A stretch of DNA of 64,000 nucleotides, from contig RWJK01001388.1 in assembly GCA_004335835.1 (NCBI GenBank), positions 79,329 to 143,328 of the forward strand. Direction: 5' to 3'. The notes under the pieces were generated by a model. The model saw only the letters and a list, made by a program, of their open reading frames with translations, made no database searches and had not been told where the DNA came from. A program made the position numbers and the translations under genes. The stretch comes from Scenedesmus sp. ARA3. Its lineage: Eukaryota; Chlorophyta; Chlorophyceae; Sphaeropleales; Scenedesmaceae. Position 1 is the stretch's first letter; each line of letters opens with the position of its first letter. Below, piece by piece: positions 1 to 64,000 of this stretch.

Positions 1-663
1 GGCCTCCGTACTGTACTGGTAGTGGTGGTCGTCAATGCACTGTGCAACAAGCAGCAGTGGCGGCCATCACAGCCAGCCAGCCAGCATGCAAACAAAGCAG
101 AGCCCCTCACCATCTGCCAGCACGTGCAACAATTGTGCACTCTAGCAGCTCATGGGCCCAGTGCTGACTCAACTGCAGCAAAACACAAACTCATGGCCAA
201 GACTCGCTGCAGGCTGCTGCAGTGGCTGGTGTTGCCAGCCAGGCGGCTGCGTGTGCCAGCAGCTGGTTGCAACGCTGAGCGACATGTTGATCACACATAA
301 CATGTACGCAGCCGCTGATCGCACGCACCAAACAAACACCTGCTACATGCCCAGCAGCAGCACAAACCTCAGGCCTTGTTTATGCCCCTGTGATGCACAT
401 GCCCCAGTCCCTGCCACCCAAATGCTTCTAGTTGCTCTGCATGAATTGATCTCAATAGACACACACCGCCAAAGCTTCCCCAAGCAATGCACTGTCACCT
501 GCACATTTAGTACAAACTGTACAACTCCTCGCTCAAAACACGCCGCATTGCACACCATAACCAACAGCAACAGCCACCGACCAATCTCAAAAGAGGGCCC
601 GAGCCCCACTGCTGGCACAGCGGCTGCCGTCTTGGTTCCACCGCAGATGCACACAAACAATGT

Positions 664-807
664 ACCGCTCACCCAATGTACTGCTCGCACGCAGCAGTAC
701 ACTATCCCGCTTAGTCCATGTACTGCTCCATGTGGCAGTTGCTCCAGCTGAGCTTCATCTCCAGTGTGCCGCTCACCCAATGTACTGCTCCCACATGGCA
801 GTACAAT
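664..807 (-). repeat. Tandem copies of the last exon's end beyond the stop codon
   Basis: The last 70 bp of the synaptotagmin-like coding region (815-882, including stop codon and SNCHVEQYMD codons) recurs at about 706-776 with few changes. The flanking 40 bp recurs at 664-700 and 770-807. The repeat period is about 105 bp. These copies lie downstream of the stop and would be 3' UTR. Confidence 0.85.
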
Positions 808-814
808 GTAGTGC

Positions 815-3800
815 TTAGTCCATGTACTGCTCCACGTGGCAGTTGCTCCAGCTGAGCTTCATCTCCAGCGTGCCGCTCTCAGCCTCCAGCAGCGGCCAGG
901 TGTCCTTCAGGTGCCCGTTGCGCGCCACGTCAGCGACAGGGATCTGCAGCTTGCCCAGCAGCTGGTCCTGGAAGCGGCTCTGCAGGAAGAGCGACAGCAG
1001 GTAGCAGAAAGTGTGAGGAGGTGTGTGAAGTGCGAGAGGGTGTGACTAGGATCTGCAGCTTGCCCAGTAGCTGGTCAACAAGGAAGCGGCTCTGCAGGAA
1101 GTGTGAACAAAAGAACGAGCAGGAATCAAGTGTGAGAATGTGTGTGAGGAGGGGTGGATGCGCCACGTCAGCGACGGGGATCTGCAGCTTGCCCAGCAGC
1201 TGGCCCTGGAAGCGGCTCTGCAGGAAGTGTGACCAAAGTTACGCCAAACAATCAGCAACGACTCCCGTAACACTGTGCCCTCTTACTGTGAGGTAGTAGC
1301 TGCAGCACCGACACACCATGCACCAAGATGTGCCCCATGCAAGACCCCTCGAGGCTGCGTGTGGCGTCCAGAATGCCCGCTTGTTTGTCACCCAGTATAA
1401 AACATTGACATGAACCTGAAGCTTATCAAACCCCGCCCTGGTCATCTGGCAAGACCATCTCCCTCACCTTGCTCAGCTTGAGGTTCAGAGTGGCGTTCAG
1501 GATGCCTGTCTTGTTTTTCACGCTGAGCGTGAGCACGCTGCCCGCGCTGATCATCACAAAGTCAAACGTCTCGCACCAGCGCGGCGTGTTGTCGTTGAAT
1601 TTGACACTGGTCTTCTGCGTCTCGCTGGGCCTGCGGAGTTGGCAGCAGCAGCAGCAGCAGCAGCGGCGGCAGCAGCATGTGCGAGACCGAGGGGCTTCAA
1701 GAGCGCATCAAACGTCAAAAGGCGTGTTGTTGTGGCATCAGCGGTCAGCAGCAGCAGCAGCAGTAGCAGCAGTAGCAATTGCAGGTTCTCCTCATCTACA
1801 TCTTCAAACAGAAGGCTGCAAGACAGCTTGAGTGCTGCACAAAACCTACTTCATGTGCGCTGCACCTCCCTGAAAACCACCTGCGCAGGTCATAGGCCAC
1901 CACCAGCATCTCCATGTATGCATCCGGGTTGGTGAAGCTGCCAACAGCCCTGACACCCTAGGCAGCTTCAAACAAACCCCTTGCACTGCGAAGACTCATT
2001 GTTACAACAAGCTGCCCACCTGCGCGGGTCGCAGTCCACCAGCAGCATCTCCACGTATGCGTCCGGGTTGGTGAGGCTGCCTGGCGTGGCCAGCTTGCTG
2101 GCCTTGAAGATGGTCACGGTCAGCAGCCCGCGCTGGAAGTCGTTGATGTTGCTGATGAACTGGCGCGGCCTGCAGGGGCGATCGCGACATGTTATGTTAT
2201 GTCATCTGTTGGAATATACGTGTGATGCGGCAGGGTGAGTGATGAGGTATGTGGGTGAGGTTACAGCTGTTGTGTGCAGCAGGTGGCAACTTTACTTTGC
2301 TGTGTTGGGGGATTGAAGGTGTGAAAGAGGGAGCTGTTGATGGTGGCAGGCAGTGCAGTGTAGCATGCGTGAGCCAGTAGTGTAGCATGCGTGAGCCAGG
2401 AGAGATCACATTGCTCCCAGATTGCTTCTGCTGCCTCGGTGTGCATGCAGAGGTAGTTGCGTGCGTCCCAGCGCACTCTGCTTCACAGCATGCAGTGAGC
2501 AGGACATGCAGTTATGGGTTTGCCGCACTGGCCGTATGTAACAAGTACAGCTGTGCTACATTACTTGTCAGTAACACACTCACTTTGGCGGAGTGAAGGG
2601 CACGTACTGCGCAAAGCCGCCCTTGACTGGTGTGAGCTCGATGTCATCATCAAAGGTGGGGTGCTCAAATGGCATGTACTGCAGCGTGATGTGCATCATG
2701 CCCACAGGCTGCAAGCAGGCAGCAGAAACATGCGGCAACAGCAGTGGTGTCAGCAGTCAGCAGCAGCAGTACATGTCCAAGGGGGTGGCTCGAATGGCAT
2801 GTACTGCAGCGTGATGTGCATCATGCCCACAGGCTGCAAGCAGGCAGCAGAAACATGCGGCAACAGCAGTGGTGTCAGCAGTCAGCAGCAGCAGTACATG
2901 TCCAAGGGGGTGGCTCGAATGGCATGTACTGCAGCGTGATGTGCATCATGCCCACAGGCTGCGAGCAGGCAGCAGAAACATGAGGCAACAGCAGTGTCAG
3001 CAGTCAGCAGCAGCAGTACATGTCAAATGTGGGGTGCTCAAAGCACATGAACTGCAGTGTGATGTGCATCATGCCCACAGGCTGCAAGCAGGCAGCGAAG
3101 AGGTGTGGCAACAGCAGCAGTCAGTCAATGTGGGGCGCTCGAATGACATGTACTGCAGCGTGATGTGCACAATGCCCCACCCACCACATGCCAATGCATG
3201 ATCAACACGGTAGTACTGCAAAACTCAACCCTCGCTGACGCGATTGATAAGTTGAAACAGCACACCTTTGTGCCCTCAACTGCTGTGCTGCCGTTGCCGC
3301 GCAGCACCACCTCCTGCTCCACCAGCACGATCTCCTCCTCTGCCTTCTTTGCGGCCTCCTCAGCTGCCTTCTTAGCTGCGTCCTCCGCCTCGCGCTGCTC
3401 CTTGGTGAGGGCCTTGCGGCGCTTCACCTCTGCAGCAGCAAATCACACAAAAAAGAACACACCGACAGAGTGAGAGGCACACCACTGACTTGACAACAGT
3501 GCGCAGCTAGGAGCACACAGCGCTTGGTGAGCGCCTCGCGGCGCTTCCCCTCTGCGGCAGCAAGGTTGCAGACGCAGCACATTGTCAGGCACAGGAGCGC
3601 ATGTCTGCATAACTGACAGGCCGTCCTCCGCCTCGCGCTGCTCATTGATGAGGGCCTTGCGGCGCTTGGCCTCTGCAACGGCAAGGGTGCACACGTATTG
3701 CATTGTTGAGAGCAGACAGCGACAGCGACAGCAATAGAGGGATGCATGCTACACAAGAGCAGCGCCTCACCTGCCGCTGCTGCCGCCTTTTTCTCATCTG

Positions 3801-4681
3801 CCAGCCGCTTCCATTCAGCCCACAGCGCTTTTTCATCCTCCTCACTCCAAGCCTCAGCAGCCTTAGGCACCCGAGCAGCAGCAGCAGCAGCCGCCGCCGC
3901 AGCCTCGGCGCTGCTGCTGCCGCTGGTGCTCGCCTTCTGTGCTGCTGCTGCCTTCTCTGCTGCCTCCATTTGTGCCGCTGCTGCAGCCTCTGCTGCTGCT
4001 TTGCGCTCCTCTTCGAGGCGCACCTCCTTTGCGGTTTTGGCCACCTGGGTGTTAAATTTGACACAGCACAGAGCTTGTTATGTTTGCAGCATCAATCAGC
4101 AGACATGCAGGGCAGATAACCATTGCTCGCAGCACAACATATCAGCGTCGGCATGATGTACAAACCTAGCTGGTGCAGCACCAGGTTGCCGGATTCAGCA
4201 GATCTTGACTTCAGTCAGCAGGCCAATGCGCTTGCCGCTATGCTGTGCCATGCTGCCGCTGACTGAACAGGCCGATGCTGTGCAAGGCTGTGCAAAGCTG
4301 AAGCAGCCATTGCACTCACCATCATGGGGATCTTGCTGTTACTTAGCATGCTGATCCTCTTGCCGCTACGCTGTGCAAGGCTGCGCAAGGCTGTGCAATG
4401 CTGTGCAATGCTGATGCAATCGTTGTGCTCACCATGATGATTGTCTTGCCTGACATGTCGCATGCCACTGTTTGTAACATGCTGCTTTGTTATGCATCCT
4501 CATTGAAGCAACACGCTGACTGTGACGGCCGTCTTGCTGATCCTCTTGCCGCTATGCTGTACCATGCTGTGCAAGGCTGTGCAATATGCTGATGCAATCG
4601 CTGTGCTCACCACGATGATTGTCTTGCCTGACATGTCAGGGGAGCTGCCGCTGCTCTTCATGGACACTAGCCGCTTCATCT

Positions 4682-4723
<42 letters not shown>

Positions 4724-5624
4724 CAGCAAACATCAGTCACGTGTAGTCCCTCGTGTCGAGCTGGGCGCCCCCATGCAGCAGTGCCAGCCCCATTGGTAGT
4801 CCCTTCTGCAATGCTGCACACCCCAAGCCCCTGAAACCTGGCTGGCAGCCAGCTTGCTGCTGCCCTGCTGTTGACAAACGCTCGTGCCAACTCGCCCAGC
4901 ACGCTGCTCCTGCTTGTGTAACACTTCCCTGCCCATGTCAGGTGAGCACCACGAGCCATCCCACAAACAAGCATGTGTGTGAGTGCACTGCCACATCTGT
5001 CTGACAGAATGCACCCATCTTGCTCATGCGCAGCAGCAGCAGCAGCAGCTGCAGCAACCCACCGCTCCTGTTGCGCCCGTGGCTGTCTTGGCGATGCCCT
5101 TGCTCACTGCCTTGAGCAGGCCTCCCCCGGCCATGTGCAGCGGCAGCACCAGCCTCTTCTCACTCATGGGGCTCTTGATCCAGTCAGCCAGGTGGTACGC
5201 CACCTGCAGGCAGCAGATCAAGAATAAGAGAATAATTGCGGACAAAGGACATGCTTGGTGAGCAAGCCACAGCAACATGTGCAGCGGCAGCACCAGCTTC
5301 TTCTCCTGCATGGGGTTCTTAACCAGTCCGCACGATGGTACACCACCTGCAGCGGTATATTTTAGATATGTGTGGCGTTTAGTATCAAGCCGTAAGAATG
5401 TGCAGCGGCAGCTGAATCTCCTGCATGGGGCAGCTGGTCCATTCACAAGCTCCCTTGATCGGGTGTGCCGGCTTCCAACTGAGGTCTCACAGCTGCCATA
5501 GCTTCTCCATTTCCTGTTCACTAGTGGCAGGATCCATCTGTCACTCAAGACACTATTATTACACACTGCAAACACCACCAAAACATAGTGTAATGGCGAA
5601 ACCCAGGATCGAACTGGGGACCTG

Positions 5625-5660
<36 letters not shown>

Positions 5661-7692
5661 TTCGCCCTGAACTTCACAGCAGAGGAGTGTGAATTCGGGT
5701 GCCATGCTGCTCCACTCACCAGGGACTGGCTGATTGTTTGCTGCATGACAGTGGTGTCACCGCAGCAGTTGAAGTCCCTGCAGCGCTTGAAAAAAACAGC
5801 ACCCCGGCGCGCCTCGCTGCATTTGCCACCCTGTGACGGACCACTCTCTTGCCACCCCTGTGCACACTGTGCAACCCCTCTTCTCCCACCCACCACACAA
5901 GTGCCGCACCTTCTCTCCGCCTGTTGCCGGGTCACTTCAAATGGCCTTCAGACTACCACAACACGACAAGCCACACGCATGCAGCACAGCGACTGCAACA
6001 CACCAGCGCAACACTTCCTTCACACACTAGTGTGCAGCCGGCAACTGCGCCGCCAAGCAGGGCTACAACTGAGCAGGTTTGGTCTTTAACAAAGCCCTCA
6101 CCGTCTCCCCCCCAGTGGCTGGGTTGCCCTCGATGGCCTCCTCACTGAAGAACACCTCCGCAGTGCCCAGCAGCAAGTTCTACTCAGAAACAAGCCACAC
6201 ACATGCGGCACAGCCGCAACAACGCACCGGGGCAAACATGTTGCTCTTAGGAGACAAAACATTTGTCGTTCTAGGTATCGAAGTTGACGCTACGCCAAGC
6301 GCGCCAACACCTGCCAGCATGACGAGTAAAAACCACATCGGCCCGCACCTTCTCCCCGCCTGTTGCCGGGTCGCTCTCAATGGCCTCCTCACTGAAGAAC
6401 AGCTCAGCAGTGCCCAGCAGGTCGTCCGTGGGGCACAGCCGGTCGTAGTCGTACACCTGCACAACGCAATTCAGAAATAACAATAACAAAATGACAATGA
6501 TAACGTCGTGTTTGAAGACAATTGTCGACACAGATTTCATGCACACAGAGAGCAGAGACAACAAGCATAGTGCTTGTGGGGCGCAGCCAGTCGGTTGATG
6601 CTGCGGGGGCTGCAGGCATGCATTTGCGATGCCGAGGTGTTCCCTGCAGCCGCTGAAAGGCACGCACAATGCATGCAAAAGTATATTGAGCAGCAGCAGC
6701 CAGCAAGGTGTACTTCTGGCCCAGCCGCAGCCATAGTTATACAGCTCGATGACTCACATCCGAAACTACAAACAAATCCCACAACAACAGTGAATCCAAT
6801 CTCTGCGCCGCGCCGCACCTTGATGGAGAGCTTCTGCTGCTGGAAGTCATCCACCACCATGAAGAACTCCTGGTTGAACACCGGGTTGTTGCTGCTCTTG
6901 ACCGTCTTGCTGCGCTGCACGCGGCCCTCGCGGATCTGCATACAGCACATTTGTCACAGGCAATGTGGCCGTCAAATGACACTTGTTAGTCGACACCAAG
7001 TAAATGCTGCTCTTGACCGTCTTGCTGCGCTGCACGCGGCCCTCGCGGATCTGGAAACACATTATAAAAATTGTTGTGACAGTTTGTGTGACAGAGGTGA
7101 AGCGTGATATGGGGTGCAGGCATGTCAGATCAGCAGGTGATGCAGGGTGTGACCAGCTGCGATTGAAAGGAAGGAAACAGGAAAGGTGGCTGCAAGGTTG
7201 CATCAGCCGCTGCAGGGCGTGCAGAAACGCTAGCGCTTCCACACCACCGACAGCTACGCAGGATCATATGCACCACAGGGATGCTTGGTGGCCGCATCAG
7301 CAGTGATGCACAAGCCCTTGCTGCCGTTGCATTTGCTTTCTGCTGTTGAAGTTGCTTGCTGCTGTTGCATATGCTTCGCACGCGCAGTGCGTACTTGTTC
7401 ACCAGCACCACACAAAATGCATTCTATTCTTCGTTGTTTACTGCACCCTCAGCCTGATCTGCAGGAACTGCACCTCCACACACGCACCTCAAACACCACG
7501 TAGGGGTCGCCCTTGGTCAGCAGGTCTGTGGTTTTGAGGTTTTCAATCTTGGTCAACGTCACTTTGACCATGCCCTGCGGCTCCGGGGGCACCCCAAAGT
7601 TGGTCATCAGCGGCACACTCACACTGTTGGGGTACAGCAGCACGTCCTTGAGCACCATCTGCACTCATTAAAGCAGCAGTGACATGCAGCAG

Positions 7693-7739
<47 letters not shown>

Positions 7740-7829
7740 ACAGTTCGTCATCAGCGGCACGCTCACACTGTTGGGGTACAGCAGCACGTCCTTGAGCACC
7801 ATCTGCACTCATTGAAGCAGCAGTGACAT

Positions 7830-7873
<44 letters not shown>

Positions 7874-9097
7874 AACTGTTCGTCATCAGCGGCACGCTCA
7901 CACTGTTGGGGTACAGCAGCACGTCCTTGAGCACCATCTGCAACAGATAACAACAAACACGCGGATCAGCAGCATCAGCAGCAACAGTTGGTCAAGAGCG
8001 CCATCTGCGGTACAACAGCAAAACAACAAGTGCAGCAGCAGCAGCAGCAGCAGCGTCCCGAGCAGCCTGCACTGAAGCCATACTACCTGTCAAAGACGAA
8101 GCCACACCGTGTGTTGGCCAAACATCGGGGGCTTTGGGCAGGCATCTATAGCAGCAACACCCTCAGTGCAGCAAGTGCTGCTCACACCGAGCGCCCAGTC
8201 CACCGCCGGCTTCTAAGCACAACACAGCAGCACGCACACAAGCACGCAGAGAGCCACACACACGCAGCCGCAGGGCTGCCGCCGCTGCTGCTGCTGCTCA
8301 CCCCAATCGCCCAGTCCACCACACGCTTACTCATGGCAGCTGCTCAGCACCACATACACAACACACAGCCCCTAGCTACAACTGTGCTGACTGACTTTTG
8401 CCTGTCTGCCCAGCTCACCCCAATGGCCCAGTCCACGGCCTGCTTCACTCCCGGCAGCGCCATCATGTCGGGGCCGTTGAACAGGCGCAGGCTGTAGTCC
8501 AGGTGCATCGGCTGCAGCAGGCTCAGCGTGGCGCCGCCTGCAAATGCACACAAAACAGACAGTGTTCAGGCGAGCAGGCGGCAATGTGAGCAGGCCAAGC
8601 ACAAAGGGCGCAGGCTGTAGTCCAGGTGCATCGGCTGCAGCAGGCTCAGCGTGGCGCCGCCTGCGGACACACAAGACAGTGTTGTGTTTGGAAAGGCCAG
8701 CAGGCGGCAATGTGGGCTGGTCAAGTGCAACAGAAAGGGAGAACATGTGGTATGCCCTGTGCTGCGCTCCCCGGTGCCATGCTGCGCTGTGCTGCAAGTC
8801 CCTGCATAAACTCTGTTCAATCAAATTGATTGAACTCAAACCCACCGATGCAGGGTATGGTGTCCACCATGTTGGGCACCACGTGCTCCCCTGTGTTGTG
8901 CTGCGCTGTGCTGTAGTGTCCTACCTAAACATCAAAATTGTGATATGAAAACAAAAACCACGACTCACCGATGCAGGGTATGGTGTCCACCATGTTGAGC
9001 ACCACGCGTGCCAGGGCCTTGTACTGGATGTGGCTGATGTGCACGGGGATGACCACGCGCGCAGGGCCCAGCTTCAGGTACACCTGCACATCAAACT

Positions 9098-9136
<39 letters not shown>

Positions 9137-9479
9137 GCGGCGGCAGCATGGCATGAGCTGGTGTTGGTCTGCACATGCTTCGGCTACTCGAGCAGAGCAC
9201 AACATGTGTCTGCACACAGATAGCTAGGCCTGCGGGTGACCACTCGTTGCTGACCCTGATGAGCGGCATCAAACTGCGCCTTGCAATTGCAGCACTTGAA
9301 AAAGGAAGCTACAACGCACGGGCATGTGACCGCCAGCACTGCAAACAACCTAGGCTCACCACTGCGTTGCTGCCCCAGATGAGGGGCATCTCCATGATGC
9401 AGGTGTCTTCCGCTGTGCTGTACACCTTCATGCCCGCCACACGCACAGGGTGCTCGCCCAGCGTGAAGTACTTGTCTGC

Positions 9480-9578
<99 letters not shown>

Positions 9579-11319
9579 GACGACAATGTCAGGAACATAG
9601 AGCGGCCAGAGCCCCTGTAGCCGGCGCACTGGAAAAGCAATGGCTAATGACAGGCAATCGTCATGCTGGTTCTGCTGTGCTGCACAACAAGTTGCGGCAC
9701 TAATGGCAGACCTTGTCATGTGCACAGCACGAACCATGGTGCAACGTGTTGTTACATTGTCAGGTTTGTTACTTTGTCATGTTACATTGTTATTTTCTCA
9801 CCTGCGATGTGTGGATCCAGGTGGTCCGCGTCCATGATGCTGTATGGCCCCAGTGTGATGTCATCAATCAGCGACAGCACTCCAGGGATCTGCAGATAAA
9901 AACAATTTGTACAAAGACGGATTAAGCAGCAGTACAGGGAGAGCAAAAGCATGGCAGAGGTGATAGTGAATACGAGGCAGCAGTGCTGCGCAAGGCAGCC
10001 GATGTTCCAATTACGAGCTGTCGTGCAAGGTGAACAGGCTTCCACATAAGCAATGTTCCTGCAGAAGTAGACGCCCGTGATGCAGCACAACGCTTTTGAA
10101 CGTTCTACAGCTGCAACATTTTTCACAGCTGCGGCTGCGGTGCAGCTGCGGATGCGGTGCAGTACATGATGAGCAAGCGCTGCTGTCTTTGCCTGCCTGC
10201 TTGCTGCGCTGTGCGGAGCAGTGTGTAAACCCTCACCGCGTTCAGGTTCTGCTGCACGATGGGTTTGACCGCTTTGGCCACCTCCAGCAGAATCGCTGAT
10301 GTCAGCTTGGGCCACAGCAGCCGAATCATGCGGTTGATCATCACCCACTGCAGCAAAACGGTAGACAAACAACAAGACATCAGCATGTGTGATTCAAGCA
10401 TTGCATTAGCTTGGGCAACGGCAGCCGAATCATGCAGTTGGTCATCGGCTGCAGCAGCAAACACCATGGCAGACACCAGCACCGGCATTTCAGGATGCAC
10501 GGCGTCAGCTGAAAGCATCAGCACAAGCCTGTGCAAGCAACGTAGGGTGCATGGGCATGCGCTGAACAGCATGCTTTCATGACAGCTTTTTTAACAACCA
10601 CCTGCTGACCTGCTCGCGCATGCTGCACTGCATATGAGCCTGCAACCATGTGGAACTAGTGCTGCTGCTGCTTTCAGGGCAGGTGCTGTGAGCAACTTTG
10701 ATTGATCAGTTGTCTTGCAATCCTGGCCACAGGCACACGTTTCCTGACATGGCCAGCTGTGCGGCTGACTCAGAAGGCCAGCACCCGCGGCTGCTGCTAT
10801 CTGAAACTTGTCCTGCAAGTGTTTCGAGTCTAGCAGCATCCTTCAAGTGTCCTGCAAGCCTGGAGATACCACGGGTGGGCAACAGCAGTGCCTAGCTGTC
10901 AAGCTGACAAGCAGCAGCACCAACTCACTCTGTCGTAGTCAGGCCAGAAGGTCCACTCAGGGGTGAGTGGGATCATGCCGCGCATCTCATCTGTCACATT
11001 GGCACACGCTGGCGTTCGGATGTTGTCATTCTTGTCTGCTGCTTCTGTGATGAAGTTAAAATCCTTGGGGCGGTCACCAGAGAAGACAGCGCTGCCAATC
11101 TGTGGTGGGTGAGTTGCAGTGTCAGTTGCAGTAGCATGAGCATAACTTAAGACACGTGAAATGCGTCCGGTGCTGATGTCTGAAAGCGTTGAGCCCGTTG
11201 CTGCACTGCTGCTGCTGCCTGGTGGTACAGTCACCAGCTTGTCAGCTGCTGTTGCCACGACTCACCCCCACGCCGGCTAAAGCCCCTAGTCCAGCTCCGA
11301 TAAGCGGTCCAAACACCAT
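815..11319 (-). CDS. Synaptotagmin/E-Syt-like SMP and two-C2 protein, 832 aa, 19 exons
   Basis: Exons on the minus strand, in order: 11319-11266, 11099-10929, 10347-10237, 9889-9802, 9475-9360, 9095-8969, 8537-8419, 7658-7488, 6935-6819, 6456-6349, 5785-5720, 5203-5063, 4679-4611, 4044-3771, 3429-3266, 2708-2584, 2169-2020, 1630-1468, 979-815. All phases agree and sum to 833 codons. Seen: a glycine-rich hydrophobic N-terminus (1-18), an SMP domain (about 60-265, including PEWTFWPDYDR and GMKVYSTAEDT), C2A starting near 282 (MVKVTLTKIENL, KGDPYVVFEV, NPVFNQEF), an Ala/Glu/Lys-rich coiled coil (about 487-615), then GMMHITLQYMPFE as the last C2A strand, and C2B (about 686-815; NPDAYVEML, DNTPRWCETF). 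Family knowledge: plant SYT1 and E-Syts tether the ER to the plasma membrane, bind Ca2+/phospholipid by C2 and move lipid by SMP. The start is the first ATG before the hydrophobic segment. Weakest exons: 5785-5720 and the 5063 donor. Many exon edges are tandemly copied into introns. Confidence 0.87.
1046..1230 (-). repeat. Two extra copies of the exon 19 start, with acceptor
   Basis: The acceptor and first 40-50 bp of exon 19 (about 930-985, encoding SRFQDQLLGKLQIPV) recur at about 1046-1106 and 1165-1230. The copies keep the CTGCAG acceptor, and the nearest also keeps the start of the VADVA codons. One copy reads DQLLTS-like through a small insertion. Confidence 0.85.
1870..1950 (-). repeat. 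Degraded copy of the exon 17 end (C2B)
   Basis: About 75 bp resembling 2015-2090 of exon 17 (codons for NPDAYVEMLLVDCDPRR and the donor) recurs here with roughly 15 percent changes and a small deletion. It lies in the intron just downstream of exon 17. Confidence 0.75.
2671..3185 (-). repeat. Five-unit tandem array over the exon 16 start
   Basis: The acceptor and first 40 bp of exon 16 (GMMHITLQYMPF codons) recur at about 2671, 2796, 2921, 3042 and 3145. The first two intervals are exactly 125 bp, with near-identical intervening DNA. The later two intervals are 121 and about 103 bp and are more diverged. Only the innermost copy (exon start 2708) continues into the conserved exon. Entry at 2833 runs into a stop soon after the repeat. 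Confidence 0.93.
3520..3685 (-). repeat. Two extra copies of the exon 15 start
   Basis: The acceptor plus the codons for EVKRRKALTKEQREAED (exon 15, 3429 downward) recur at about 3622-3680, in frame as EAKRRKALINEQREAED, and more degraded at about 3525-3560. The copy at 3680 has an intact acceptor and the correct phase to follow exon 14. It lacks a good donor, so it is a candidate alternative or decaying exon. Confidence 0.85.
4312..4465 (-). repeat. Two partial copies of the exon 13 end
   Basis: The end of exon 13 plus donor (codons SPDMSGKTIIV then GTGAGC, 4605-4640) recurs clearly at about 4428-4460 and weakly at about 4315-4337. CTGTGCAATGC-type sequence lies between them and is itself repeated. 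Confidence 0.75.
5277..5432 (-). repeat. Two partial copies of the exon 12 middle
   Basis: Codons for ADWIKSPMSEKRLVLPLHM (exon 12, about 5130-5190) recur at about 5277-5345, with an acceptor-like CTGCAG, and shorter and more diverged at about 5398-5430. Both copies lie in the intron that also carries tRNA-Phe. Confidence 0.8.
5580..5583 (-). terminator. Pol III T-run terminator of tRNA-Phe
   Basis: A four-T run on the minus strand follows the tRNA-Phe 3' end by about 10 nt, the usual Pol III stop signal. The run is the minimum length, so readthrough is possible. Confidence 0.55.
5594..5666 (-). tRNA. tRNA-Phe(GAA), intron-less
   Basis: The minus strand reads as a 73-nt cloverleaf: 7-bp acceptor stem GGCGAAA/TTTCGCC, a D arm with AGCTCAGTTGGGAGAGC, an anticodon loop with CTGAAGA (anticodon GAA), and a T arm with GTTCGATCC. 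It closely resembles eukaryotic tRNA-Phe. Discriminator base A; CCA is not encoded. A four-T run (minus strand; plus 5580-5583) about 10 nt downstream fits a Pol III terminator. The gene lies inside the intron between exons 11 and 12 of the synaptotagmin-like gene, on the same strand. Confidence 0.95.
5890..6180 (-). repeat. Two degraded copies of the exon 10 end
   Basis: The end of exon 10 plus donor (codons EEAIESDPATGGEK, 6340-6420) recurs at about 6098-6180 and about 5893-5945. Both lie downstream of the exon in gene direction. Confidence 0.8.
7003..7055 (-). repeat. Extra copy of the exon 9 start with acceptor
   Basis: About 50 bp encoding IREGRVQRSKTVKSS is nearly identical to 6892-6939. 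It retains a CAG acceptor, then diverges before the rest of the C2A exon. Confidence 0.9.
7741..7942 (-). repeat. Two extra copies of the exon 8 start, separated by CTG tracts
   Basis: About 60 bp encoding MVLKDVLLYPNSVSVPLMT plus a CAG acceptor occurs at 7658 downward (real exon), at about 7744-7818 and at about 7879-7940. Copies are nearly identical and separated by CTG-rich tracts (minus-strand sense). This suggests that the unit copied is tract plus acceptor plus exon start. Confidence 0.93.
8160..8665 (-). repeat. Copies of both edges of exon 7
   Basis: The end of exon 7 plus donor (codons for AVDWAIG, 8413-8450) recurs at about 8290-8325 and 8165-8210. The start of exon 7 (codons GGATLSLLQPMHLDYSLR) recurs at about 8605-8665, on the other side. 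Both the acceptor edge and the donor edge of one exon have therefore been copied outward into their own introns. Confidence 0.88.
8840..8890 (-). repeat. Copy of the exon 6 end
   Basis: About 45 bp encoding VVPNMVDTIPCIG-like sequence is almost identical to the end of exon 6 (8966-9010). The donor has changed from GTGAGT to GTGGGT. Confidence 0.88.
9481..9577. repeat. (GCA)32 microsatellite at an intron 3' end
   Basis: An uninterrupted run of about 32 GCA units. On the gene strand it is (CTG)n ending in CCGCAG directly before exon 5 of the synaptotagmin-like gene (exon start 9475). It stands where a polypyrimidine tract should be. Confidence 0.98.
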
Positions 11320-11782
11320 TGCGACCGAATGAGGTGAAATAGATGGCAGGCTAAGGCGCACGAGGTGACCCTAGGAAGCAAGGCAAACTCGGACACGCCT
11401 CAGGACGGTCGCACGCTACAGTCTCCTGCTCGCTCAAAAGCTATTACACGTTTAAGACGTGGAACGGCTTATGATCACCATAAGGACAGTTGACACACTT
11501 GCCTGGGCATGCAATCACGCCCGGCGTTCCTAGGAATCAACTGGTGCAAATACACAGCAACAACACGTCTAAGAATCCACGCTAGTATCAGGGCTTATGA
11601 CGAGGGTAAGTGTTACTGCCTGGGGCTTTAAGGTGCGACTTGCTTGACTTGCTCCTTTGCCCATCGCATGCTGTTTTCGTTGCCATCAAAGACCGTATCT
11701 TGTGTTCACCGGCTTCGGGGCTGCAGTTGTTCTGGTGACAGCTGTTCAGCACACAGCAGCGCGCCAACGCACCAACGCCAGT
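11320..11782. promoter_or_regulatory. Divergent promoter region, synaptotagmin-like / EBP
   Basis: 463 bp separate the start codons of two divergently oriented genes, so both promoters and 5' UTRs must lie here or overlap. I see no convincing TATA box or other motif. The sequence is lower in CAG repeats than the surroundings. Confidence 0.6.
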
Positions 11783-13491
11783 ATGGCCGCATACGTGCAT
11801 CCTTACTACCCGCTGGGCTTGGAATTGCCAGGGGTACAGCCTCTGGTGATGCCTTTTGAGAAAATCTTGGCAGTCTTCTTCACAGCATGTGGCATGGCGC
11901 TGGCAGCTGGCTGGTACATGACAGGTGTGCTGCTGTCCTTGGCTTTGTGCAGACCTGCCTGTCTTTGGTTGCAAGCATGGCTAATACTAATTGGTTTACT
12001 CAGCAGTAGACCGAGGCTGTTTCACCTCTGGTGGCCCTACACCCTGAGAAGCTGCTGCTGCTGCGGTCGCTGCGCTGGTGCTGCTGTCCTGCAGGACGTG
12101 CCAAGTTCCTGTCTACTGGCGAGCGCAGCATGGCATGCTGGTTCCTGTGCTCAGGCCTTATTCATCTGTTTGTTGAAGGTGCGTAGGCGCAGCATCAGCA
12201 ACTCACTGAGGCATGCAGAGGCTGCTGCCAGCAGCAGCAGCATCCAAGGTAACAATGCATAGCAGTAGACAGCAACCTCGTTCTACCCTTGCAGGAACAA
12301 CCACACACAGTAGGCCAAGCTAGTGCCTGCAGATGTATGCCTCACACATCAAGGGTATCATCCAAGATTGCATGTGTCTGACGCCACCGCTACTCTGCTG
12401 CCGCACAGGCACTGTGGTGCTCAACAGCAAGTTCTACCAGGACACTTCTGGCAACATTCTCAACGAAATTTGTGAGTGGCCGTATCCGTGCTGCGGTAGG
12501 CTGATAGGTGTCTAGTGGCGGCAGTGCGCTGAGCAGCAGCGCCGCATGTCAAAACACGTCAGGCGCAGCAGCAGCAGCAGCAGCAGCAATCGCAGCAACA
12601 TCACCAGCAGCATCAGTGCCAGAGTGGCGCATTGCTGGGCATCCTGGCAGGCAGCTCTGCAGAGCAGCCAAGCAGCTGTCCAGGCTAGTGCTCACAGCAG
12701 CTTGGCACAACACCAGCCATATGTCAGTTCAGGTCTTGTGCTGCCAGAGGTTACCCATGCAGCTGCACAACACCTGCAGGAAAGCACCAAAGCGCAATGG
12801 TTCGGCATTGCCCTCCAGCCACCTCACAGCTGCTGACATCTCGTTGTAGGCAGCCATGCTGCATGTGCCGTGACGCGTCATTACACGCACAACACCCTCG
12901 TCCTCTGGCGCTGTGCGCTGCAACGAACTGACCCTCACCTCACCTGCTGCTGTCCTGCAGGGAAGGAGTACAGCAAGGCAGACAGCCGCTACGCCACGCG
13001 CGACGACTTTGTCATCTCCATGGAGGCCGTGACTGCCTTCATTGAGGGCCCCGGCTGCCTGCTGATCGTGTGGGGGCTGCTCAAGGCCAAGCCCTGGCGC
13101 TACACTGCGGTGCTGCTGGTGTCGCTGGGGCAGTTCTACGGAGATGTGCTGTACTTTGGGACCTGCCTGCATGGCGGTGAGCTGCAGCAGTTGCGCTTGG
13201 AGTGTTACTCCTACCACTTGCAATGCAGAGACCACGAAACGCTATCATGCATGGTGTCCCACACACACTTAGGCTGGCGCACTCATTGGCTCGTTCAGAT
13301 GTGAGGTGGCTGCCCACCCACGTCTCGTCTTGCTGCTGCTGCCTGTTCCTGCAGGCATGTCCCGCCACACTCGCCCTGAGTTCATCTACTTCTGGTTCTA
13401 CTTCATCATCGTGAACGGCGTGTGGCTGGTGGTGCCCATGGCATGCATGATCCACGCAGCCAAAAAGATCAACAACGCCATTGCAGGGTGA
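11783..13491 (+). CDS. EBP: EBP-type sterol delta8-delta7 isomerase, 213 aa, 5 exons
   Basis: Exons 11783-11924, 12095-12178, 12409-12471, 12961-13176, 13355-13491; phases agree and the frame closes with TGA. The protein aligns through its length with emopamil-binding protein, which moves the sterol double bond from C8 to C7 in the ER membrane during sterol synthesis. Motifs seen: HPYYPLG near the N-terminus, GLIHLFVEG (H71, E75), WKEYSKADSRY (97-107), SMEAVTAFIEGP (E118), GDVLYF, and FIYFWFYFIIVNGVWLVVP (N189). H71, E75, E118 and N189 match the residues known to matter in human EBP (H76, E80, E122, N193). About four hydrophobic segments are visible, and the length is close to the family's 220-230. 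Start: first ATG before the HPYYPLG motif. Unlike its neighbours it shows no copied exon edges. No other family fits. Confidence 0.93.
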
Positions 13492-16074
13492 GGCGAGGGC
13501 ACGTGTTTGTCGCATATGTGTAGCAACCCTCAAAACACAGCACAGCTTGCATTGTGGTTGAACTGCTGCTGGTGGCAGCAATCCAAGGTGGTGTGCCAGC
13601 TGCCATAGTGTAGTGGAGGTGGTGCTTGATACAGGCAGAGTTGTGCACACTGTAGTACGTGCATGCCGATTCTGTTCTGCCAATCAATTCAGAGTCCTTC
13701 ATGCATCAATCAATTACGCGTTTTTCTAGCAAGAGGTGAACCCAGAGGAGGGAGCCACTCCCAAACCACCTTAGGTGATTCCTAACCAGTGAGGAACCAC
13801 CAGTGAAGGAGTGGTGTTTCCTTCATGCATGCGCCGTGCAATTGCAGCTTGATAACAAGCAGCGTGCAAAAGCCCCTCCCCAAGTGCAAAGCAAAGACGA
13901 TTGCCATGTGTTGCTGTTCTGTCTGGTGGTGTTTGCTTTTGTGCTGCAGGACTGGTGAGAAGAAGCACGCATGAGCGCAGACAGACTTGACAGGCAGCGG
14001 CACGCAGCAGCACAAACGACTGCCATGCGACTCTCGCTGTGCAGCGCGCTGCTCGCTGATGTGTGGGCCAGGAAACATGGTGGCGTGTGTTTGACTATGG
14101 GAGCGTGCAAGCCGGACACGCTGGGATACTCTGGTGGATTGTGTGTTAGCGCCACCCGGCAGCATACGATTGCAGCAACTCGCACAATGCCCTTGACTTA
14201 TGACGAAAGGTGGCGCGCAGCACGCCAGCAGGCATATTGTGCTTGCTGGCGGCGCACTGAGGGAGCTGCTGTGTGTGCCAATGTGGCGCTTTTGTTGGCT
14301 GGCGCAAGCATGGACGAAAGCTGTAGCTGCTCGGCAGCAACAAAGGCAGCGTTTGACAGGCCCTGCGGCTCAAAGTGTGACTGAAAAGACCGCCACATGG
14401 CGCAACTGATGTGTGCGCATATGCTGCAACAGGCATACCAGGGCTTGCGCGAGAGCAGCAGCGGTCCCTTGACCCCAATTTGAATTGTGTGTGCTGCTGC
14501 TGTGCCAGCAGCAGCACGTCACTCTGATGGCCGCCAACAACGCATGCCCTTGTACCTGCAGCAGCTGCCGCTTTGCTTTGCTTCTGGCCGAGCAGTGTGT
14601 GAATGCTTGGAGGCTTGGAGGCTCTCTGTCTAAGCTGTCGCAGGCAGCAGGCGCGTGCTACAAACATGCATGCTGCCGCCTGCGTTGGCTGACGTTGCGT
14701 GTGTGCGTGTGAGCTTGAGGCAGCTGACTGTGATGTTATATCAGCTGGCGGCTGCATGCGGCACAGGGTGCTGCTGTCCAGTGTTGTTGTCAAAGTTTGA
14801 GGACAGCTGGCAGCAGTGTCATACTACTGCATGCTGAACATAGCACATGCCTTGGCGCATGGTACTGCCGCAAAGGGTAGTGGTGCTTAGCGGACTCTGG
14901 CTTTACTGCGGTAGCGTCGGCTCCTGTGTGGCACGTGTGCTGGAACCCTATTGTATGATTGTTCCCCGGCACTGAGCATTGTCAACTGTTTCACACTTCT
15001 GGTGCGGTGTAGGGGTACTGAGGCCATCCTGTTGTGTACACTGCACTGCACTCGCAGCCAGGCTGTGTCTGTCTTTTTTTGTCGGCTTGGCATCGCCCTG
15101 CTGTAGAACTGCGGTGTGCGCCTGGCGCTGCTGCTCAGGGGTGTGAGAGGAACCAGCGCATATGTAGCAAGCGTATAGTAGTGCTGTGCGCCGTTTGATT
15201 CGTAGGCCTGGGTGTGTCTTTTGAGCAAGTCGCTCAACCTGCATGGCAGCGCAGGCTGAGCTGTCTTGGATTTCCACCTGCACCTGACGCAGCAGGAGTG
15301 CGGCTGTCACATTTCATTGCCTTCGGAAAAAAGCGTTGGTCTCCCAGCGATGGCTTGTTGGCATGCTGCTGCTACCTGCTGTTGCATACAGTAGCGTGCT
15401 GGCACCTCTCATCGTTATCTGGCAGCATCATTTTGATGCTGGGATGGTGCTGCTTGTCTGGCTGCAGCTGGACTGGCCTTGCAACATCTGCGAAAGGTTA
15501 TTTTCAAGTTGGATTTTTGCTTTGGTAACTGTGACACGACGCACTGCACATCATGTGATGAGTTTCTGCTGCCGTTCCTGCAGGCACGGAAGGTCCAGCG
15601 CCAACCAACCCGCCACTTGCTAAACTAGATATGCAGCCCTGGTCTGCATTTCCACAGCTCGAACCAGCTTACAACAGTCATTCGGACTGCGGCTTTTGTT
15701 GCGATGGAGCAAAAGCGCCACTATTACGAGGGACTTACTCGGTTTGCTCATCCCTACTCGCATGCTCCTGACGGCCTCGCGCAATGGCTAAGGCGGTACT
15801 GACTGCACCAGTGTTAGACAGAGCCGCCTCGTTTCGTACGACTCCGAGTGCACCTGCTGTCTCATTCCCGGCAGCAGCAGTAGCACAACAGCAGCAGCAT
15901 CACCAAAGCACCCAGCAGCCTCAGCTAGGCCTCCTGCAGCAGTAGAGAGCTTAGCCTGCTGCATATCGTTCGCAAAACAACGTTTTTCTTACCGTTTTAT
16001 GCGCGTGACAGCTGCAGCAGGCAGCAGTGCAGCAGCTCCAGTTACTGCAGCAGCAGCGTGCTCACCTAGCGCAC
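13492..16074. other. Intergenic, EBP to transporter
   Basis: No gene I can support. It contains the EBP 3' UTR and the transporter 5' region. An ATG-initiated ORF of 53 codons at 15784-15945 is Gln-rich and may be an upstream exon or uORF of the transporter. I could not join it convincingly. The direct repeat CCTTCATGCAT occurs at about 13696 and 13820. Confidence 0.5.
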
Positions 16075-16242
16075 ATGGAGGATCCAGAGACGACTCATGC
16101 CAAGCAGAAGGACCCCCTGCCAGCAGTGCAGCAAGGCCTGACTTTTGACGAGGCCCTCACACACTATGTTGGAGAGTTTGGAAAGGGCCAGCTGAGGATT
16201 GTGAGTGGCTTAGCAGCTGCTCACGTGTCTGGTGCACTGCTT

Positions 16243-16277
<35 letters not shown>

Positions 16278-18902
16278 CAGCCAGTCAAGCCTTACACTTC
16301 ACATTGGTGCATTCTTGACTGAGGCAAGCAGCATGCATTTCAGCCACACACACCATGACAGTGCAAGCCTGGGTGGTGTCTTTCCTACATCTCGTCAGCA
16401 CAGCACAGGTGCAGGAGCGCTGCCAGCAATGGTCAACCGTCGACGCTGCCTTGACTGTCGCTGTGTTCTGTTCTGATTTTTAGGTGGGAGCTGCTTCACT
16501 GCTGGGCATCCCAAATGGCCTGATCTTCCTTCTATGGGTGATGGTGAGGCATCACAGCAGCATGCTGAGCTCCTCTGCATGCAGCTGCATTGCAAATGTG
16601 TCACGGCAGCATGCTGCACTGCGCACTGCGCAGTGCTGCGCTGCTCTGCATGCAGCTGTGATGCCTTGCCGCATAATGGGTCTTTGCATGCAGCAGCGCT
16701 TGGTGCAGCTGTGCTGTTTGAACATTTCAGTAGGCATCAGCAATGGCTGGCTGCCAGGCCATGCAACAGCAGCTGTAGCATGTGAAATAGGTGCTACAAA
16801 CACCTGTGTGCGGCCGCAAGCGCAATTTCGCATGCATCACAAGTGCAGCAGACACAGCCTATGCAGGTGCAACCATGCTACACACACAACACCGTCACAA
16901 GCTCCATAATCTGCCTTTTTTATTTTGGGCACATTGTAACATGTAACATGTTACATGCAACGTGTAACAGGTGACCATTGACCCCATCAAGAACCACGCC
17001 TGGCGCTGCACCAGCGCTGCTGACGCAGCGTGTGCAGCGGTGTGGGCCGCGCCCACCAGCGACAACTTCTGTGAGCTGCCGGCTGCCGCATGGCAGTGGA
17101 CAAACTACGGTGAGTGCGGTACAGATAAATATCTGGCACCACATACCGGTAATACACATAAATATCTGGCGGCAGCCAGCCACGACTTCTGTGAGCTGCC
17201 GGCCAGCGCATGGCAGTGGAGAAACTACGGTGAGTGCGGTACAGCTGCAACTATGTTTGAATTTTTGAATTTCCCAATCCCGGTGGGAAGGCGGCAAAGG
17301 GAACTGACGGATTCCCATGGTGATGCCCACAAAGTGTGCCGAATGCACCCCTACTATCCTCATCCTATTCCAATCTGAGATGGAGTGTCTGCACATGCTG
17401 GGCTAAGCGGCTCAGTGAGTGGCTGCTATCGCACGCATTCGAGTTGGGCTGGGGCACATCTCGATGCATGCTGTGTGTTGCACCTCAGTTTTTGCAGGGC
17501 TTCTTACGTGCTGCTGCTGCTGCTGCCCCCGCTGCTGCTGCAGACAGCCTGGTGTCGCGCTTCAACCTGATCTGCGGCGACGGCTGGAAGGTGCAGTTTG
17601 CCAACAGCGTCATGTTCGTGGGCTGCTTCATCGGTGCGCCACCCGCCCCTGTACATATTTGGTTCAGGCTTTTTGTACTTTTGGACACATAACACCTTGC
17701 GACCTCATGTTCGTGGGCTGCTTTATAGGTGCGCCACCCGCCCCTGCACGTTTTTGGTCCAGGGTTTTTGCACTTGGTTGTTGGACATGTTCGTGGGCTG
17801 CTTCATAGTGCCGCTCCGTGCTTACACAACAGCACCCTGCAAATTCACCGTGCTTATCCATTCATGTGATGCTGTTGCTGCACAAGCCAGCCCTCTGCAC
17901 CTACCCATCTGGCACCGTCATTTTCTGCTGTGTTTGATGCAGGCTCTGGCCTGTTCGGGGCCTGGTCAGACCGAGTGGGCCGCAAGGTGCCTCTGTTTGT
18001 GGCCAGCGCACTCGCTGCTGCTGCCACGCTTGTGAGCACGGCTGGGCCAAGCTTCTGGTTTGTGGCTGCCATGCGCTTTGTTGTGGGCATCGGCGCTGCG
18101 GGGCAGGTGCAGGGAGTGGTGCTGCTGTGCATGGAGACAACTGGAAGGTCCTTCAGGTGCGCTGGCGGCTGTTGCTGCTGCTGCTGGTGCTGGTGGTAGT
18201 GGTTATGGTTGTGGTGGCGCTGCGGGGCAGGTGCAGGGCGTGGTGCTGCTGTGCATGGAGACGACCGGCAGGTCATTCAGGTGCTCTGGCTGCTGCTGCT
18301 GCTGGTGCTGCTGTTGCTGCTGCTGGTGCTGCTGCCGCTGCTGGTGCTTGCTGGTGCTGCTGGGGTGGTGGTGGTAGTGCAGGGTGTGGTGCTACTGTGC
18401 ATGGAGACGACCGGCAGGTCATTCAGGTGCGCTGGCTGCTGCTGTGGCTGGTGCTGTGGCTGGTGGTTGGGTGGTGGTGGTGGCTGTGGTGGTGGTGATT
18501 GTGCTGCAGTGCATGGAGACGACCGGCAGGTCGTTCAGGTGCGCTGGCTGCTGTTGCTGCTGCTGCTGGTGCTGTGGCTGGTGGTAATTTTGGTGGTGGT
18601 GGTGGTGGTGGTGGTAGTGGTGACTGTGCTGCTGTGCATGGAAACGACCGGCAGGTCATTCAGGTGCGGGGGCGGCTGCTGCTTAAAGTTTTGGTGGTGG
18701 TGGTGCTGGTAGTAGTGTGCTGGCCAGGTGCAGGGCGTGGTGCTGCTGTGCATGGAGACGGCCGACAGGTCGTTCAGGTGCGCTGGCTGCTGCTGCTGCT
18801 GCTGCCGTTGCTGGTGCTGCTGGTGCTGCTGGGGTGGTAGTGGTAGTGCGGGGAGTGGTGCTGCTGGGCATGCCGACGACTGGAAGGTCATTCAGGTGCG
18901 CT

Positions 18903-18941
<39 letters not shown>

Positions 18942-21369
18942 GTGGTGGTGCTGGTGCTCTCGTGCGAGATGTCGTGTCCACAGCTGGTATTGTGGCTATC
19001 CTGTATGCAGCCGAGCGTCATGCTGCTGCTGCTGCTGCTGCTGCAGGGGCATCGCCGGTGTGCCTCAGGTGGTGATGTTTTGCTTTGGGGAGTACCTGTT
19101 GGTCGCTCTAGCCGTGCTGGTGCCACACTGGCGCACCCTCACTTGGGCAGCAGGCTGTGTGGGCACTGCGGCGCTACTGATCTATCCCATTGTGCCTGAG
19201 TCAGCACGCTGGCTTATTGGTCAGGAGGGAAAAGAAGATCAGGCCGTGGAGCTGCTTCGAAGCATATCAGTTCGAAATGGATCTAGAATGCCTGAGCGGC
19301 ATTTGCTGCGCAGCAAGAGCAGCAGGTCATTTTCGGCCGCCAGTGGCGGGGACGGCAGTGACGGGCGTGCGCTGAGAGCTAGCAAGAGCGCAAAGATAGT
19401 GGGGTGCAATGCGGCATTGGAGCAGCAGCAGCAGCAGCAGCTGCGTGCTTCTAAGAGCATGCCAGTGCTGCGGCATGACAGCAGCGTCCATCCAGTAGAA
19501 GACAGCAGCAGCAGCAGCAGCAGCAGCGACGGCTTGCCTGCTGAAGGAGATCCCTGCAGCTCACCTGCACCCAGCACGCCTGATCTGGCAGTTATCGCCA
19601 CGGCAGATGACGCTGGAAGTATCATTGCCGATAGCACAGCAGCAGCACCAGCAGCAGCAGCAGCGCCTGTGCAGCCGCCGAGCCTCGGACAGCTGCTGTG
19701 GCGGCACCCCAGCATGGCGGCTATGTCACTGGTGATGCTGCTGGTGTGGTTTTCGAACTTCAGCTCCTTCTACGTGATCGCGCTGGGCAGCGGAGGCCTG
19801 CCGGGATCCATGTGAGTGCTGTCATTATGTTTGTTATGTGTCATTTTTGTGAAAGTAACAATGATGACCAGCTGTTGCACCTAATTGCATGCAGCTTGCC
19901 GCCTGCTTTCTCAATGCACATCACTCATGGTTGTGTTGACCTCCTGTGTCTGAATCTGCTGCAACTGCTGCAGCCACGTCACCTTTGCGCTGCAGGTGAC
20001 TGGCCAGATCATTGCAACGCTGCTATCCGGTGCACTGATTGACCAGCTGGGCCGTCACAACATCATCTCTGCGAGCCTGCTGATTGGTGGTGCTGCATGC
20101 CTGGGATGCTCAAACACATCCAACAGGATCGCGCAGATCGTACTGGCAACCATTGGGCAGTTTGGCTGCACAGGTGCGCTGTGAGGCGGTGATGTGTACA
20201 GACGCTTGAGCCCTCTGTCGGCATTTGGTTCGTTTGTAGCGGGTCGGTGCCGTATATTGAAAGTGCATGCTCATGGAGCTGTTAGTGCGCAGCTGCTCAG
20301 CTGGCACACACTGATCCGCGCATGCAGCAGTACCCAGCAAGCTTTGTATGTGTGCGAAACATCAACTGCGCTGCTGCTGATGCTGCTGCAGCCTCTCTGG
20401 CTGCCACACCCATCTACACAGCCGAGCTCTACCCCACCCCAGTGCGCTCGACCGCCCTGGGCATGTGCAACAAGGCCTGCAGATGTGGCAGCATCTCAGC
20501 ACCTTTCCTGCTGATGCTGGGCACGCATACTGCTGCTGCATTCGGCTCTGCGCTGTTCATGCCGTATGTCATTGTGGGCTGCGTGTGCCTGCTGGCGGGC
20601 GCGCTGGTGCTGCTGATGCCTGAGACCCTGGGCAAGGACATGCCTGAGTGCATGGAGGTGGGTTGAGGTTGCTGCTTTCTATGAAAAGTTGGGGTGGTTC
20701 AGGGCGTGCTTGGCTTTGGTTTCCTGGTGCTCGCTCATTCATTGTGTAAAGCTTGCGCATACCGTGTGCGTTCCTCTTTGCTTAACTGCCTTTGATACGT
20801 GTGAACACTTGCCGTACCATTCGTGCGCTGGTGCTGCTGATGCCAGAAACGCTGGGGAAGGACATGCCTGAGTGTATGGAGTTGAGGGACCGCTTTCTTG
20901 GTTGTGTCAGGGTGGTGTTGGGGTGTTTTTGTGATGCTTCAAGCAACACTGTTGGTGCCTCACCTGCCAACGCATGTACGTCGTGTGTTCCTTTTTGTCC
21001 CCAGCTGTGCCACGCACGAGTTACCTTGTTTTCCTGTAGCCTGCTGGGATGCTCCTGCTGCTGATGACTATTCTATTGGTGTTACAGGACGTTGCTGAGC
21101 TGCATCCAGTTGCCTCACATATCGCCGCACCCTGCCTGCGGTGAGGTTGACTGGCATAGCGTCTCGCTGCTGCTGCTGCTGTTGGGGTGTTGCTGCAGGA
21201 CCTAGCCCAGCTGCAGACTGTCTTCTCAGCAAAGCCCTGGAGGCACAGCAGCAGCAGCAGCTGCACTGCTGCCAGCCGCTGCTGGTCTGTCCTGGCATTC
21301 CTGTTCAGGACGCGTGCTGAGCCTAAGGCAGTCAGCGCAGCAGCTGCAGCAGGTGCTGAAGCTGCATAG
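16075..21369 (+). CDS. Organic-cation-transporter-like MFS protein, 676 aa, 9 exons
   Basis: Exons 16075-16200, 16484-16543, 16971-17109, 17544-17633, 17943-18156, 19047-19811, 19974-20173, 20392-20657, 21199-21369; all phases agree. Features match the OCT/SLC22-like MFS family: RFNLICGDGWK in the loop before TM2, the MFS motif DRVGRK (148-153), PESARWL (260-266) after TM6, and ELYPTPVRSTALGM with the GSI.AP segment in TM10-11. These proteins move organic cations, carnitine or related solutes across the plasma membrane or tonoplast; the substrate cannot be read here. The TM6-TM7 loop is enlarged (about 280-430) and rich in Ser, Gln and Asp. The C-terminal exon (DLAQLQTVFSAKPW) is inferred from its phase; without it the protein would end two codons after 20657. 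Start: first ATG in the open frame. The edges of exons 3, 4, 5 and 8 are tandemly copied into introns. Confidence 0.88.
17055..17250 (+). repeat. Duplicated end of transporter exon 3
   Basis: About 70 bp spanning the exon end (codons NFCELPAAAWQWTNY), donor and GTGAGTGCGGTACAG recurs at about 17178-17249, with most bases identical. The copy lies about 120 bp downstream in the intron. Confidence 0.95.
17605..17815 (+). repeat. Three copies of the end of transporter exon 4
   Basis: Codons for MFVGCFIG plus donor and about 50 bp of intron occur at 17611-17690, again at about 17704-17783, and partly at about 17786-17812. The third copy has lost the donor (TTCATAGTG). Confidence 0.93.
18098..18955 (+). 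repeat. Seven-copy array of the end of transporter exon 5
   Basis: Copies begin near 18098, 18225, 18374, 18500, 18627, 18727 and 18850. Each holds codons for VVLLCMETTGRSF, a TTCAGGTGCG-type donor, and a tail rich in CTG and GGT. The units are about 100-150 bp. Only the first is joined to the conserved exon (donor after 18156). Reading past it meets a stop within about 40 bp. The next true exon begins at 19047 behind a CTG tract. Confidence 0.95.
20820..20890 (+). repeat. Copy of the end of transporter exon 8
   Basis: About 65 bp encoding ALVLLMPETLGKDMPECME is about 90 percent identical to 20600-20660. The donor GAGGTGGGT has become GAGTTGAGG, so the copy has lost the splice site. Confidence 0.93.
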
Positions 21370-22421
21370 CCAGCCGCAGCAGACGCTGCCGCCGCCGCCG
21401 CCGCCGCAGCAGCAGCAGCAGCTGGAGCGGTGCAGGAGCAATGCACAACCTGTGTGAGGGTATCTTGCTTGGACAAGGAGCGTCTACCTAGAGTGGGTCA
21501 ATCCTTGGCGGGGGCACCCCGTGGTGGTGGGTCAAAGTTAAGGTCATTCCTAGAAAACACCGACTGGCTCCTGCCCTGCAGCGCCGACTGCGCATAGCGC
21601 CCACAGCTGGTGTGTTTGTTTGTTTTGTCTGTACACAGCGGCTTCACACTCACCTGCTTGCGCCGTGTGTTTAGCAGCTGCAGATGTCGCCACAGAGGGA
21701 AGCTGCCGGCAGTAGCAGCACCGCTGATCAGCATTGACAGGCAGGTGTTGCTCGCGCATGATGGGCAACGCATTCTTTGCCCGCATAGGGCATGCAGGTT
21801 AAGTAACCGTCGTTGCATGCAGAGTGGCAGGTCCCACAGTCTCAGGGTGTGCCAGCAAATGCGGCCAGCAGCGGGGCTATGTGCAAGCTCTGTTTGCGCT
21901 GTTTGTCTTGGTTGGTTTGAGCTGCCCTGGCCGCTGTGTCGCTGGCGCCAGTGCTCAGTTGTCATCTTTCGCTTGTTTGCATGCTGTTGTGGCATGCGCT
22001 AGGATGCGCTAGGAGGTGCCAGCGCACCCCAACCAGTGCATTTTTTTCTGTACAGAAGAACTCTGTATATCCAGTGCTGGGTTTTACTCCTGACGAGTTA
22101 GTTAATCTAACACACATTCATGCACTGCAGCTTGGGCTCTGCTTGGTCTCTTTCAGGATCATGTGTTGCATGACAGAGTTTTACTAACACACACGCAGTA
22201 CTGCCAGCCAGCTTGCACTAGTGCTATTTATGCCAGCTGGGTTTGTCTCTGTTGCAGTACATGCTAGCCGACCTGATAACGTCAGAGATAATTTATTGTG
22301 TCTCCCGCTTGATGCAGCCGTTGATCACTAGAACTTGGCTGCCTCTGCTGCTGCCGGACCAAGCAGCGCTGAACAATGACTCACTGTTGTGGTCGGACCA
22401 CATTGTGTTATGGCACCTGGC

Positions 22422-22516
22422 CATGTATGGTACTTCACTACATGTATGGTACTTCACTACATGTATGGTACTTCACTACATGTATGGTACTTCACTACAT
22501 GTATGGTACTTCACTA
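22422..22516. repeat. 19-bp minisatellite, five exact copies
   Basis: The unit CATGTATGGTACTTCACTA occurs five times head to tail without change, followed by a partial CATG. The complete identity of the units suggests recent expansion. Confidence 0.98.
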
Positions 22517-23079
22517 CATGCTGCGCAGTGGTGGCATGTGCAGCAGCAGCTCTGCAAGTGTGCTGATCTGTCCGGCAGTGTTGTTCACCAGTGCTGTAGC
22601 AGAGTCTGCACGTGATGTGCAAATCACTGAACTGGTCAACTGACGGTTGTACCACAATGTGTATGAGGGTCTGCGATCTGCAGCAAGCAGCTGTTTCTCC
22701 AGCACAGCGCTGTTCACAGAGAGTTTGCAGATAGCATGTAAGCATGGAAGTATCCTGTACGTTCGAGCGCTGTGTGTGTTGTGCAAGTTCTACTCTGTGC
22801 AGGGAGTGTATGCGACGGTTTGCTTGAGGCCCTCCGGTGCTGTGTGCGCCGCACACCGGCGGCCGGTTGTCACACCGCACGGTGCGTGGTAAGCACACAC
22901 ATGCGGTGCATGCATGCAGTGCTGTGTTCCACATGCACAGCATTGCTCTGCTAGCTGCGGTGCAATAGTGCACATCAACGTTGATGTACACGTTAACGTG
23001 CAGCAGGTTGCAGCCCGTTGACGCAGGCAGCGTCCCTCGATTGCTGCCAGTAAAAGTCGTGCTGCGATGGTCAGCGCTG

Positions 23080-23082
<3 letters not shown>

Positions 23083-23131
<49 letters not shown>
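23083..23131. repeat. (GCA)16 microsatellite
   Basis: An uninterrupted GCA run of about 16 units in intergenic DNA, not attached to a recognised exon. Confidence 0.95.
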
Positions 23132-23132
<1 letters not shown>

Positions 23133-24085
23133 GGGCCTCTGATGGCAGACATGCATGGTGCTTGCCAGTGCGCTAGAGTCACTGGCCAAATCCAGTGGAT
23201 GGCTGATGTAGAGGTTGCCCAATGCGCCTGTCATTGGCTTGAAAACGGGCTGTGTCCCCGTCGTGCTGTGCTGCTGTGCCCAGCACGCTCTGAGCTGTGT
23301 TGTTCATGCCTGAGAGTACTTGCAGTGGTTGTTGAATTGTGTGTTGTGCAACTCTGTATAGTGACGTCAGTTGAGTGCAAAGTTCCTTCGATTTTTTTGG
23401 TGGCAACATGGGTGCAGCAGCAACAGCAGCAGCAGCAACGGTGGCAGCAGCGGCAGTTGCCAGTGCGGTGGTGCAGCATGTGTGTGAAGGCCGCCACAGA
23501 CATTGCTCGAAACATGCGCTTGCACGCATTGCCATGATCTTCAAAGGCAGACAGCAGCCAACGAAAGACACATCCTTGACGAATGGCATGGCGGGAGATG
23601 AAACCGCTACTACTCCAGAATGGGGCTGGATCACGCCATATAACTTTTGAGTGCACGTTATATCACAAAACATGCAGGTATCAGGGATACCCAGTCAGAA
23701 GCATGGTGGCGGGAGGTGCAAATGAGGGTGTAACCCGCACGCCTGCTCAACCCGCAACAGGGGTTATGGTGCTGCGTTGAGCCCCATTGCCACGGATAAG
23801 GAGTAAAGGTTTGTGGTTAGCCTTTTGCAAAGCGGAGGACCACGAACACACACAGTAATGGTCGTGTTACGAGGGTGGTATGAGTTGCACCTGGACACCA
23901 TTCTAATATCCCCATATGGAGCCCAAGATACCTGCTCGAGCCATGATCGTGCCATTTAGCGATTGCCATTAGATCAATTCATAAGCAGGCCTGTGCCACG
24001 CGTAGCCCTTGCAGCAGATTTGTCCTTGCCAATCCACCTACTTGACCAATCCTCCTGCGGCCTGTATACAAAAAGCGGCTGCAAC

Positions 24086-27000
24086 ATGGTTGCAGCCCAG
24101 GCAAGCCCCTTGGATGGTGTAGCAGTGCTGCGCCTGCGGGGCCTGCCTTTCAACGCCACGCATTCAGACATTGTCCAGTTTTTCGAGGGCTTCAATGTGC
24201 GCGATGTCTTAATCACACGCACTTACGGTGAGCACTGCGCCTGCTGCCCTGCCTGGGAGCAAAATCAGGCATCTCGGAGAGGAGAGGTGCACGTATCCCA
24301 TCAAGGGTTAGACCCCTCTTCCCTGGCCTTAACCAGTTTAAACTTACATTTGGATTTTCGATTACTTTGCAGGCAAGGCTAACGGCCAGGCCTACGTTGC
24401 CATCGATGCCGCTCAGGCGCCCAAGGCGTTCGCCGAGCTCAACAACAAGTTCATGGGCAAGAGATACGTCGAGTGAGTTTAATATTGTCATTTCCGTGTC
24501 GATCTGAGCTCCCACGTGCGAAGATCACCGAGGCTCACGCCAACCCCTTTCGTCAACCTGCTAAGGCAGTATTGTGGATTGCTAATGGCGAGCTGTTCTC
24601 CACCCCAGACCTCTAACAGGCACAGTCAGCATCTTCACTTGCACAATGGACGTATTTGCAGTTATCCTCCCTACTGTCTGCTTGCAGCCATGCAGCATGA
24701 GCCACGCTCTGCTGCTTCACTTGCTGCACCTGCCCACCTTGGATCTTTCCTGCAAGTGCAACTGCTGACCCACGCCAGCCAGCCTGTGCTTAAACAACCT
24801 GCCACCCTGCGTATTTGCAGGGTGTTTGGCTCAAACGTGTCAGACATGGAGACAGCTCGCCGCATGTCAGACGACCGCAGGCCTGCAAGCAGCAGCAGCA
24901 GCAGCAAGCAGCCAGGCAGTCCCAAAAACGAGCAGCAGGTGCCCCTTCGCACCACCAGCAATGCCAGCAGCAACAGCAGCACCGGAGCCGGCGCATTCAA
25001 CACTGCTGCTGGTCCAGCTGGTGCAGGCGCTAGCCTCCCACTGCTGATGCAATCTTTCCTCAGCCTGCAGAAGAGCCAGCAGCCGCTGCCGCCTGTGCAG
25101 CCCCCGCCGCCGCCAGCAGCAGCAGCAGCAGCATCGCAGCAGCCCAACCCGCCTGCTAGCAAGCCACTGCCTGGCCGCACCAGCAGCGGCACCAGCAGCA
25201 GCAGCAGCGGCAGCAACGCTGCCAGCAGCAGCCAGATCATCCGGCTGCGGGGCTTGCCCTTTTCAGCCAGTGAGGCAGATGTTGCTGCTTTCCTTGCGCC
25301 TATTGATCTGCCGGAAGGCCTGGGCAGCATTCACCTTGCGAGGCACCCGGATTTGAGGCCAACAGGAGAGGCATATGTGGCGCTGCGAACAGAGTCTGAG
25401 CTGCTCGCTGCTCTCAAGAAGCACAAGAGCTCCATGGGCAAGCGTTATATTGAGGTGAGGGTGCTGTCATATAACATGTTAGTAACAGTGTTACATGTGT
25501 CACGCTGTGGTACGCGTGCCGCAACACATCCTGGCTGCTAGCAAGGCACAGGTCAGGCAAAGCAGCTTGATTCTCTTCGTTGGCAGCCAGGTGTGTTGAT
25601 TGCTGCTCTGCTTTTGCAGCCTTGGTATCACTATTGCGTGACACGCCGTCCTTACTGGTATGCTTCTGTGCTGCTGTGCTGCTTGGCTGCTGCCCGCAGG
25701 TGTTTCCTAGCTGCACAGCTGAGATGCAGCAGGCACTGGCCGCCCAGCAGCGGCAGCAGCAGCAGCAGCTGCTGTCGTCAGCTCAGCACACTCCTTTCCA
25801 GGCACCAGGCAACCCACTAGTACTGCCCCCAGTCAGTAAGTGGCAATGCACATGGCTTGTGTATGTGTATGGTGTCCTAGCAACACTGATACCAGATGGA
25901 CCAGGGCACAGCAACTGGCTTAGCAAGGTGCAGCAGCAGAAGCAGGAAGCACCACATGCTGGCTTGGCAGCAGCATGCAGCTGGCTGTTCATCTTGATGT
26001 ACAGCAGTACTTGCACACAATATGGTGCTTTTGCATTGTGTTGTTGGTTTCAACTGAACAGTGTGAGGGATCAATGATGCGTACTTACACTGTGCCCGCT
26101 GCTGTGTGCGACTGCTGCACTGCTTTGTTCTGGTCACTTGCAGGCATGCCATCTCCAAGCGAGTACAGTAAGGCTTGGATGCTGCAGCAGCAGCAGCTGG
26201 TGCAGCAGCAGCTGGCACAGCAGCAAGCCATTGCAAGCACACCTGCAGCACATGAGCAGCTGCTGCTTGCTGCACTCCAGCAGCAGCAGCAGCAGCTGGC
26301 GATGCGTGCACGCGCAGCAGCAATGCAGGGGGCGCTGCTGCCTCCCTACACCATGCTGACTCAGCAAATGACAGCCGGGGGCTCGCTGCTGCCAGAGTAT
26401 GTTCCAGACTTCTGCAACAGCAGCAGCAGCAGCATTGCCGGCATGCTGCTCCAGCAGCAGCAGCAGCAGCAAATGGCTGCCGCATCTGCAGCACTGGCCG
26501 CAGCACCACTGGTCAGCAGCTTAGCTGGGCTGGACCTAACAGGCCTGTCAGGACCAGCAGGCGCAAGCAGCCTGAGCCCGGTTGTGAAGGCTGCCGCCGC
26601 CGCTGCAGCAGCCGCCGCCGCAGCGGCAGTTGCAGCAGGCGCGCCAGGCAGCATGAGCACTCGCAGCAGGGCGAGCTCCTCCGACTTGCAGTACCTTCCA
26701 TTCTGCTCATCCTCTGGAAGCGGATCCCTGTCTGTCTCCAGCAGCAATGCATGTCTGCAGCCTGGCCTGCTGCAGCAGATGCAAGCCTGCGGATCTGCCG
26801 CGGCAGCAGCAGCAGCAGCAGCAGCAGGCGGGCAACTGTTCAGCCCGTCTGGCCAAATGCTAAGTCCTTCGGGGCAGCTGCTCAGTCCTTCGGGAAGCAT
26901 TGGAGGGCCCTGCAGCAGCTTCACTGGACTGGTGCAGCATAGTGGGGTGCCTTCAGCAGCAGATATGTTCAGTGGCAGCGGCTGCCTTGATAGCAGTAGC

Positions 27001-27144
27001 GTGGGTGTGTTAGGGCCGGCTGCTGCTGCTGCGTCTGCGCTGTGTAATGAGTCGCTGGTGAACATGAACATGAATGGCGCTGTGGCGGCGGCGGCGGCGG
27101 CTGCTGCTGCTGCGCAGGCGTGCGCTGCAAGTCAGCTGCGGTAG
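24086..27144 (+). CDS. hnRNP F/H-like protein with two RRMs, 670 aa, 5 exons
   Basis: Exons 24086-24227, 24373-24472, 24821-25454, 25700-25835, 26144-27144; phases agree, stop TAG. RRM1 (about 13-80) has VLRLRGLPFNATHSDIVQFF and MGKRYVEVF. RRM2 (about 218-294) has IIRLRGLPFSASEADVAAFL and MGKRYIEVFPS. The LRLRGLPF form of RNP2 and the KRYIEVF ending are typical of the quasi-RRMs of hnRNP F/H, GRSF1 and ESRP proteins, which bind G-rich RNA and act in splicing or RNA processing. That role here is inference. Between the RRMs lies a Ser/Gln/Pro-rich linker. The C-terminal 370 residues are Gln- and Ala-rich, with three repeats of LSPSGQ type (FSPSGQMLSPSGQLLSPSG), and look disordered. Start: ATG in a fair context just before RRM1. 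No copied exon edges were seen. The third RRM often present in this family is missing. Confidence 0.9.
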
Positions 27145-30100
27145 GCTGGTTGCTGAGGCATGGGAGGATCTTCCACAGTCAGCCTGCAGCTGGCTTGTGC
27201 TGTTTGTCAGCTGTGAGGTAGAGGGATTGCCGCAGCTTGATGACTTGTCTGGGAGAACAATGAAGCAATGAAGGTGCGGCTGGTCTGTTTGCTGGGTTTG
27301 ACAAGTGACCATCGTGTGCTTGGAAGTGGAGGGCATTTGAAGGAGGCGCAAAGAAAGGTGCCGGAGTGCGGTTGTGGTGGCTTGGCGCGAGAGCTGATAT
27401 AGGCCTGCAGCTGAAGTATGTGGCGTGTGATTGCATTCAGCACAGCAGATGTCAGCAGGTTTGGCTGTGACTTGTCCTTGTGGTGTGGTCAGCTACTTGC
27501 TGCGGGGTTGTGTGCCTCGGCTTGTGCTCATTTGAAGAACAGCGTTTGCGCGACGCTCGTGTGTTGCGCGTGTATTATCATCACCTATGCGTCCCGCATG
27601 CTATTGAGCATCGCATAACATGCGGCGGGCTGAGTGTGCAACTGGGCGATGGCCGTTACCAGGGTTTGGGCTCAGAGGTTTTAGGCGGGACTGTGGCTGT
27701 GAGAACCCTAAAGTTTGTGAAACACATTCCCGATTGTCGCATGTTAGGAGGGTGTTTTGTGTGCTAAAGGGTGTTTGTTTTTGGGATGGCAACTGTAGCA
27801 GCAGCATGCAACGATGCTGCCAGCTAGTGCACGCACAGAACCGGGCTGTGAAGAGAAAGGGCTGCCTAGTGCATTGTGTCACAAACTGCATCAGCACGCA
27901 TGCCCTGTGTGTTAAAAGCTTGTGAGAAGCGCTGGGGATGCACACTGGAAAATCTGGGTGCTAGGCAACACCATGGGGTTGCTTAGCTGTATAGGAGGGC
28001 TGTATTTGCTGCATGTTCAGTTATACATGCTGGGTTGGTTGCATGCAGGCCGAGGCCACTGTGTTTTGGTGGTGAGGGCTGCAGGCATGGTTACATGCAC
28101 GCCTGGGAGCGGCGTGCGGCCATTGCGAAACGTCTGCATCGTTCTGGGGTTCAAACGGGGTCAGGAATGCGCGCTGCACCCTGTGCAATGCGGTGCAACA
28201 CAGTTTGTTGCACCGCAACACACGTTGCACAAGGTGGTGAGGCAGAGGCTGTGCCGTATTGCACTTGAAAGGTGTCGTGGCCACATGCTTGCTTGTGTGT
28301 GAGGTTGTTGGGCTCGATTATGTATGCCTGTGTCACCTGTGTGCTATGTGCTGTGTCTGCGCTGGGGCGAGTGGGCTCTTTGTTTGTTTGTCGGTGGTTG
28401 AGTCCGCTTGGCGTGTTTGCATGCCCGTTGATCGGCATCAATGCATAACCTGCCAGCGGGGTTTGCAGCAGCTGCAGCTGCTGCTCAGTCCACATTGTTG
28501 CGTGTGAGCCTAGCATATGAATTGCCTGGCACGGGACAGCAGCATGTTGCTGCAATGCAGCAGCAGCAGCAGCAGCAGCTAGTATCGCATGGCTGGTTGC
28601 TGCTGCTCCGGCTTTGATTCTTGGGGTGCGCATCCATGCAGGCCAGGGAATCCTTGCGTCACCTTGCTGCATGTGCCAGCAGGCTTGTACTATCTCTAGT
28701 TGTACGTCATGTGTTACACTTTGTGTTGCATCCTGGGGAGTTGTTCTGTCTGCCAGCACCGGATCTGGCCCGCCAGACCTTGCCAGCAGCAGCAGCAGCA
28801 GCAGCAAGGGTGGCTTTGGGACTACAGGGGCTGCATGTATGTCAGGCGGCGCTGTAGCCTGCAGCTGCTGCATGTGGTGCAGCAAAAAACCGGGCAGTGC
28901 TAGCAGTACTGTGGTGCTGTAGTGCTCTGTCTTTGGGCGCGTGCAACATTGCATGCTCGTACAGCTGGGTCAATATCTTCCGGGAGATAGTTACAAAAGA
29001 AAGTATGGTTGTTATACAACATGTTATGTGCTTGTTATAACATGTTCTGTGTGGCCAGCTGGGCCGTTCACGGAACAACGGCGCTGTGTGACAGGTTGAT
29101 GGAATGGTGCTGATACAATGTGGGAGTTGTACTGGGAGTGCCCATTACAGTGCAAGCGCCCATTCGACCAATAGTGTGGCTAGCCGTTGTTGCTCAGCCT
29201 GGCTTGCTTGGTAGTGTGGGTTGCACTGCGTGCTCTGGGCCGTGCATGGTGTCAAAATCAACTGCATTGCGTGCTGTGCCGGGCATGTGATCCCATGCTT
29301 GGCGTGCGACTTGTGCTGTTCAGAACCACCAAAACGGATTTGGAATTGCCGCATTTGTTGGATGTGTGGTTGTTGTGAACGGCAGCAGCCAGTGATGATA
29401 GAACGCAGCAGCTTTTTGTGCCCTGGAGCCTTGAAGCATCCATGCTAGGGCTATACAGGGTGACATGTCTTGCCTCAGAACGCGTGGCCAGGACTACATG
29501 TCGCTCTTTGTGATGGCTGCTGTGCTCTTGAACTGCTGTTTGCTGGGAGAGCTAGCAACCTTAGAGTTGAGGGGTGGCTGGACACAGTTGCTGGCAGCTG
29601 CTGGGTGCCGTTGTTCGCTGTTGAACGCTGGGCGAGCTGCTGCTTCTTAGCTGCGCCGCATGAAGCTGAATAGTCTCATGATCATGACCCTCTGCATTGC
29701 AGCAGCAGCAGCAAGCAGCAGCAGCAGGGTGTGTCTGGCTGCAGCTGCTGCTGATGGTCAGAGCACTGCATCCAGTGTAGGCATTCAGCCTGGGACCAGA
29801 GAGCTTGTTTGGTGTGGCATTGTTTAAGGGGGTTGATGCTGTTGATGGATCGTACTGGTGCTCCTGCGCGGCTCTGCTCCTCATCCCGTTGTTTAGTTGC
29901 CAGCCAGTAGTATGTCTATCTATTTGGGGTGTTGTCTGTTGGATGCGCGGCAACTTTTGCCGATGTGTTTTTGCCGCGTGGCGTGCTGCATCACAGCACA
30001 GCACTTGCTGCCGCTGCAGGTGCCACCTGGGGTGCATGGATGGTGCAGCTTCCCATGTGCTGCGCTCGCTTTGTTACTGTACTGTGCTTGCATGGCACAG

Positions 30101-30807
30101 CACTGTTGCGCAGCAGGGCTACAGCAGTGGTGTATCTTGCATGCATCTTGTTTGGGTTCCATACGAGGATGCAGCTGCGACAGCTGGGTGCGGCGCGTTC
30201 CTTTTGTGTTTGCTCTTTTGGGTTCAATGCAGGGCTAGTCAAGTGTGCCGGCCAGCCAATCCTGGAATGCCGAGGTTCCAAAGAGGGCAGGACACCTTCC
30301 GACTGCATTTCAGGGGTGCTGGGGAGTGTGCTCGCATGCAGCGGGCTGCTGCACGTATCTGGGCGCTGTGTCTGCTGCTGCGGCTCTTCAGGGCGTAGCA
30401 TCGGGAGTTGGTTTTGTCAGTTCGCCTAGCTGGGCAATGAAAGGTACCGGCACGGCCGGGGCATTGTTGCTGGTGGTTGTTTCTGTAGTTGTGTTGGTGC
30501 TGCTGCGGCTGCCAGCCCCTGGGTAGACGGAGAGCCTCGAACCTCCATCCGCTGACAGCTTTTGGGCATCCCTTTTTGTTTGTGTGTGTATGTGTTGGAT
30601 CGTGGGACGATCGCCGCCGGCTCTTCTGCTTGCCGTGTATGCAGCTGTACCATGCATGCGTAACATGCGTAGCATGTTATGACATGTTACTCTGGGTTAG
30701 GTGCTTCGCTGGCAGGTTATACATACATGGGGTTGTTTGCTTGTTTTTGTTCACGGGGACCAGTGAAAGTAGACTGGTAGGGTGCATTATTCCCATGCAT
30801 GATGCAA

Positions 30808-30836
30808 GCATGCATGCATGCATGCATGCATGCATG
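30808..30836. repeat. (GCAT)n self-complementary microsatellite
   Basis: About seven head-to-tail GCAT units. The repeat is its own reverse complement, so it can fold into a hairpin or cruciform. Confidence 0.95.
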
Positions 30837-31810
30837 TGTGCATGTGTGCAGCGTGAGACTTTGCAGGCAATGCTCTGCGTTCCGTCGCAAAATCTTGCAG
30901 CGTGTTGCGGCCAGCGAGCGGTACTATATCTATCATACAAATCTATCATGCTGCTCACGTATATCTGTTGCATATTTATGGCTCAAGTATGCCCAGCTGC
31001 CCACATTCTTACTCCTGCGTTGTGTTTTGTGAGTTGTTGAGACACTTGCGGCAATGGCGGCAGCATATGCGTGGTGGTGTACCGCGAGGCTGCTTTGTTT
31101 TTAACGCGCAGCTTGCAGCGAAGACGAGAGGTTGAGCTGTTCAGCAGATACTTTGGGGCCCTTGAAGCACCCAGCTGCAACAGCTGAGCCGGCAGGTTTG
31201 TTGTTGCTGCTCCATTATTATAGTGCTTTTGTGTGGCTGTTTGCCTTCCCCGCAGCCATCAGCGGAAGGAATCAAAGGATGACGAGGGTTGACCGTAGGA
31301 CCAGGAGAGCAGTCACAATGCTGACGCAGCAGCAGCAGCAGCAACAGCAGCAGCTCTTGTTATTGCGGTGCTGCATGCGAGGGTTGCACTTGCTTGACGG
31401 AACATGATGTGTGCTTTCAGAGTCTTTCCGCTTGGCTTATGTTGCTGACGCTTTGGCCAAGCTATTGCGGCGATGCGCGTCAACAGCACCACACTTGTTT
31501 GCTTTATTGGCAGCGCACACTTTCAGCAGTACAGAGCACGCCTTCACGTGGTGCGTTGCGCCGTCAGGATCTCTGTACTGCAGCACTTCACCTGCGGTAC
31601 GATATGCGGCCGATGTATTTTGGAGTCAAAGGCTCATGAAACCAGCCACGAGAGCGAGAGTCAGTGGCTGGATTGGCTTGCGTTTGATGCTGCGTGTTCT
31701 TGCATTTTTTTTGGTTGCGGCTGTCGGGTATGTGCTTGCATGCTGCAGGATGGCTCTGCAGGTGCTTGTGTGGCTGCTGACTGGACACACACCCCAGGTG
31801 CTGTGGCGAG

Positions 31811-31876
31811 CTGTGTATGCGTGTGTTTGTGTGTGTTTGTGTTTGTGTTCACAGTTTGTGTATGTATGTGTATGTG
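31811..31876. repeat. Imperfect TG-rich tract
   Basis: About 65 bp of interrupted TG/TTTG/TATG units, compatible with a decayed dinucleotide microsatellite. Confidence 0.75.
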
Positions 31877-34279
31877 CCAGTTCTCCAGACAGCACATAGA
31901 ATGCGCGAGGCATCAATCGGCAGCGGTGGCACTTGTTGTAGTGAGGACTGCATTGCACTTGGCTAGGCTCACTGGGTCGTGGCTGTCTGCTTAGTGTAGT
32001 GGTGGGTGTTTGAGCTGATCGGTGTTACCGCAGCTGCCTTTTGGACCGCTGTGGTTGCATGCTGGATGCAGCAGGCGGCGTCTGTCACCGTATCCACTGA
32101 AGCAGACACTGTGACTTGCATATATATGGCCTTGCATTGCATCTGCTGGCCTCAGGCCGTCTTGTCATACCCGCCCTGCGCGCAAGCCTTTTCTGTCAGC
32201 CCTCTTCCAGTTGTCCTGTCAGCCTTTTCCTGGTTGTCCAGGCGGCACCTCTCGCGTTTCTTTGTCTGGTGCTTTGCCCTCTGGTTGCACTGCTTGGGCG
32301 TCATCCTGCATTTCGATTACACCAGTGGCGGCGCGCATAATTGCCACCTGCACTGACACCATGCCCAGAAAGGCCCTTTCTCACACTTTGCGCAGTCGTC
32401 ACGCAATATAACCTTGGATGGTAGATGGTAGCAGCGGCAGTAATGCGTGGCGACCAGTGTTGTCAGGTTGGCTGGGAGGGAGGAATGAAGGAGCACATTG
32501 CTGCAACCGTCAGTGCCAATATGTAGCGCTGTTTGTTCAGCTACAGCAGCACTGATGCTCACCCTTGTTGCAACGTGCGCTTGTTGCAGCGCTGGTGTGT
32601 TGTCAGCTGTTAGTTGTGCTGTGTGTCTGTTGTTTGAGAGGGCTTTACGCGCTGCCAGAGCAATGCATGGCACGCACAGAACCAGGATGTTAAGGGAGCA
32701 CTGACGCGAGGACTGGTCGTATTTTAGCATTGTGTTTGCGCTGCATGTACGGGCATCATTATCTACACACAGCAATGGCGTGCACCCTTGGCAGACTTGA
32801 GGCTCACACCATTCAACTGTTGTGTGTTGTGTTTTACAACAGCAGCTGTCGATGCTTGCTGAGGGGGTGGTGTGCTGGTGCTCCTGAAGCAACAGTGGTA
32901 TGTACTGCTTTGGGTGTGCAGCGCTGCAATGCAAAGATGGACAGTCTAGCAATGCAGCACAGCTACATTTCCAACGCAGGTTAATCAATATCATAGCCAT
33001 AGGTGTGTGCATATTAATCCCACAAAGCATGTATTACGCTGGGATGGTTGGTGTGGCGCGAATGTCGTCTCAGCATGTTGGTTGTTACTTTGGTTGTTAC
33101 TAATGCAGTGTTACGGGCGATGTGCAACGGCGTTGCCGTGCTGCCTGCAGAACGGCCAGACGCCACAGCACCGCAACAGTCGTGTGATGTTAACAACGTT
33201 GCGAGGTGCTGCGGATCCCTGCATTCAGCTCTTGCTGTTGCTGATCGCGGCTGTTGCGGGTGCTGGTGGCGGGTGAATCAAAAGCTCTGCTCAGCGTGCT
33301 TCTTGTACAATGAAAAGGGGCTGCATGAGGGCTTGCGGCAAGCAGTGCGGATAACATGTGCTGCTGCTGCTTGGCATGTAAGGCCCGTGTGTTGCGATGT
33401 CGTCATCACAAGTGCTGCCAGCTGCCAAGCAGTCCTGCCGGCCTTGTGTATGCAACAACACCCACAATATGTGTTGTGTTCTGGTGGTGCATTTTTTACC
33501 ATATCATTTGGGGCTAATGCAGCAAGCATGGCATCGTTTGTCAGAGGCATCTGCTGGATGCTGCTGCATGTATTAGGAGGGTCGGTCAGGCGAGGAGCGT
33601 ACGGTGTCTCCTCTGTGTTTGCGGCACAAGGGTGTCAGCTGCCCTGGGTTTGGATTTCGTATTCACTGCTGCTTCCATGAATGACCAAATGCGATGCCGC
33701 ACGTGCAGCACACGGTGTGCAGCATCCAGCTTGGTTGTACACTTGGCTCAACAACAGTCCCGGCGATGGTCAGTGTTGTGATGGCTGCTGAATGCGTCCG
33801 TGTGCATGCGCGCAACAGGGGTGACGTTTAGCAGCAACCAGGTGTGGCGTGTTGCATGGCGTGCCTGTAACTGTTCCAGCTGTTGTACACCGAAGCACCC
33901 GTATATACATACAGCACTTTCAAATTTGTGTTTCAGCCCTCTGCTCTCCCCCAAGACAACAGCCTTTGCCAGCTGCAAAGTTTGAACCTCGCCAGGTCAG
34001 CACCCTCTGCTGACAACCCTGGCGAGTAACAAGAAGGCTGCTAACAAATACACCCGCACGATGCTTTGCAATCATTTGATTCTAAAGGCAAGATTCGTGC
34101 TTGTTGTCGTTGCGGATTGCAAACAATGGAAAAGTGGGCGAGCATGGCGCCCAAGGCACGCTTGATAATACGAGTCGTTCAGATCTTCGGGCGTCTGCCG
34201 CGAAGCAGCAACGCTGAATCTCACAGCCACGTCCTAGAAGCTAAGTGCGTGGCCGTGTCCCAATTGCAGCAAGCAAGCA

Positions 34280-34578
34280 ATGCTGCCTTCAGCAGCAGCA
34301 GCAGCAGCAGCAGCAGCTGGAGGGGCTGGTTCAACGCTGGTGCAAGTGAGTCAGACACCACGCTCCATAACTCACTGATGTCATAAAACATAATGCTGCA
34401 TTGCTACACAAGCACAACCATCTATCTGGCAATCCCAGCTCGTGGAATGCAGTGAGCTCGAGCGCATGCAAGCAACCGCAATCATCTTCAATCGAGTGCG
34501 CAACCCATGTGATGTGCGGTTTGTAGGCATTAAAACCAATGGGAGCAGCCCTGATGAGCAGAGGTTGCACTGCTCTTG

Positions 34579-34609
<31 letters not shown>

Positions 34610-35072
34610 CAGGAGCAGCAGCTTGCCATGCCTGACCTGCCTCACTGGCAGCAGCAACGCTGGTGCAGCAGCGCTGCCTGGAGCTGCTGCCAGCAGCAGC
34701 TGCACCATGCTCCAAAATCTGGTGCTGGCCACAAAGCATACTGGCAGCAGCAGCAGCAGAGAACATCTTATGCTCGGGTGATGCAGCAACTCCCACACCT
34801 GCACCAGCAGCACCGCTGCTATCACCAGGACCACCAGCAGCAACAGGTGCAGCTCCAGCACTTGCAGCAGCAGCCTGATGCACCTAGCAAACACACACCA
34901 GCTATCCCTCAGCAGCAGCAGCAGCAGCAGGTGCCGGGTGCCTCCTGGACTAGCCTTCCCAACCTGCTGTCGCTGTCCCGCGTGGTGTCAGGGCCTGTGG
35001 CAGCCCACCTGGTGCTGACTCAGCAGTGGCCCCTGGCCTTTGCACTGACAGCAGCTGCAGGGGTGAGTGCGG

Positions 35073-35117
<45 letters not shown>

Positions 35118-36451
35118 GGCTTTGGGGCTTAGCTGCTGAATGTTTAGGCATGCGTCTGCTGGCCAGCACACACACCACTGCTGCCATGTCCTGCACATTG
35201 CATTGCGGCAATGCGCGCCACGCTGCGCTGCATGCTACGCTGAATGCTGTGCTGCATGCTGTGCTGCATGCTGTGCTGCATGCTTTGCTGCATGCTGCGC
35301 TGCATGCTGTGCGGCATGCTGTGATGCGTGCTGTGCTGCATGCTGCGCGGCATGCTGCGCGGCATGATGTGCGGCGTGATGCGTGCTGTGCTGCGCTGCG
35401 TGCTGTGCGGCATGCTGCGCTGCCATGCTAGTGGTGGCTACCTGGTATGTAGGGCAGGCCACCTGCTGAACGTGCGCCAGGGTTGCCTGCTTTCCTTTTG
35501 CCTTTCAGCACAGGAAGTCGCCACACTGCTCCTGCTGGCGCTTTGTAAGTCCTCTGGAGTGCTCCTCCCGCAGTGGCATGTACCAACCACCACACCCACA
35601 CTCAAACCTACACAGCGCCCCACACCCACAGCTTTCTCAGCATGCCTGCTCCACCCCTGTACTCTCTGCTAACGCCTGCGCATTGCAATGCACTTTGCAC
35701 TGTGCTGTGCAGGTGACCGACTGGGCCGATGGCTACCTAGCCCGCCGCTTGGGTCACACCTCCAAGCTTGGATCTTATTTGGATCCTCTGGCAGACAAAG
35801 TGCTGATTGCATCTGTGGTGGGCTCAATGGGCTGGAGCGGAATACGCCACCCCCGTGCTTTCTGCTCATGTTTGCGCATTGCAATGCACTTCTTTGCTTG
35901 ATGTCTAATGCCGTCCTCGTTGGTGACGTGCTGTGCAGGTCACCGACTGGGCGGATGGCTACCTCGCGCGCCGCCTGGGTCACACCTCCAAGCTTGGGTC
36001 TTATTTGGATCCCCTGGCAGACAAAATGCTCATTGCATCTGTGGTGGAATCCATCACCGCTCCCTGCAATGGCACCTGACGTACCACCCCCCACCCACAC
36101 TGCCTTCTGGTCATAACTGCGCACCCCCATACTCTCTGCTAATGTCTGCGCATTGCAATGCACTCTGCACTGTGTTGTGCAGGTGACCGACTGGGCGGAC
36201 GGCTACCTCGCGCGCCGCCTGGGTCACACCTCCAAGCTTGGGTCTTATTTGGATCCCCTGGCAGACAAAGTGCTCATTGCATCTGTGGTGGGCTCAATGG
36301 GCTGGAGCGGAATGCTGCCTGCTTGGCTGGCAGTGCTGGTAGTGGGTAGGGACAGTGCGCAGGTGGTTGGCATGTTTGTGTACCGGCTGCGCATGTTTGG
36401 CGGGCGGTGGCCGGGCGCGGCGGCGTTCTTTGATGTGGATGCTGCGGTGCC

Positions 36452-36484
<33 letters not shown>

Positions 36485-36827
36485 TGTGGTTACATCTCAG
36501 GAAGATGTAGCAGCGAAGCCGCCCAGCAGCACGGTCAGCAGCAGCAGCAGCAGTGTAGATGACGCCACAGGCCCAGCAGCAGCAGCAGCAGCAGCAGGTG
36601 CAGAGGCTGGCCTGCCTGCCATCAAGCCGCTGATGGTGAGCAAGGTCAACACAGCACTGGTGCTGGTGCTTGTGGCAGGCTGCATGACGCAGCAGTGGCA
36701 GGGCCTGCCAGGGCAGGAGGTGCTCGATGCATTGGAGGCAGCAGTGGCAGCAACGACGGCTGCATCTGCTGCTGCGTACGCGCGCTTGCATTGGACAGGG
36801 CGGCTGCTTGCTAGTAGCAAGGTATAG
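34280..36827 (+). CDS. CLS: Cardiolipin synthase (CDP-alcohol phosphatidyltransferase), about 444 aa
   Basis: Best model: 34280-34345, 34439-35062, 36183-36827; phases agree and total 445 codons. The enzyme joins CDP-diacylglycerol and phosphatidylglycerol to make cardiolipin in the inner mitochondrial membrane. Seen: [20 protein letters not shown], then the full CDP-alcohol transferase signature D233-x2-D-G-x2-A-R-x8-G-x3-D-x3-D258, then [15 protein letters not shown] and [15 protein letters not shown], closely like plant CLS. The residues before 190 are Gln-rich and unlike the family. The 5' end is the weak point. Another ATG at 34126 in a different frame gives a basic MAPKARLIIRVVQIFGRLPR stretch that looks like a mitochondrial presequence, but its phase does not match the next exon. 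The catalytic exon start is present three times (35713, 35939, 36183); only the third runs on to the C-terminus. Confidence 0.88.
35064..35118. repeat. (CTG) tract right after the CLS exon 2 donor
   Basis: About 15 CTG units begin a few bases past the GTGAGTGCGG donor of exon 2. Here the tract is at the 5' side of the intron, the opposite of the usual position in this window. Confidence 0.9.
35220..35432. repeat. 12-bp minisatellite in a CLS intron
   Basis: About 15 diverged copies of a unit like GCTGCATGCTGT, in tandem, within the large intron before the catalytic exons. Read on either strand it gives long artefactual ORFs rich in Cys/Ala or His/Ala/Gln. Confidence 0.92.
35700..36065 (+). 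repeat. Two upstream copies of the CLS catalytic exon start
   Basis: About 125 bp encoding [20 protein letters not shown] and the following [20 protein letters not shown], with its acceptor, occurs at 35713 and 35939 as well as in the true exon at 36183. The signature residues are intact in all three. Copy 1 reads on to a stop after about 25 foreign codons, and copy 2 to a stop after about 8. The spacer between copies also repeats (GCATTGCAATGCACT). Confidence 0.97.
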
Positions 36828-37950
36828 CTGAGCATGGCATTCCTGGAGTTACTACTTGGAGTTTTGGCAGTTGCTGCATTACTGACTTGGCACGCATTGG
36901 CACGCGTCACCCGTGATGGTCTGTGTGCATGTAACGAATGGCTGCCATGACATGGCCGCATGGGCAGATGGCAGGAGCTGGCATGCAGTTGTTGTAGTAT
37001 GGACCGCGGCGTTGAACATGGGTGAAAGTGACTTGTAGCCCGCACCGTGAAAACGTTCAGTTGTGGCGCCTGCAGCAGTCAGTGGTGGCCGTCATCCGTT
37101 GTCATCTTCTGCTAGCCACAGGGGAACAGCAGCAGTCTTGCTGTTGTGATGATAAGCCTGCCTGCCTATCAAAGGCTTACAAGGCGTGCCCGAATAGATG
37201 AACTCTCGCGTATAACAGGTGTTCTGCGAGGCATCGCTGCGCGCTGGCATGCGGGTGCAGGCATGACGAGCACATGCAGGCAGCAAGCTGAGCTGGAAGC
37301 AGAGCTGCTGTGATGCGTTCGTTGACCGCTTGGTTGACCTTGGAGAGCACCGCTCAAGCCGCAGAAGTTATGCAATATGCTTCGGAAAGTCGCAAAGCGC
37401 CTGCTATCAGAGGCGAGACCATCATGGTGAATGTCGGAGGAGCAACAAGGAGTTCCTGGTGATCAATTCTTATGGTGCGGATGCCGGGCCTATCGGCCTA
37501 ATTCGTGCTTCACATGATGTGTGAGGTGCATATATGTGTATTTTGAGGACATCTACAGGCTTGATGGCATGTTGGAGCCCGTGCCCTTCAACCTCGCTAC
37601 AAGTTTATATACTGTTCGTACATGAGCGTGGGCTGCTGGGCACTTCCGCAGGCTATGTCAAGCCTTTAAAATACATAAAGTGTTGTTGAAACATGTTTGA
37701 AGGTCTTCAACAGCACCGTGACGCCTACTATCGAGCCAGCAACGATTACCACTGGCCATCCTGTCTCTTCGGCTGCCTCATTTTCTCCCCCATATAAACC
37801 GGCACAGGCCCTTGCCGGCCAGACTCACACGAATTCCGACCACCTGAAACATACAATTAGACAGACGATTGTGTATTTAGCTACGCAATATAGAGATGAG
37901 CTGTAGGAATTTACCTTCTCACATGCAGTAGCAACACAGGAGCTGCGTAG
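36828..37950. other. Intergenic, CLS to protease
   Basis: No supported gene. The stretch 37300-37900 is visibly richer in A+T and poorer in CAG words than its surroundings. It could be promoter sequence or an old insertion, but I found no terminal repeats. Confidence 0.45.
36930..36934 (+). promoter_or_regulatory. Candidate polyadenylation signal TGTAA of CLS
   Basis: TGTAA, the usual chlorophyte polyadenylation signal, lies about 100 bp after the CLS stop codon. The word is short and can occur by chance. Confidence 0.4.
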
Positions 37951-40552
37951 ATGGAAGCAGCATTGTTCTTTGTTACGCTTTTGTTGGCTGCACCTCTAGT
38001 CAGCGGCAGACTGGCGCCCACCGCCAGGAGTCATCGCCAGCTGGTGCAAGAAGCAAGCGAAGCCGCGACGCCAGGTAATGCTTTAATTCGTTGACTACCA
38101 TTAGTATTCCAGCTAAACAGGACGCAGCGGATGCAAGTACACTTCCCGCCAGCCGCGAAGCAGCAGCATATACGCCTTCACTATGAAAGCCACCTCGAGC
38201 ACGCCTCGACTCAACGCTTGCCTCCGCCTGCGCAACTTGCTGCAGACTTGAGCGAACAAATCATCCCGGGCCGATACATCCTGCAGCTGGCTGCGGATGT
38301 GACAGATGCAGCAGCAGCAGGCGCAGCGCTGGTCAGTGAAGTGCAAGCAGCACTTGATGCAGCCAGCAGCGGCGCAGCAACAGCAGCAGCTGGCCAGGCA
38401 AGCCCACTCACTGTCCTGCGATCCATGGGCGGCGGCAGCAGCACCAGCAGCAGCAACAGCGCTTCGGTTGACGCAGCAGCTGCAGCTGTAGGAGCCACTG
38501 GCAGTGCAGCAGCTCCCAGCCTCAAATCCCTTTTGATTAGTGCCCCTGATGCAGCAGTGCAGCACATCAGGGCCTCTAAGCTAGTCAAAGCAGTAGTGCC
38601 AGACCGGCGCATCGCCCACCAGCAGACACCCGGATGTGTGCAGCGCACAGACCTGCAGAAGGGCCTTGCTGCTGCTCCTCATGCAGCGTTTGCATGGCCA
38701 GGGTGCCTCACCCCTCGCACAAAGCTCTTTTGGCGCGGCAATGCGTGCGGCAGCGGAAAGATTTCGTACACCATGGTGCAGGCGCTCGATAAAGTGACGC
38801 TGAAGCCGATCCGCGTGGATGGCGCGGCGTGTGTGCTGTCGCTGGCAAGCAGCGCCAGAAATGGAGCCACATACATCCGCCAGAGGTTTGGCAGCTGGTG
38901 AGCCCTAATTGATCGGGTTTGCGGGTTGCTATTGTTTATTCAGATGTTGTATGCTGTGCAGGAGCTGTTGCAGTCGACTCAGGCAGGAGAAAACACAGCC
39001 AGGAACACAGCAGTGTTGCGTCCTGCACGCTCTGGGTGAGGCCTGGCTATTCATTGTGTTGTTTTGTGTGTTTGCCGCTACATGCTAACACATCTCTCTG
39101 CTGACACATCCCCTGCCCTGGTGCTCGCTATTCCCTGCTGCCTCGTTGCCACGCAGCGGCATCGCCCCAACCTATGCTCGCAGCCTGCCGACCCGCATCT
39201 GCACCGCAACAGGCGGCAACCCAGGTGCAACAGGCGGCACCACCACCACGCCTGTCACTCCCGGCCAGCCCAGTCCTGTCCTCCCAAGATTCCCCATTGC
39301 AGAATCTGAGCAGATACCAGCCGGTATCACCCGCATCGAAGCGGCCAGCGCTGCTGCTGGTGTCTTCAACACAGCCGGCTTGCCTGCAAGCCAGCAGGTG
39401 GCGGTTGGGGTTGTGGACAGCGGGATTGACGGCACGCACCCGGATCTGAATCTGGTGGGAGGATCTTCTTGGGTTACACCATCAAGCAGGGTGGCTGGTG
39501 ACGTGGCAGATGCTGATGTGGACAGATATGGGCACGGCACACATGTGGCTGGCATCATCGGCGCCCGCAACAACGGTGAGTGCTGTGCATCTGTATTCAT
39601 TATGTGCGCGGCGCTGTTGTGCTGCTTGAAAGTAGTTGTTTCGGTGCTCGGCATACGTTGCTTAAAAGTTTGTGATCACAGTAGGGAGTGCTGGCTCCAA
39701 TTGTGTCTGGATGCTGCTTGTTCATAGCCCGTGTCAAGTGGCATGCTCAAGCTGTTTCTGCTTTTGAATACCCGCCTGACCCCAAGTGCTGCCCATTTCT
39801 GCCTGTCTGCCTGCTCCCTTCGATACGTCTCCACAGGCGCTGGTGTCGTTGGTGTTGCGCCCGGAGTCGCACTGTACTCCCTCAAAGTGTTGGACGGCGA
39901 GGGAGTGGGGGCTCTGTCAGATGCCATGGAAGCAGTCGAGTGGGCTGCAAGCTCAGAAGGCCAATCCAAGGCCAACATCAAAGTGATCAACCTCTCCCTG
40001 GCAGCTTACATGCCGCCAGAGGATCCAGATTACCAGGCAACGTTGGACCTCGTGTGTGCGTCGTTCAAGGCCGCGAGTGACGCCGGTATCGTGGTGGTCG
40101 CTGCGGCCGGAAACTACGGCACTGATTTGCGGGGGTACCTGCCAGCGTCATGCCCAACAGTTGTGGCTGTCACCTCGATGGATCCTGCAAGCAACAGCGC
40201 CTCAAGCTTTTCAAACTACCTGCCGGCAGATGCTCCTGCAGCTGACAAGGCTCGGCTCATTGCTGCGCCTGGCAATGCGATCCTGAGCACGGTTTCGTAT
40301 TTCAGGGAGGCGTCTGGCTATCGGGAGCTGTCAGGGACGAGTATGGCGAGTCCACATGTGGCTGGAGTGGCTGCAACATGCTTCATGGCTGGCAAATGCA
40401 GCAGTGGCTCGACAGGTATCAGTCAGCTTGCAAAGCTGCAGGCTGCAGCAAAGGAGCGGCTAGGGCTATCTGATGGGTACGGTTTTGCTGGGGATACAGC
40501 AAGCATCATCAACAGCAAGTTTTATGGCAACCTGCTGTGGGCAAAGTTCTGA
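37951..40552 (+). CDS. Secreted subtilisin-like serine protease (S8), 636 aa, 4 exons
   Basis: Exons 37951-38074, 38246-38897, 39157-39575, 39837-40552; phases agree, stop TGA. Residues 1-19 (MEAALFFVTLLLAAPLVSG) are a clear signal peptide. An inhibitor-I9-like propeptide follows (from about 42, SEQIIPGRYILQLA). The S8 catalytic domain begins near 310 and carries VDSGIDGTHPD (D346), GHGTHVAGIIG (H385), AAAGNYG (oxyanion N491) and GTSMASPHVAG (S567), so the triad is complete. It is related to proteinase K/subtilisin rather than to the large plant subtilases, which carry a PA insert. A linker of about 130 residues between propeptide and catalytic domain is Cys-containing and unlike the family. 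It has no transmembrane segment, so it is probably secreted or vacuolar and self-activated. The first ATG gives the signal peptide. No copied exon edges. Confidence 0.92.
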
Positions 40553-43500
40553 GCGATTGTAGCTGATTGCAAAGACTGCACAAGTACACATTGCCATGCT
40601 CGGCACGCCTGTGTGGCCTGTTACACGGCCAGCTGAGCAGAAGCAACGCTTGATTACAGCGGGACTGGGCACTAGTATTAGCCTGCTAGGCTGGGTGCTA
40701 GTCCTGCTGCTGCACATTGCAGACTAGGGGAGTTACGCGTGGATGCTTTGCACATGTTGTGACCGTTGTGCTGCATTGCAGACAGCTGTATGGGTCGTGG
40801 ATTCGCCTGATAGGAGAGTGTGTGTGTGGCTGCGCCACAGCTGTCGTGTTTGGGCTACGCTTGTAGGAGTAACAGCGGCATCATGTAGTGGGGTTCACAC
40901 GCGCCAGCATCTCGCAGCAACCTGGCTCAATCCTTGCTGCTCAAGTCACATGATGGTACATTCATTGTTGTCTCATGGCACGCTCGTGCTGTGGAGATTG
41001 CATTTCGTAATGGCTGGCATTTCTTGACGGCTGGCATTTCTTTCCATTCCTTGTGGCTTTGAGTACAGTACAGGGATCCCTGCATGCTGTCTTGAGAGTT
41101 GTACACATCAGACACAGCCGGACATGGGAGGATGATCACACAGAGGGCATCCTGCAGATGCCAATTCTTGATTGCTTCAAAGCATGCAGATTGCAAGCTA
41201 GGCAGCTGCTTGGGCGGTTGCCTCTGTTGTTATGGTCTGTGTCTATGTCTGTATGTCTGTACCCGTGTCATTTGTTGGTGATTGCTGTTTGTACACGTTT
41301 GACACGTTTCTTTTGCTCACGCATGCTCCATGCTCATGGACCCAACCGCCCTGCAGCTTTCACAAGCAGCAATCCTCCAAATGTTTCACTCTTGTTGTCG
41401 TTGGTCGTGTCATTGCTTTACTTAGACATGCGATCTGTCATAGGCTGCGCTTTTACGTGAGGAGAGGGCAGGATGGCAGTACTGCTGCGTGTAGCTGCTG
41501 CAGTATGCTTGGCGTTTGGGTCTGCGGGACGCAGCGCCAACGCCCTACATTTAGATGGCCAGCCATCAGCGTGGTTTCTCGCAACACTGTTGCGTGTCTA
41601 TGCAGCGCAGTAGTGGCGCACATCATTTACCCATGTGAATTGCACACATGTCTGCGGATGCAGGTGTGTCACGGCATGCGTTTGTGCATGCATATGTTCC
41701 GGCTGCCTAGCAGCAGCCTTTGTGCTTCAATGGGTGCCCCTGCGCGCGGCATTGCTGCTGCTGCAATCAGGATGCAGAACTGCATGGGCTTGCTGTATGC
41801 ACAACAAGCCTGGCGCCACAAACGATGGCTTCACTGAAGCAATTTCGGCCTTTCAGAGTGTCCAGCTCTACGGTCAATGACTGGCATGGCACCTGACGTT
41901 AGTGTTTTCACCTGCGTCGACATTGTAGAGGTGACATTCTGCATGCGGCTAGCTGCTCACGCAGCGTAGGGAGGCACAGCACACTGCTGCATATTGGCAT
42001 GGCGCATCACAAAGCGGTGTGCTTCTGCCTCCTCAGCTGCTGCTTTCAAACCTTGAAGGTGGCTGCCACAGCCTGCGGCTGAGCTGTCAAAGCATTTGAA
42101 TTCATGTCCTGCGAGGACACCCTGCTGCGGCATCCCAAGATGTTGTTCGTGGCACAGTCGCGTCAACTTTGAGAACTTGTTGCATACTTTGACAACGTGT
42201 TTAGTGCGGTGTCTGATTAATTACGTGCCAGTGGCACTCAAGCGCCGCCACAACCGGGTTGTGCTGGTGGTGCTGCGCAGGCTGTGCTGTATTGATGTCT
42301 TTTTGCTGTGCTTCAGCAAAGTAACAGTCACTGATGCCCTTGCAACCTGACAAGTTAGTCACTACAAAGACTGTTGTGATGTCGCTAATCGGCCTAGGGT
42401 GCCAAATGGCATCATGGCAGCAACAGCCCACCAGGCACTGCCAGCATGGCATGCTGTGCTAACTCACAAAGTGTTAAGGCATATGCCTGGGTCTGTTACA
42501 ACTTCAAAGGACTGCAGACCTCTGAAGAACAACGCTTTGCCATGGTCGCCAATGCGATGCTATGGCTGAAGAAAAGTCAGGCGCCGCTCATGCAACTTAT
42601 GCGCATAAGCATGCTGGCATCATGCCAGAGAACTCGGTCAAGCCAGGCATGCATCTCAACATAATGCAAGATGCATAAGGCAGCTTGCGCTGAGTTCACA
42701 TATCAAACCAGCGACTGCCCGCACACTGCGGGCCGCAGCCGACATCAGCCCTGTCATGCATGCAGCTCCGAGTGGAGCGCAAGCGCACTTCCTTGCTGCT
42801 GTCAATGACAGCAGCTGGCAATGGCATGTGCATGCGGCCCTGCTGCTGCTTGCACTGCATACGACAGGTATAAGATAGTATTAAAGGCCTTATCACAGCA
42901 GCGCAGGCTATCCTGCGCTGCGTAGGTCCCATCAATAAACAAAGCGTGCTGACAAACAAACACGTCACCTGCCCTAATGATGCACTACTGACGCAGCATA
43001 CCATAACAAGGGCACACTGCACCACATCACATATCAAAGCACCCTCAGGCGGACCCTAAACACCTCGAGTGATCAGTGGAAAGACACCAGAACACGTGTA
43101 GGATGTGCAGCGGTGCACTATAAGCATCATCGCTCTGCAGCATCACGCGGCAACGGTAGCTAGCAAAAGATTGAGGGTCAGACGAGGCAAAGGATAACCG
43201 CCACAGCTCAACAGCAACAGGTTTCACTACTAGCCGTAGCTGGGAACAGCAGCGGCTTCATCAGCAACACAGCACAGGCTGCCTCTAGCCGCTGTGCTTT
43301 CTGCTCTCTGGCCGCCCGCCGGTTCCCTCTTCGCACACTGCCACCTGAAACTGAAACACCCTAAATGAAAACAAGCGCAAAGTGGCTGGCACTGAGTGCC
43401 AGAACTGCGAGCCAAGCGCCGCGTTCACTCAGCACAGCAGCAGCACTGCTTGCTTCATGCCAGGCGTCAAGTATCTGTCGCTGACGTTGCCTCGCCACTT

Positions 43501-46500
43501 GCATTGGCCACAACACCTGCCACCTCACGAGTCCCATCCCGATACCGCCTGCCTTTCATGCATCAACAGTACATGTTCAGTCTGCTGCAGCGTATGCAGC
43601 GCACAGGGCGCACACGGATGCGACTGCCGGTTGGCAAGCATGCGGTCATCACTGGCGTCTAGCAACAACCAGGCAGAAGAACAGGGGCAGGAGAGATGCA
43701 GCATCAAATGCGCTGCACCGTCTCCCTTGCTGCGACAACAAAGGTGCGCAGCACACGGTGCACAGCAGTGCCGTTGCCGCAGCCCCCATGCGGTTTTGAA
43801 CAAAAAACAAAAAACAACAATGCAGCCACGTAGATTGACATAAAGAACAGTAACCGGAGAGTGTTGTGTCCACACAATAGTACTACGGGAGGGTGACTGC
43901 GGTACTGTTAAACTACTGAATAATATGCTGAAAAGCAGCTGACAGCAGGCAGCGTTGTACAACGCCCCTGGTGTCCGGCAACAACACAACCTAGTTGGCT
44001 AGGCACCAGTCACAGTAGTGCCGAGCGATGTCAAGCAAGAATATCAGAGTGCAGCAAGGTTCAGGCTGAGACCGCAATGCTCGTTGTGTAGCTGAGCAAA
44101 GTGTCTCCGCACTGACATGACCTCAGCCGCAACGCAACGCAAGCTAAAGTGCAAACTATGTGCAAGCTATGGGGCAGAACTGCGCTAAGGCTCAGCCGCC
44201 GATACAAAGAAATGCAAACAACTAGTGCGCCAGCGCCAGCCAAGCCCAGCTCAGTGAGACTGGACTTGCAAGCGCTTGCGGCAGCAACAACAACAACAGT
44301 GCATGCAGCATCCGCGCTGCACCTCGAAACAGTCCTCGCAACAGCTGGCACTCTTATTCAGCCTTGAGGCCGCGCTGTTCAGGCCTCACTAACCAGCAAA
44401 ACAAGGTGATAACACAAGACGGGGTTGTAACGCACACATGCACACAGCACAAGGTATGATTGCTGATCTGGGCCGACACCACAGACGCCCACAGCATGTT
44501 CAAATTTCGATCTGGTATGACATGCCTCCACAACAACACACACGCCACTAACCAGCCCTCGGTGTAGTACTGCGTGCCATCAACATTCAAATATACTAAC
44601 CGAACGATTGTAAGCAGCATGCAACCACACTGACATGCCTTTCCTGCCGGTGCTGTGCCAAATACTCTCTGGATAAACTTCATTCACGGCCTGATAATGG
44701 TCTAGTGCAAGAACCATCAGCTGCAGGGGGCGCACACACGGCCGGGCTGTGAATGCACGCATTCAGCAGCCCGCCGCAAGCAATCACCGCACATGCCAAC
44801 TGCGTGCATGCTGCAACAGAGGATGCAACAGCGCATCCCCGTCATATATAAATGACTCACACACCCAGCGCCCTAGCCGCTGAGACCATCATACATACTG
44901 ATTGCACCGCGGGTGACACACACACGCACACACAGCTGTTCAATTCGTGAAATACAAACATTGACACGCACGCATTTTGCTGCGAAGGCCGCCCATGCGC
45001 TGCTGCTGCACGCCCTGCACCAACAGCATTGTAGCGCTAAGCTGGTGGGAGGTATGCATGCAGCAAGCACGGCAGGCCAAACCGGCAAACACATGCATAC
45101 AGCCACTGGACGCCCTGCGTTAGCCGCGACAGGCCCTTTGCTGCAGCCGTGAAAAGCACATGCAGCACTGCAATGCGCTTTAGAGTCCATGCGGGCATTG
45201 CCATACTCCACAGACATGCAACAGACATGCAACAATGTGTGATGAGATGCACAACAACAAACGCCAACGAGAAGCAGAACAATGCAAACTGGGTGGGATA
45301 CAATACACGGCCCCGCAGCGCAAACGGGTGAGGAATGCAACCCTTGCGCTGCGTTGCTGCCACCATTCACGCCTGGTCAGAATTGTGTACAAGGTACAGT
45401 GCTCGGCACACACCCACAAAACAACAATAGCACCATCACGACTCACTCCTGCTGCTGCTGATAACATACACACACAGATACGCAAGAAATCCAGTGCACA
45501 ACCATGCAGAACAGATCTGACTACTGCCAAGCGCAGAGGCAGCGGTCTCCATCCAAGCGCCTTCAATAACGTACCGTGCCGCACTGCTAGAGAGATATGT
45601 GCATGCCAAAAGCATGACACGCAGCGATGCATGCACAGCAGCAGCCACTGCAGCGCCTTGACAGGCATGCCGCTGATTAGGCTGGCCGTGCTGCCTCACG
45701 CATCGCTGCCTCCTTCCTTCATCCTTCTCAACTTTATCCTCCTCAAGACCCACCACCAGCGTCGTGAAGCACAGTGCAACAGAGAGCCTCCCGCATGCTG
45801 CTGCTGCACTGCAAGCTTCCACGCAATGCCTTTGGCACCACTACTCAGTGCATGTGTGCTGTCCTTCCAACACACACGAAATATGCTGCCGTCCCGCGCT
45901 CCAAGAGCATTGTTGATTGAGAAAAGAAAACAAAGGGAATACAAGCTTCCACAACACGCACACACACCACGATCCTAATGGTGTAATGCAGCCACGCTCC
46001 GCTGCTGCTGTGCTGCGCCTATACCACACGCAAGCGCAATGCAAAGCAGCCGCTTCACGGCTGGACGGATGCTTCTTGCATGTTTGTTTGGCCTCAGCTG
46101 CACGGAGTCCACAGGTAAAAAAACACACACAACGCAGAACGCACCAGCATGCAAAGCACCATGCATGCACAGAAGAGGGATGCACGTGATGGGCAAGGAG
46201 TTGCTTGCCGCAAATCACAAGCTGGCACGGCTGTGTCACACTGTCAAACACGGAGGTGGCGGTCGGGCCAAGCAGCAGCTCTTTGGAGCGCTGCTGCTGC
46301 ACCAATCAAACAGCACACACACACTGACAGGAGCCAGAGGGGGCATAGAATGACAGATTCAGAGCCACCTGGCCATGCAGGTGCAGCCAGCATGCAGCCT
46401 AGCAAGCCCTGGCGGGGCCGCATGTTGCACAAGTGCCGTGCACTGCCTCTGCGCACCATGCATGGCATCGCAATTCAGTGTGGCGTTGCCAACCTTGTTC

Positions 46501-47070
46501 AAGGGAGCCACATGCACACACCAGCAGCTCGACACGGATTGGAAGCTGCAGCAGCCAGAAATCAGCAGAGATCGAAGCAAACAATAGACGCATCCACACG
46601 ACACGGCAGACAGCCCGCAAGCTGCAGCTGCCTGCGTCGGTGCATACACCTGTGCCGTGCGAACACAGCAACAGTCGCTGGTTGTCGTGTTCGCACAGCC
46701 ATCCCACAACACTGTCACTATCACACAGAGTTTCAGAACCCAACAACCGTGAACTGGCATGTTCACACAACAGGTTTTCACCATACACCCAGGGGCCGCA
46801 TCCCAGCAGTCGGTATCAGCTGCCTTCACAGAACACTGCAGCAGCGCAAAGCAGCAGGCACAGGGCTGCCGCTGCTACTGCTGCTGCTAATGAGGGTTCC
46901 TCAGCACTGACTGGTGCACTGTTTGTGCAGATACTCATTGCTGCGAGCCATGCACACAGGCGCCACAGCGATGAGTCACGCAGCACCAGCGCATGAGTCA
47001 CAGCATTTTGGGCCGCGCAACCATGCCAGACGCATGCCAGCTTGTAGAATGGCACCAGGCAATCAAACGT
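40553..47070. other. 6.5-kb block with no supported gene
   Basis: No conserved domain or closing spliced model on either strand. The plus strand changes from TG-rich (about 40600-42300) to CA-rich (about 42400-46900). ORFs on both strands are of biased, low-information composition. Confidence 0.5.
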
Positions 47071-47838
47071 TCAGTTTGAGCGCTGCTGCTGCTGCGCTCC
47101 AGGCGGGGTGCGCTGCACCTGTGCATGGCCAGTGACAGCAGGGCAGGCAGCAGCAGATTTTGCTCAGCAAACGCTAATTAAGCATCGGCCATCACCCAGC
47201 TGCTTGCAAGCATGGTGTCCGTTGACTCCAAACAATAGCTTCTGCAGGCATTTTGTGGTACCGCGAGCATCACAAGGCTGCGATCTGGCCCGCGCTCACC
47301 TGGCAGTGGTAGTGCTGCTGTTGCAACGTGGTGTCGTGCTGCTGCTGCAGCTCCTGGAGCTGCGCCTGCTGCACCTGTAGCTGGAACCGTGCGTAAGCAA
47401 ACAGCTTGGCCACCCTGCACGCAGATCACAGCAAAGGTTTAGTACGGGCGCTTTTCCCGGGTTGCCAAGAAGCCAGACAAGACAGCAAAGAGGCAGCGAG
47501 CAGTCACGCGCATGCCCCACATTCGTGATAATTATTATGGTGATGTCGCACCTGCTGCTCGGTCGCGGGATGCGCATGGAGTGCTGGCTGGACGATTTGC
47601 TGTTGGGCAGGTCCTCGTCATCGTCTTCCTCGTCGCTGTAGCAGCTGTAGGCGTCCTCGGCATCGTCGGAGCGCTGATCGCTGCAGCAGAAAGCTGCGTG
47701 CAAGCGCTGGCTGGCTGGGCTGTCGCAAGAGCCGGGCGAGTTGAGCGCCATAGATAAGGCGGACGTTTGCTTGTCAAGGGGCCGCTTGCCCGGTGAGGAA
47801 ACATGCCGATCTACTTCAAATCCAACGATCACGGACAT
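47071..47838 (-). CDS. Unrecognised small acidic/coiled-coil protein, about 149 aa
   Basis: Exons on the minus strand 47838-47552, 47414-47300, 47118-47071; phases 2 and 0 agree and the frame ends at TGA. Residues from the first ATG (MSVIVGFEVDRHV) give a short N-terminus, then a Ser/Asp/Glu-rich stretch with DEEDDDEDLP, then a Gln-rich predicted coiled coil (AKLFAYARFQLQVQQAQLQ onward). The open frame continues upstream of this ATG without another ATG. An acceptor-like AACAG at about 47943 before ALVGIERQRAFVRDLSRLRF suggests a missing 5' exon. I do not recognise a family. It is divergent from the ORAI-like gene, starting about 530 bp away. Confidence 0.5.
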
Positions 47839-48364
47839 GAAGCCAGTTTTAGCGCTAACCACGGGTGGTAATGGGCTGAAACGAAGCCTGCTGAGGTCAC
47901 GCACAAACGCTCTCTGTCGCTCAATGCCGACAAGCGCTGTTTTGAACAAGCATAAAGAACCGCAACATGCATCCCCGAAACCGAGCAGCGTGCAGGTGCG
48001 ATCGGAGAAAAGCTGGACGAGGGTGCCCTGTGAGCCCTGTCACTGACATGGTCGTTTCCTGTTTCAAAGGTCGTGATATGTGGGGCGAAATCCTGTGATT
48101 ATTTGCAACGACGTGCGTCAGTGTGTGTCCGGTCCTTGAACTGAACAACAGTCACCTGGCAGAAGCACTGCCACTGTCTCTGGACATGCGCATGGCATGC
48201 TAGCGCTGTGTATCTCCTGCTGGCCGCTGGCGCCCTTATTCTTCTATTTATTTCTTTTCAACAGCAGTGGCGCTTTTCATCCCCTGTTAGCCGGCAGGTC
48301 CCTGCATCTGTAAGCCTGTAACCTGCAGCTGTCATCTGGGCGGCAACACACGCCATTTTGGTGC
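47839..48364. promoter_or_regulatory. Divergent promoter region, coiled-coil gene / ORAI-like gene
   Basis: About 530 bp between two divergently oriented start codons. Part may be coding if the minus-strand gene has an upstream exon. No core promoter motif can be called with confidence. Confidence 0.45.
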
Positions 48365-49274
48365 ATGGACGAACGGCTAGTAGAAGCAGCGCAGGCGCTG
48401 CTGACAGGCTACGACACAGCACTCAGCCGGCAATGGCGGGAAGAGGACAGGAAATGGCGCACAGAGGACATGTGCTGGAGGCAGAAGGAACTGTACTTCA
48501 GCGAAGCACAGCACAGCTTTCTGTGAGTACCACAGCAGGCTTAGCCGGGTTGAACGTATCATTTCCTGCATGTTGCGCACACCAGCTGCATAAGGAGTTG
48601 CTCAGAGCAATCAGTGTCCGTCCGCTAGCAGCAGTAGAGGACACAGGCAGGCAGCACTGCGTATCGGCAGATGCAGATGCTGTCAGCAGCATAGCTACAG
48701 CCGCAATAGTGCAGCGGACTGCCGCTCCGCTGCAGGACAGCTGCCTGTCACCAAAAATGTTACCTTCAGCATGCTGATGAATGTTTTTGGATGATAGATT
48801 TACTGTAATATCAGCACATGCACCTGCCTGGCAAGCAGCATATACCAGCACAGCGTCCCCGCAGCAGCGCATGACTTGCCCGCCACTCCGCGCTCCACCT
48901 GCAACTGCAACTGCGCTGCTGCTGTGACCCTCTACCGCACCCCGCTGCTGCTGCTGCTGCTGCAGCGAGGAGCAGCGCCAGTGGCGGCAGGAAGACATAG
49001 AGCAGCGGCACCTAGAAAACGCGCGTGCGCTGTGGGCGCGTGTAGTTGAGAAGAACCGGCGAGATGTGGAAGAGAAGAGTGAGCAACTGAAGGCCATTTC
49101 GACACTGGCTGCCCTCATCAGTGGCTTTGCGCTGTCCGCATTCCTGCAGTTTGACTTCGGCAACTATGTCGATACATCAGGCGCAGTGCTGCCACTGTTT
49201 GGAGTCACCATGGCCCTCACGGTGAGGCGAGTGAGGGAGCAAAGTGAGAGGGGTGGTGCCGCTGTGCGACAGAG

Positions 49275-49305
<31 letters not shown>

Positions 49306-51610
49306 ATGATGTCCTGCGCTCGAGCAGTGCTGCTGACGATCAAAGCGCTTTTCACGGAGTAGGATCAGCAACAGGTAGCCTGAAGACCAGCAATGGCATG
49401 CTTGCAGGACATGCAGTGTGGAGCGCGCAGACTTGCAGGAAACGAGCATGTTCCGCGTCATTGCCTTGCCAGGTGCCGCTAGCTGCACTGCGCTGCTTGA
49501 CATTGAATCTGCTTTGAGACACTGAGCACTGCTGGCGGGTGTGGTGCATGATGTCCATTCTGCTGCTTAGGTGGGCTTGAGAGCATCTGCCAATCATCAG
49601 CTGGCTGCTGCTGCCGCTGCTGCTGCCGCTGCCGCCGCTGCTGCTGCTGCTGCTGCTGCTGGCGCCAGGTGGGCCTTGAGACCATCTGCGTGATCATCTG
49701 CTCGCTGATGCTGGTCAGCGTGTTCAAGACGGGCCAGAACTACATGTCGGAGGAGGAGGAGGCGGAGTTCATGAACCGCTGCAAGGCCTTCGTGGACAGC
49801 TACGGGTGAGGCTATTGCAGACAGACAAGTACAGAAAGTTATCAGTGAGCATCAGCCAACGCAGCCTCTGCAGCCATAAGGAGGTGGAGTTCATGACCTG
49901 CTGCAGGCCTCCGTGGGCAGCTACAGGTGAAAGGGTTGTGCTGCTGTGACTATTGGTCATATGATACACGCTGGCCATATGGGATTGTACAGCAGCAGAG
50001 TGCATGGCTCGCTGCAGGGCCTTCGTGGGCAGCTACAGGTGAGATGGTTGCGCTGCTGCAATTGTCAGTCATGACATACACACTGGCCATGCGCTTTTGT
50101 AAGGATGCGGAGTTCATGACCTGCTGCAAGGCCTTGGTGGGCAGCTACAGGTGACAGGGTCGTGAAATGTTTAATGTCTGTAGTTTCAACATCTACAGGT
50201 GAGCTGCATGCCCTGCATTTGTGACTACACGCGGCCATAAGGAGGCGCAGTTTGTAGCAGCTGCAGGAGCCGTTTCATCTGAACTTGTACAACGAGCCGC
50301 ATGTTCTGCAGTTGGCAGCTACAGGCCGGCGAGGCTTGGTGGCCCGCCTGGCGTGCAGCACCGGCCGCGGTTGATATTGGCAGTCAGACGTGTACGTGCC
50401 ATGGTGACTGTGTGTCCCTGCTGCTGGTTGCCGCTGCCGCCTGCCTGCAGCTGGGGCGACCGGCCGCCCGCTCCCGCGCGCTCCTTCGCCATGCACTGGG
50501 CGCAGCGCTGCGAACAGAGCTGGCGCAGAGCCTTCCTGCTGTTCGGGCTAGGTGGGCGCAAAGTTTCGCAAGATAGGCGTAGCAAGTCAAGCTTCCGTTT
50601 GATCAGCAGCAGGGCTGCCATGTCTGTTTGCCAACGCTCCTGCTAGCAGGGGTGGCAGCTCTCCGTGTGGTGCACAGCTGTCCCTGCTATCCGGTCTATG
50701 TGGGTGGATTGCCACATGTTAGCAGGACAAGCGCGTGCTTGCGCAGCACACGTGGGCAGTGTCTGTTGCCGATGTCCCGTACTTGCAGGAGTGAAGGCTG
50801 GCACCCCTGCCTGCGCAGCATTTAATGCTGTTGCCTCATCGTAGCTCCGTCACAGCCTGCTTACAGCTTACTGTATTGCCATGAGCCTGGAACCTTTGAA
50901 ATTGTGCTGTGGTGTGTTGCTTGCAGGAATCCCCTGCCTGTTCGCCAACCTGTCGGTTGCGGCCTGGATCAAGTTTGACCACAGCTTGCTGTCGCAGCTG
51001 CTGACCACAATCGTGCTGGTGCTTGCGCTTGTGTCCATGGGCTACAGCCGAAAGTGGAGTGCACATATACTGGAGACTGAGCGCACTGAGCTAGTGAGTG
51101 CTTGGTGTGACTGTTATTACTTTAAGTTTTGGTTGCACATATGATGTTTACACATGGCTTGGGTGTTCAGCCTGCGGCAGCAGTGGGCGTTCAGGGACGC
51201 ACCTGACCTGCCTTGCACAGGCTGCCTGCAGGGCTGTTTGTAACAGCCACCTGTTGTGCTGTGGAGCGGGGCTTTGTAGGAGTGCGCGCAGCAAACGCGT
51301 GCGTTGCAAGGCATTCAGCGATGCGCAGCACACACAGGGAATCACTGCACATGGCAGTGCTGCTCGGAGAGGTTGCTGCGGCCGCTGCTGTCAGCTGCCG
51401 CTGCTCTCTGCTGCTCATACCGCGTGTCTGCCTGGCTGCTTTGATGTGTTGCAGGGCGCGGAGCGTGTGCCAACAGCTCCCCAGGGCTTGCCGTTTGACT
51501 GGCATCGGCGGCCGGCGTTCCAAGGGCGTACACTGTCGCAGCGCATGTCAGCAGTGACAGCCGGGTGCAGCAGCGATGGCGCTGCCGCAGTGGGGGTCAA
51601 TGGCACCTGA
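48365..51610 (+). CDS. ORAI-like four-transmembrane protein, 324 aa, 6 exons
   Basis: Exons 48365-48522, 48966-49221, 49669-49805, 50451-50551, 50927-51093, 51455-51610; phases agree. The N-terminus (1-95) is charged, Trp/Arg/Glu-rich and helical. Four hydrophobic segments follow: about 98-117 (AALISGFALSAFLQFDF), 126-155, 210-233 and 238-258. The ISGFALSAF stretch matches the LSGFAMVAM start of ORAI TM1, and the overall topology with cytosolic ends fits ORAI/CRAC Ca2+ channels, which in animals open on STIM binding. At the place of the ORAI1 selectivity-filter Glu106 this protein has Gln114, with Asp116 two residues on. Channel function is therefore inference. Start: ATG with the whole charged helix behind it. 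The C-terminal exon (52 residues) has no recognisable motif. The exon 3 end is copied at least three times in the intron. A generic four-TM protein of another family is the alternative. Confidence 0.68.
49870..50335 (+). repeat. Three to five copies of the ORAI-like exon 3 end
   Basis: Sequence for EAEFMNRCKAFVDSYG plus donor (49765-49810) recurs at about 49880-49930, 49998-50045 and 50105-50155, each ending GGCAGCTACAGGTGA. Weaker matches lie at about 50238-50280 and 50315-50330. Units are about 110 bp apart and also share flanking intron sequence (ATGATACACGCTGGCCAT type). Confidence 0.9.
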
Positions 51611-52367
51611 CAGTATTTGTGCTGGCTGCTTGCGCGGCTTTGCCCAGGCCACGGGCTCATTGGACCCACTGTGCAGCTTGTGCGCCAGAGAAATGTAAAG
51701 CAATACAGCGGCTGCAGGTGGCTGCAGGCACATTTATCAAGCAGCTGCCACGTGGCAACTGCAAGACAGCGTGTCCTGCCTGCCATGCATCATACAGCTG
51801 GGTGGCATGCCCTGCATGACACGGGGTTTGAGGTCAAGTGTGTTTATGTATGGATGACTCAACAGGGCAGTGTGCAGCCGCTGAAACTGCGGCAGGCTGA
51901 TCCGCCCTACATGGGCACGTCTCCATGCCTGAACTGAATTCACCCATGTTTTGTACTGTCACAGTACCGCACGGTGCGGTAGTGAGGTCTCCGCAATGGT
52001 TTCCATCAAAATTGCTATGGAGAGTTTGCAGTCATTGGTGTGACGTAGCAATTGCAAAGTGATTCCTCTGCAAGGATTGATGTTGAAGGGGTACTGGATG
52101 TCATGCGTGTCACTGACAAGGTTACCTGCACTGCACAGCCCCAGCACTGCTGAGCAGTAGCAATCGCTCTTGTGCATGGCACGTCCTGAGGACACCGAAG
52201 TTCTGCAAAGTCTGGTTGCGTCTGCGTCCATCTGTAATCAAGCATAATCGAGCCAACTCCCTAACCAACACGCTCGTTCTGTTGTGCTCTGCTGCAACGG
52301 GACATCAGTTCACCACGGGCTTTAGCAGATCATCAGCCGATGCAGCGGTGATAGAAGTAGACGGATA
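51611..52367. other. Intergenic, ORAI-like to TM9 gene
   Basis: Holds the ORAI-like 3' UTR and the TM9 gene's promoter and 5' UTR. No gene and no clear core motif seen. Confidence 0.5.
51694..51698 (+). promoter_or_regulatory. Candidate polyadenylation signal TGTAA of the ORAI-like gene
   Basis: TGTAA occurs 84 bp past the stop codon, at a normal distance for chlorophyte 3' ends. Confidence 0.4.
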
Positions 52368-54492
52368 ATGGAGCTGCTGGGAAAGGGCCGTTGGGGCCTG
52401 GCAGCGTTGCTGCTGCTCGGCTGCCTGGCAGTTTGTACTCTTGCTGGCGAGAACAACCACAGATACAAAGATGGCGAGGCAGTAACGCTTTGGGTGAACA
52501 AAGTCGGACCCTACAACAACCCGCAGGTTTGTGCTAGACTGTGCTGATCCATCAAGTGAGCAGTACTGCAGTTGTCTTGCCAGGCATCCTGTCGCCAACC
52601 ACTTGTACCAGCAGCACCCTCTTGCCAGCCTTTAGCATTCTCCCCAGGGCTCATCACCACTTCAGCATTATACCATACCGCTGCCGGTGCATGATCTGCC
52701 TTGCAGGAAACGTACAACTACTACGCCCTGCCATACTGCAAGCGGCACCCGCAGCAGAAAGATGAGCATAGCTGGGGTGGCCTAGGCGAGGTCCTGCAAG
52801 GCAATGAGCTCATCAACAGCCAGCTTGACATCAAGTTCAAGGGTGGGTGAAGTGTTTAAGCACACAAGACAGCAGCAGATGCACCTGTGTTCCAACTGGC
52901 ACGGAGGGTGCAGCTCAACCAACGTGCATGCAGCAGTTGCACTTGTTGCAGGCACGTCATATGCAAGCAGAGGATGTGCTTTACTGTCTATGCACTTATG
53001 CATACCTGCAGCTATGCTGATGGCATAGCAGCAGCACTCGCTTGGATGCCCTGCCCGTGTGCCAGCCACTCGTCACAGCACAACTGCTAGCATCTGACTG
53101 TATGTGCGTGGTAGAACAGCGTTCTCAGACCTGCTAACATGGTGTTACTGCTGTTTTGTCTGCTTGTCCACCGCAGTGCCTGTGCCCAAGTCTCCCATCT
53201 GCTCCCAGAAGCTCAGTCAGGATGATGTGGAGGAGTTCAGGTGACAGCAGCAGCAGCACCGGCAGCAGCAACAGCAGCAGCAACAGCAGCAGCACTGGCG
53301 GCGGTTGTTGCGGGAAGCTCCGTTGCCCAGATGCTTCTACAGCAAGCGAGCAGCTAGCTAGCTGGACAGTTGCTTCCGACTTAGCTGGCACGTTGGGAGC
53401 ACCCTGCCTGGCCGGCACGCGAAGCTGACATAGCTGACTGATGACAGCAGCAGCTGCAGCAGCAGGCGGAGCAGTAGCTGCATCAGCCTTGTGCAGCGCT
53501 AGTCGGCCTAGCAAGCCAACAACACCACAGAGCAGCAGCAGCAGCAGCAGCAGCTGTCACCAGCAGATGTGTTGCTAGTGTGTCTGCGGCGTCCTGCCAT
53601 GCTCCTTGCACTTCACATTTATGCTTTGCAGCAGTTTGCAGCAGCCACGCCAACTGCAGCCATTCAGTTAGCAAACACCAGGCCTGCTCCATTACCACCT
53701 GCTTTCCTGACACGTGCGCAGGTCTGTGTTGCAGCGCCAGTACTGGTGCGAGCTGTTAACAATGCATAACGCGTTGCACTCACGCTGCCTGCTGCCTGCA
53801 GGTATGCGGTGCAGCACCACTACTGGTACGAGCTGTTCATGGATGAGCTGCCCGTGTGGGGCTTTGTGGGAGAGCTGAAAGGGGCCCCGGGGGCGGAGCC
53901 GGACCTGCTGCTGTACAGCCACAAGCAGCTCGACATCAGCTACAACGGGGACAGGGTGAGGCGGGTGCAGCATCAAACTGGGGATGGTGTGACCATGGCA
54001 GCAGCAGCAGCAGCAGAAGACAGTGTGAGCATGTGGCAGCGTGTCTTGGGCGCATCTCTGCGCTGTGCTGATGCGCTGCTGAACCATCACAGCAGCAGCC
54101 ACAAGAAGCTAGACATCAGCTTCAAGGGGCAGGGTGGGACGGGCGTGTGTTAACAGTGCGGTGTGGTGAGTCGAGGGCTAAACCATAGCAGCAGCAGCAG
54201 CAGCAGCAGCCACGACCAGCAGGTTCAGAAGGGTACAGACACAGCAGCAGCAGCAGGCATGGCGCGCTGTGGGTGGCAAAGGAGGAAGCCAGCTGCTGTG
54301 GAGATCTGGTTTTTACTGGCCGCAGCAGCAGAAGCGGCAGTTGGACGCTTTTGGAGTTGGAAGCAGGGGCTTGAACATAAGCGAGTTGACAGCAACCAAT
54401 CAGACACCTTGCAGTCAGGTTCCTCTCCTGGATCGCCTGACAGTCCACTCGCTGCAGTTGACACCTTGTACTTGTCATGGTGCCTGCTCCAC

Positions 54493-54535
<43 letters not shown>

Positions 54536-57500
54536 AGATCATCCACGTGAACCTCACCTCGGGCGAGCCCGTGCTGCTCAAGGAGGGGCAGCAGGTGACC
54601 TTCACCTTTGCCGTGAACTGGCTGCCCACCAGCACACCCTTCGGGGAGCGCTTCGAGCGCTACCTGGACTACAACTTCTTCGAGCACAAGGTGCGCTGTG
54701 TTGCGGCTGCTGCTTCTGTTGTCATTTTTGCCTCTCTGGGTTGCTGTGCATGATGCCACGTAGAGGTTCGAGGAGCGCTTCGCGCGGTACCTGGACTACA
54801 AATTCTTCGAGCACAAGGTGCGGCGGCTGCAGCCGTTGTCCTTTTTGCCTCTGTGGGTTGCTGTGCATGATTCCACGTAGAGGTTTGGTTTTGAGCGCTA
54901 CCTGGACTACAACTGCTTCGAGCACAAGGTGCGCTGTGTTGCGGCTGTTGCAGCGGTTGTCATTTTTGCCTCTGTGGGTTGCTGTGCGTGATGCTTGTGT
55001 TGTGAGGGTTTGTGGAGTGATGCGAGCGCTACCTGGACTACAACTTCTTCGAGCACAAGGTGGGGCAGTTGCGGCATCTGCTGGTTTCGTGTTGGTGGTT
55101 TGTTGGTTACGTTGCTTTGAGTACCAGCTCTACAAGCACAAGGTGTGGCGGTGCGGCCTTTCTCCTTGCTGCCTGTCTGCTTTGCGTCTGGGATGCATGC
55201 ATGCACGTGGTGCGTTGGTTACGCTACCTGGACTACAGGTTGTTGAGCACAAGGTGCGGCAGCTGCGGCACTTGTCTGGTCCGCCTGTCTGATAGGCGTA
55301 TTTGAAGCATTAGTAGGAAGTGGAGTGGTCTGGGCTGCAACTATAACATCATGATTTTCACCACACCTCCTGCTGCGCTGCGTGCCGCAGATCCACTGGT
55401 TCTCCATCTTCAACAGCTTCATGATGGTCATGTTCCTCACGGGGCTGGTGGCCATCATCCTCATGCGCACGCTGCGCAAGGATTATGCGCGGTGAGCGGC
55501 TGCTCTTTGGACCTCGGCCGCATTCAACACTTGAGCAGCCAGTACAATTCAGCAGCCACAAATGCTTACCTCAAGTTGAAGCCTGTAGCAGCTACAGCAG
55601 GCTCGCGCCAGAAAATTCATGGACAGTACCCATTGTAAACCACACTTTTTGTTTCTTCCTGCTTTTGAGAGGGATCTCTGTTTGTTACTTCAATGCGCCT
55701 GTCGATATCAACCACCTGCGCAGCTACGCGAAGGAGGACGGCGACCTGGAGAGCCTGCCGTATGCATGCAGATTGCACGTGCATGATCTGTCGCAAACTC
55801 ATGCCATGCGATCCTGTGCTTGCATCCCTCATTGGTATCTGGTAGCCAGATTGCTGCAATCTAGCTGATTCGCCTTTCGATCCGCTGCTGTTTCCAAATA
55901 TCTGTGCAGCTACGCCAAAGAGGACGGCGACCTGGAGAGCCTGGAGCGTGCATGAGTATGCGACATGCCCAACACCTCATTTCTTTGTTTCAAATCATGC
56001 CGTTGCTCCCCTGTGTTTCTTGCCGCAGCTACGCCAAGGAGGACGGCGACCTGGAGAGCCTTGAGCGCGACCTGAACGAGGAGACGGGCTGGAAGCTGGT
56101 GCACGGCGACGTGTTCCGCGCGCCCAGCCAGCGCATGCTGCTGGCGGCCTGCGTGGGCACGGGCGGGCAGCTGTGCCTGCTGGGCCTGTTCGTGATCCTC
56201 ATCACCATCATGGGCACCTTTTACGAGGTGGGTTGAGTGGGTTTTTCTGTGTTATTTAGCGGCTGCGTTGCGCTGGTGGTGCTGGTTGGTGCTCTGCTGT
56301 GCCTGGTGGTGCTTTGCTGTGCCTGTTGGGCCTGTTTGTGATCCTCATCACCATCATGGGCACCTTTTACGAGGTGGGTTGGGTGGGTTTTGTGTATTTC
56401 ATTCGGCGGCTGCGCTCGCTTGCGATGCTCGTTGGTGCTCAGCTGTGCCTGCTGGGGCTGTTCGTGATCCTCATCACCATCATGGGCACGTTTTACGAGG
56501 TGGGTTTCGGTGTTTTATTTTTTTAAGATTTAGCGGCTGCTCTGCAGTGGTGGTGCTGATTGGTGCTCTGCTGTGCGTGGTGCTTTGCTGGGCCTGCTGG
56601 GGCTGTTTGAGATCCTCATCACCATGATGGGCACCTTGTATGAGGTAGGTTGTGGTGGTGCTCTGCTGTGCTCTTGATGATACTGTACGTGTACCATTCG
56701 GCTGCTGGTGAAGGCGGCAGCAATCTTGTGGCGTTGGTTTGGGTGCCTGCGGCCCCATGGCGTGCCTGCATCTAACCGGATCTTGGAACCAGGCATTCAT
56801 TCGAATCTCGGGATCATCCAGATCTCGAGATCATCAGGTTCATCTGAATTTCCAGGTCAAATATTCACCTGGCTCCCAGATCATGCTGCCCGCTCCCAGC
56901 AACATGCCTAACCTCGGACTCCTCTCTGCTGCGCTCCACTCCACTCGCCTGACAGCTGCACCTGCCTTCAGCCGCACCTTTTGCAGGAGCGCGGCACCAT
57001 CCTCACGATTTTCATCATATAATTTGTGCTTACACTTAATAACATCTTCACCCAATGCTAAACCCGTTCCGTGCTGTGTGCCTAATCTGCCTCCATGTGC
57101 CCCATTGCTGCCTGCCTTCAGGAGCGCGGCACCATCCTCACGGTGTTCATCGTGTGCTACGCGCTGACCTCTCTTGTGGGGGGCTATGTCAGCGGAGGCC
57201 TCTACGCCCGCATGGAGGGCAAATCCTGGATCCAGGGGATGCTGCTGACAGCGATGCTCTTCCCCGGGGTTGTTTTCGGCATCGCCTTCGTGCTCAACAC
57301 GATTGCGATCGCCTACGGCAGCCTGGCTGCCGTTCCGTTTGGCTACATTGTCATCGTGCTGCTGCTGTGGGCGTTCCTATCTTTCCCGCTGTGCATAGTG
57401 GGGACGGTCATCGGGCGCAACTGGAGCAGCACGCCAAACCACCCCTGCAGGGTGAAGCGCATCCCGAGCCCAATCCCGGTGCGGCAGTGGTACCTCTCGC

Positions 57501-57934
57501 CGCTTGCAATCGCAATGGCTGGCGGGCTTCTGCCGTTTGGCAGCATCTTCATTGAGATGTACTTCATCTTCACGTCTTTCTGGAACTACAAGGTCTACTA
57601 TGTGTACGGCTTCATGCTGCTGGTGTTCTTGATCCTGCTGATCGTTACGATCTGCGTTACGATTGTGGGGACGTACTTCTTGCTCAATGCGGAGAACTAC
57701 CACTGGCAGTGGACCAGCTTTGGCATGGCAGGGAGCACCGCGCTGTATGTGTTTGCATACAGCGTGCACTACTTCCTGTTTAAGACACACATGACAGGCT
57801 TCTTCCAGACGTGCTTCTACTTTGGCTACACTGCCATGTTCTGCGTGGGTCTGGGGCTGATGTGCGGGGCGGTAGGGTTCTGGGGCGCGAGCGCGTTTGT
57901 GCACAAGATCTACCGCAACGTCAAGTGCGACTGA
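52368..57934 (+). CDS. TM9SF/nonaspanin (EMP70) protein, 592 aa, 8 exons
   Basis: Exons 52368-52526, 52707-52842, 53177-53240, 53802-53955, 54538-54690, 55391-55491, 56029-56227, 57122-57934; phases agree and the length is typical. A signal peptide (1-26) precedes [20 protein letters not shown] and [11 protein letters not shown], hallmarks of the lumenal domain of nonaspanins. One TM follows at about 226-250, then a cytosolic loop with [20 protein letters not shown], then about eight TMs (from about 280 to the end). The C-terminus KIYRNVKCD carries the KxD/E signal known to hold plant TM9 proteins in the Golgi. It most resembles the short TM9SF1/TM9SF3-type group. Family role: sorting and glycine-rich TM cargo handling in Golgi/endosomes, cell adhesion and nutrient responses; the algal role is not known. 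The edges of exons 5, 7 and 8 have tandem copies in introns. Confidence 0.95.
54755..55275 (+). repeat. Five extra copies of the TM9 exon 5 end
   Basis: Codons for [13 protein letters not shown] plus a GTGCG donor (54645-54700) recur at about 54762-54825, 54880-54940, 55018-55065, 55120-55150 and 55215-55262. The copies share flanking intron sequence (TTTTTGCCTCTGTGGGTTGC). Divergence increases away from the real exon. Units are about 110-140 bp. Confidence 0.95.
55718..55955 (+). repeat. Two upstream copies of the TM9 exon 7 start
   Basis: GCAGCTACGC followed by codons for [10 protein letters not shown] occurs at about 55718-55765 and 55907-55955 before the real exon start at 56029. Both copies keep the acceptor. 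Splicing into either would give a frame ending soon after the repeat. Confidence 0.95.
56290..56655 (+). repeat. Three extra copies of the TM9 exon 7 end
   Basis: Codons for [17 protein letters not shown] plus the GTGGGT donor (56170-56240) recur at about 56310-56375, 56440-56505 and 56585-56652. The first two are almost identical to the exon. The last has several changes and a GTAGGT donor. Confidence 0.96.
56975..57022 (+). repeat. Upstream copy of the TM9 exon 8 start
   Basis: TTTTGCAGGAGCGCGGCACC and the next 20 bp duplicate the acceptor and start of exon 8 (57115-57150). The copy reads [11 protein letters not shown] and then a stop. Confidence 0.93.
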
Positions 57935-59311
57935 GCGGTGGGTGGGATTGGCATGCCAGCTGCAGCTGCAGCTGGGATGCTGCAGCTGGGTTGCTGTGGG
58001 CGCTGCTGGTGTGTGGGTGCTAGCAGTTGGTTGGGGTTTAGGGTGTGCAGAGTGGTTTAGGGTGTGGTTGGGCAGGGCTGGGCAGGACTTGTCAGCACTT
58101 GCAGCACTGCTGTGCTTAGTCATATGTTGGGACAGCTGGTACAGGGCATCCAGATTTAGGCGGATTAGGAATCAGGCAGAATGGCGCATTGTGTGTTTGC
58201 ATAACTGCTGGATATTGCCGTGGCCAGCAGCGCAGTGCTTCTGCTTTTGGGCAGTGTTGAAGGTAACCTGCCATGCCGTGGGTGCATCCCTGTGGGGTTT
58301 GTTTGGCGCAGTGCATGGTGTCGACAAAAAACAGTTACATTTTGCGTGTGGTGTGTTGTGGGGCACCTTTGCGCCGCAGCTTGGCGTGTGGCCTGCTGCG
58401 GCTGCTGAGTGGGGTGCGTGCGCTCGGCATGCGGCGGTCAATATCTGCGTCACGTGGCTTGAATCACAGATGTTTGCATTTGTTTTGGTGTACACATGTT
58501 GACAATGTGGTGCAAGGTGCATGTCACGTGGCTTGGATCACTGGTGTATGGAAGCGTCAGCGTGGCGATCTTGGCAGCAGTGTGTTCAACGCCGTGTGAT
58601 ATGCTGCCAACATGGCACTGGCAGTACAGCTTGTGCAACTGCATTGCATGTGCAGGTGCAGGTGCATCAGCATGATGCTCAACACAGGTGTGGCTTGTGT
58701 TTGCTAGGAGGCATGCATCAGGCATCTTGTATACAGCTTGGTTTGCGCATGCATGTCCCCTCGCCACATATGTCCCCTCGCCAGTGGCGCTGAACGTGCT
58801 GTCACTGCCGTGCTGGTTGGTGCAAGCGGAGTTTTGGGGGCCCTGAGAACATGCGGGGTATCCCTACTGCGGTTGGCCTGTGCAGGTGCTGCTGCACTTG
58901 CTGCGAGTGATCGCCCACTCTTGGTGTTCATGTTGCTTAATGTCTGCAGGTGAATCAATATGCGAGCAACTACTGGAGGCTTGGCTGTTGCAGGCTCCCT
59001 GTCGGTTTTGCGGAGAGGAACCCGCCCAAGGTTTCAAGCAGGACCTCATAGCGGCGTGCTCCTGTGGATGTGCAGTGAGTAGCTGACAAAACAACTAGCT
59101 CGCCGTACACAAGGCCGCACACATTCTGTGCTGCCCTGAAACCACAGCACGGATTGCAGAGGAGCCTGATCCAAATTACTGGGCCACGCCTTGCAAAAGC
59201 GACTACGGAATTGAGAACTTACGAAACAATAAAATGTATTCGTTTAGGACGCTTTGCCTAGAAGCTGCCTGTTGAGTTCCCCAAGCAGTAGTTCTGCTTC
59301 AGGCGTGTCTC
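57935..59311. other. Intergenic, TM9 gene to low-complexity gene
   Basis: No supported gene. CTGCAGCTGCAGCTG-type repeats follow the TM9 stop. The remainder has no recognisable feature. Confidence 0.5.
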
Positions 59312-59687
59312 ATGAGCTACAATCCGCTCCGCCAACCCCCTGCGCAGCAGCAAAATGAATTCGCATCACCATCGCCTGTGGTTCACCCAGGCATGGATCA
59401 CAGCAGGCCGAACGGTTCGAACGTAGGCCTCTCAACACCAGCAGCAACTGCAGTAACAGGCCCAGGGCCTGTTGCAGGAGGAGCTGCAGGTTCTGCAGCA
59501 TTCTTACCGCCCCATCTGCAGTACCATCTGCACCAGTCGCCATCGAAACATGAAGCTGCGCAGCCACAGCAGCAGCACCAGCAGCAGCAGCAGCAGCACC
59601 TGGCCCCACAACTGCTGCACCTACATGGCCAACAACAGAGCAGCAACAGGCGGCACCGTTCCCGCAGTTCCAACTGCAGCAACAACT

Positions 59688-59728
<41 letters not shown>

Positions 59729-60266
59729 CAGCTCCACAGCGCCCTGCAGCGCTGCCTGGTGTGCTAGGGCTGTTGAGTGCAGCAGGCGACAACAGGGCAG
59801 CAGGCGCCCGCAGCAATGCACCACCACCTGCAGCAACAGCAGCGCCAGCAGCAGCAGCAGTGTACAGCTACAGCCATGCGCAACCTGCTGCAGCCAACAC
59901 AGTAGGCTCGGCCCCTTATTCTGCACAAGCAGTTGCAGCACCAACTGCCAGCTGGCCTGCAGCTGCACCTGTTGACAATGCTGCTGAGAGCAGCAGCTCC
60001 TACACTGCAACCGGCAGCACTGCAGCTCAGTACATGCAATACAACAGTCCTGCTGTAGCACCTCCAGCAGCAGCGCCGCAGTACTCGGCAGGTGCTGGTG
60101 CAGCAGCCGGTGGTGGCGGTGCTGCAAGCTGGCAGCAGTTGCAGCAGCAGCAGCAGCAGCAGCAGCAGTGGCAGGATCAGCCAGCAGCAACAGCAGCAGG
60201 AGACGTTGGAGACCCTTGGCTAGCTGTGAAGGCTGCAAGGGCCAAGGCGGAGACACATGTACCACA

Positions 60267-60297
<31 letters not shown>

Positions 60298-61195
60298 ATA
60301 GGAGGAGGAGGCGTCACCAGCGTATCATTCGCAAGCTTGTCGAACAACCGGACACAGCACCCTGGCAGCAGCAGCAGCACTGCTGCACCTGCTGCAGCAG
60401 CAGCGGCAGCAGCAGCAGGGAAGTCATGGGCTGCTGACCCCAGAGCATCCACAGGTCCTTCTGCACGCACACACGCACAGCAGCGCGGATCTACAGCAGC
60501 AGCATCAGCGCCCGGCAGTGCGCATTGCGCCGGCGGCAGCAGCGCCGCCACACAGCAGGCGCTGGCAGCAGGTGCAGCAGCAGCAGAGCAGCTCTACCCT
60601 GAGGATGACCTCTTTGAGCTGACGCAGCAGCTGCGGCGGCAGCAGCAGCAGCGCAGCAGCAGCAGCAGCAGCGAGATCGTGGAGATGGCGCTTGCGCAGC
60701 TGCGGCGGGAGGCCCCAAGCGTTGCTGCTCGGACCACAAAAGAGCTGCGCGCAAAGATCAAAGCTATGCCCGTTGAAGCAGCATTAGCTGCAGTAGGGGC
60801 ACTTGTGGCGCTGCCTGCGAATTGGTATGAAGGCCTCACCCTGCCTAGCAGCAGCAGCAGCAGCAGCGGAGCGAGGGGAGGAGGTAGCTGGGCGTCCTTC
60901 CGGCAGAAGGCGGACGCTGCGGCTGCGGCGGCAACGGCGAAGCATTTGGATGGGGTTGTTACAAGGGCGGTGGTTTATACGCAGCAAGCTACTGGTGGTG
61001 CTCCTGCTGCTGCTGGTGGTGTTGGAGGCAGTGGCGGGAAAGGTACTGGCAGCAGCGGCAGCGGCAACAGCAATGCCTTAGCTGGTGGGCAGAAGCCGAG
61101 CAAGCCTGGTGGTGGAAGCACTACCTCAAACAGAGCAGCAGAAGAAGATGATGGCTGGCAGACTGTTGCAGCACCCAGCTCAAAAGCTGCCGCAA

Positions 61196-61226
<31 letters not shown>

Positions 61227-61338
61227 TGGCCGCGCGCCGGCGCGTGGCGGCAGCAGCGGTGCGGAGGGCGGCTTGACGCTGGCAGGGCTCAGTGCACAGC
61301 TGTCAAAAGCTGGGGGTGCTGCTGGTGGCACCCCACGC

Positions 61339-61375
<37 letters not shown>

Positions 61376-61749
61376 GGTTTCAGGGCAATGGATCGGGCTA
61401 TGTTGGCGGTGACTCCTGGGGAAATCGCGATGCATTTGCTGGCAGCAGCAGCAGCAGCAACGCAGCGGGAGGTTCTTGGGGTCAAGGAGAGGACGGCAGC
61501 TACCGACGAGTCAGCAACGGCAGCAGCGATGGCGCGGCAGCAGCAGCAGCAGCAGCGGCAGCCGGCAATCCTAGGCTGCAGGAGGCGTGGAGGAGACTGC
61601 AGCAGGAGCGGCCTGATGTTGCTGCAGCATTGGATAGCCGGCATGTGGAGTACATCAGCGCGCAGAGCAAGGAGCAGCAGCTGCAGGTGGGCCTGCTGGG
61701 GGCTGCAAGTGCTGCAACAAAACAGCCGCTGCAAGGCCAATTTAATTAG
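59312..61749 (+). CDS. Low-complexity Gln/Ala/Ser/Gly-rich protein, unrecognised
   Basis: An ATG at 59312 opens a frame (MSYNPLRQPPAQQQNEFASP) to 59767. A second frame, open from about 59553, continues to TAA-type stop DNA at 61749 and gives most of the protein (about 700 residues). The two frames can be joined by a short intron of about 75 bp (GT at about 59490, CAG before 59570) that keeps phase, but the donor is weak. The 5' structure is therefore uncertain. The only non-repetitive parts are LYPEDDLFELTQQLRRQQQ, a segment with EIVEMALAQLRREAP and TTKELRAKIKAMPVEAALAA, and a C-terminal EAWRRLQQERPDVAAALDS helix. No family is recognised. The GGDSWGNRDAF and GGSWGQGEDGS stretches resemble disordered RNA-binding-protein linkers. 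Confidence 0.6.
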
Positions 61750-62060
61750 TTTTTAATGGAGCTAATGTTGATAATGATACTAACAGGGGTTCAGTGTTGC
61801 TTGTTACGCCGCCAGGGACTCTGCGTGATGCTCGTTGTCAGGAGTTGTGGCAGCGCAGCAGCTGCTGCTGCCGCAGCAGCGGCTGCCTTTGCTGTAGCTC
61901 AGTTTCCTCTATGGCTGTGTGCTGTGCTCACCATGCGTTGTTGGAGTGCTCACGTGTCATCTCTGCGGATGCATGACCTGCTGTATTGCCCAGGACTGGT
62001 TCGATTCTGTGCTGCCGCTGCCACTGCTGCTGCTGCTGCTGCTGCTGCCGGGTTCTGCAG

Positions 62061-62120
62061 CTGCTGCAGCACCTGCGGGCGCTGCACCCCAGGACACTGC
62101 AAGGCTGTGATGCAGGTGAG

Positions 62121-62153
<33 letters not shown>

Positions 62154-62257
62154 CAGGGTACCGGTGTGTTCACATGTGCAGCAATGGCAGGAGCAACACA
62201 CAGAGTTACAAACACTAGCGCCTGACTGTTATGCCTCGTTTGTTGCCGTGCCTCACT

Positions 62258-62290
<33 letters not shown>

Positions 62291-63942
62291 CACAGCCAAG
62301 CGGCTGACGACCCTCATCAGCGACTGGCTGCGCATCAGCAGGCAGGCCATCTCACCCAAGGTGGCTGCTGCACTGCAGGCCTTTGCGGAGCACCACCCAC
62401 AGGTGTGGTGTGCAGAAGTGGTACTACAGTAAAACCTCAAAGTAACGACACCCCTGGGGACAACCCAGAGTGTTGTTGCTATGAAGTGCTTTTACTTTGT
62501 GACAGTTATTAACAGTGCAGCTACAGTTATTATCAGTGGCACTTTGGGGACAGCTCCAAGTGTCGTTGCTATTCGTATGTTGTTACTTCTGGTGTCCTTA
62601 CTTCGAGGTTTTACTTTACCATTGAGATGTTGATGACTGGTAGTGGTACTGCAAGAGTTTCAACAGGCTAGCAACCAGCACTGATGTGACTGGTTGCCTT
62701 ACAATTATCTGCAGAGCGTGCCGCCCCAAACTTTCATTGAGATGTTTTTGGCTTGCGCGTCTCGCATTTTCTGGCACCTCCAAACCAGCTGTTGCAAAAG
62801 TAACGCGCTGCATTGCTTTGCACTGCAACCTAAGGTGGTTTGGGAGTGGCTCCCTCCTCTGGGTTCACCTTTTGCTATGAAAACGTTGATGACTCACTGT
62901 TGAGCAGGCTGGCCGCGCTGCAAGTGCCTGCTGCACTCCAGCTGGAAACAAACTCAGCAACTCACATTTGTTGCATCTCCGGTTGCTTGCAGATTCGGCC
63001 ACCAGCTCCTGCGGTCTAGTGCACTGCAATTGCCTTCTGCACCTGCAACTGCCCCACAGATCCTCGGGCTTCGGTGGATGTCCAAAATCGTGCGTTCATT
63101 TTGCATGTCCGTGCAGGCGCTGCCCTTCATTGATGACTCGCTGCTGGCCAAGGCTGGCCGCGCTGCAAGTGCCTGCTGCACTATAGCTCAAAATAAACTC
63201 AATGACACTTGTTGCGCCTCCACTTGTTTTCACATGTGGCCACCAGCTCCTGTGGTCTGGTGCCCCGCAACTGCTGACACTGTGCGTACTGCACAAGCAT
63301 CTGCACACACCACCCTCTGATCTTGCAGGTGCTGCCCTTCATTGACGACTGACTGCTGAGCAGGCTGGCTGCTCTGTCGGTGCCTGCTGCACTGGCGGCA
63401 GTGGCGGCGCTGGAGGCCACGGAGTTCAAACCCAACTGTGAGTTGCTGCAAGGCCTATGCGCAATCAGCAGCTGTTTCAGCAGTCACATCGGTATAGGGT
63501 TCTTTTACCTTGCTTGGTGTTGTGTTAACCACGCAAAAGAGAGTTCATGCTTTGTTTGTTTGTAATGGCACTGCGTTTGCGTGATGATGTCGCTGGCATT
63601 TGTACTGCTCTGGCAGCAGTCGCGGCACTGGAGGCCACGGAGTTCAAACCCAACTGTGAGTTGATTGCACTATCAGGCCCCTGTAAAGACAGTCTCTGTT
63701 GCAGAGGCTGTTACAAAACTGCATATACGAGTGTTGCAGTGGCTGCCGTTATCTCTGCACAAGCAGCAGCTGCTACAGCGGCTGCCATGAGGCGTGCCTT
63801 GCAAGAGTGGAATTTCAACAAATCAGCTTTTGTGACAGCACAGCCTTGCTCATATAGTCATCGCTGGTGTCAATTTGCACCCCTCAACAGGCAGCCGCAG
63901 CAGTAATTTTTGGCATACTGGCATTGCGCCCAGCAGCATGTG

Positions 63943-64000
<58 letters not shown>
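62061..64000 (+). CDS. Partial unrecognised gene, helical-repeat-like, runs off the right edge
   Basis: Exons that fit in phase: 62061-62115 (LLQHLRALHPRTLQGCDA), 62296-62402 (AKRLTTLISDWLRISRQAIS onward), and from 62715 (SVPPQTFIEMFLACASRIFW). Beyond this lie three to four imperfect copies of a unit encoding LPFIDDSLLxxLAALQVPAALAAVAALEATEFKPNC. One copy has a stop after FIDD and another lost its reading frame, so no single clean model can be given. The leucine/alanine-rich helices suggest an alpha-helical repeat protein, but I cannot name a family. Upstream exons may exist between 61750 and 62060. The window ends in a (CTG)19 tract that by analogy is an intron 3' end, so the gene probably continues. 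Confidence 0.45.
62427..62616. mobile_element. Short inverted-repeat DNA transposon (MITE), pogo/Tc1-mariner-like ends
   Basis: The left end starts CAGTAAAACCTCAAAGTAAC and the right end is its near-exact inverse (GTTACTTC onward to GAGGTTTTACT). The ends match over about 26 bp, including GACACC. TA dinucleotides lie at both outer ends (62425-62426 and 62616-62617), as expected for a TA-targeting element, with one-base uncertainty. The roughly 190-bp interior is non-coding, A+T-richer than its surroundings, and holds a direct repeat (GGGGACA to GTTGCTAT). CAGTAAAACCTC-type ends are known in pogo/Tigger elements. It sits in an intron of the partial gene. Confidence 0.78.
62880..63670 (+). repeat. 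Three to four diverged tandem units, each with exon and intron sequence
   Basis: A unit of about 210-240 bp recurs. The FIDDSLL to VPAAL coding part lies at about 62883-62940, 63113-63180 and 63328-63400. The spacer with GGCCACCAGCTCCTG lies at about 62998 and 63238. The AALEATEFKPNC part plus donor GTGAGTTG is doubled at about 63408-63445 and 63625-63665. Confidence 0.88.
63944..64000. repeat. (CTG)19 tract at the window's right edge
   Basis: An uninterrupted CTG run reaching the last base. It is probably longer than seen. Confidence 0.95.

Follow-up and report, generated by a model that had tools for sequence, protein, structure and literature searches.

Edges of coding exons are recurrently duplicated at short range in a stretch of 64,000 nucleotides of green algal DNA (the window). 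Probably, though with a large share of doubt, T. obliquus has undergone recurrent tandem duplications of about 120 bases that straddle exon edges and are tolerated as the inner splice site works. Local copies, 57 in all, were found at 32 of the 118 coding-exon edges tested, which were taken from hand-made gene models (Table 1); no edge passed in a shuffle control run once on each edge's adjoining region. The initial annotation, which had counted more than 20 such events, one to six extra copies per edge, at donors and acceptors alike, is borne out on these points: recurrent local duplication hits both kinds of edges, and the maximum is the six extra copies at the transporter exon 5 donor. Two of the 32 edges are doubtful, the CAG-rich "start" edge of CLS and SYT exon 16, the junction of which is not conserved. 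Copied edges belong to the SYT-like, transporter, CLS, ORAI-like, TM9 and right-edge genes; the model of the last is weak. The window TM9 protein is 100% identical to an annotated Tetradesmus obliquus protein.

Table 1. Copied edges of coding exons, in window coordinates, with copy distances in bases.
Gene and edge	Copies (distance)	Position	Strand	Remarks
SYT-like exon 17 coding end	unit 104	658..878	-	stop codon and 3'UTR duplicated; weaker second match at 668
SYT-like exon 17 acceptor	2 (112, 238)	979..1217	-	
SYT-like exon 15 donor	1 (139)	1880..2019	-	
SYT-like exon 14 acceptor	4 (125, 250, 373, 474)	2708..3182	-	474 without conserved junction
SYT-like exon 13 acceptor	2 (122, 243)	3429..3672	-	
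SYT-like exon 11 donor	1 (178)	4432..4610	-	
SYT-like exon 10 acceptor	1 (143)	5203..5346	-	
SYT-like exon 9 donor	2 (247, 439)	5909..6348	-	
SYT-like exon 8 acceptor	1 (115)	6935..7050	-	intron side unrelated
SYT-like exon 7 acceptor	2 (144, 279)	7658..7937	-	
SYT-like exon 6 donor	2 (117, 233)	8185..8418	-	
SYT-like exon 6 acceptor	1 (123)	8537..8660	-	
SYT-like exon 5 donor	1 (123)	8845..8968	-	
SYT-like exon 4 donor	1 (119)	9240..9359	-	
SYT-like exon 2 acceptor	1 (104)	10347..10451	-	
Transporter exon 3 donor	1 (120)	17109..17229	+	
Transporter exon 4 donor	2 (95, 175)	17633..17808	+	
Transporter exon 5 donor	6 (124, 270, 382, 507, 621, 739)	18156..18895	+	
Transporter exon 8 donor	1 (224)	20657..20881	+	GT lost
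CLS exon 2 acceptor	2 (244, 470)	35712..36182	+	at most 131 bases of exon copied
ORAI-like exon 3 acceptor	1 (98)	49570..49668	+	
ORAI-like exon 3 donor	3 (121, 233, 345)	49805..50150	+	
TM9 exon 4 acceptor	1 (80)	53721..53801	+	
TM9 exon 4 donor	1 (178)	53955..54133	+	
TM9 exon 5 donor	4 (127, 238, 369, 563)	54690..55253	+	
TM9 exon 7 acceptor	2 (119, 305)	55723..56028	+	intron sides unrelated
TM9 exon 7 donor	3 (146, 272, 417)	56227..56644	+	
TM9 exon 8 acceptor	1 (135)	56986..57121	+	
Right-edge gene exon 4 acceptor	2 (212, 456)	62872..63328	+	weak model; 456 without conserved junction
Right-edge gene exon 4 donor	1 (218)	63437..63655	+	

Near direct repeats, separated by less than 1.5 kb and scoring 32 bits or more after CTG masking, form 77 pairs in the window, against a mean of 0.5 and a maximum of 1 in six dinucleotide shuffles. 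The pairs group into 34 clusters, 20 of which span an exon edge (random placement: mean 9.8, maximum 18 in 2000). In a further nine an exon piece is paired with noncoding DNA, one lies inside a single exon, and four consist purely of noncoding DNA, three being matches of 20-28 bases and one a 19-base minisatellite. Window self-matches are local and direct in 55 of 59 cases and inverted in two, and intergenic DNA is almost devoid of strong duplications. One copied edge, the stop codon and 3'UTR of SYT exon 17, is not a splice site, which is therefore not needed for copying. The spread is uneven, and the EBP, RRM and protease genes are free of copies, as initially noticed (0 of 16 testable splice edges, versus 27 of 80 in the other genes; Fisher P=0.005).

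Copying is not confined to the window. Edges outside it were predicted by a gene finder trained and tuned on the window, and the corresponding gene models are therefore less certain; measured on that training window at penalty -8, 83 of 108 predicted edges were exact, against 118 true edges, with base-level sensitivity.70 and specificity.96. Edge and cluster scans outside were run at penalty -7.5. Copies were found at 61 of 370 predicted splice edges, versus 16 of 777 anchors placed in noncoding DNA at a distance from exons. Noncoding anchors near exons have copies in 77 of 723 cases, these being partly array interiors. Clusters lie at edges in 38 of 52 instances, versus 18 +/- 3 at random (maximum 25 in 300). 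Three of the six other sampled contigs have no copies, and copied edges are not clustered in 10-kb bins along C1018 outside the window (P=0.45). Overall, 466 of 486 edges were testable, the remainder being of low complexity or N-containing, and 88 of the 466 are copied. Some copies were called as exons by the finder, and some edge pairs are therefore counted from both sides.

Spacing is alike for donors and acceptors: of the 88 copied edges, 56 have their nearest copy 101-147 bases away and 17 have it 212-258 bases away. Where the exon measures at least 120 bases, the part copied from it is 30-69 bases long in 75 of 98 copies. Arrays cover 31% of the intron bases in the window; introns hosting them are longer (median 561 bases, n=23, versus 334, n=27) and return to an ordinary length of 300 bases once arrays are subtracted. 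Of the initial proposal that copying builds introns, lengthening stands, but no new intron is seen in the window gene models, copies being in or beside existing ones. The proposed tie to CTG tracts is not supported, and such tracts were dropped as a cause: on the intron side, a tract of at least five units lies no more than 500 bases from 21 of 88 copied and 117 of 378 uncopied edges (P=0.2).

Among 185 pairs, 50 are full-unit tandem pairs, 65-92% identical, and 39 of these include a predicted coding part. The youngest, all 11 with identity of at least 85%, invariably include coding DNA (P=0.0006 by chance over the whole stretch), but 7.75 of the 11 would be expected by chance in gene neighbourhoods. 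Exon edges may be targeted for duplication or may just be places where it is tolerated, the youngest duplicates giving P=0.018 within those neighbourhoods. A few noncoding duplications occur outside the window, in regions judged by eye.

Exon and intron halves of the copies diverge differently. Adjacent copies in the same orientation hold the exon end, the splice site and the start of the intron. The junction set used for divergence in the window comprises 51 of 57 copies at 29 of 32 edges, and omits both SYT stop copies, SYT 16, the CLS start and two copies without conserved junction. For copy ranks 1, 2 and 3, intron-side indels per base rise (.032,.058,.085) and substitutions are.083,.140 and.113, but exon-side codon positions 1+2 stay flat (.051,.049,.068); the earlier statement that copies diverge with distance is thus true of intron indels and not of these codon positions. 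The intron side is alignable in 80 of 143 copies, against 86-99% in simulation. For copies 90-150 bases away it aligns in 48 of 59, and 52 of the 63 copies lacking alignment are distant ones. Synonymous and replacement differences are 326:295, simulated neutral decay giving about 0.6. The ratio of third to other codon positions is 2.47 (edge-bootstrap 1.97-3.18), versus about 1.5 simulated for a copy dead from birth; it is 3.09 (2.42-3.97) at 200 bases or more, and out-of-frame donor copies follow the same pattern (2.26). Of the 76 copies with at least four differences, nine, located at six edges, have no replacement, against about 1% or less of simulated ones. All these simulations rest on our assumptions: an 8% acceptance of replacements in the exon, chosen indel rates, and measured base rates.

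Plain neutral decay of single tandem duplications was rejected, as it misfits both codon positions and intron-side alignability. A C-to-T-biased mutation in repeats was similarly discarded, substitution counts going both ways, as was the idea that translation of read-through products shaped the synonymous pattern, since out-of-frame donor copies behave alike. Import of intron-side stretches from elsewhere was dismissed: two were tested, and each has one genome match in a search that skips very common words.

Splice-site variety, attributed to the copies by the initial annotation, may exist. GT or AG is retained in 120 of 141 scored copies, but usable opposite splice sites are not in excess (0.30 of acceptor and 0.26 of donor copies, versus 0.40 and 0.34 in control windows) and copy spacing shows no frame preference (51, 42 and 50 for remainders 0, 1 and 2 modulo 3). 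Cassette mini-exons were discarded on both grounds. No copied segment is found in the SYT protein of another strain record, nor in a relative's partial transcript-derived protein. A T. obliquus TM9 paralogue in UniProt holds a segment identical to the translated copy in L028 2501-2560; this may be an annotation error.

According to the explanation we favour, tandem duplications would recur in genes with a unit that tends to measure about 100-150 bases, or at times roughly double, and those persisting would lie across the border of a coding exon with noncoding DNA. The duplication would be tolerated because the splice site attached to the intact exon still works; this would leave the protein as it was, with a partial exon copy and a spare splice site remaining in the intron. 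Repeated events at one edge would build arrays and lengthen introns. Weighing against this explanation are the raised codon-position ratio, the many unalignable intron sides, the copies devoid of replacements, the copies at noncoding anchors near exons, the coding DNA expected by chance in the youngest pairs, and the lesser certainty of the outside gene models. While copies, spacing, edge association and longer introns are observed, we infer the mutational origin, the selective filter, and that splicing normally skips the copies. Duplication and tolerance alone leave unexplained the unit size and the exon halves that, once the intron halves have ceased to align, stay alike with mainly synonymous differences. 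For these traits we tentatively lean towards an exchange involving diverged alleles that were functional.

A process directed at exon edges might instead provoke copying of the 120-base unit there, which is a possible but doubtful account. Spliced RNA-gene hybrids, a positioned nucleosome and paired nicks are candidate triggers at exon boundaries. The near lack of strong duplications in intergenic DNA, the coding DNA in all youngest pairs, the narrow unit size and the 30-69 bases of exon found in most copies point to such a process; the modest significance within gene neighbourhoods and the few noncoding duplications outside the window argue against it, and longer persistence of the exon half could yield part of the association. 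Less probable, and unlikely, is that recombination between strongly diverged alleles left the exon edge of the second beside the first, copies being former functional alleles. Alleles would match in exons and not in introns, and exchange would therefore fail at exon edges. Mostly synonymous differences, more so at distance, and the unalignable intron sides of most distant copies are consistent with this. At seven SYT residues that differ from the protein of another strain, eight copy codons carry that strain's residue in six cases, neither in two, and this genome's in none. By eye, however, several of the six residues are shared with relatives, and the copies may therefore be no more than retained ancestral states; nor would this account predict arrays with as many as six different copies, or the spacing of about 120 bases.

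That copies serve as splicing decoys or as alternative exons, the exon half being kept by selection, is quite improbable. Retained splice dinucleotides, coding-like divergence and the UniProt segment, unless this is misannotated, would suit it; opposite splice sites no more frequent than in control windows, even spacing modulo 3, the codon pattern of out-of-frame donors and the proteins devoid of copied segments do not, and indels in the copies shift the frame in 33 of 34 by one count and in 40 of 42 by another. Hardly credible is an assembly artefact, allelic or overlapping pieces joined end to end, although a favoured unit length and breakpoints at exon edges could fit graph breaks in a heterozygous genome: full-unit pairs are 65-92% identical, copies carry indels, six different ones stand at one edge, SYT copies hold residues of another strain record, and the UniProt protein holds one copy, albeit from an assembly that may not be independent. 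A combined view, in which edge-directed duplication of about 120 bases via recombination of diverged alleles wrote much intron DNA, making introns archives of former exon alleles, is rather unlikely.

Introner elements make intron DNA grow recurrently, by near-identical copies dispersed over many genes. Recurrent growth is found here too, but self-matches are mostly local and direct, with no dispersed family, and the two intron-side stretches searched are each matched once. As in minisatellites and tandem repeats, copies are head-to-tail, up to seven units; here, in contrast, they are tied to coding edges, and their two halves diverge differently. The exonic-AGGT duplication model likewise has tandem duplication reshape a gene without necessarily affecting its coding sequence, but makes a new intron, whereas here an existing edge lies within the unit and no new intron is seen. 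In a potato RdRp gene (PMC4974935), one tandem duplication across an intron-exon boundary inherited the splicing signals and gave a new intron; here 88 of 466 edges are hit, at a preferred spacing, and existing introns are enlarged. Mutually exclusive exon clusters (PMC6071210) similarly feature tandem copies with similar exon parts and diverging introns; here, exon parts are partial, with neither a second splice site nor a frame preference. Single cases are known elsewhere, but no account of a comparable density, spacing and pattern of change was found in the open-access literature among the matches listed.

Gene finders can mistake copies for exons, as ours did, and one such segment is part of a UniProt record. 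The origin of intron length is an old question, and about one third of the intron bases in the window lies in exon-edge arrays, whose graded copies could allow ordering and dating. Earlier forms of exon edges seem to be preserved in the copies, and introns may therefore record past coding variation. Should both the 120-base quantum and the preference for edges prove general across the genome, the mutational step of intron growth would become testable in a culturable alga.

Self-comparison of the window yielded 77 near direct pairs scoring at least 32 bits, against a mean of 0.5 in six shuffles. The pairs form 34 clusters, 29 of which involve an exon edge or an exon piece adjoining noncoding DNA; four others are noncoding only (weak, or minisatellite) and one lies inside an exon. 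An edge-by-edge search detected 57 copies at 32 of 118 edges, and none in shuffled regions. Recurrent exon-edge copying, for which the initial annotation had counted more than 20 events in six genes, is hence real in the window, though two of the 32 edges (CLS start, SYT exon 16) are doubtful. The donor of transporter exon 5 has the most copies, six extra ones across 739 bases.

Nine window genes were modelled by hand. Among TM9 and seven other translated models, only those of the transporter (one stop, in the last exon) and of the right-edge gene (three stops) are interrupted; one part of the first exon of the latter is probably in the wrong frame. The TM9 protein is 100% identical to OEZ85_003860, annotated as Tetradesmus obliquus, and the SYT-like model aligns without gaps, at 98% identity, to OEZ86_005594 (P0121), also from T. 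obliquus. The genome assembly (1567 contigs, 87.27 Mb) differs, at least in size, from that of UTEX 393, reported at 107.7 Mb, with introns averaging 462 bases and 7.8 introns per gene (PMC5966456). Tracts of CTG/CAG are extremely abundant: (CTG)7 has 85,430 forward and 83,153 reverse placements in the 87 Mb, the pattern read backwards 0 and 2.

Genes and other features (window positions unless a contig or locus is named)
Feature	Position	Exons	Remarks
SYT-like	815-11000	17	
EBP		5	
Transporter		10	
CLS		2	
ORAI-like		6	
RRM		3	
Protease		4	
TM9	52368-57934	8	592 aa
Right-edge gene		4	
tRNA-Phe (GAA)	5594-5666 (-)		within SYT-like intron, same strand; Rfam tRNA, 66.5 bits
CTG/CAG tracts	9481-9577 and 63944-64000 (examples)		
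Minisatellite	22422-22520		intergenic; 19-base unit, 5.2 copies, 100% identity
12-base array	35222-35429		CLS intron; GCTGTGCTGCAT, about 17 copies, 83% matches
In-frame TGA	about 63350		early in right-edge gene exon 4; may be a genuine stop, a model fault or a base error
Duplication	C1018 (window's contig; joined 183-kb stretch) 166888-167889		predicted noncoding; 612-base spacing, unlike the arrays of about 120 bases
Exon-edge copy matching P0131	L028 (TM9 paralogue locus) 2501-2560		

The outside sample comprised the rest of C1018 up to base 183000, two TM9 paralogue loci and 10-kb pieces, some of them containing N, taken from six further contigs; an additional 889-base piece was left out. 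Exon edges in the sample were predicted by a small gene finder for which the window served as training data. Of 52 clusters found there, 38 lie at predicted exon edges, 3 are exonic and 11 noncoding, while random placement puts 18 ± 3 at edges (maximum 25 in 300). Nine regions, mostly classed as noncoding, were inspected by eye: several resemble exons that the finder missed, the inside of arrays, or repeats within coding sequence, and a few appear truly noncoding. Altogether, copies flank 88 of 466 testable splice edges (window 27/96, outside 61/370; donors 47/240, acceptors 41/226). The 61 of 370 outside edges compare with 16 of 777 noncoding anchors far from exons; anchors at most 250 bases from an exon have copies in 77 of 723 cases, a figure that includes parts of arrays. 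Counts by piece (C1018 64/304; L025 10/37; L021 3/24; L024 2/17; TM9 paralogue loci 7/20 and 2/14; none in L022, L023 and L027, with 20, 23 and 7 edges) indicate that exon-edge copying is widespread past the window, yet uneven.

Copies are regularly spaced, alike at donors and acceptors. The nearest copy is found at 101-147 bases in 56 of the 88 edges and at 212-258 in 17; it is closer than 101 bases in 7, at 148-211 in 6, and beyond 258 in 2. Spacing modulo 3 is even (51, 42 and 50 for remainders 0, 1 and 2). For exons 120 bases or longer, 75 of 98 copies include 30-69 bases of exon. Arrays cover 7048 of the 22517 intron bases of the window (31%). The 23 of 50 introns hosting them have a median of 561 bases, reduced to 300 once arrays are subtracted; the other 27 have a median of 334. 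Such lengths are expected if arrays were added to introns of otherwise ordinary size.

All 11 full-unit tandem pairs of at least 85% identity include predicted coding DNA. The number expected by chance is 5.7 when the whole stretch is considered (P=0.0006), and 7.75 when only gene neighbourhoods are (P=0.018). These values suggest, short of proof, that the mutational step targets exon edges. The strong edge association of older copies may come in part from slower loss of the exon half. A stop-codon edge is duplicated too, so a splice site is not required for duplication.

A copy dead from birth should differ from its exon at all codon positions, with extra third-position changes contributed by the living exon. 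A neutral simulation, whose copies were detected and aligned just like the observed ones, gave a third-to-others ratio of about 1.5. In the alignment mirrored by the simulation the observed rates are.155 at third positions and.054 at the others; a second alignment gave.061/.065/.155, a ratio of 2.47 (edge-bootstrap interval 1.97-3.18). Synonymous and replacement differences number 326:295, against about 0.6 in simulation. Of the 76 copies that carry four or more differences, nine, distributed over six edges, lack any replacement (simulation, about 1% or less), and the intron side is alignable in 80 of 143 copies (neutral simulations, 86-99%). Codon ratio, synonymous excess and poor intron-side alignment all count against plain decay as the full account. 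Simulating copies that accept only 30% of replacements comes closer (ratio 3.4-3.6, 64-89% aligning). Translation of the copies, as source of the coding-like divergence, is countered by frame-shifting indels and by the behaviour of out-of-frame donor copies. The ratio is 1.91 (1.46-2.46, an interval including the simulated value) for copies less than 150 bases away and 3.09 (2.42-3.97) at 200 bases or more, and 52 of the 63 copies with a non-aligning intron side lie at least 150 bases away. Near copies thus look close to plain tandem duplicates, whereas distant ones appear odd.

The SYT-like protein and P0121 differ at 13 residues, 7 of which fall within copied stretches, corresponding to eight copy codons. 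Six of these encode the P0121 residue, none that of the present genome, and two neither. As relatives share the P0121 residue at several of these sites (alignment judged by eye), the simplest reading is that copies would retain the ancestral state, the exon having changed afterwards; derivation of the copies from another allele would also fit the six codons. Whether ancestral or allelic, these residues speak against fresh assembly errors.

GT or AG is kept in 120 of 141 scored copies (donors 68/77, acceptors 52/64), as would also be expected under slow decay. The opposite splice site across from copies is not above control windows, indels are almost all frame-shifting (33/34 and 40/42 in two counts), and neither the SYT protein in a record of another strain nor a relative's partial transcript-derived protein contains a copied segment. 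A segment of P0131, a T. obliquus TM9 paralogue in UniProt, is identical to the translation of a copy at L028, and is present alongside the single regular segment. This may reflect either use of the copy in splicing or an error of annotation; the gene finder likewise called copies as exons there.

Introns are recognised to arise, among other routes, by tandem duplication (PMC3443670), and clusters of mutually exclusive exons are described in which exons stay similar while introns diverge (PMC6071210). Isolated tandem duplications that cross an exon boundary are known; one in potato led to a new intron (PMC4974935). Arrays of exon-edge copies that recur across a genome at regular spacing are undescribed among the titles and abstract openings listed, mostly from open-access literature. 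The basic event is of a known kind; what sets this case apart is the density, the preferred unit of about 120 bases and the coding-like divergence.
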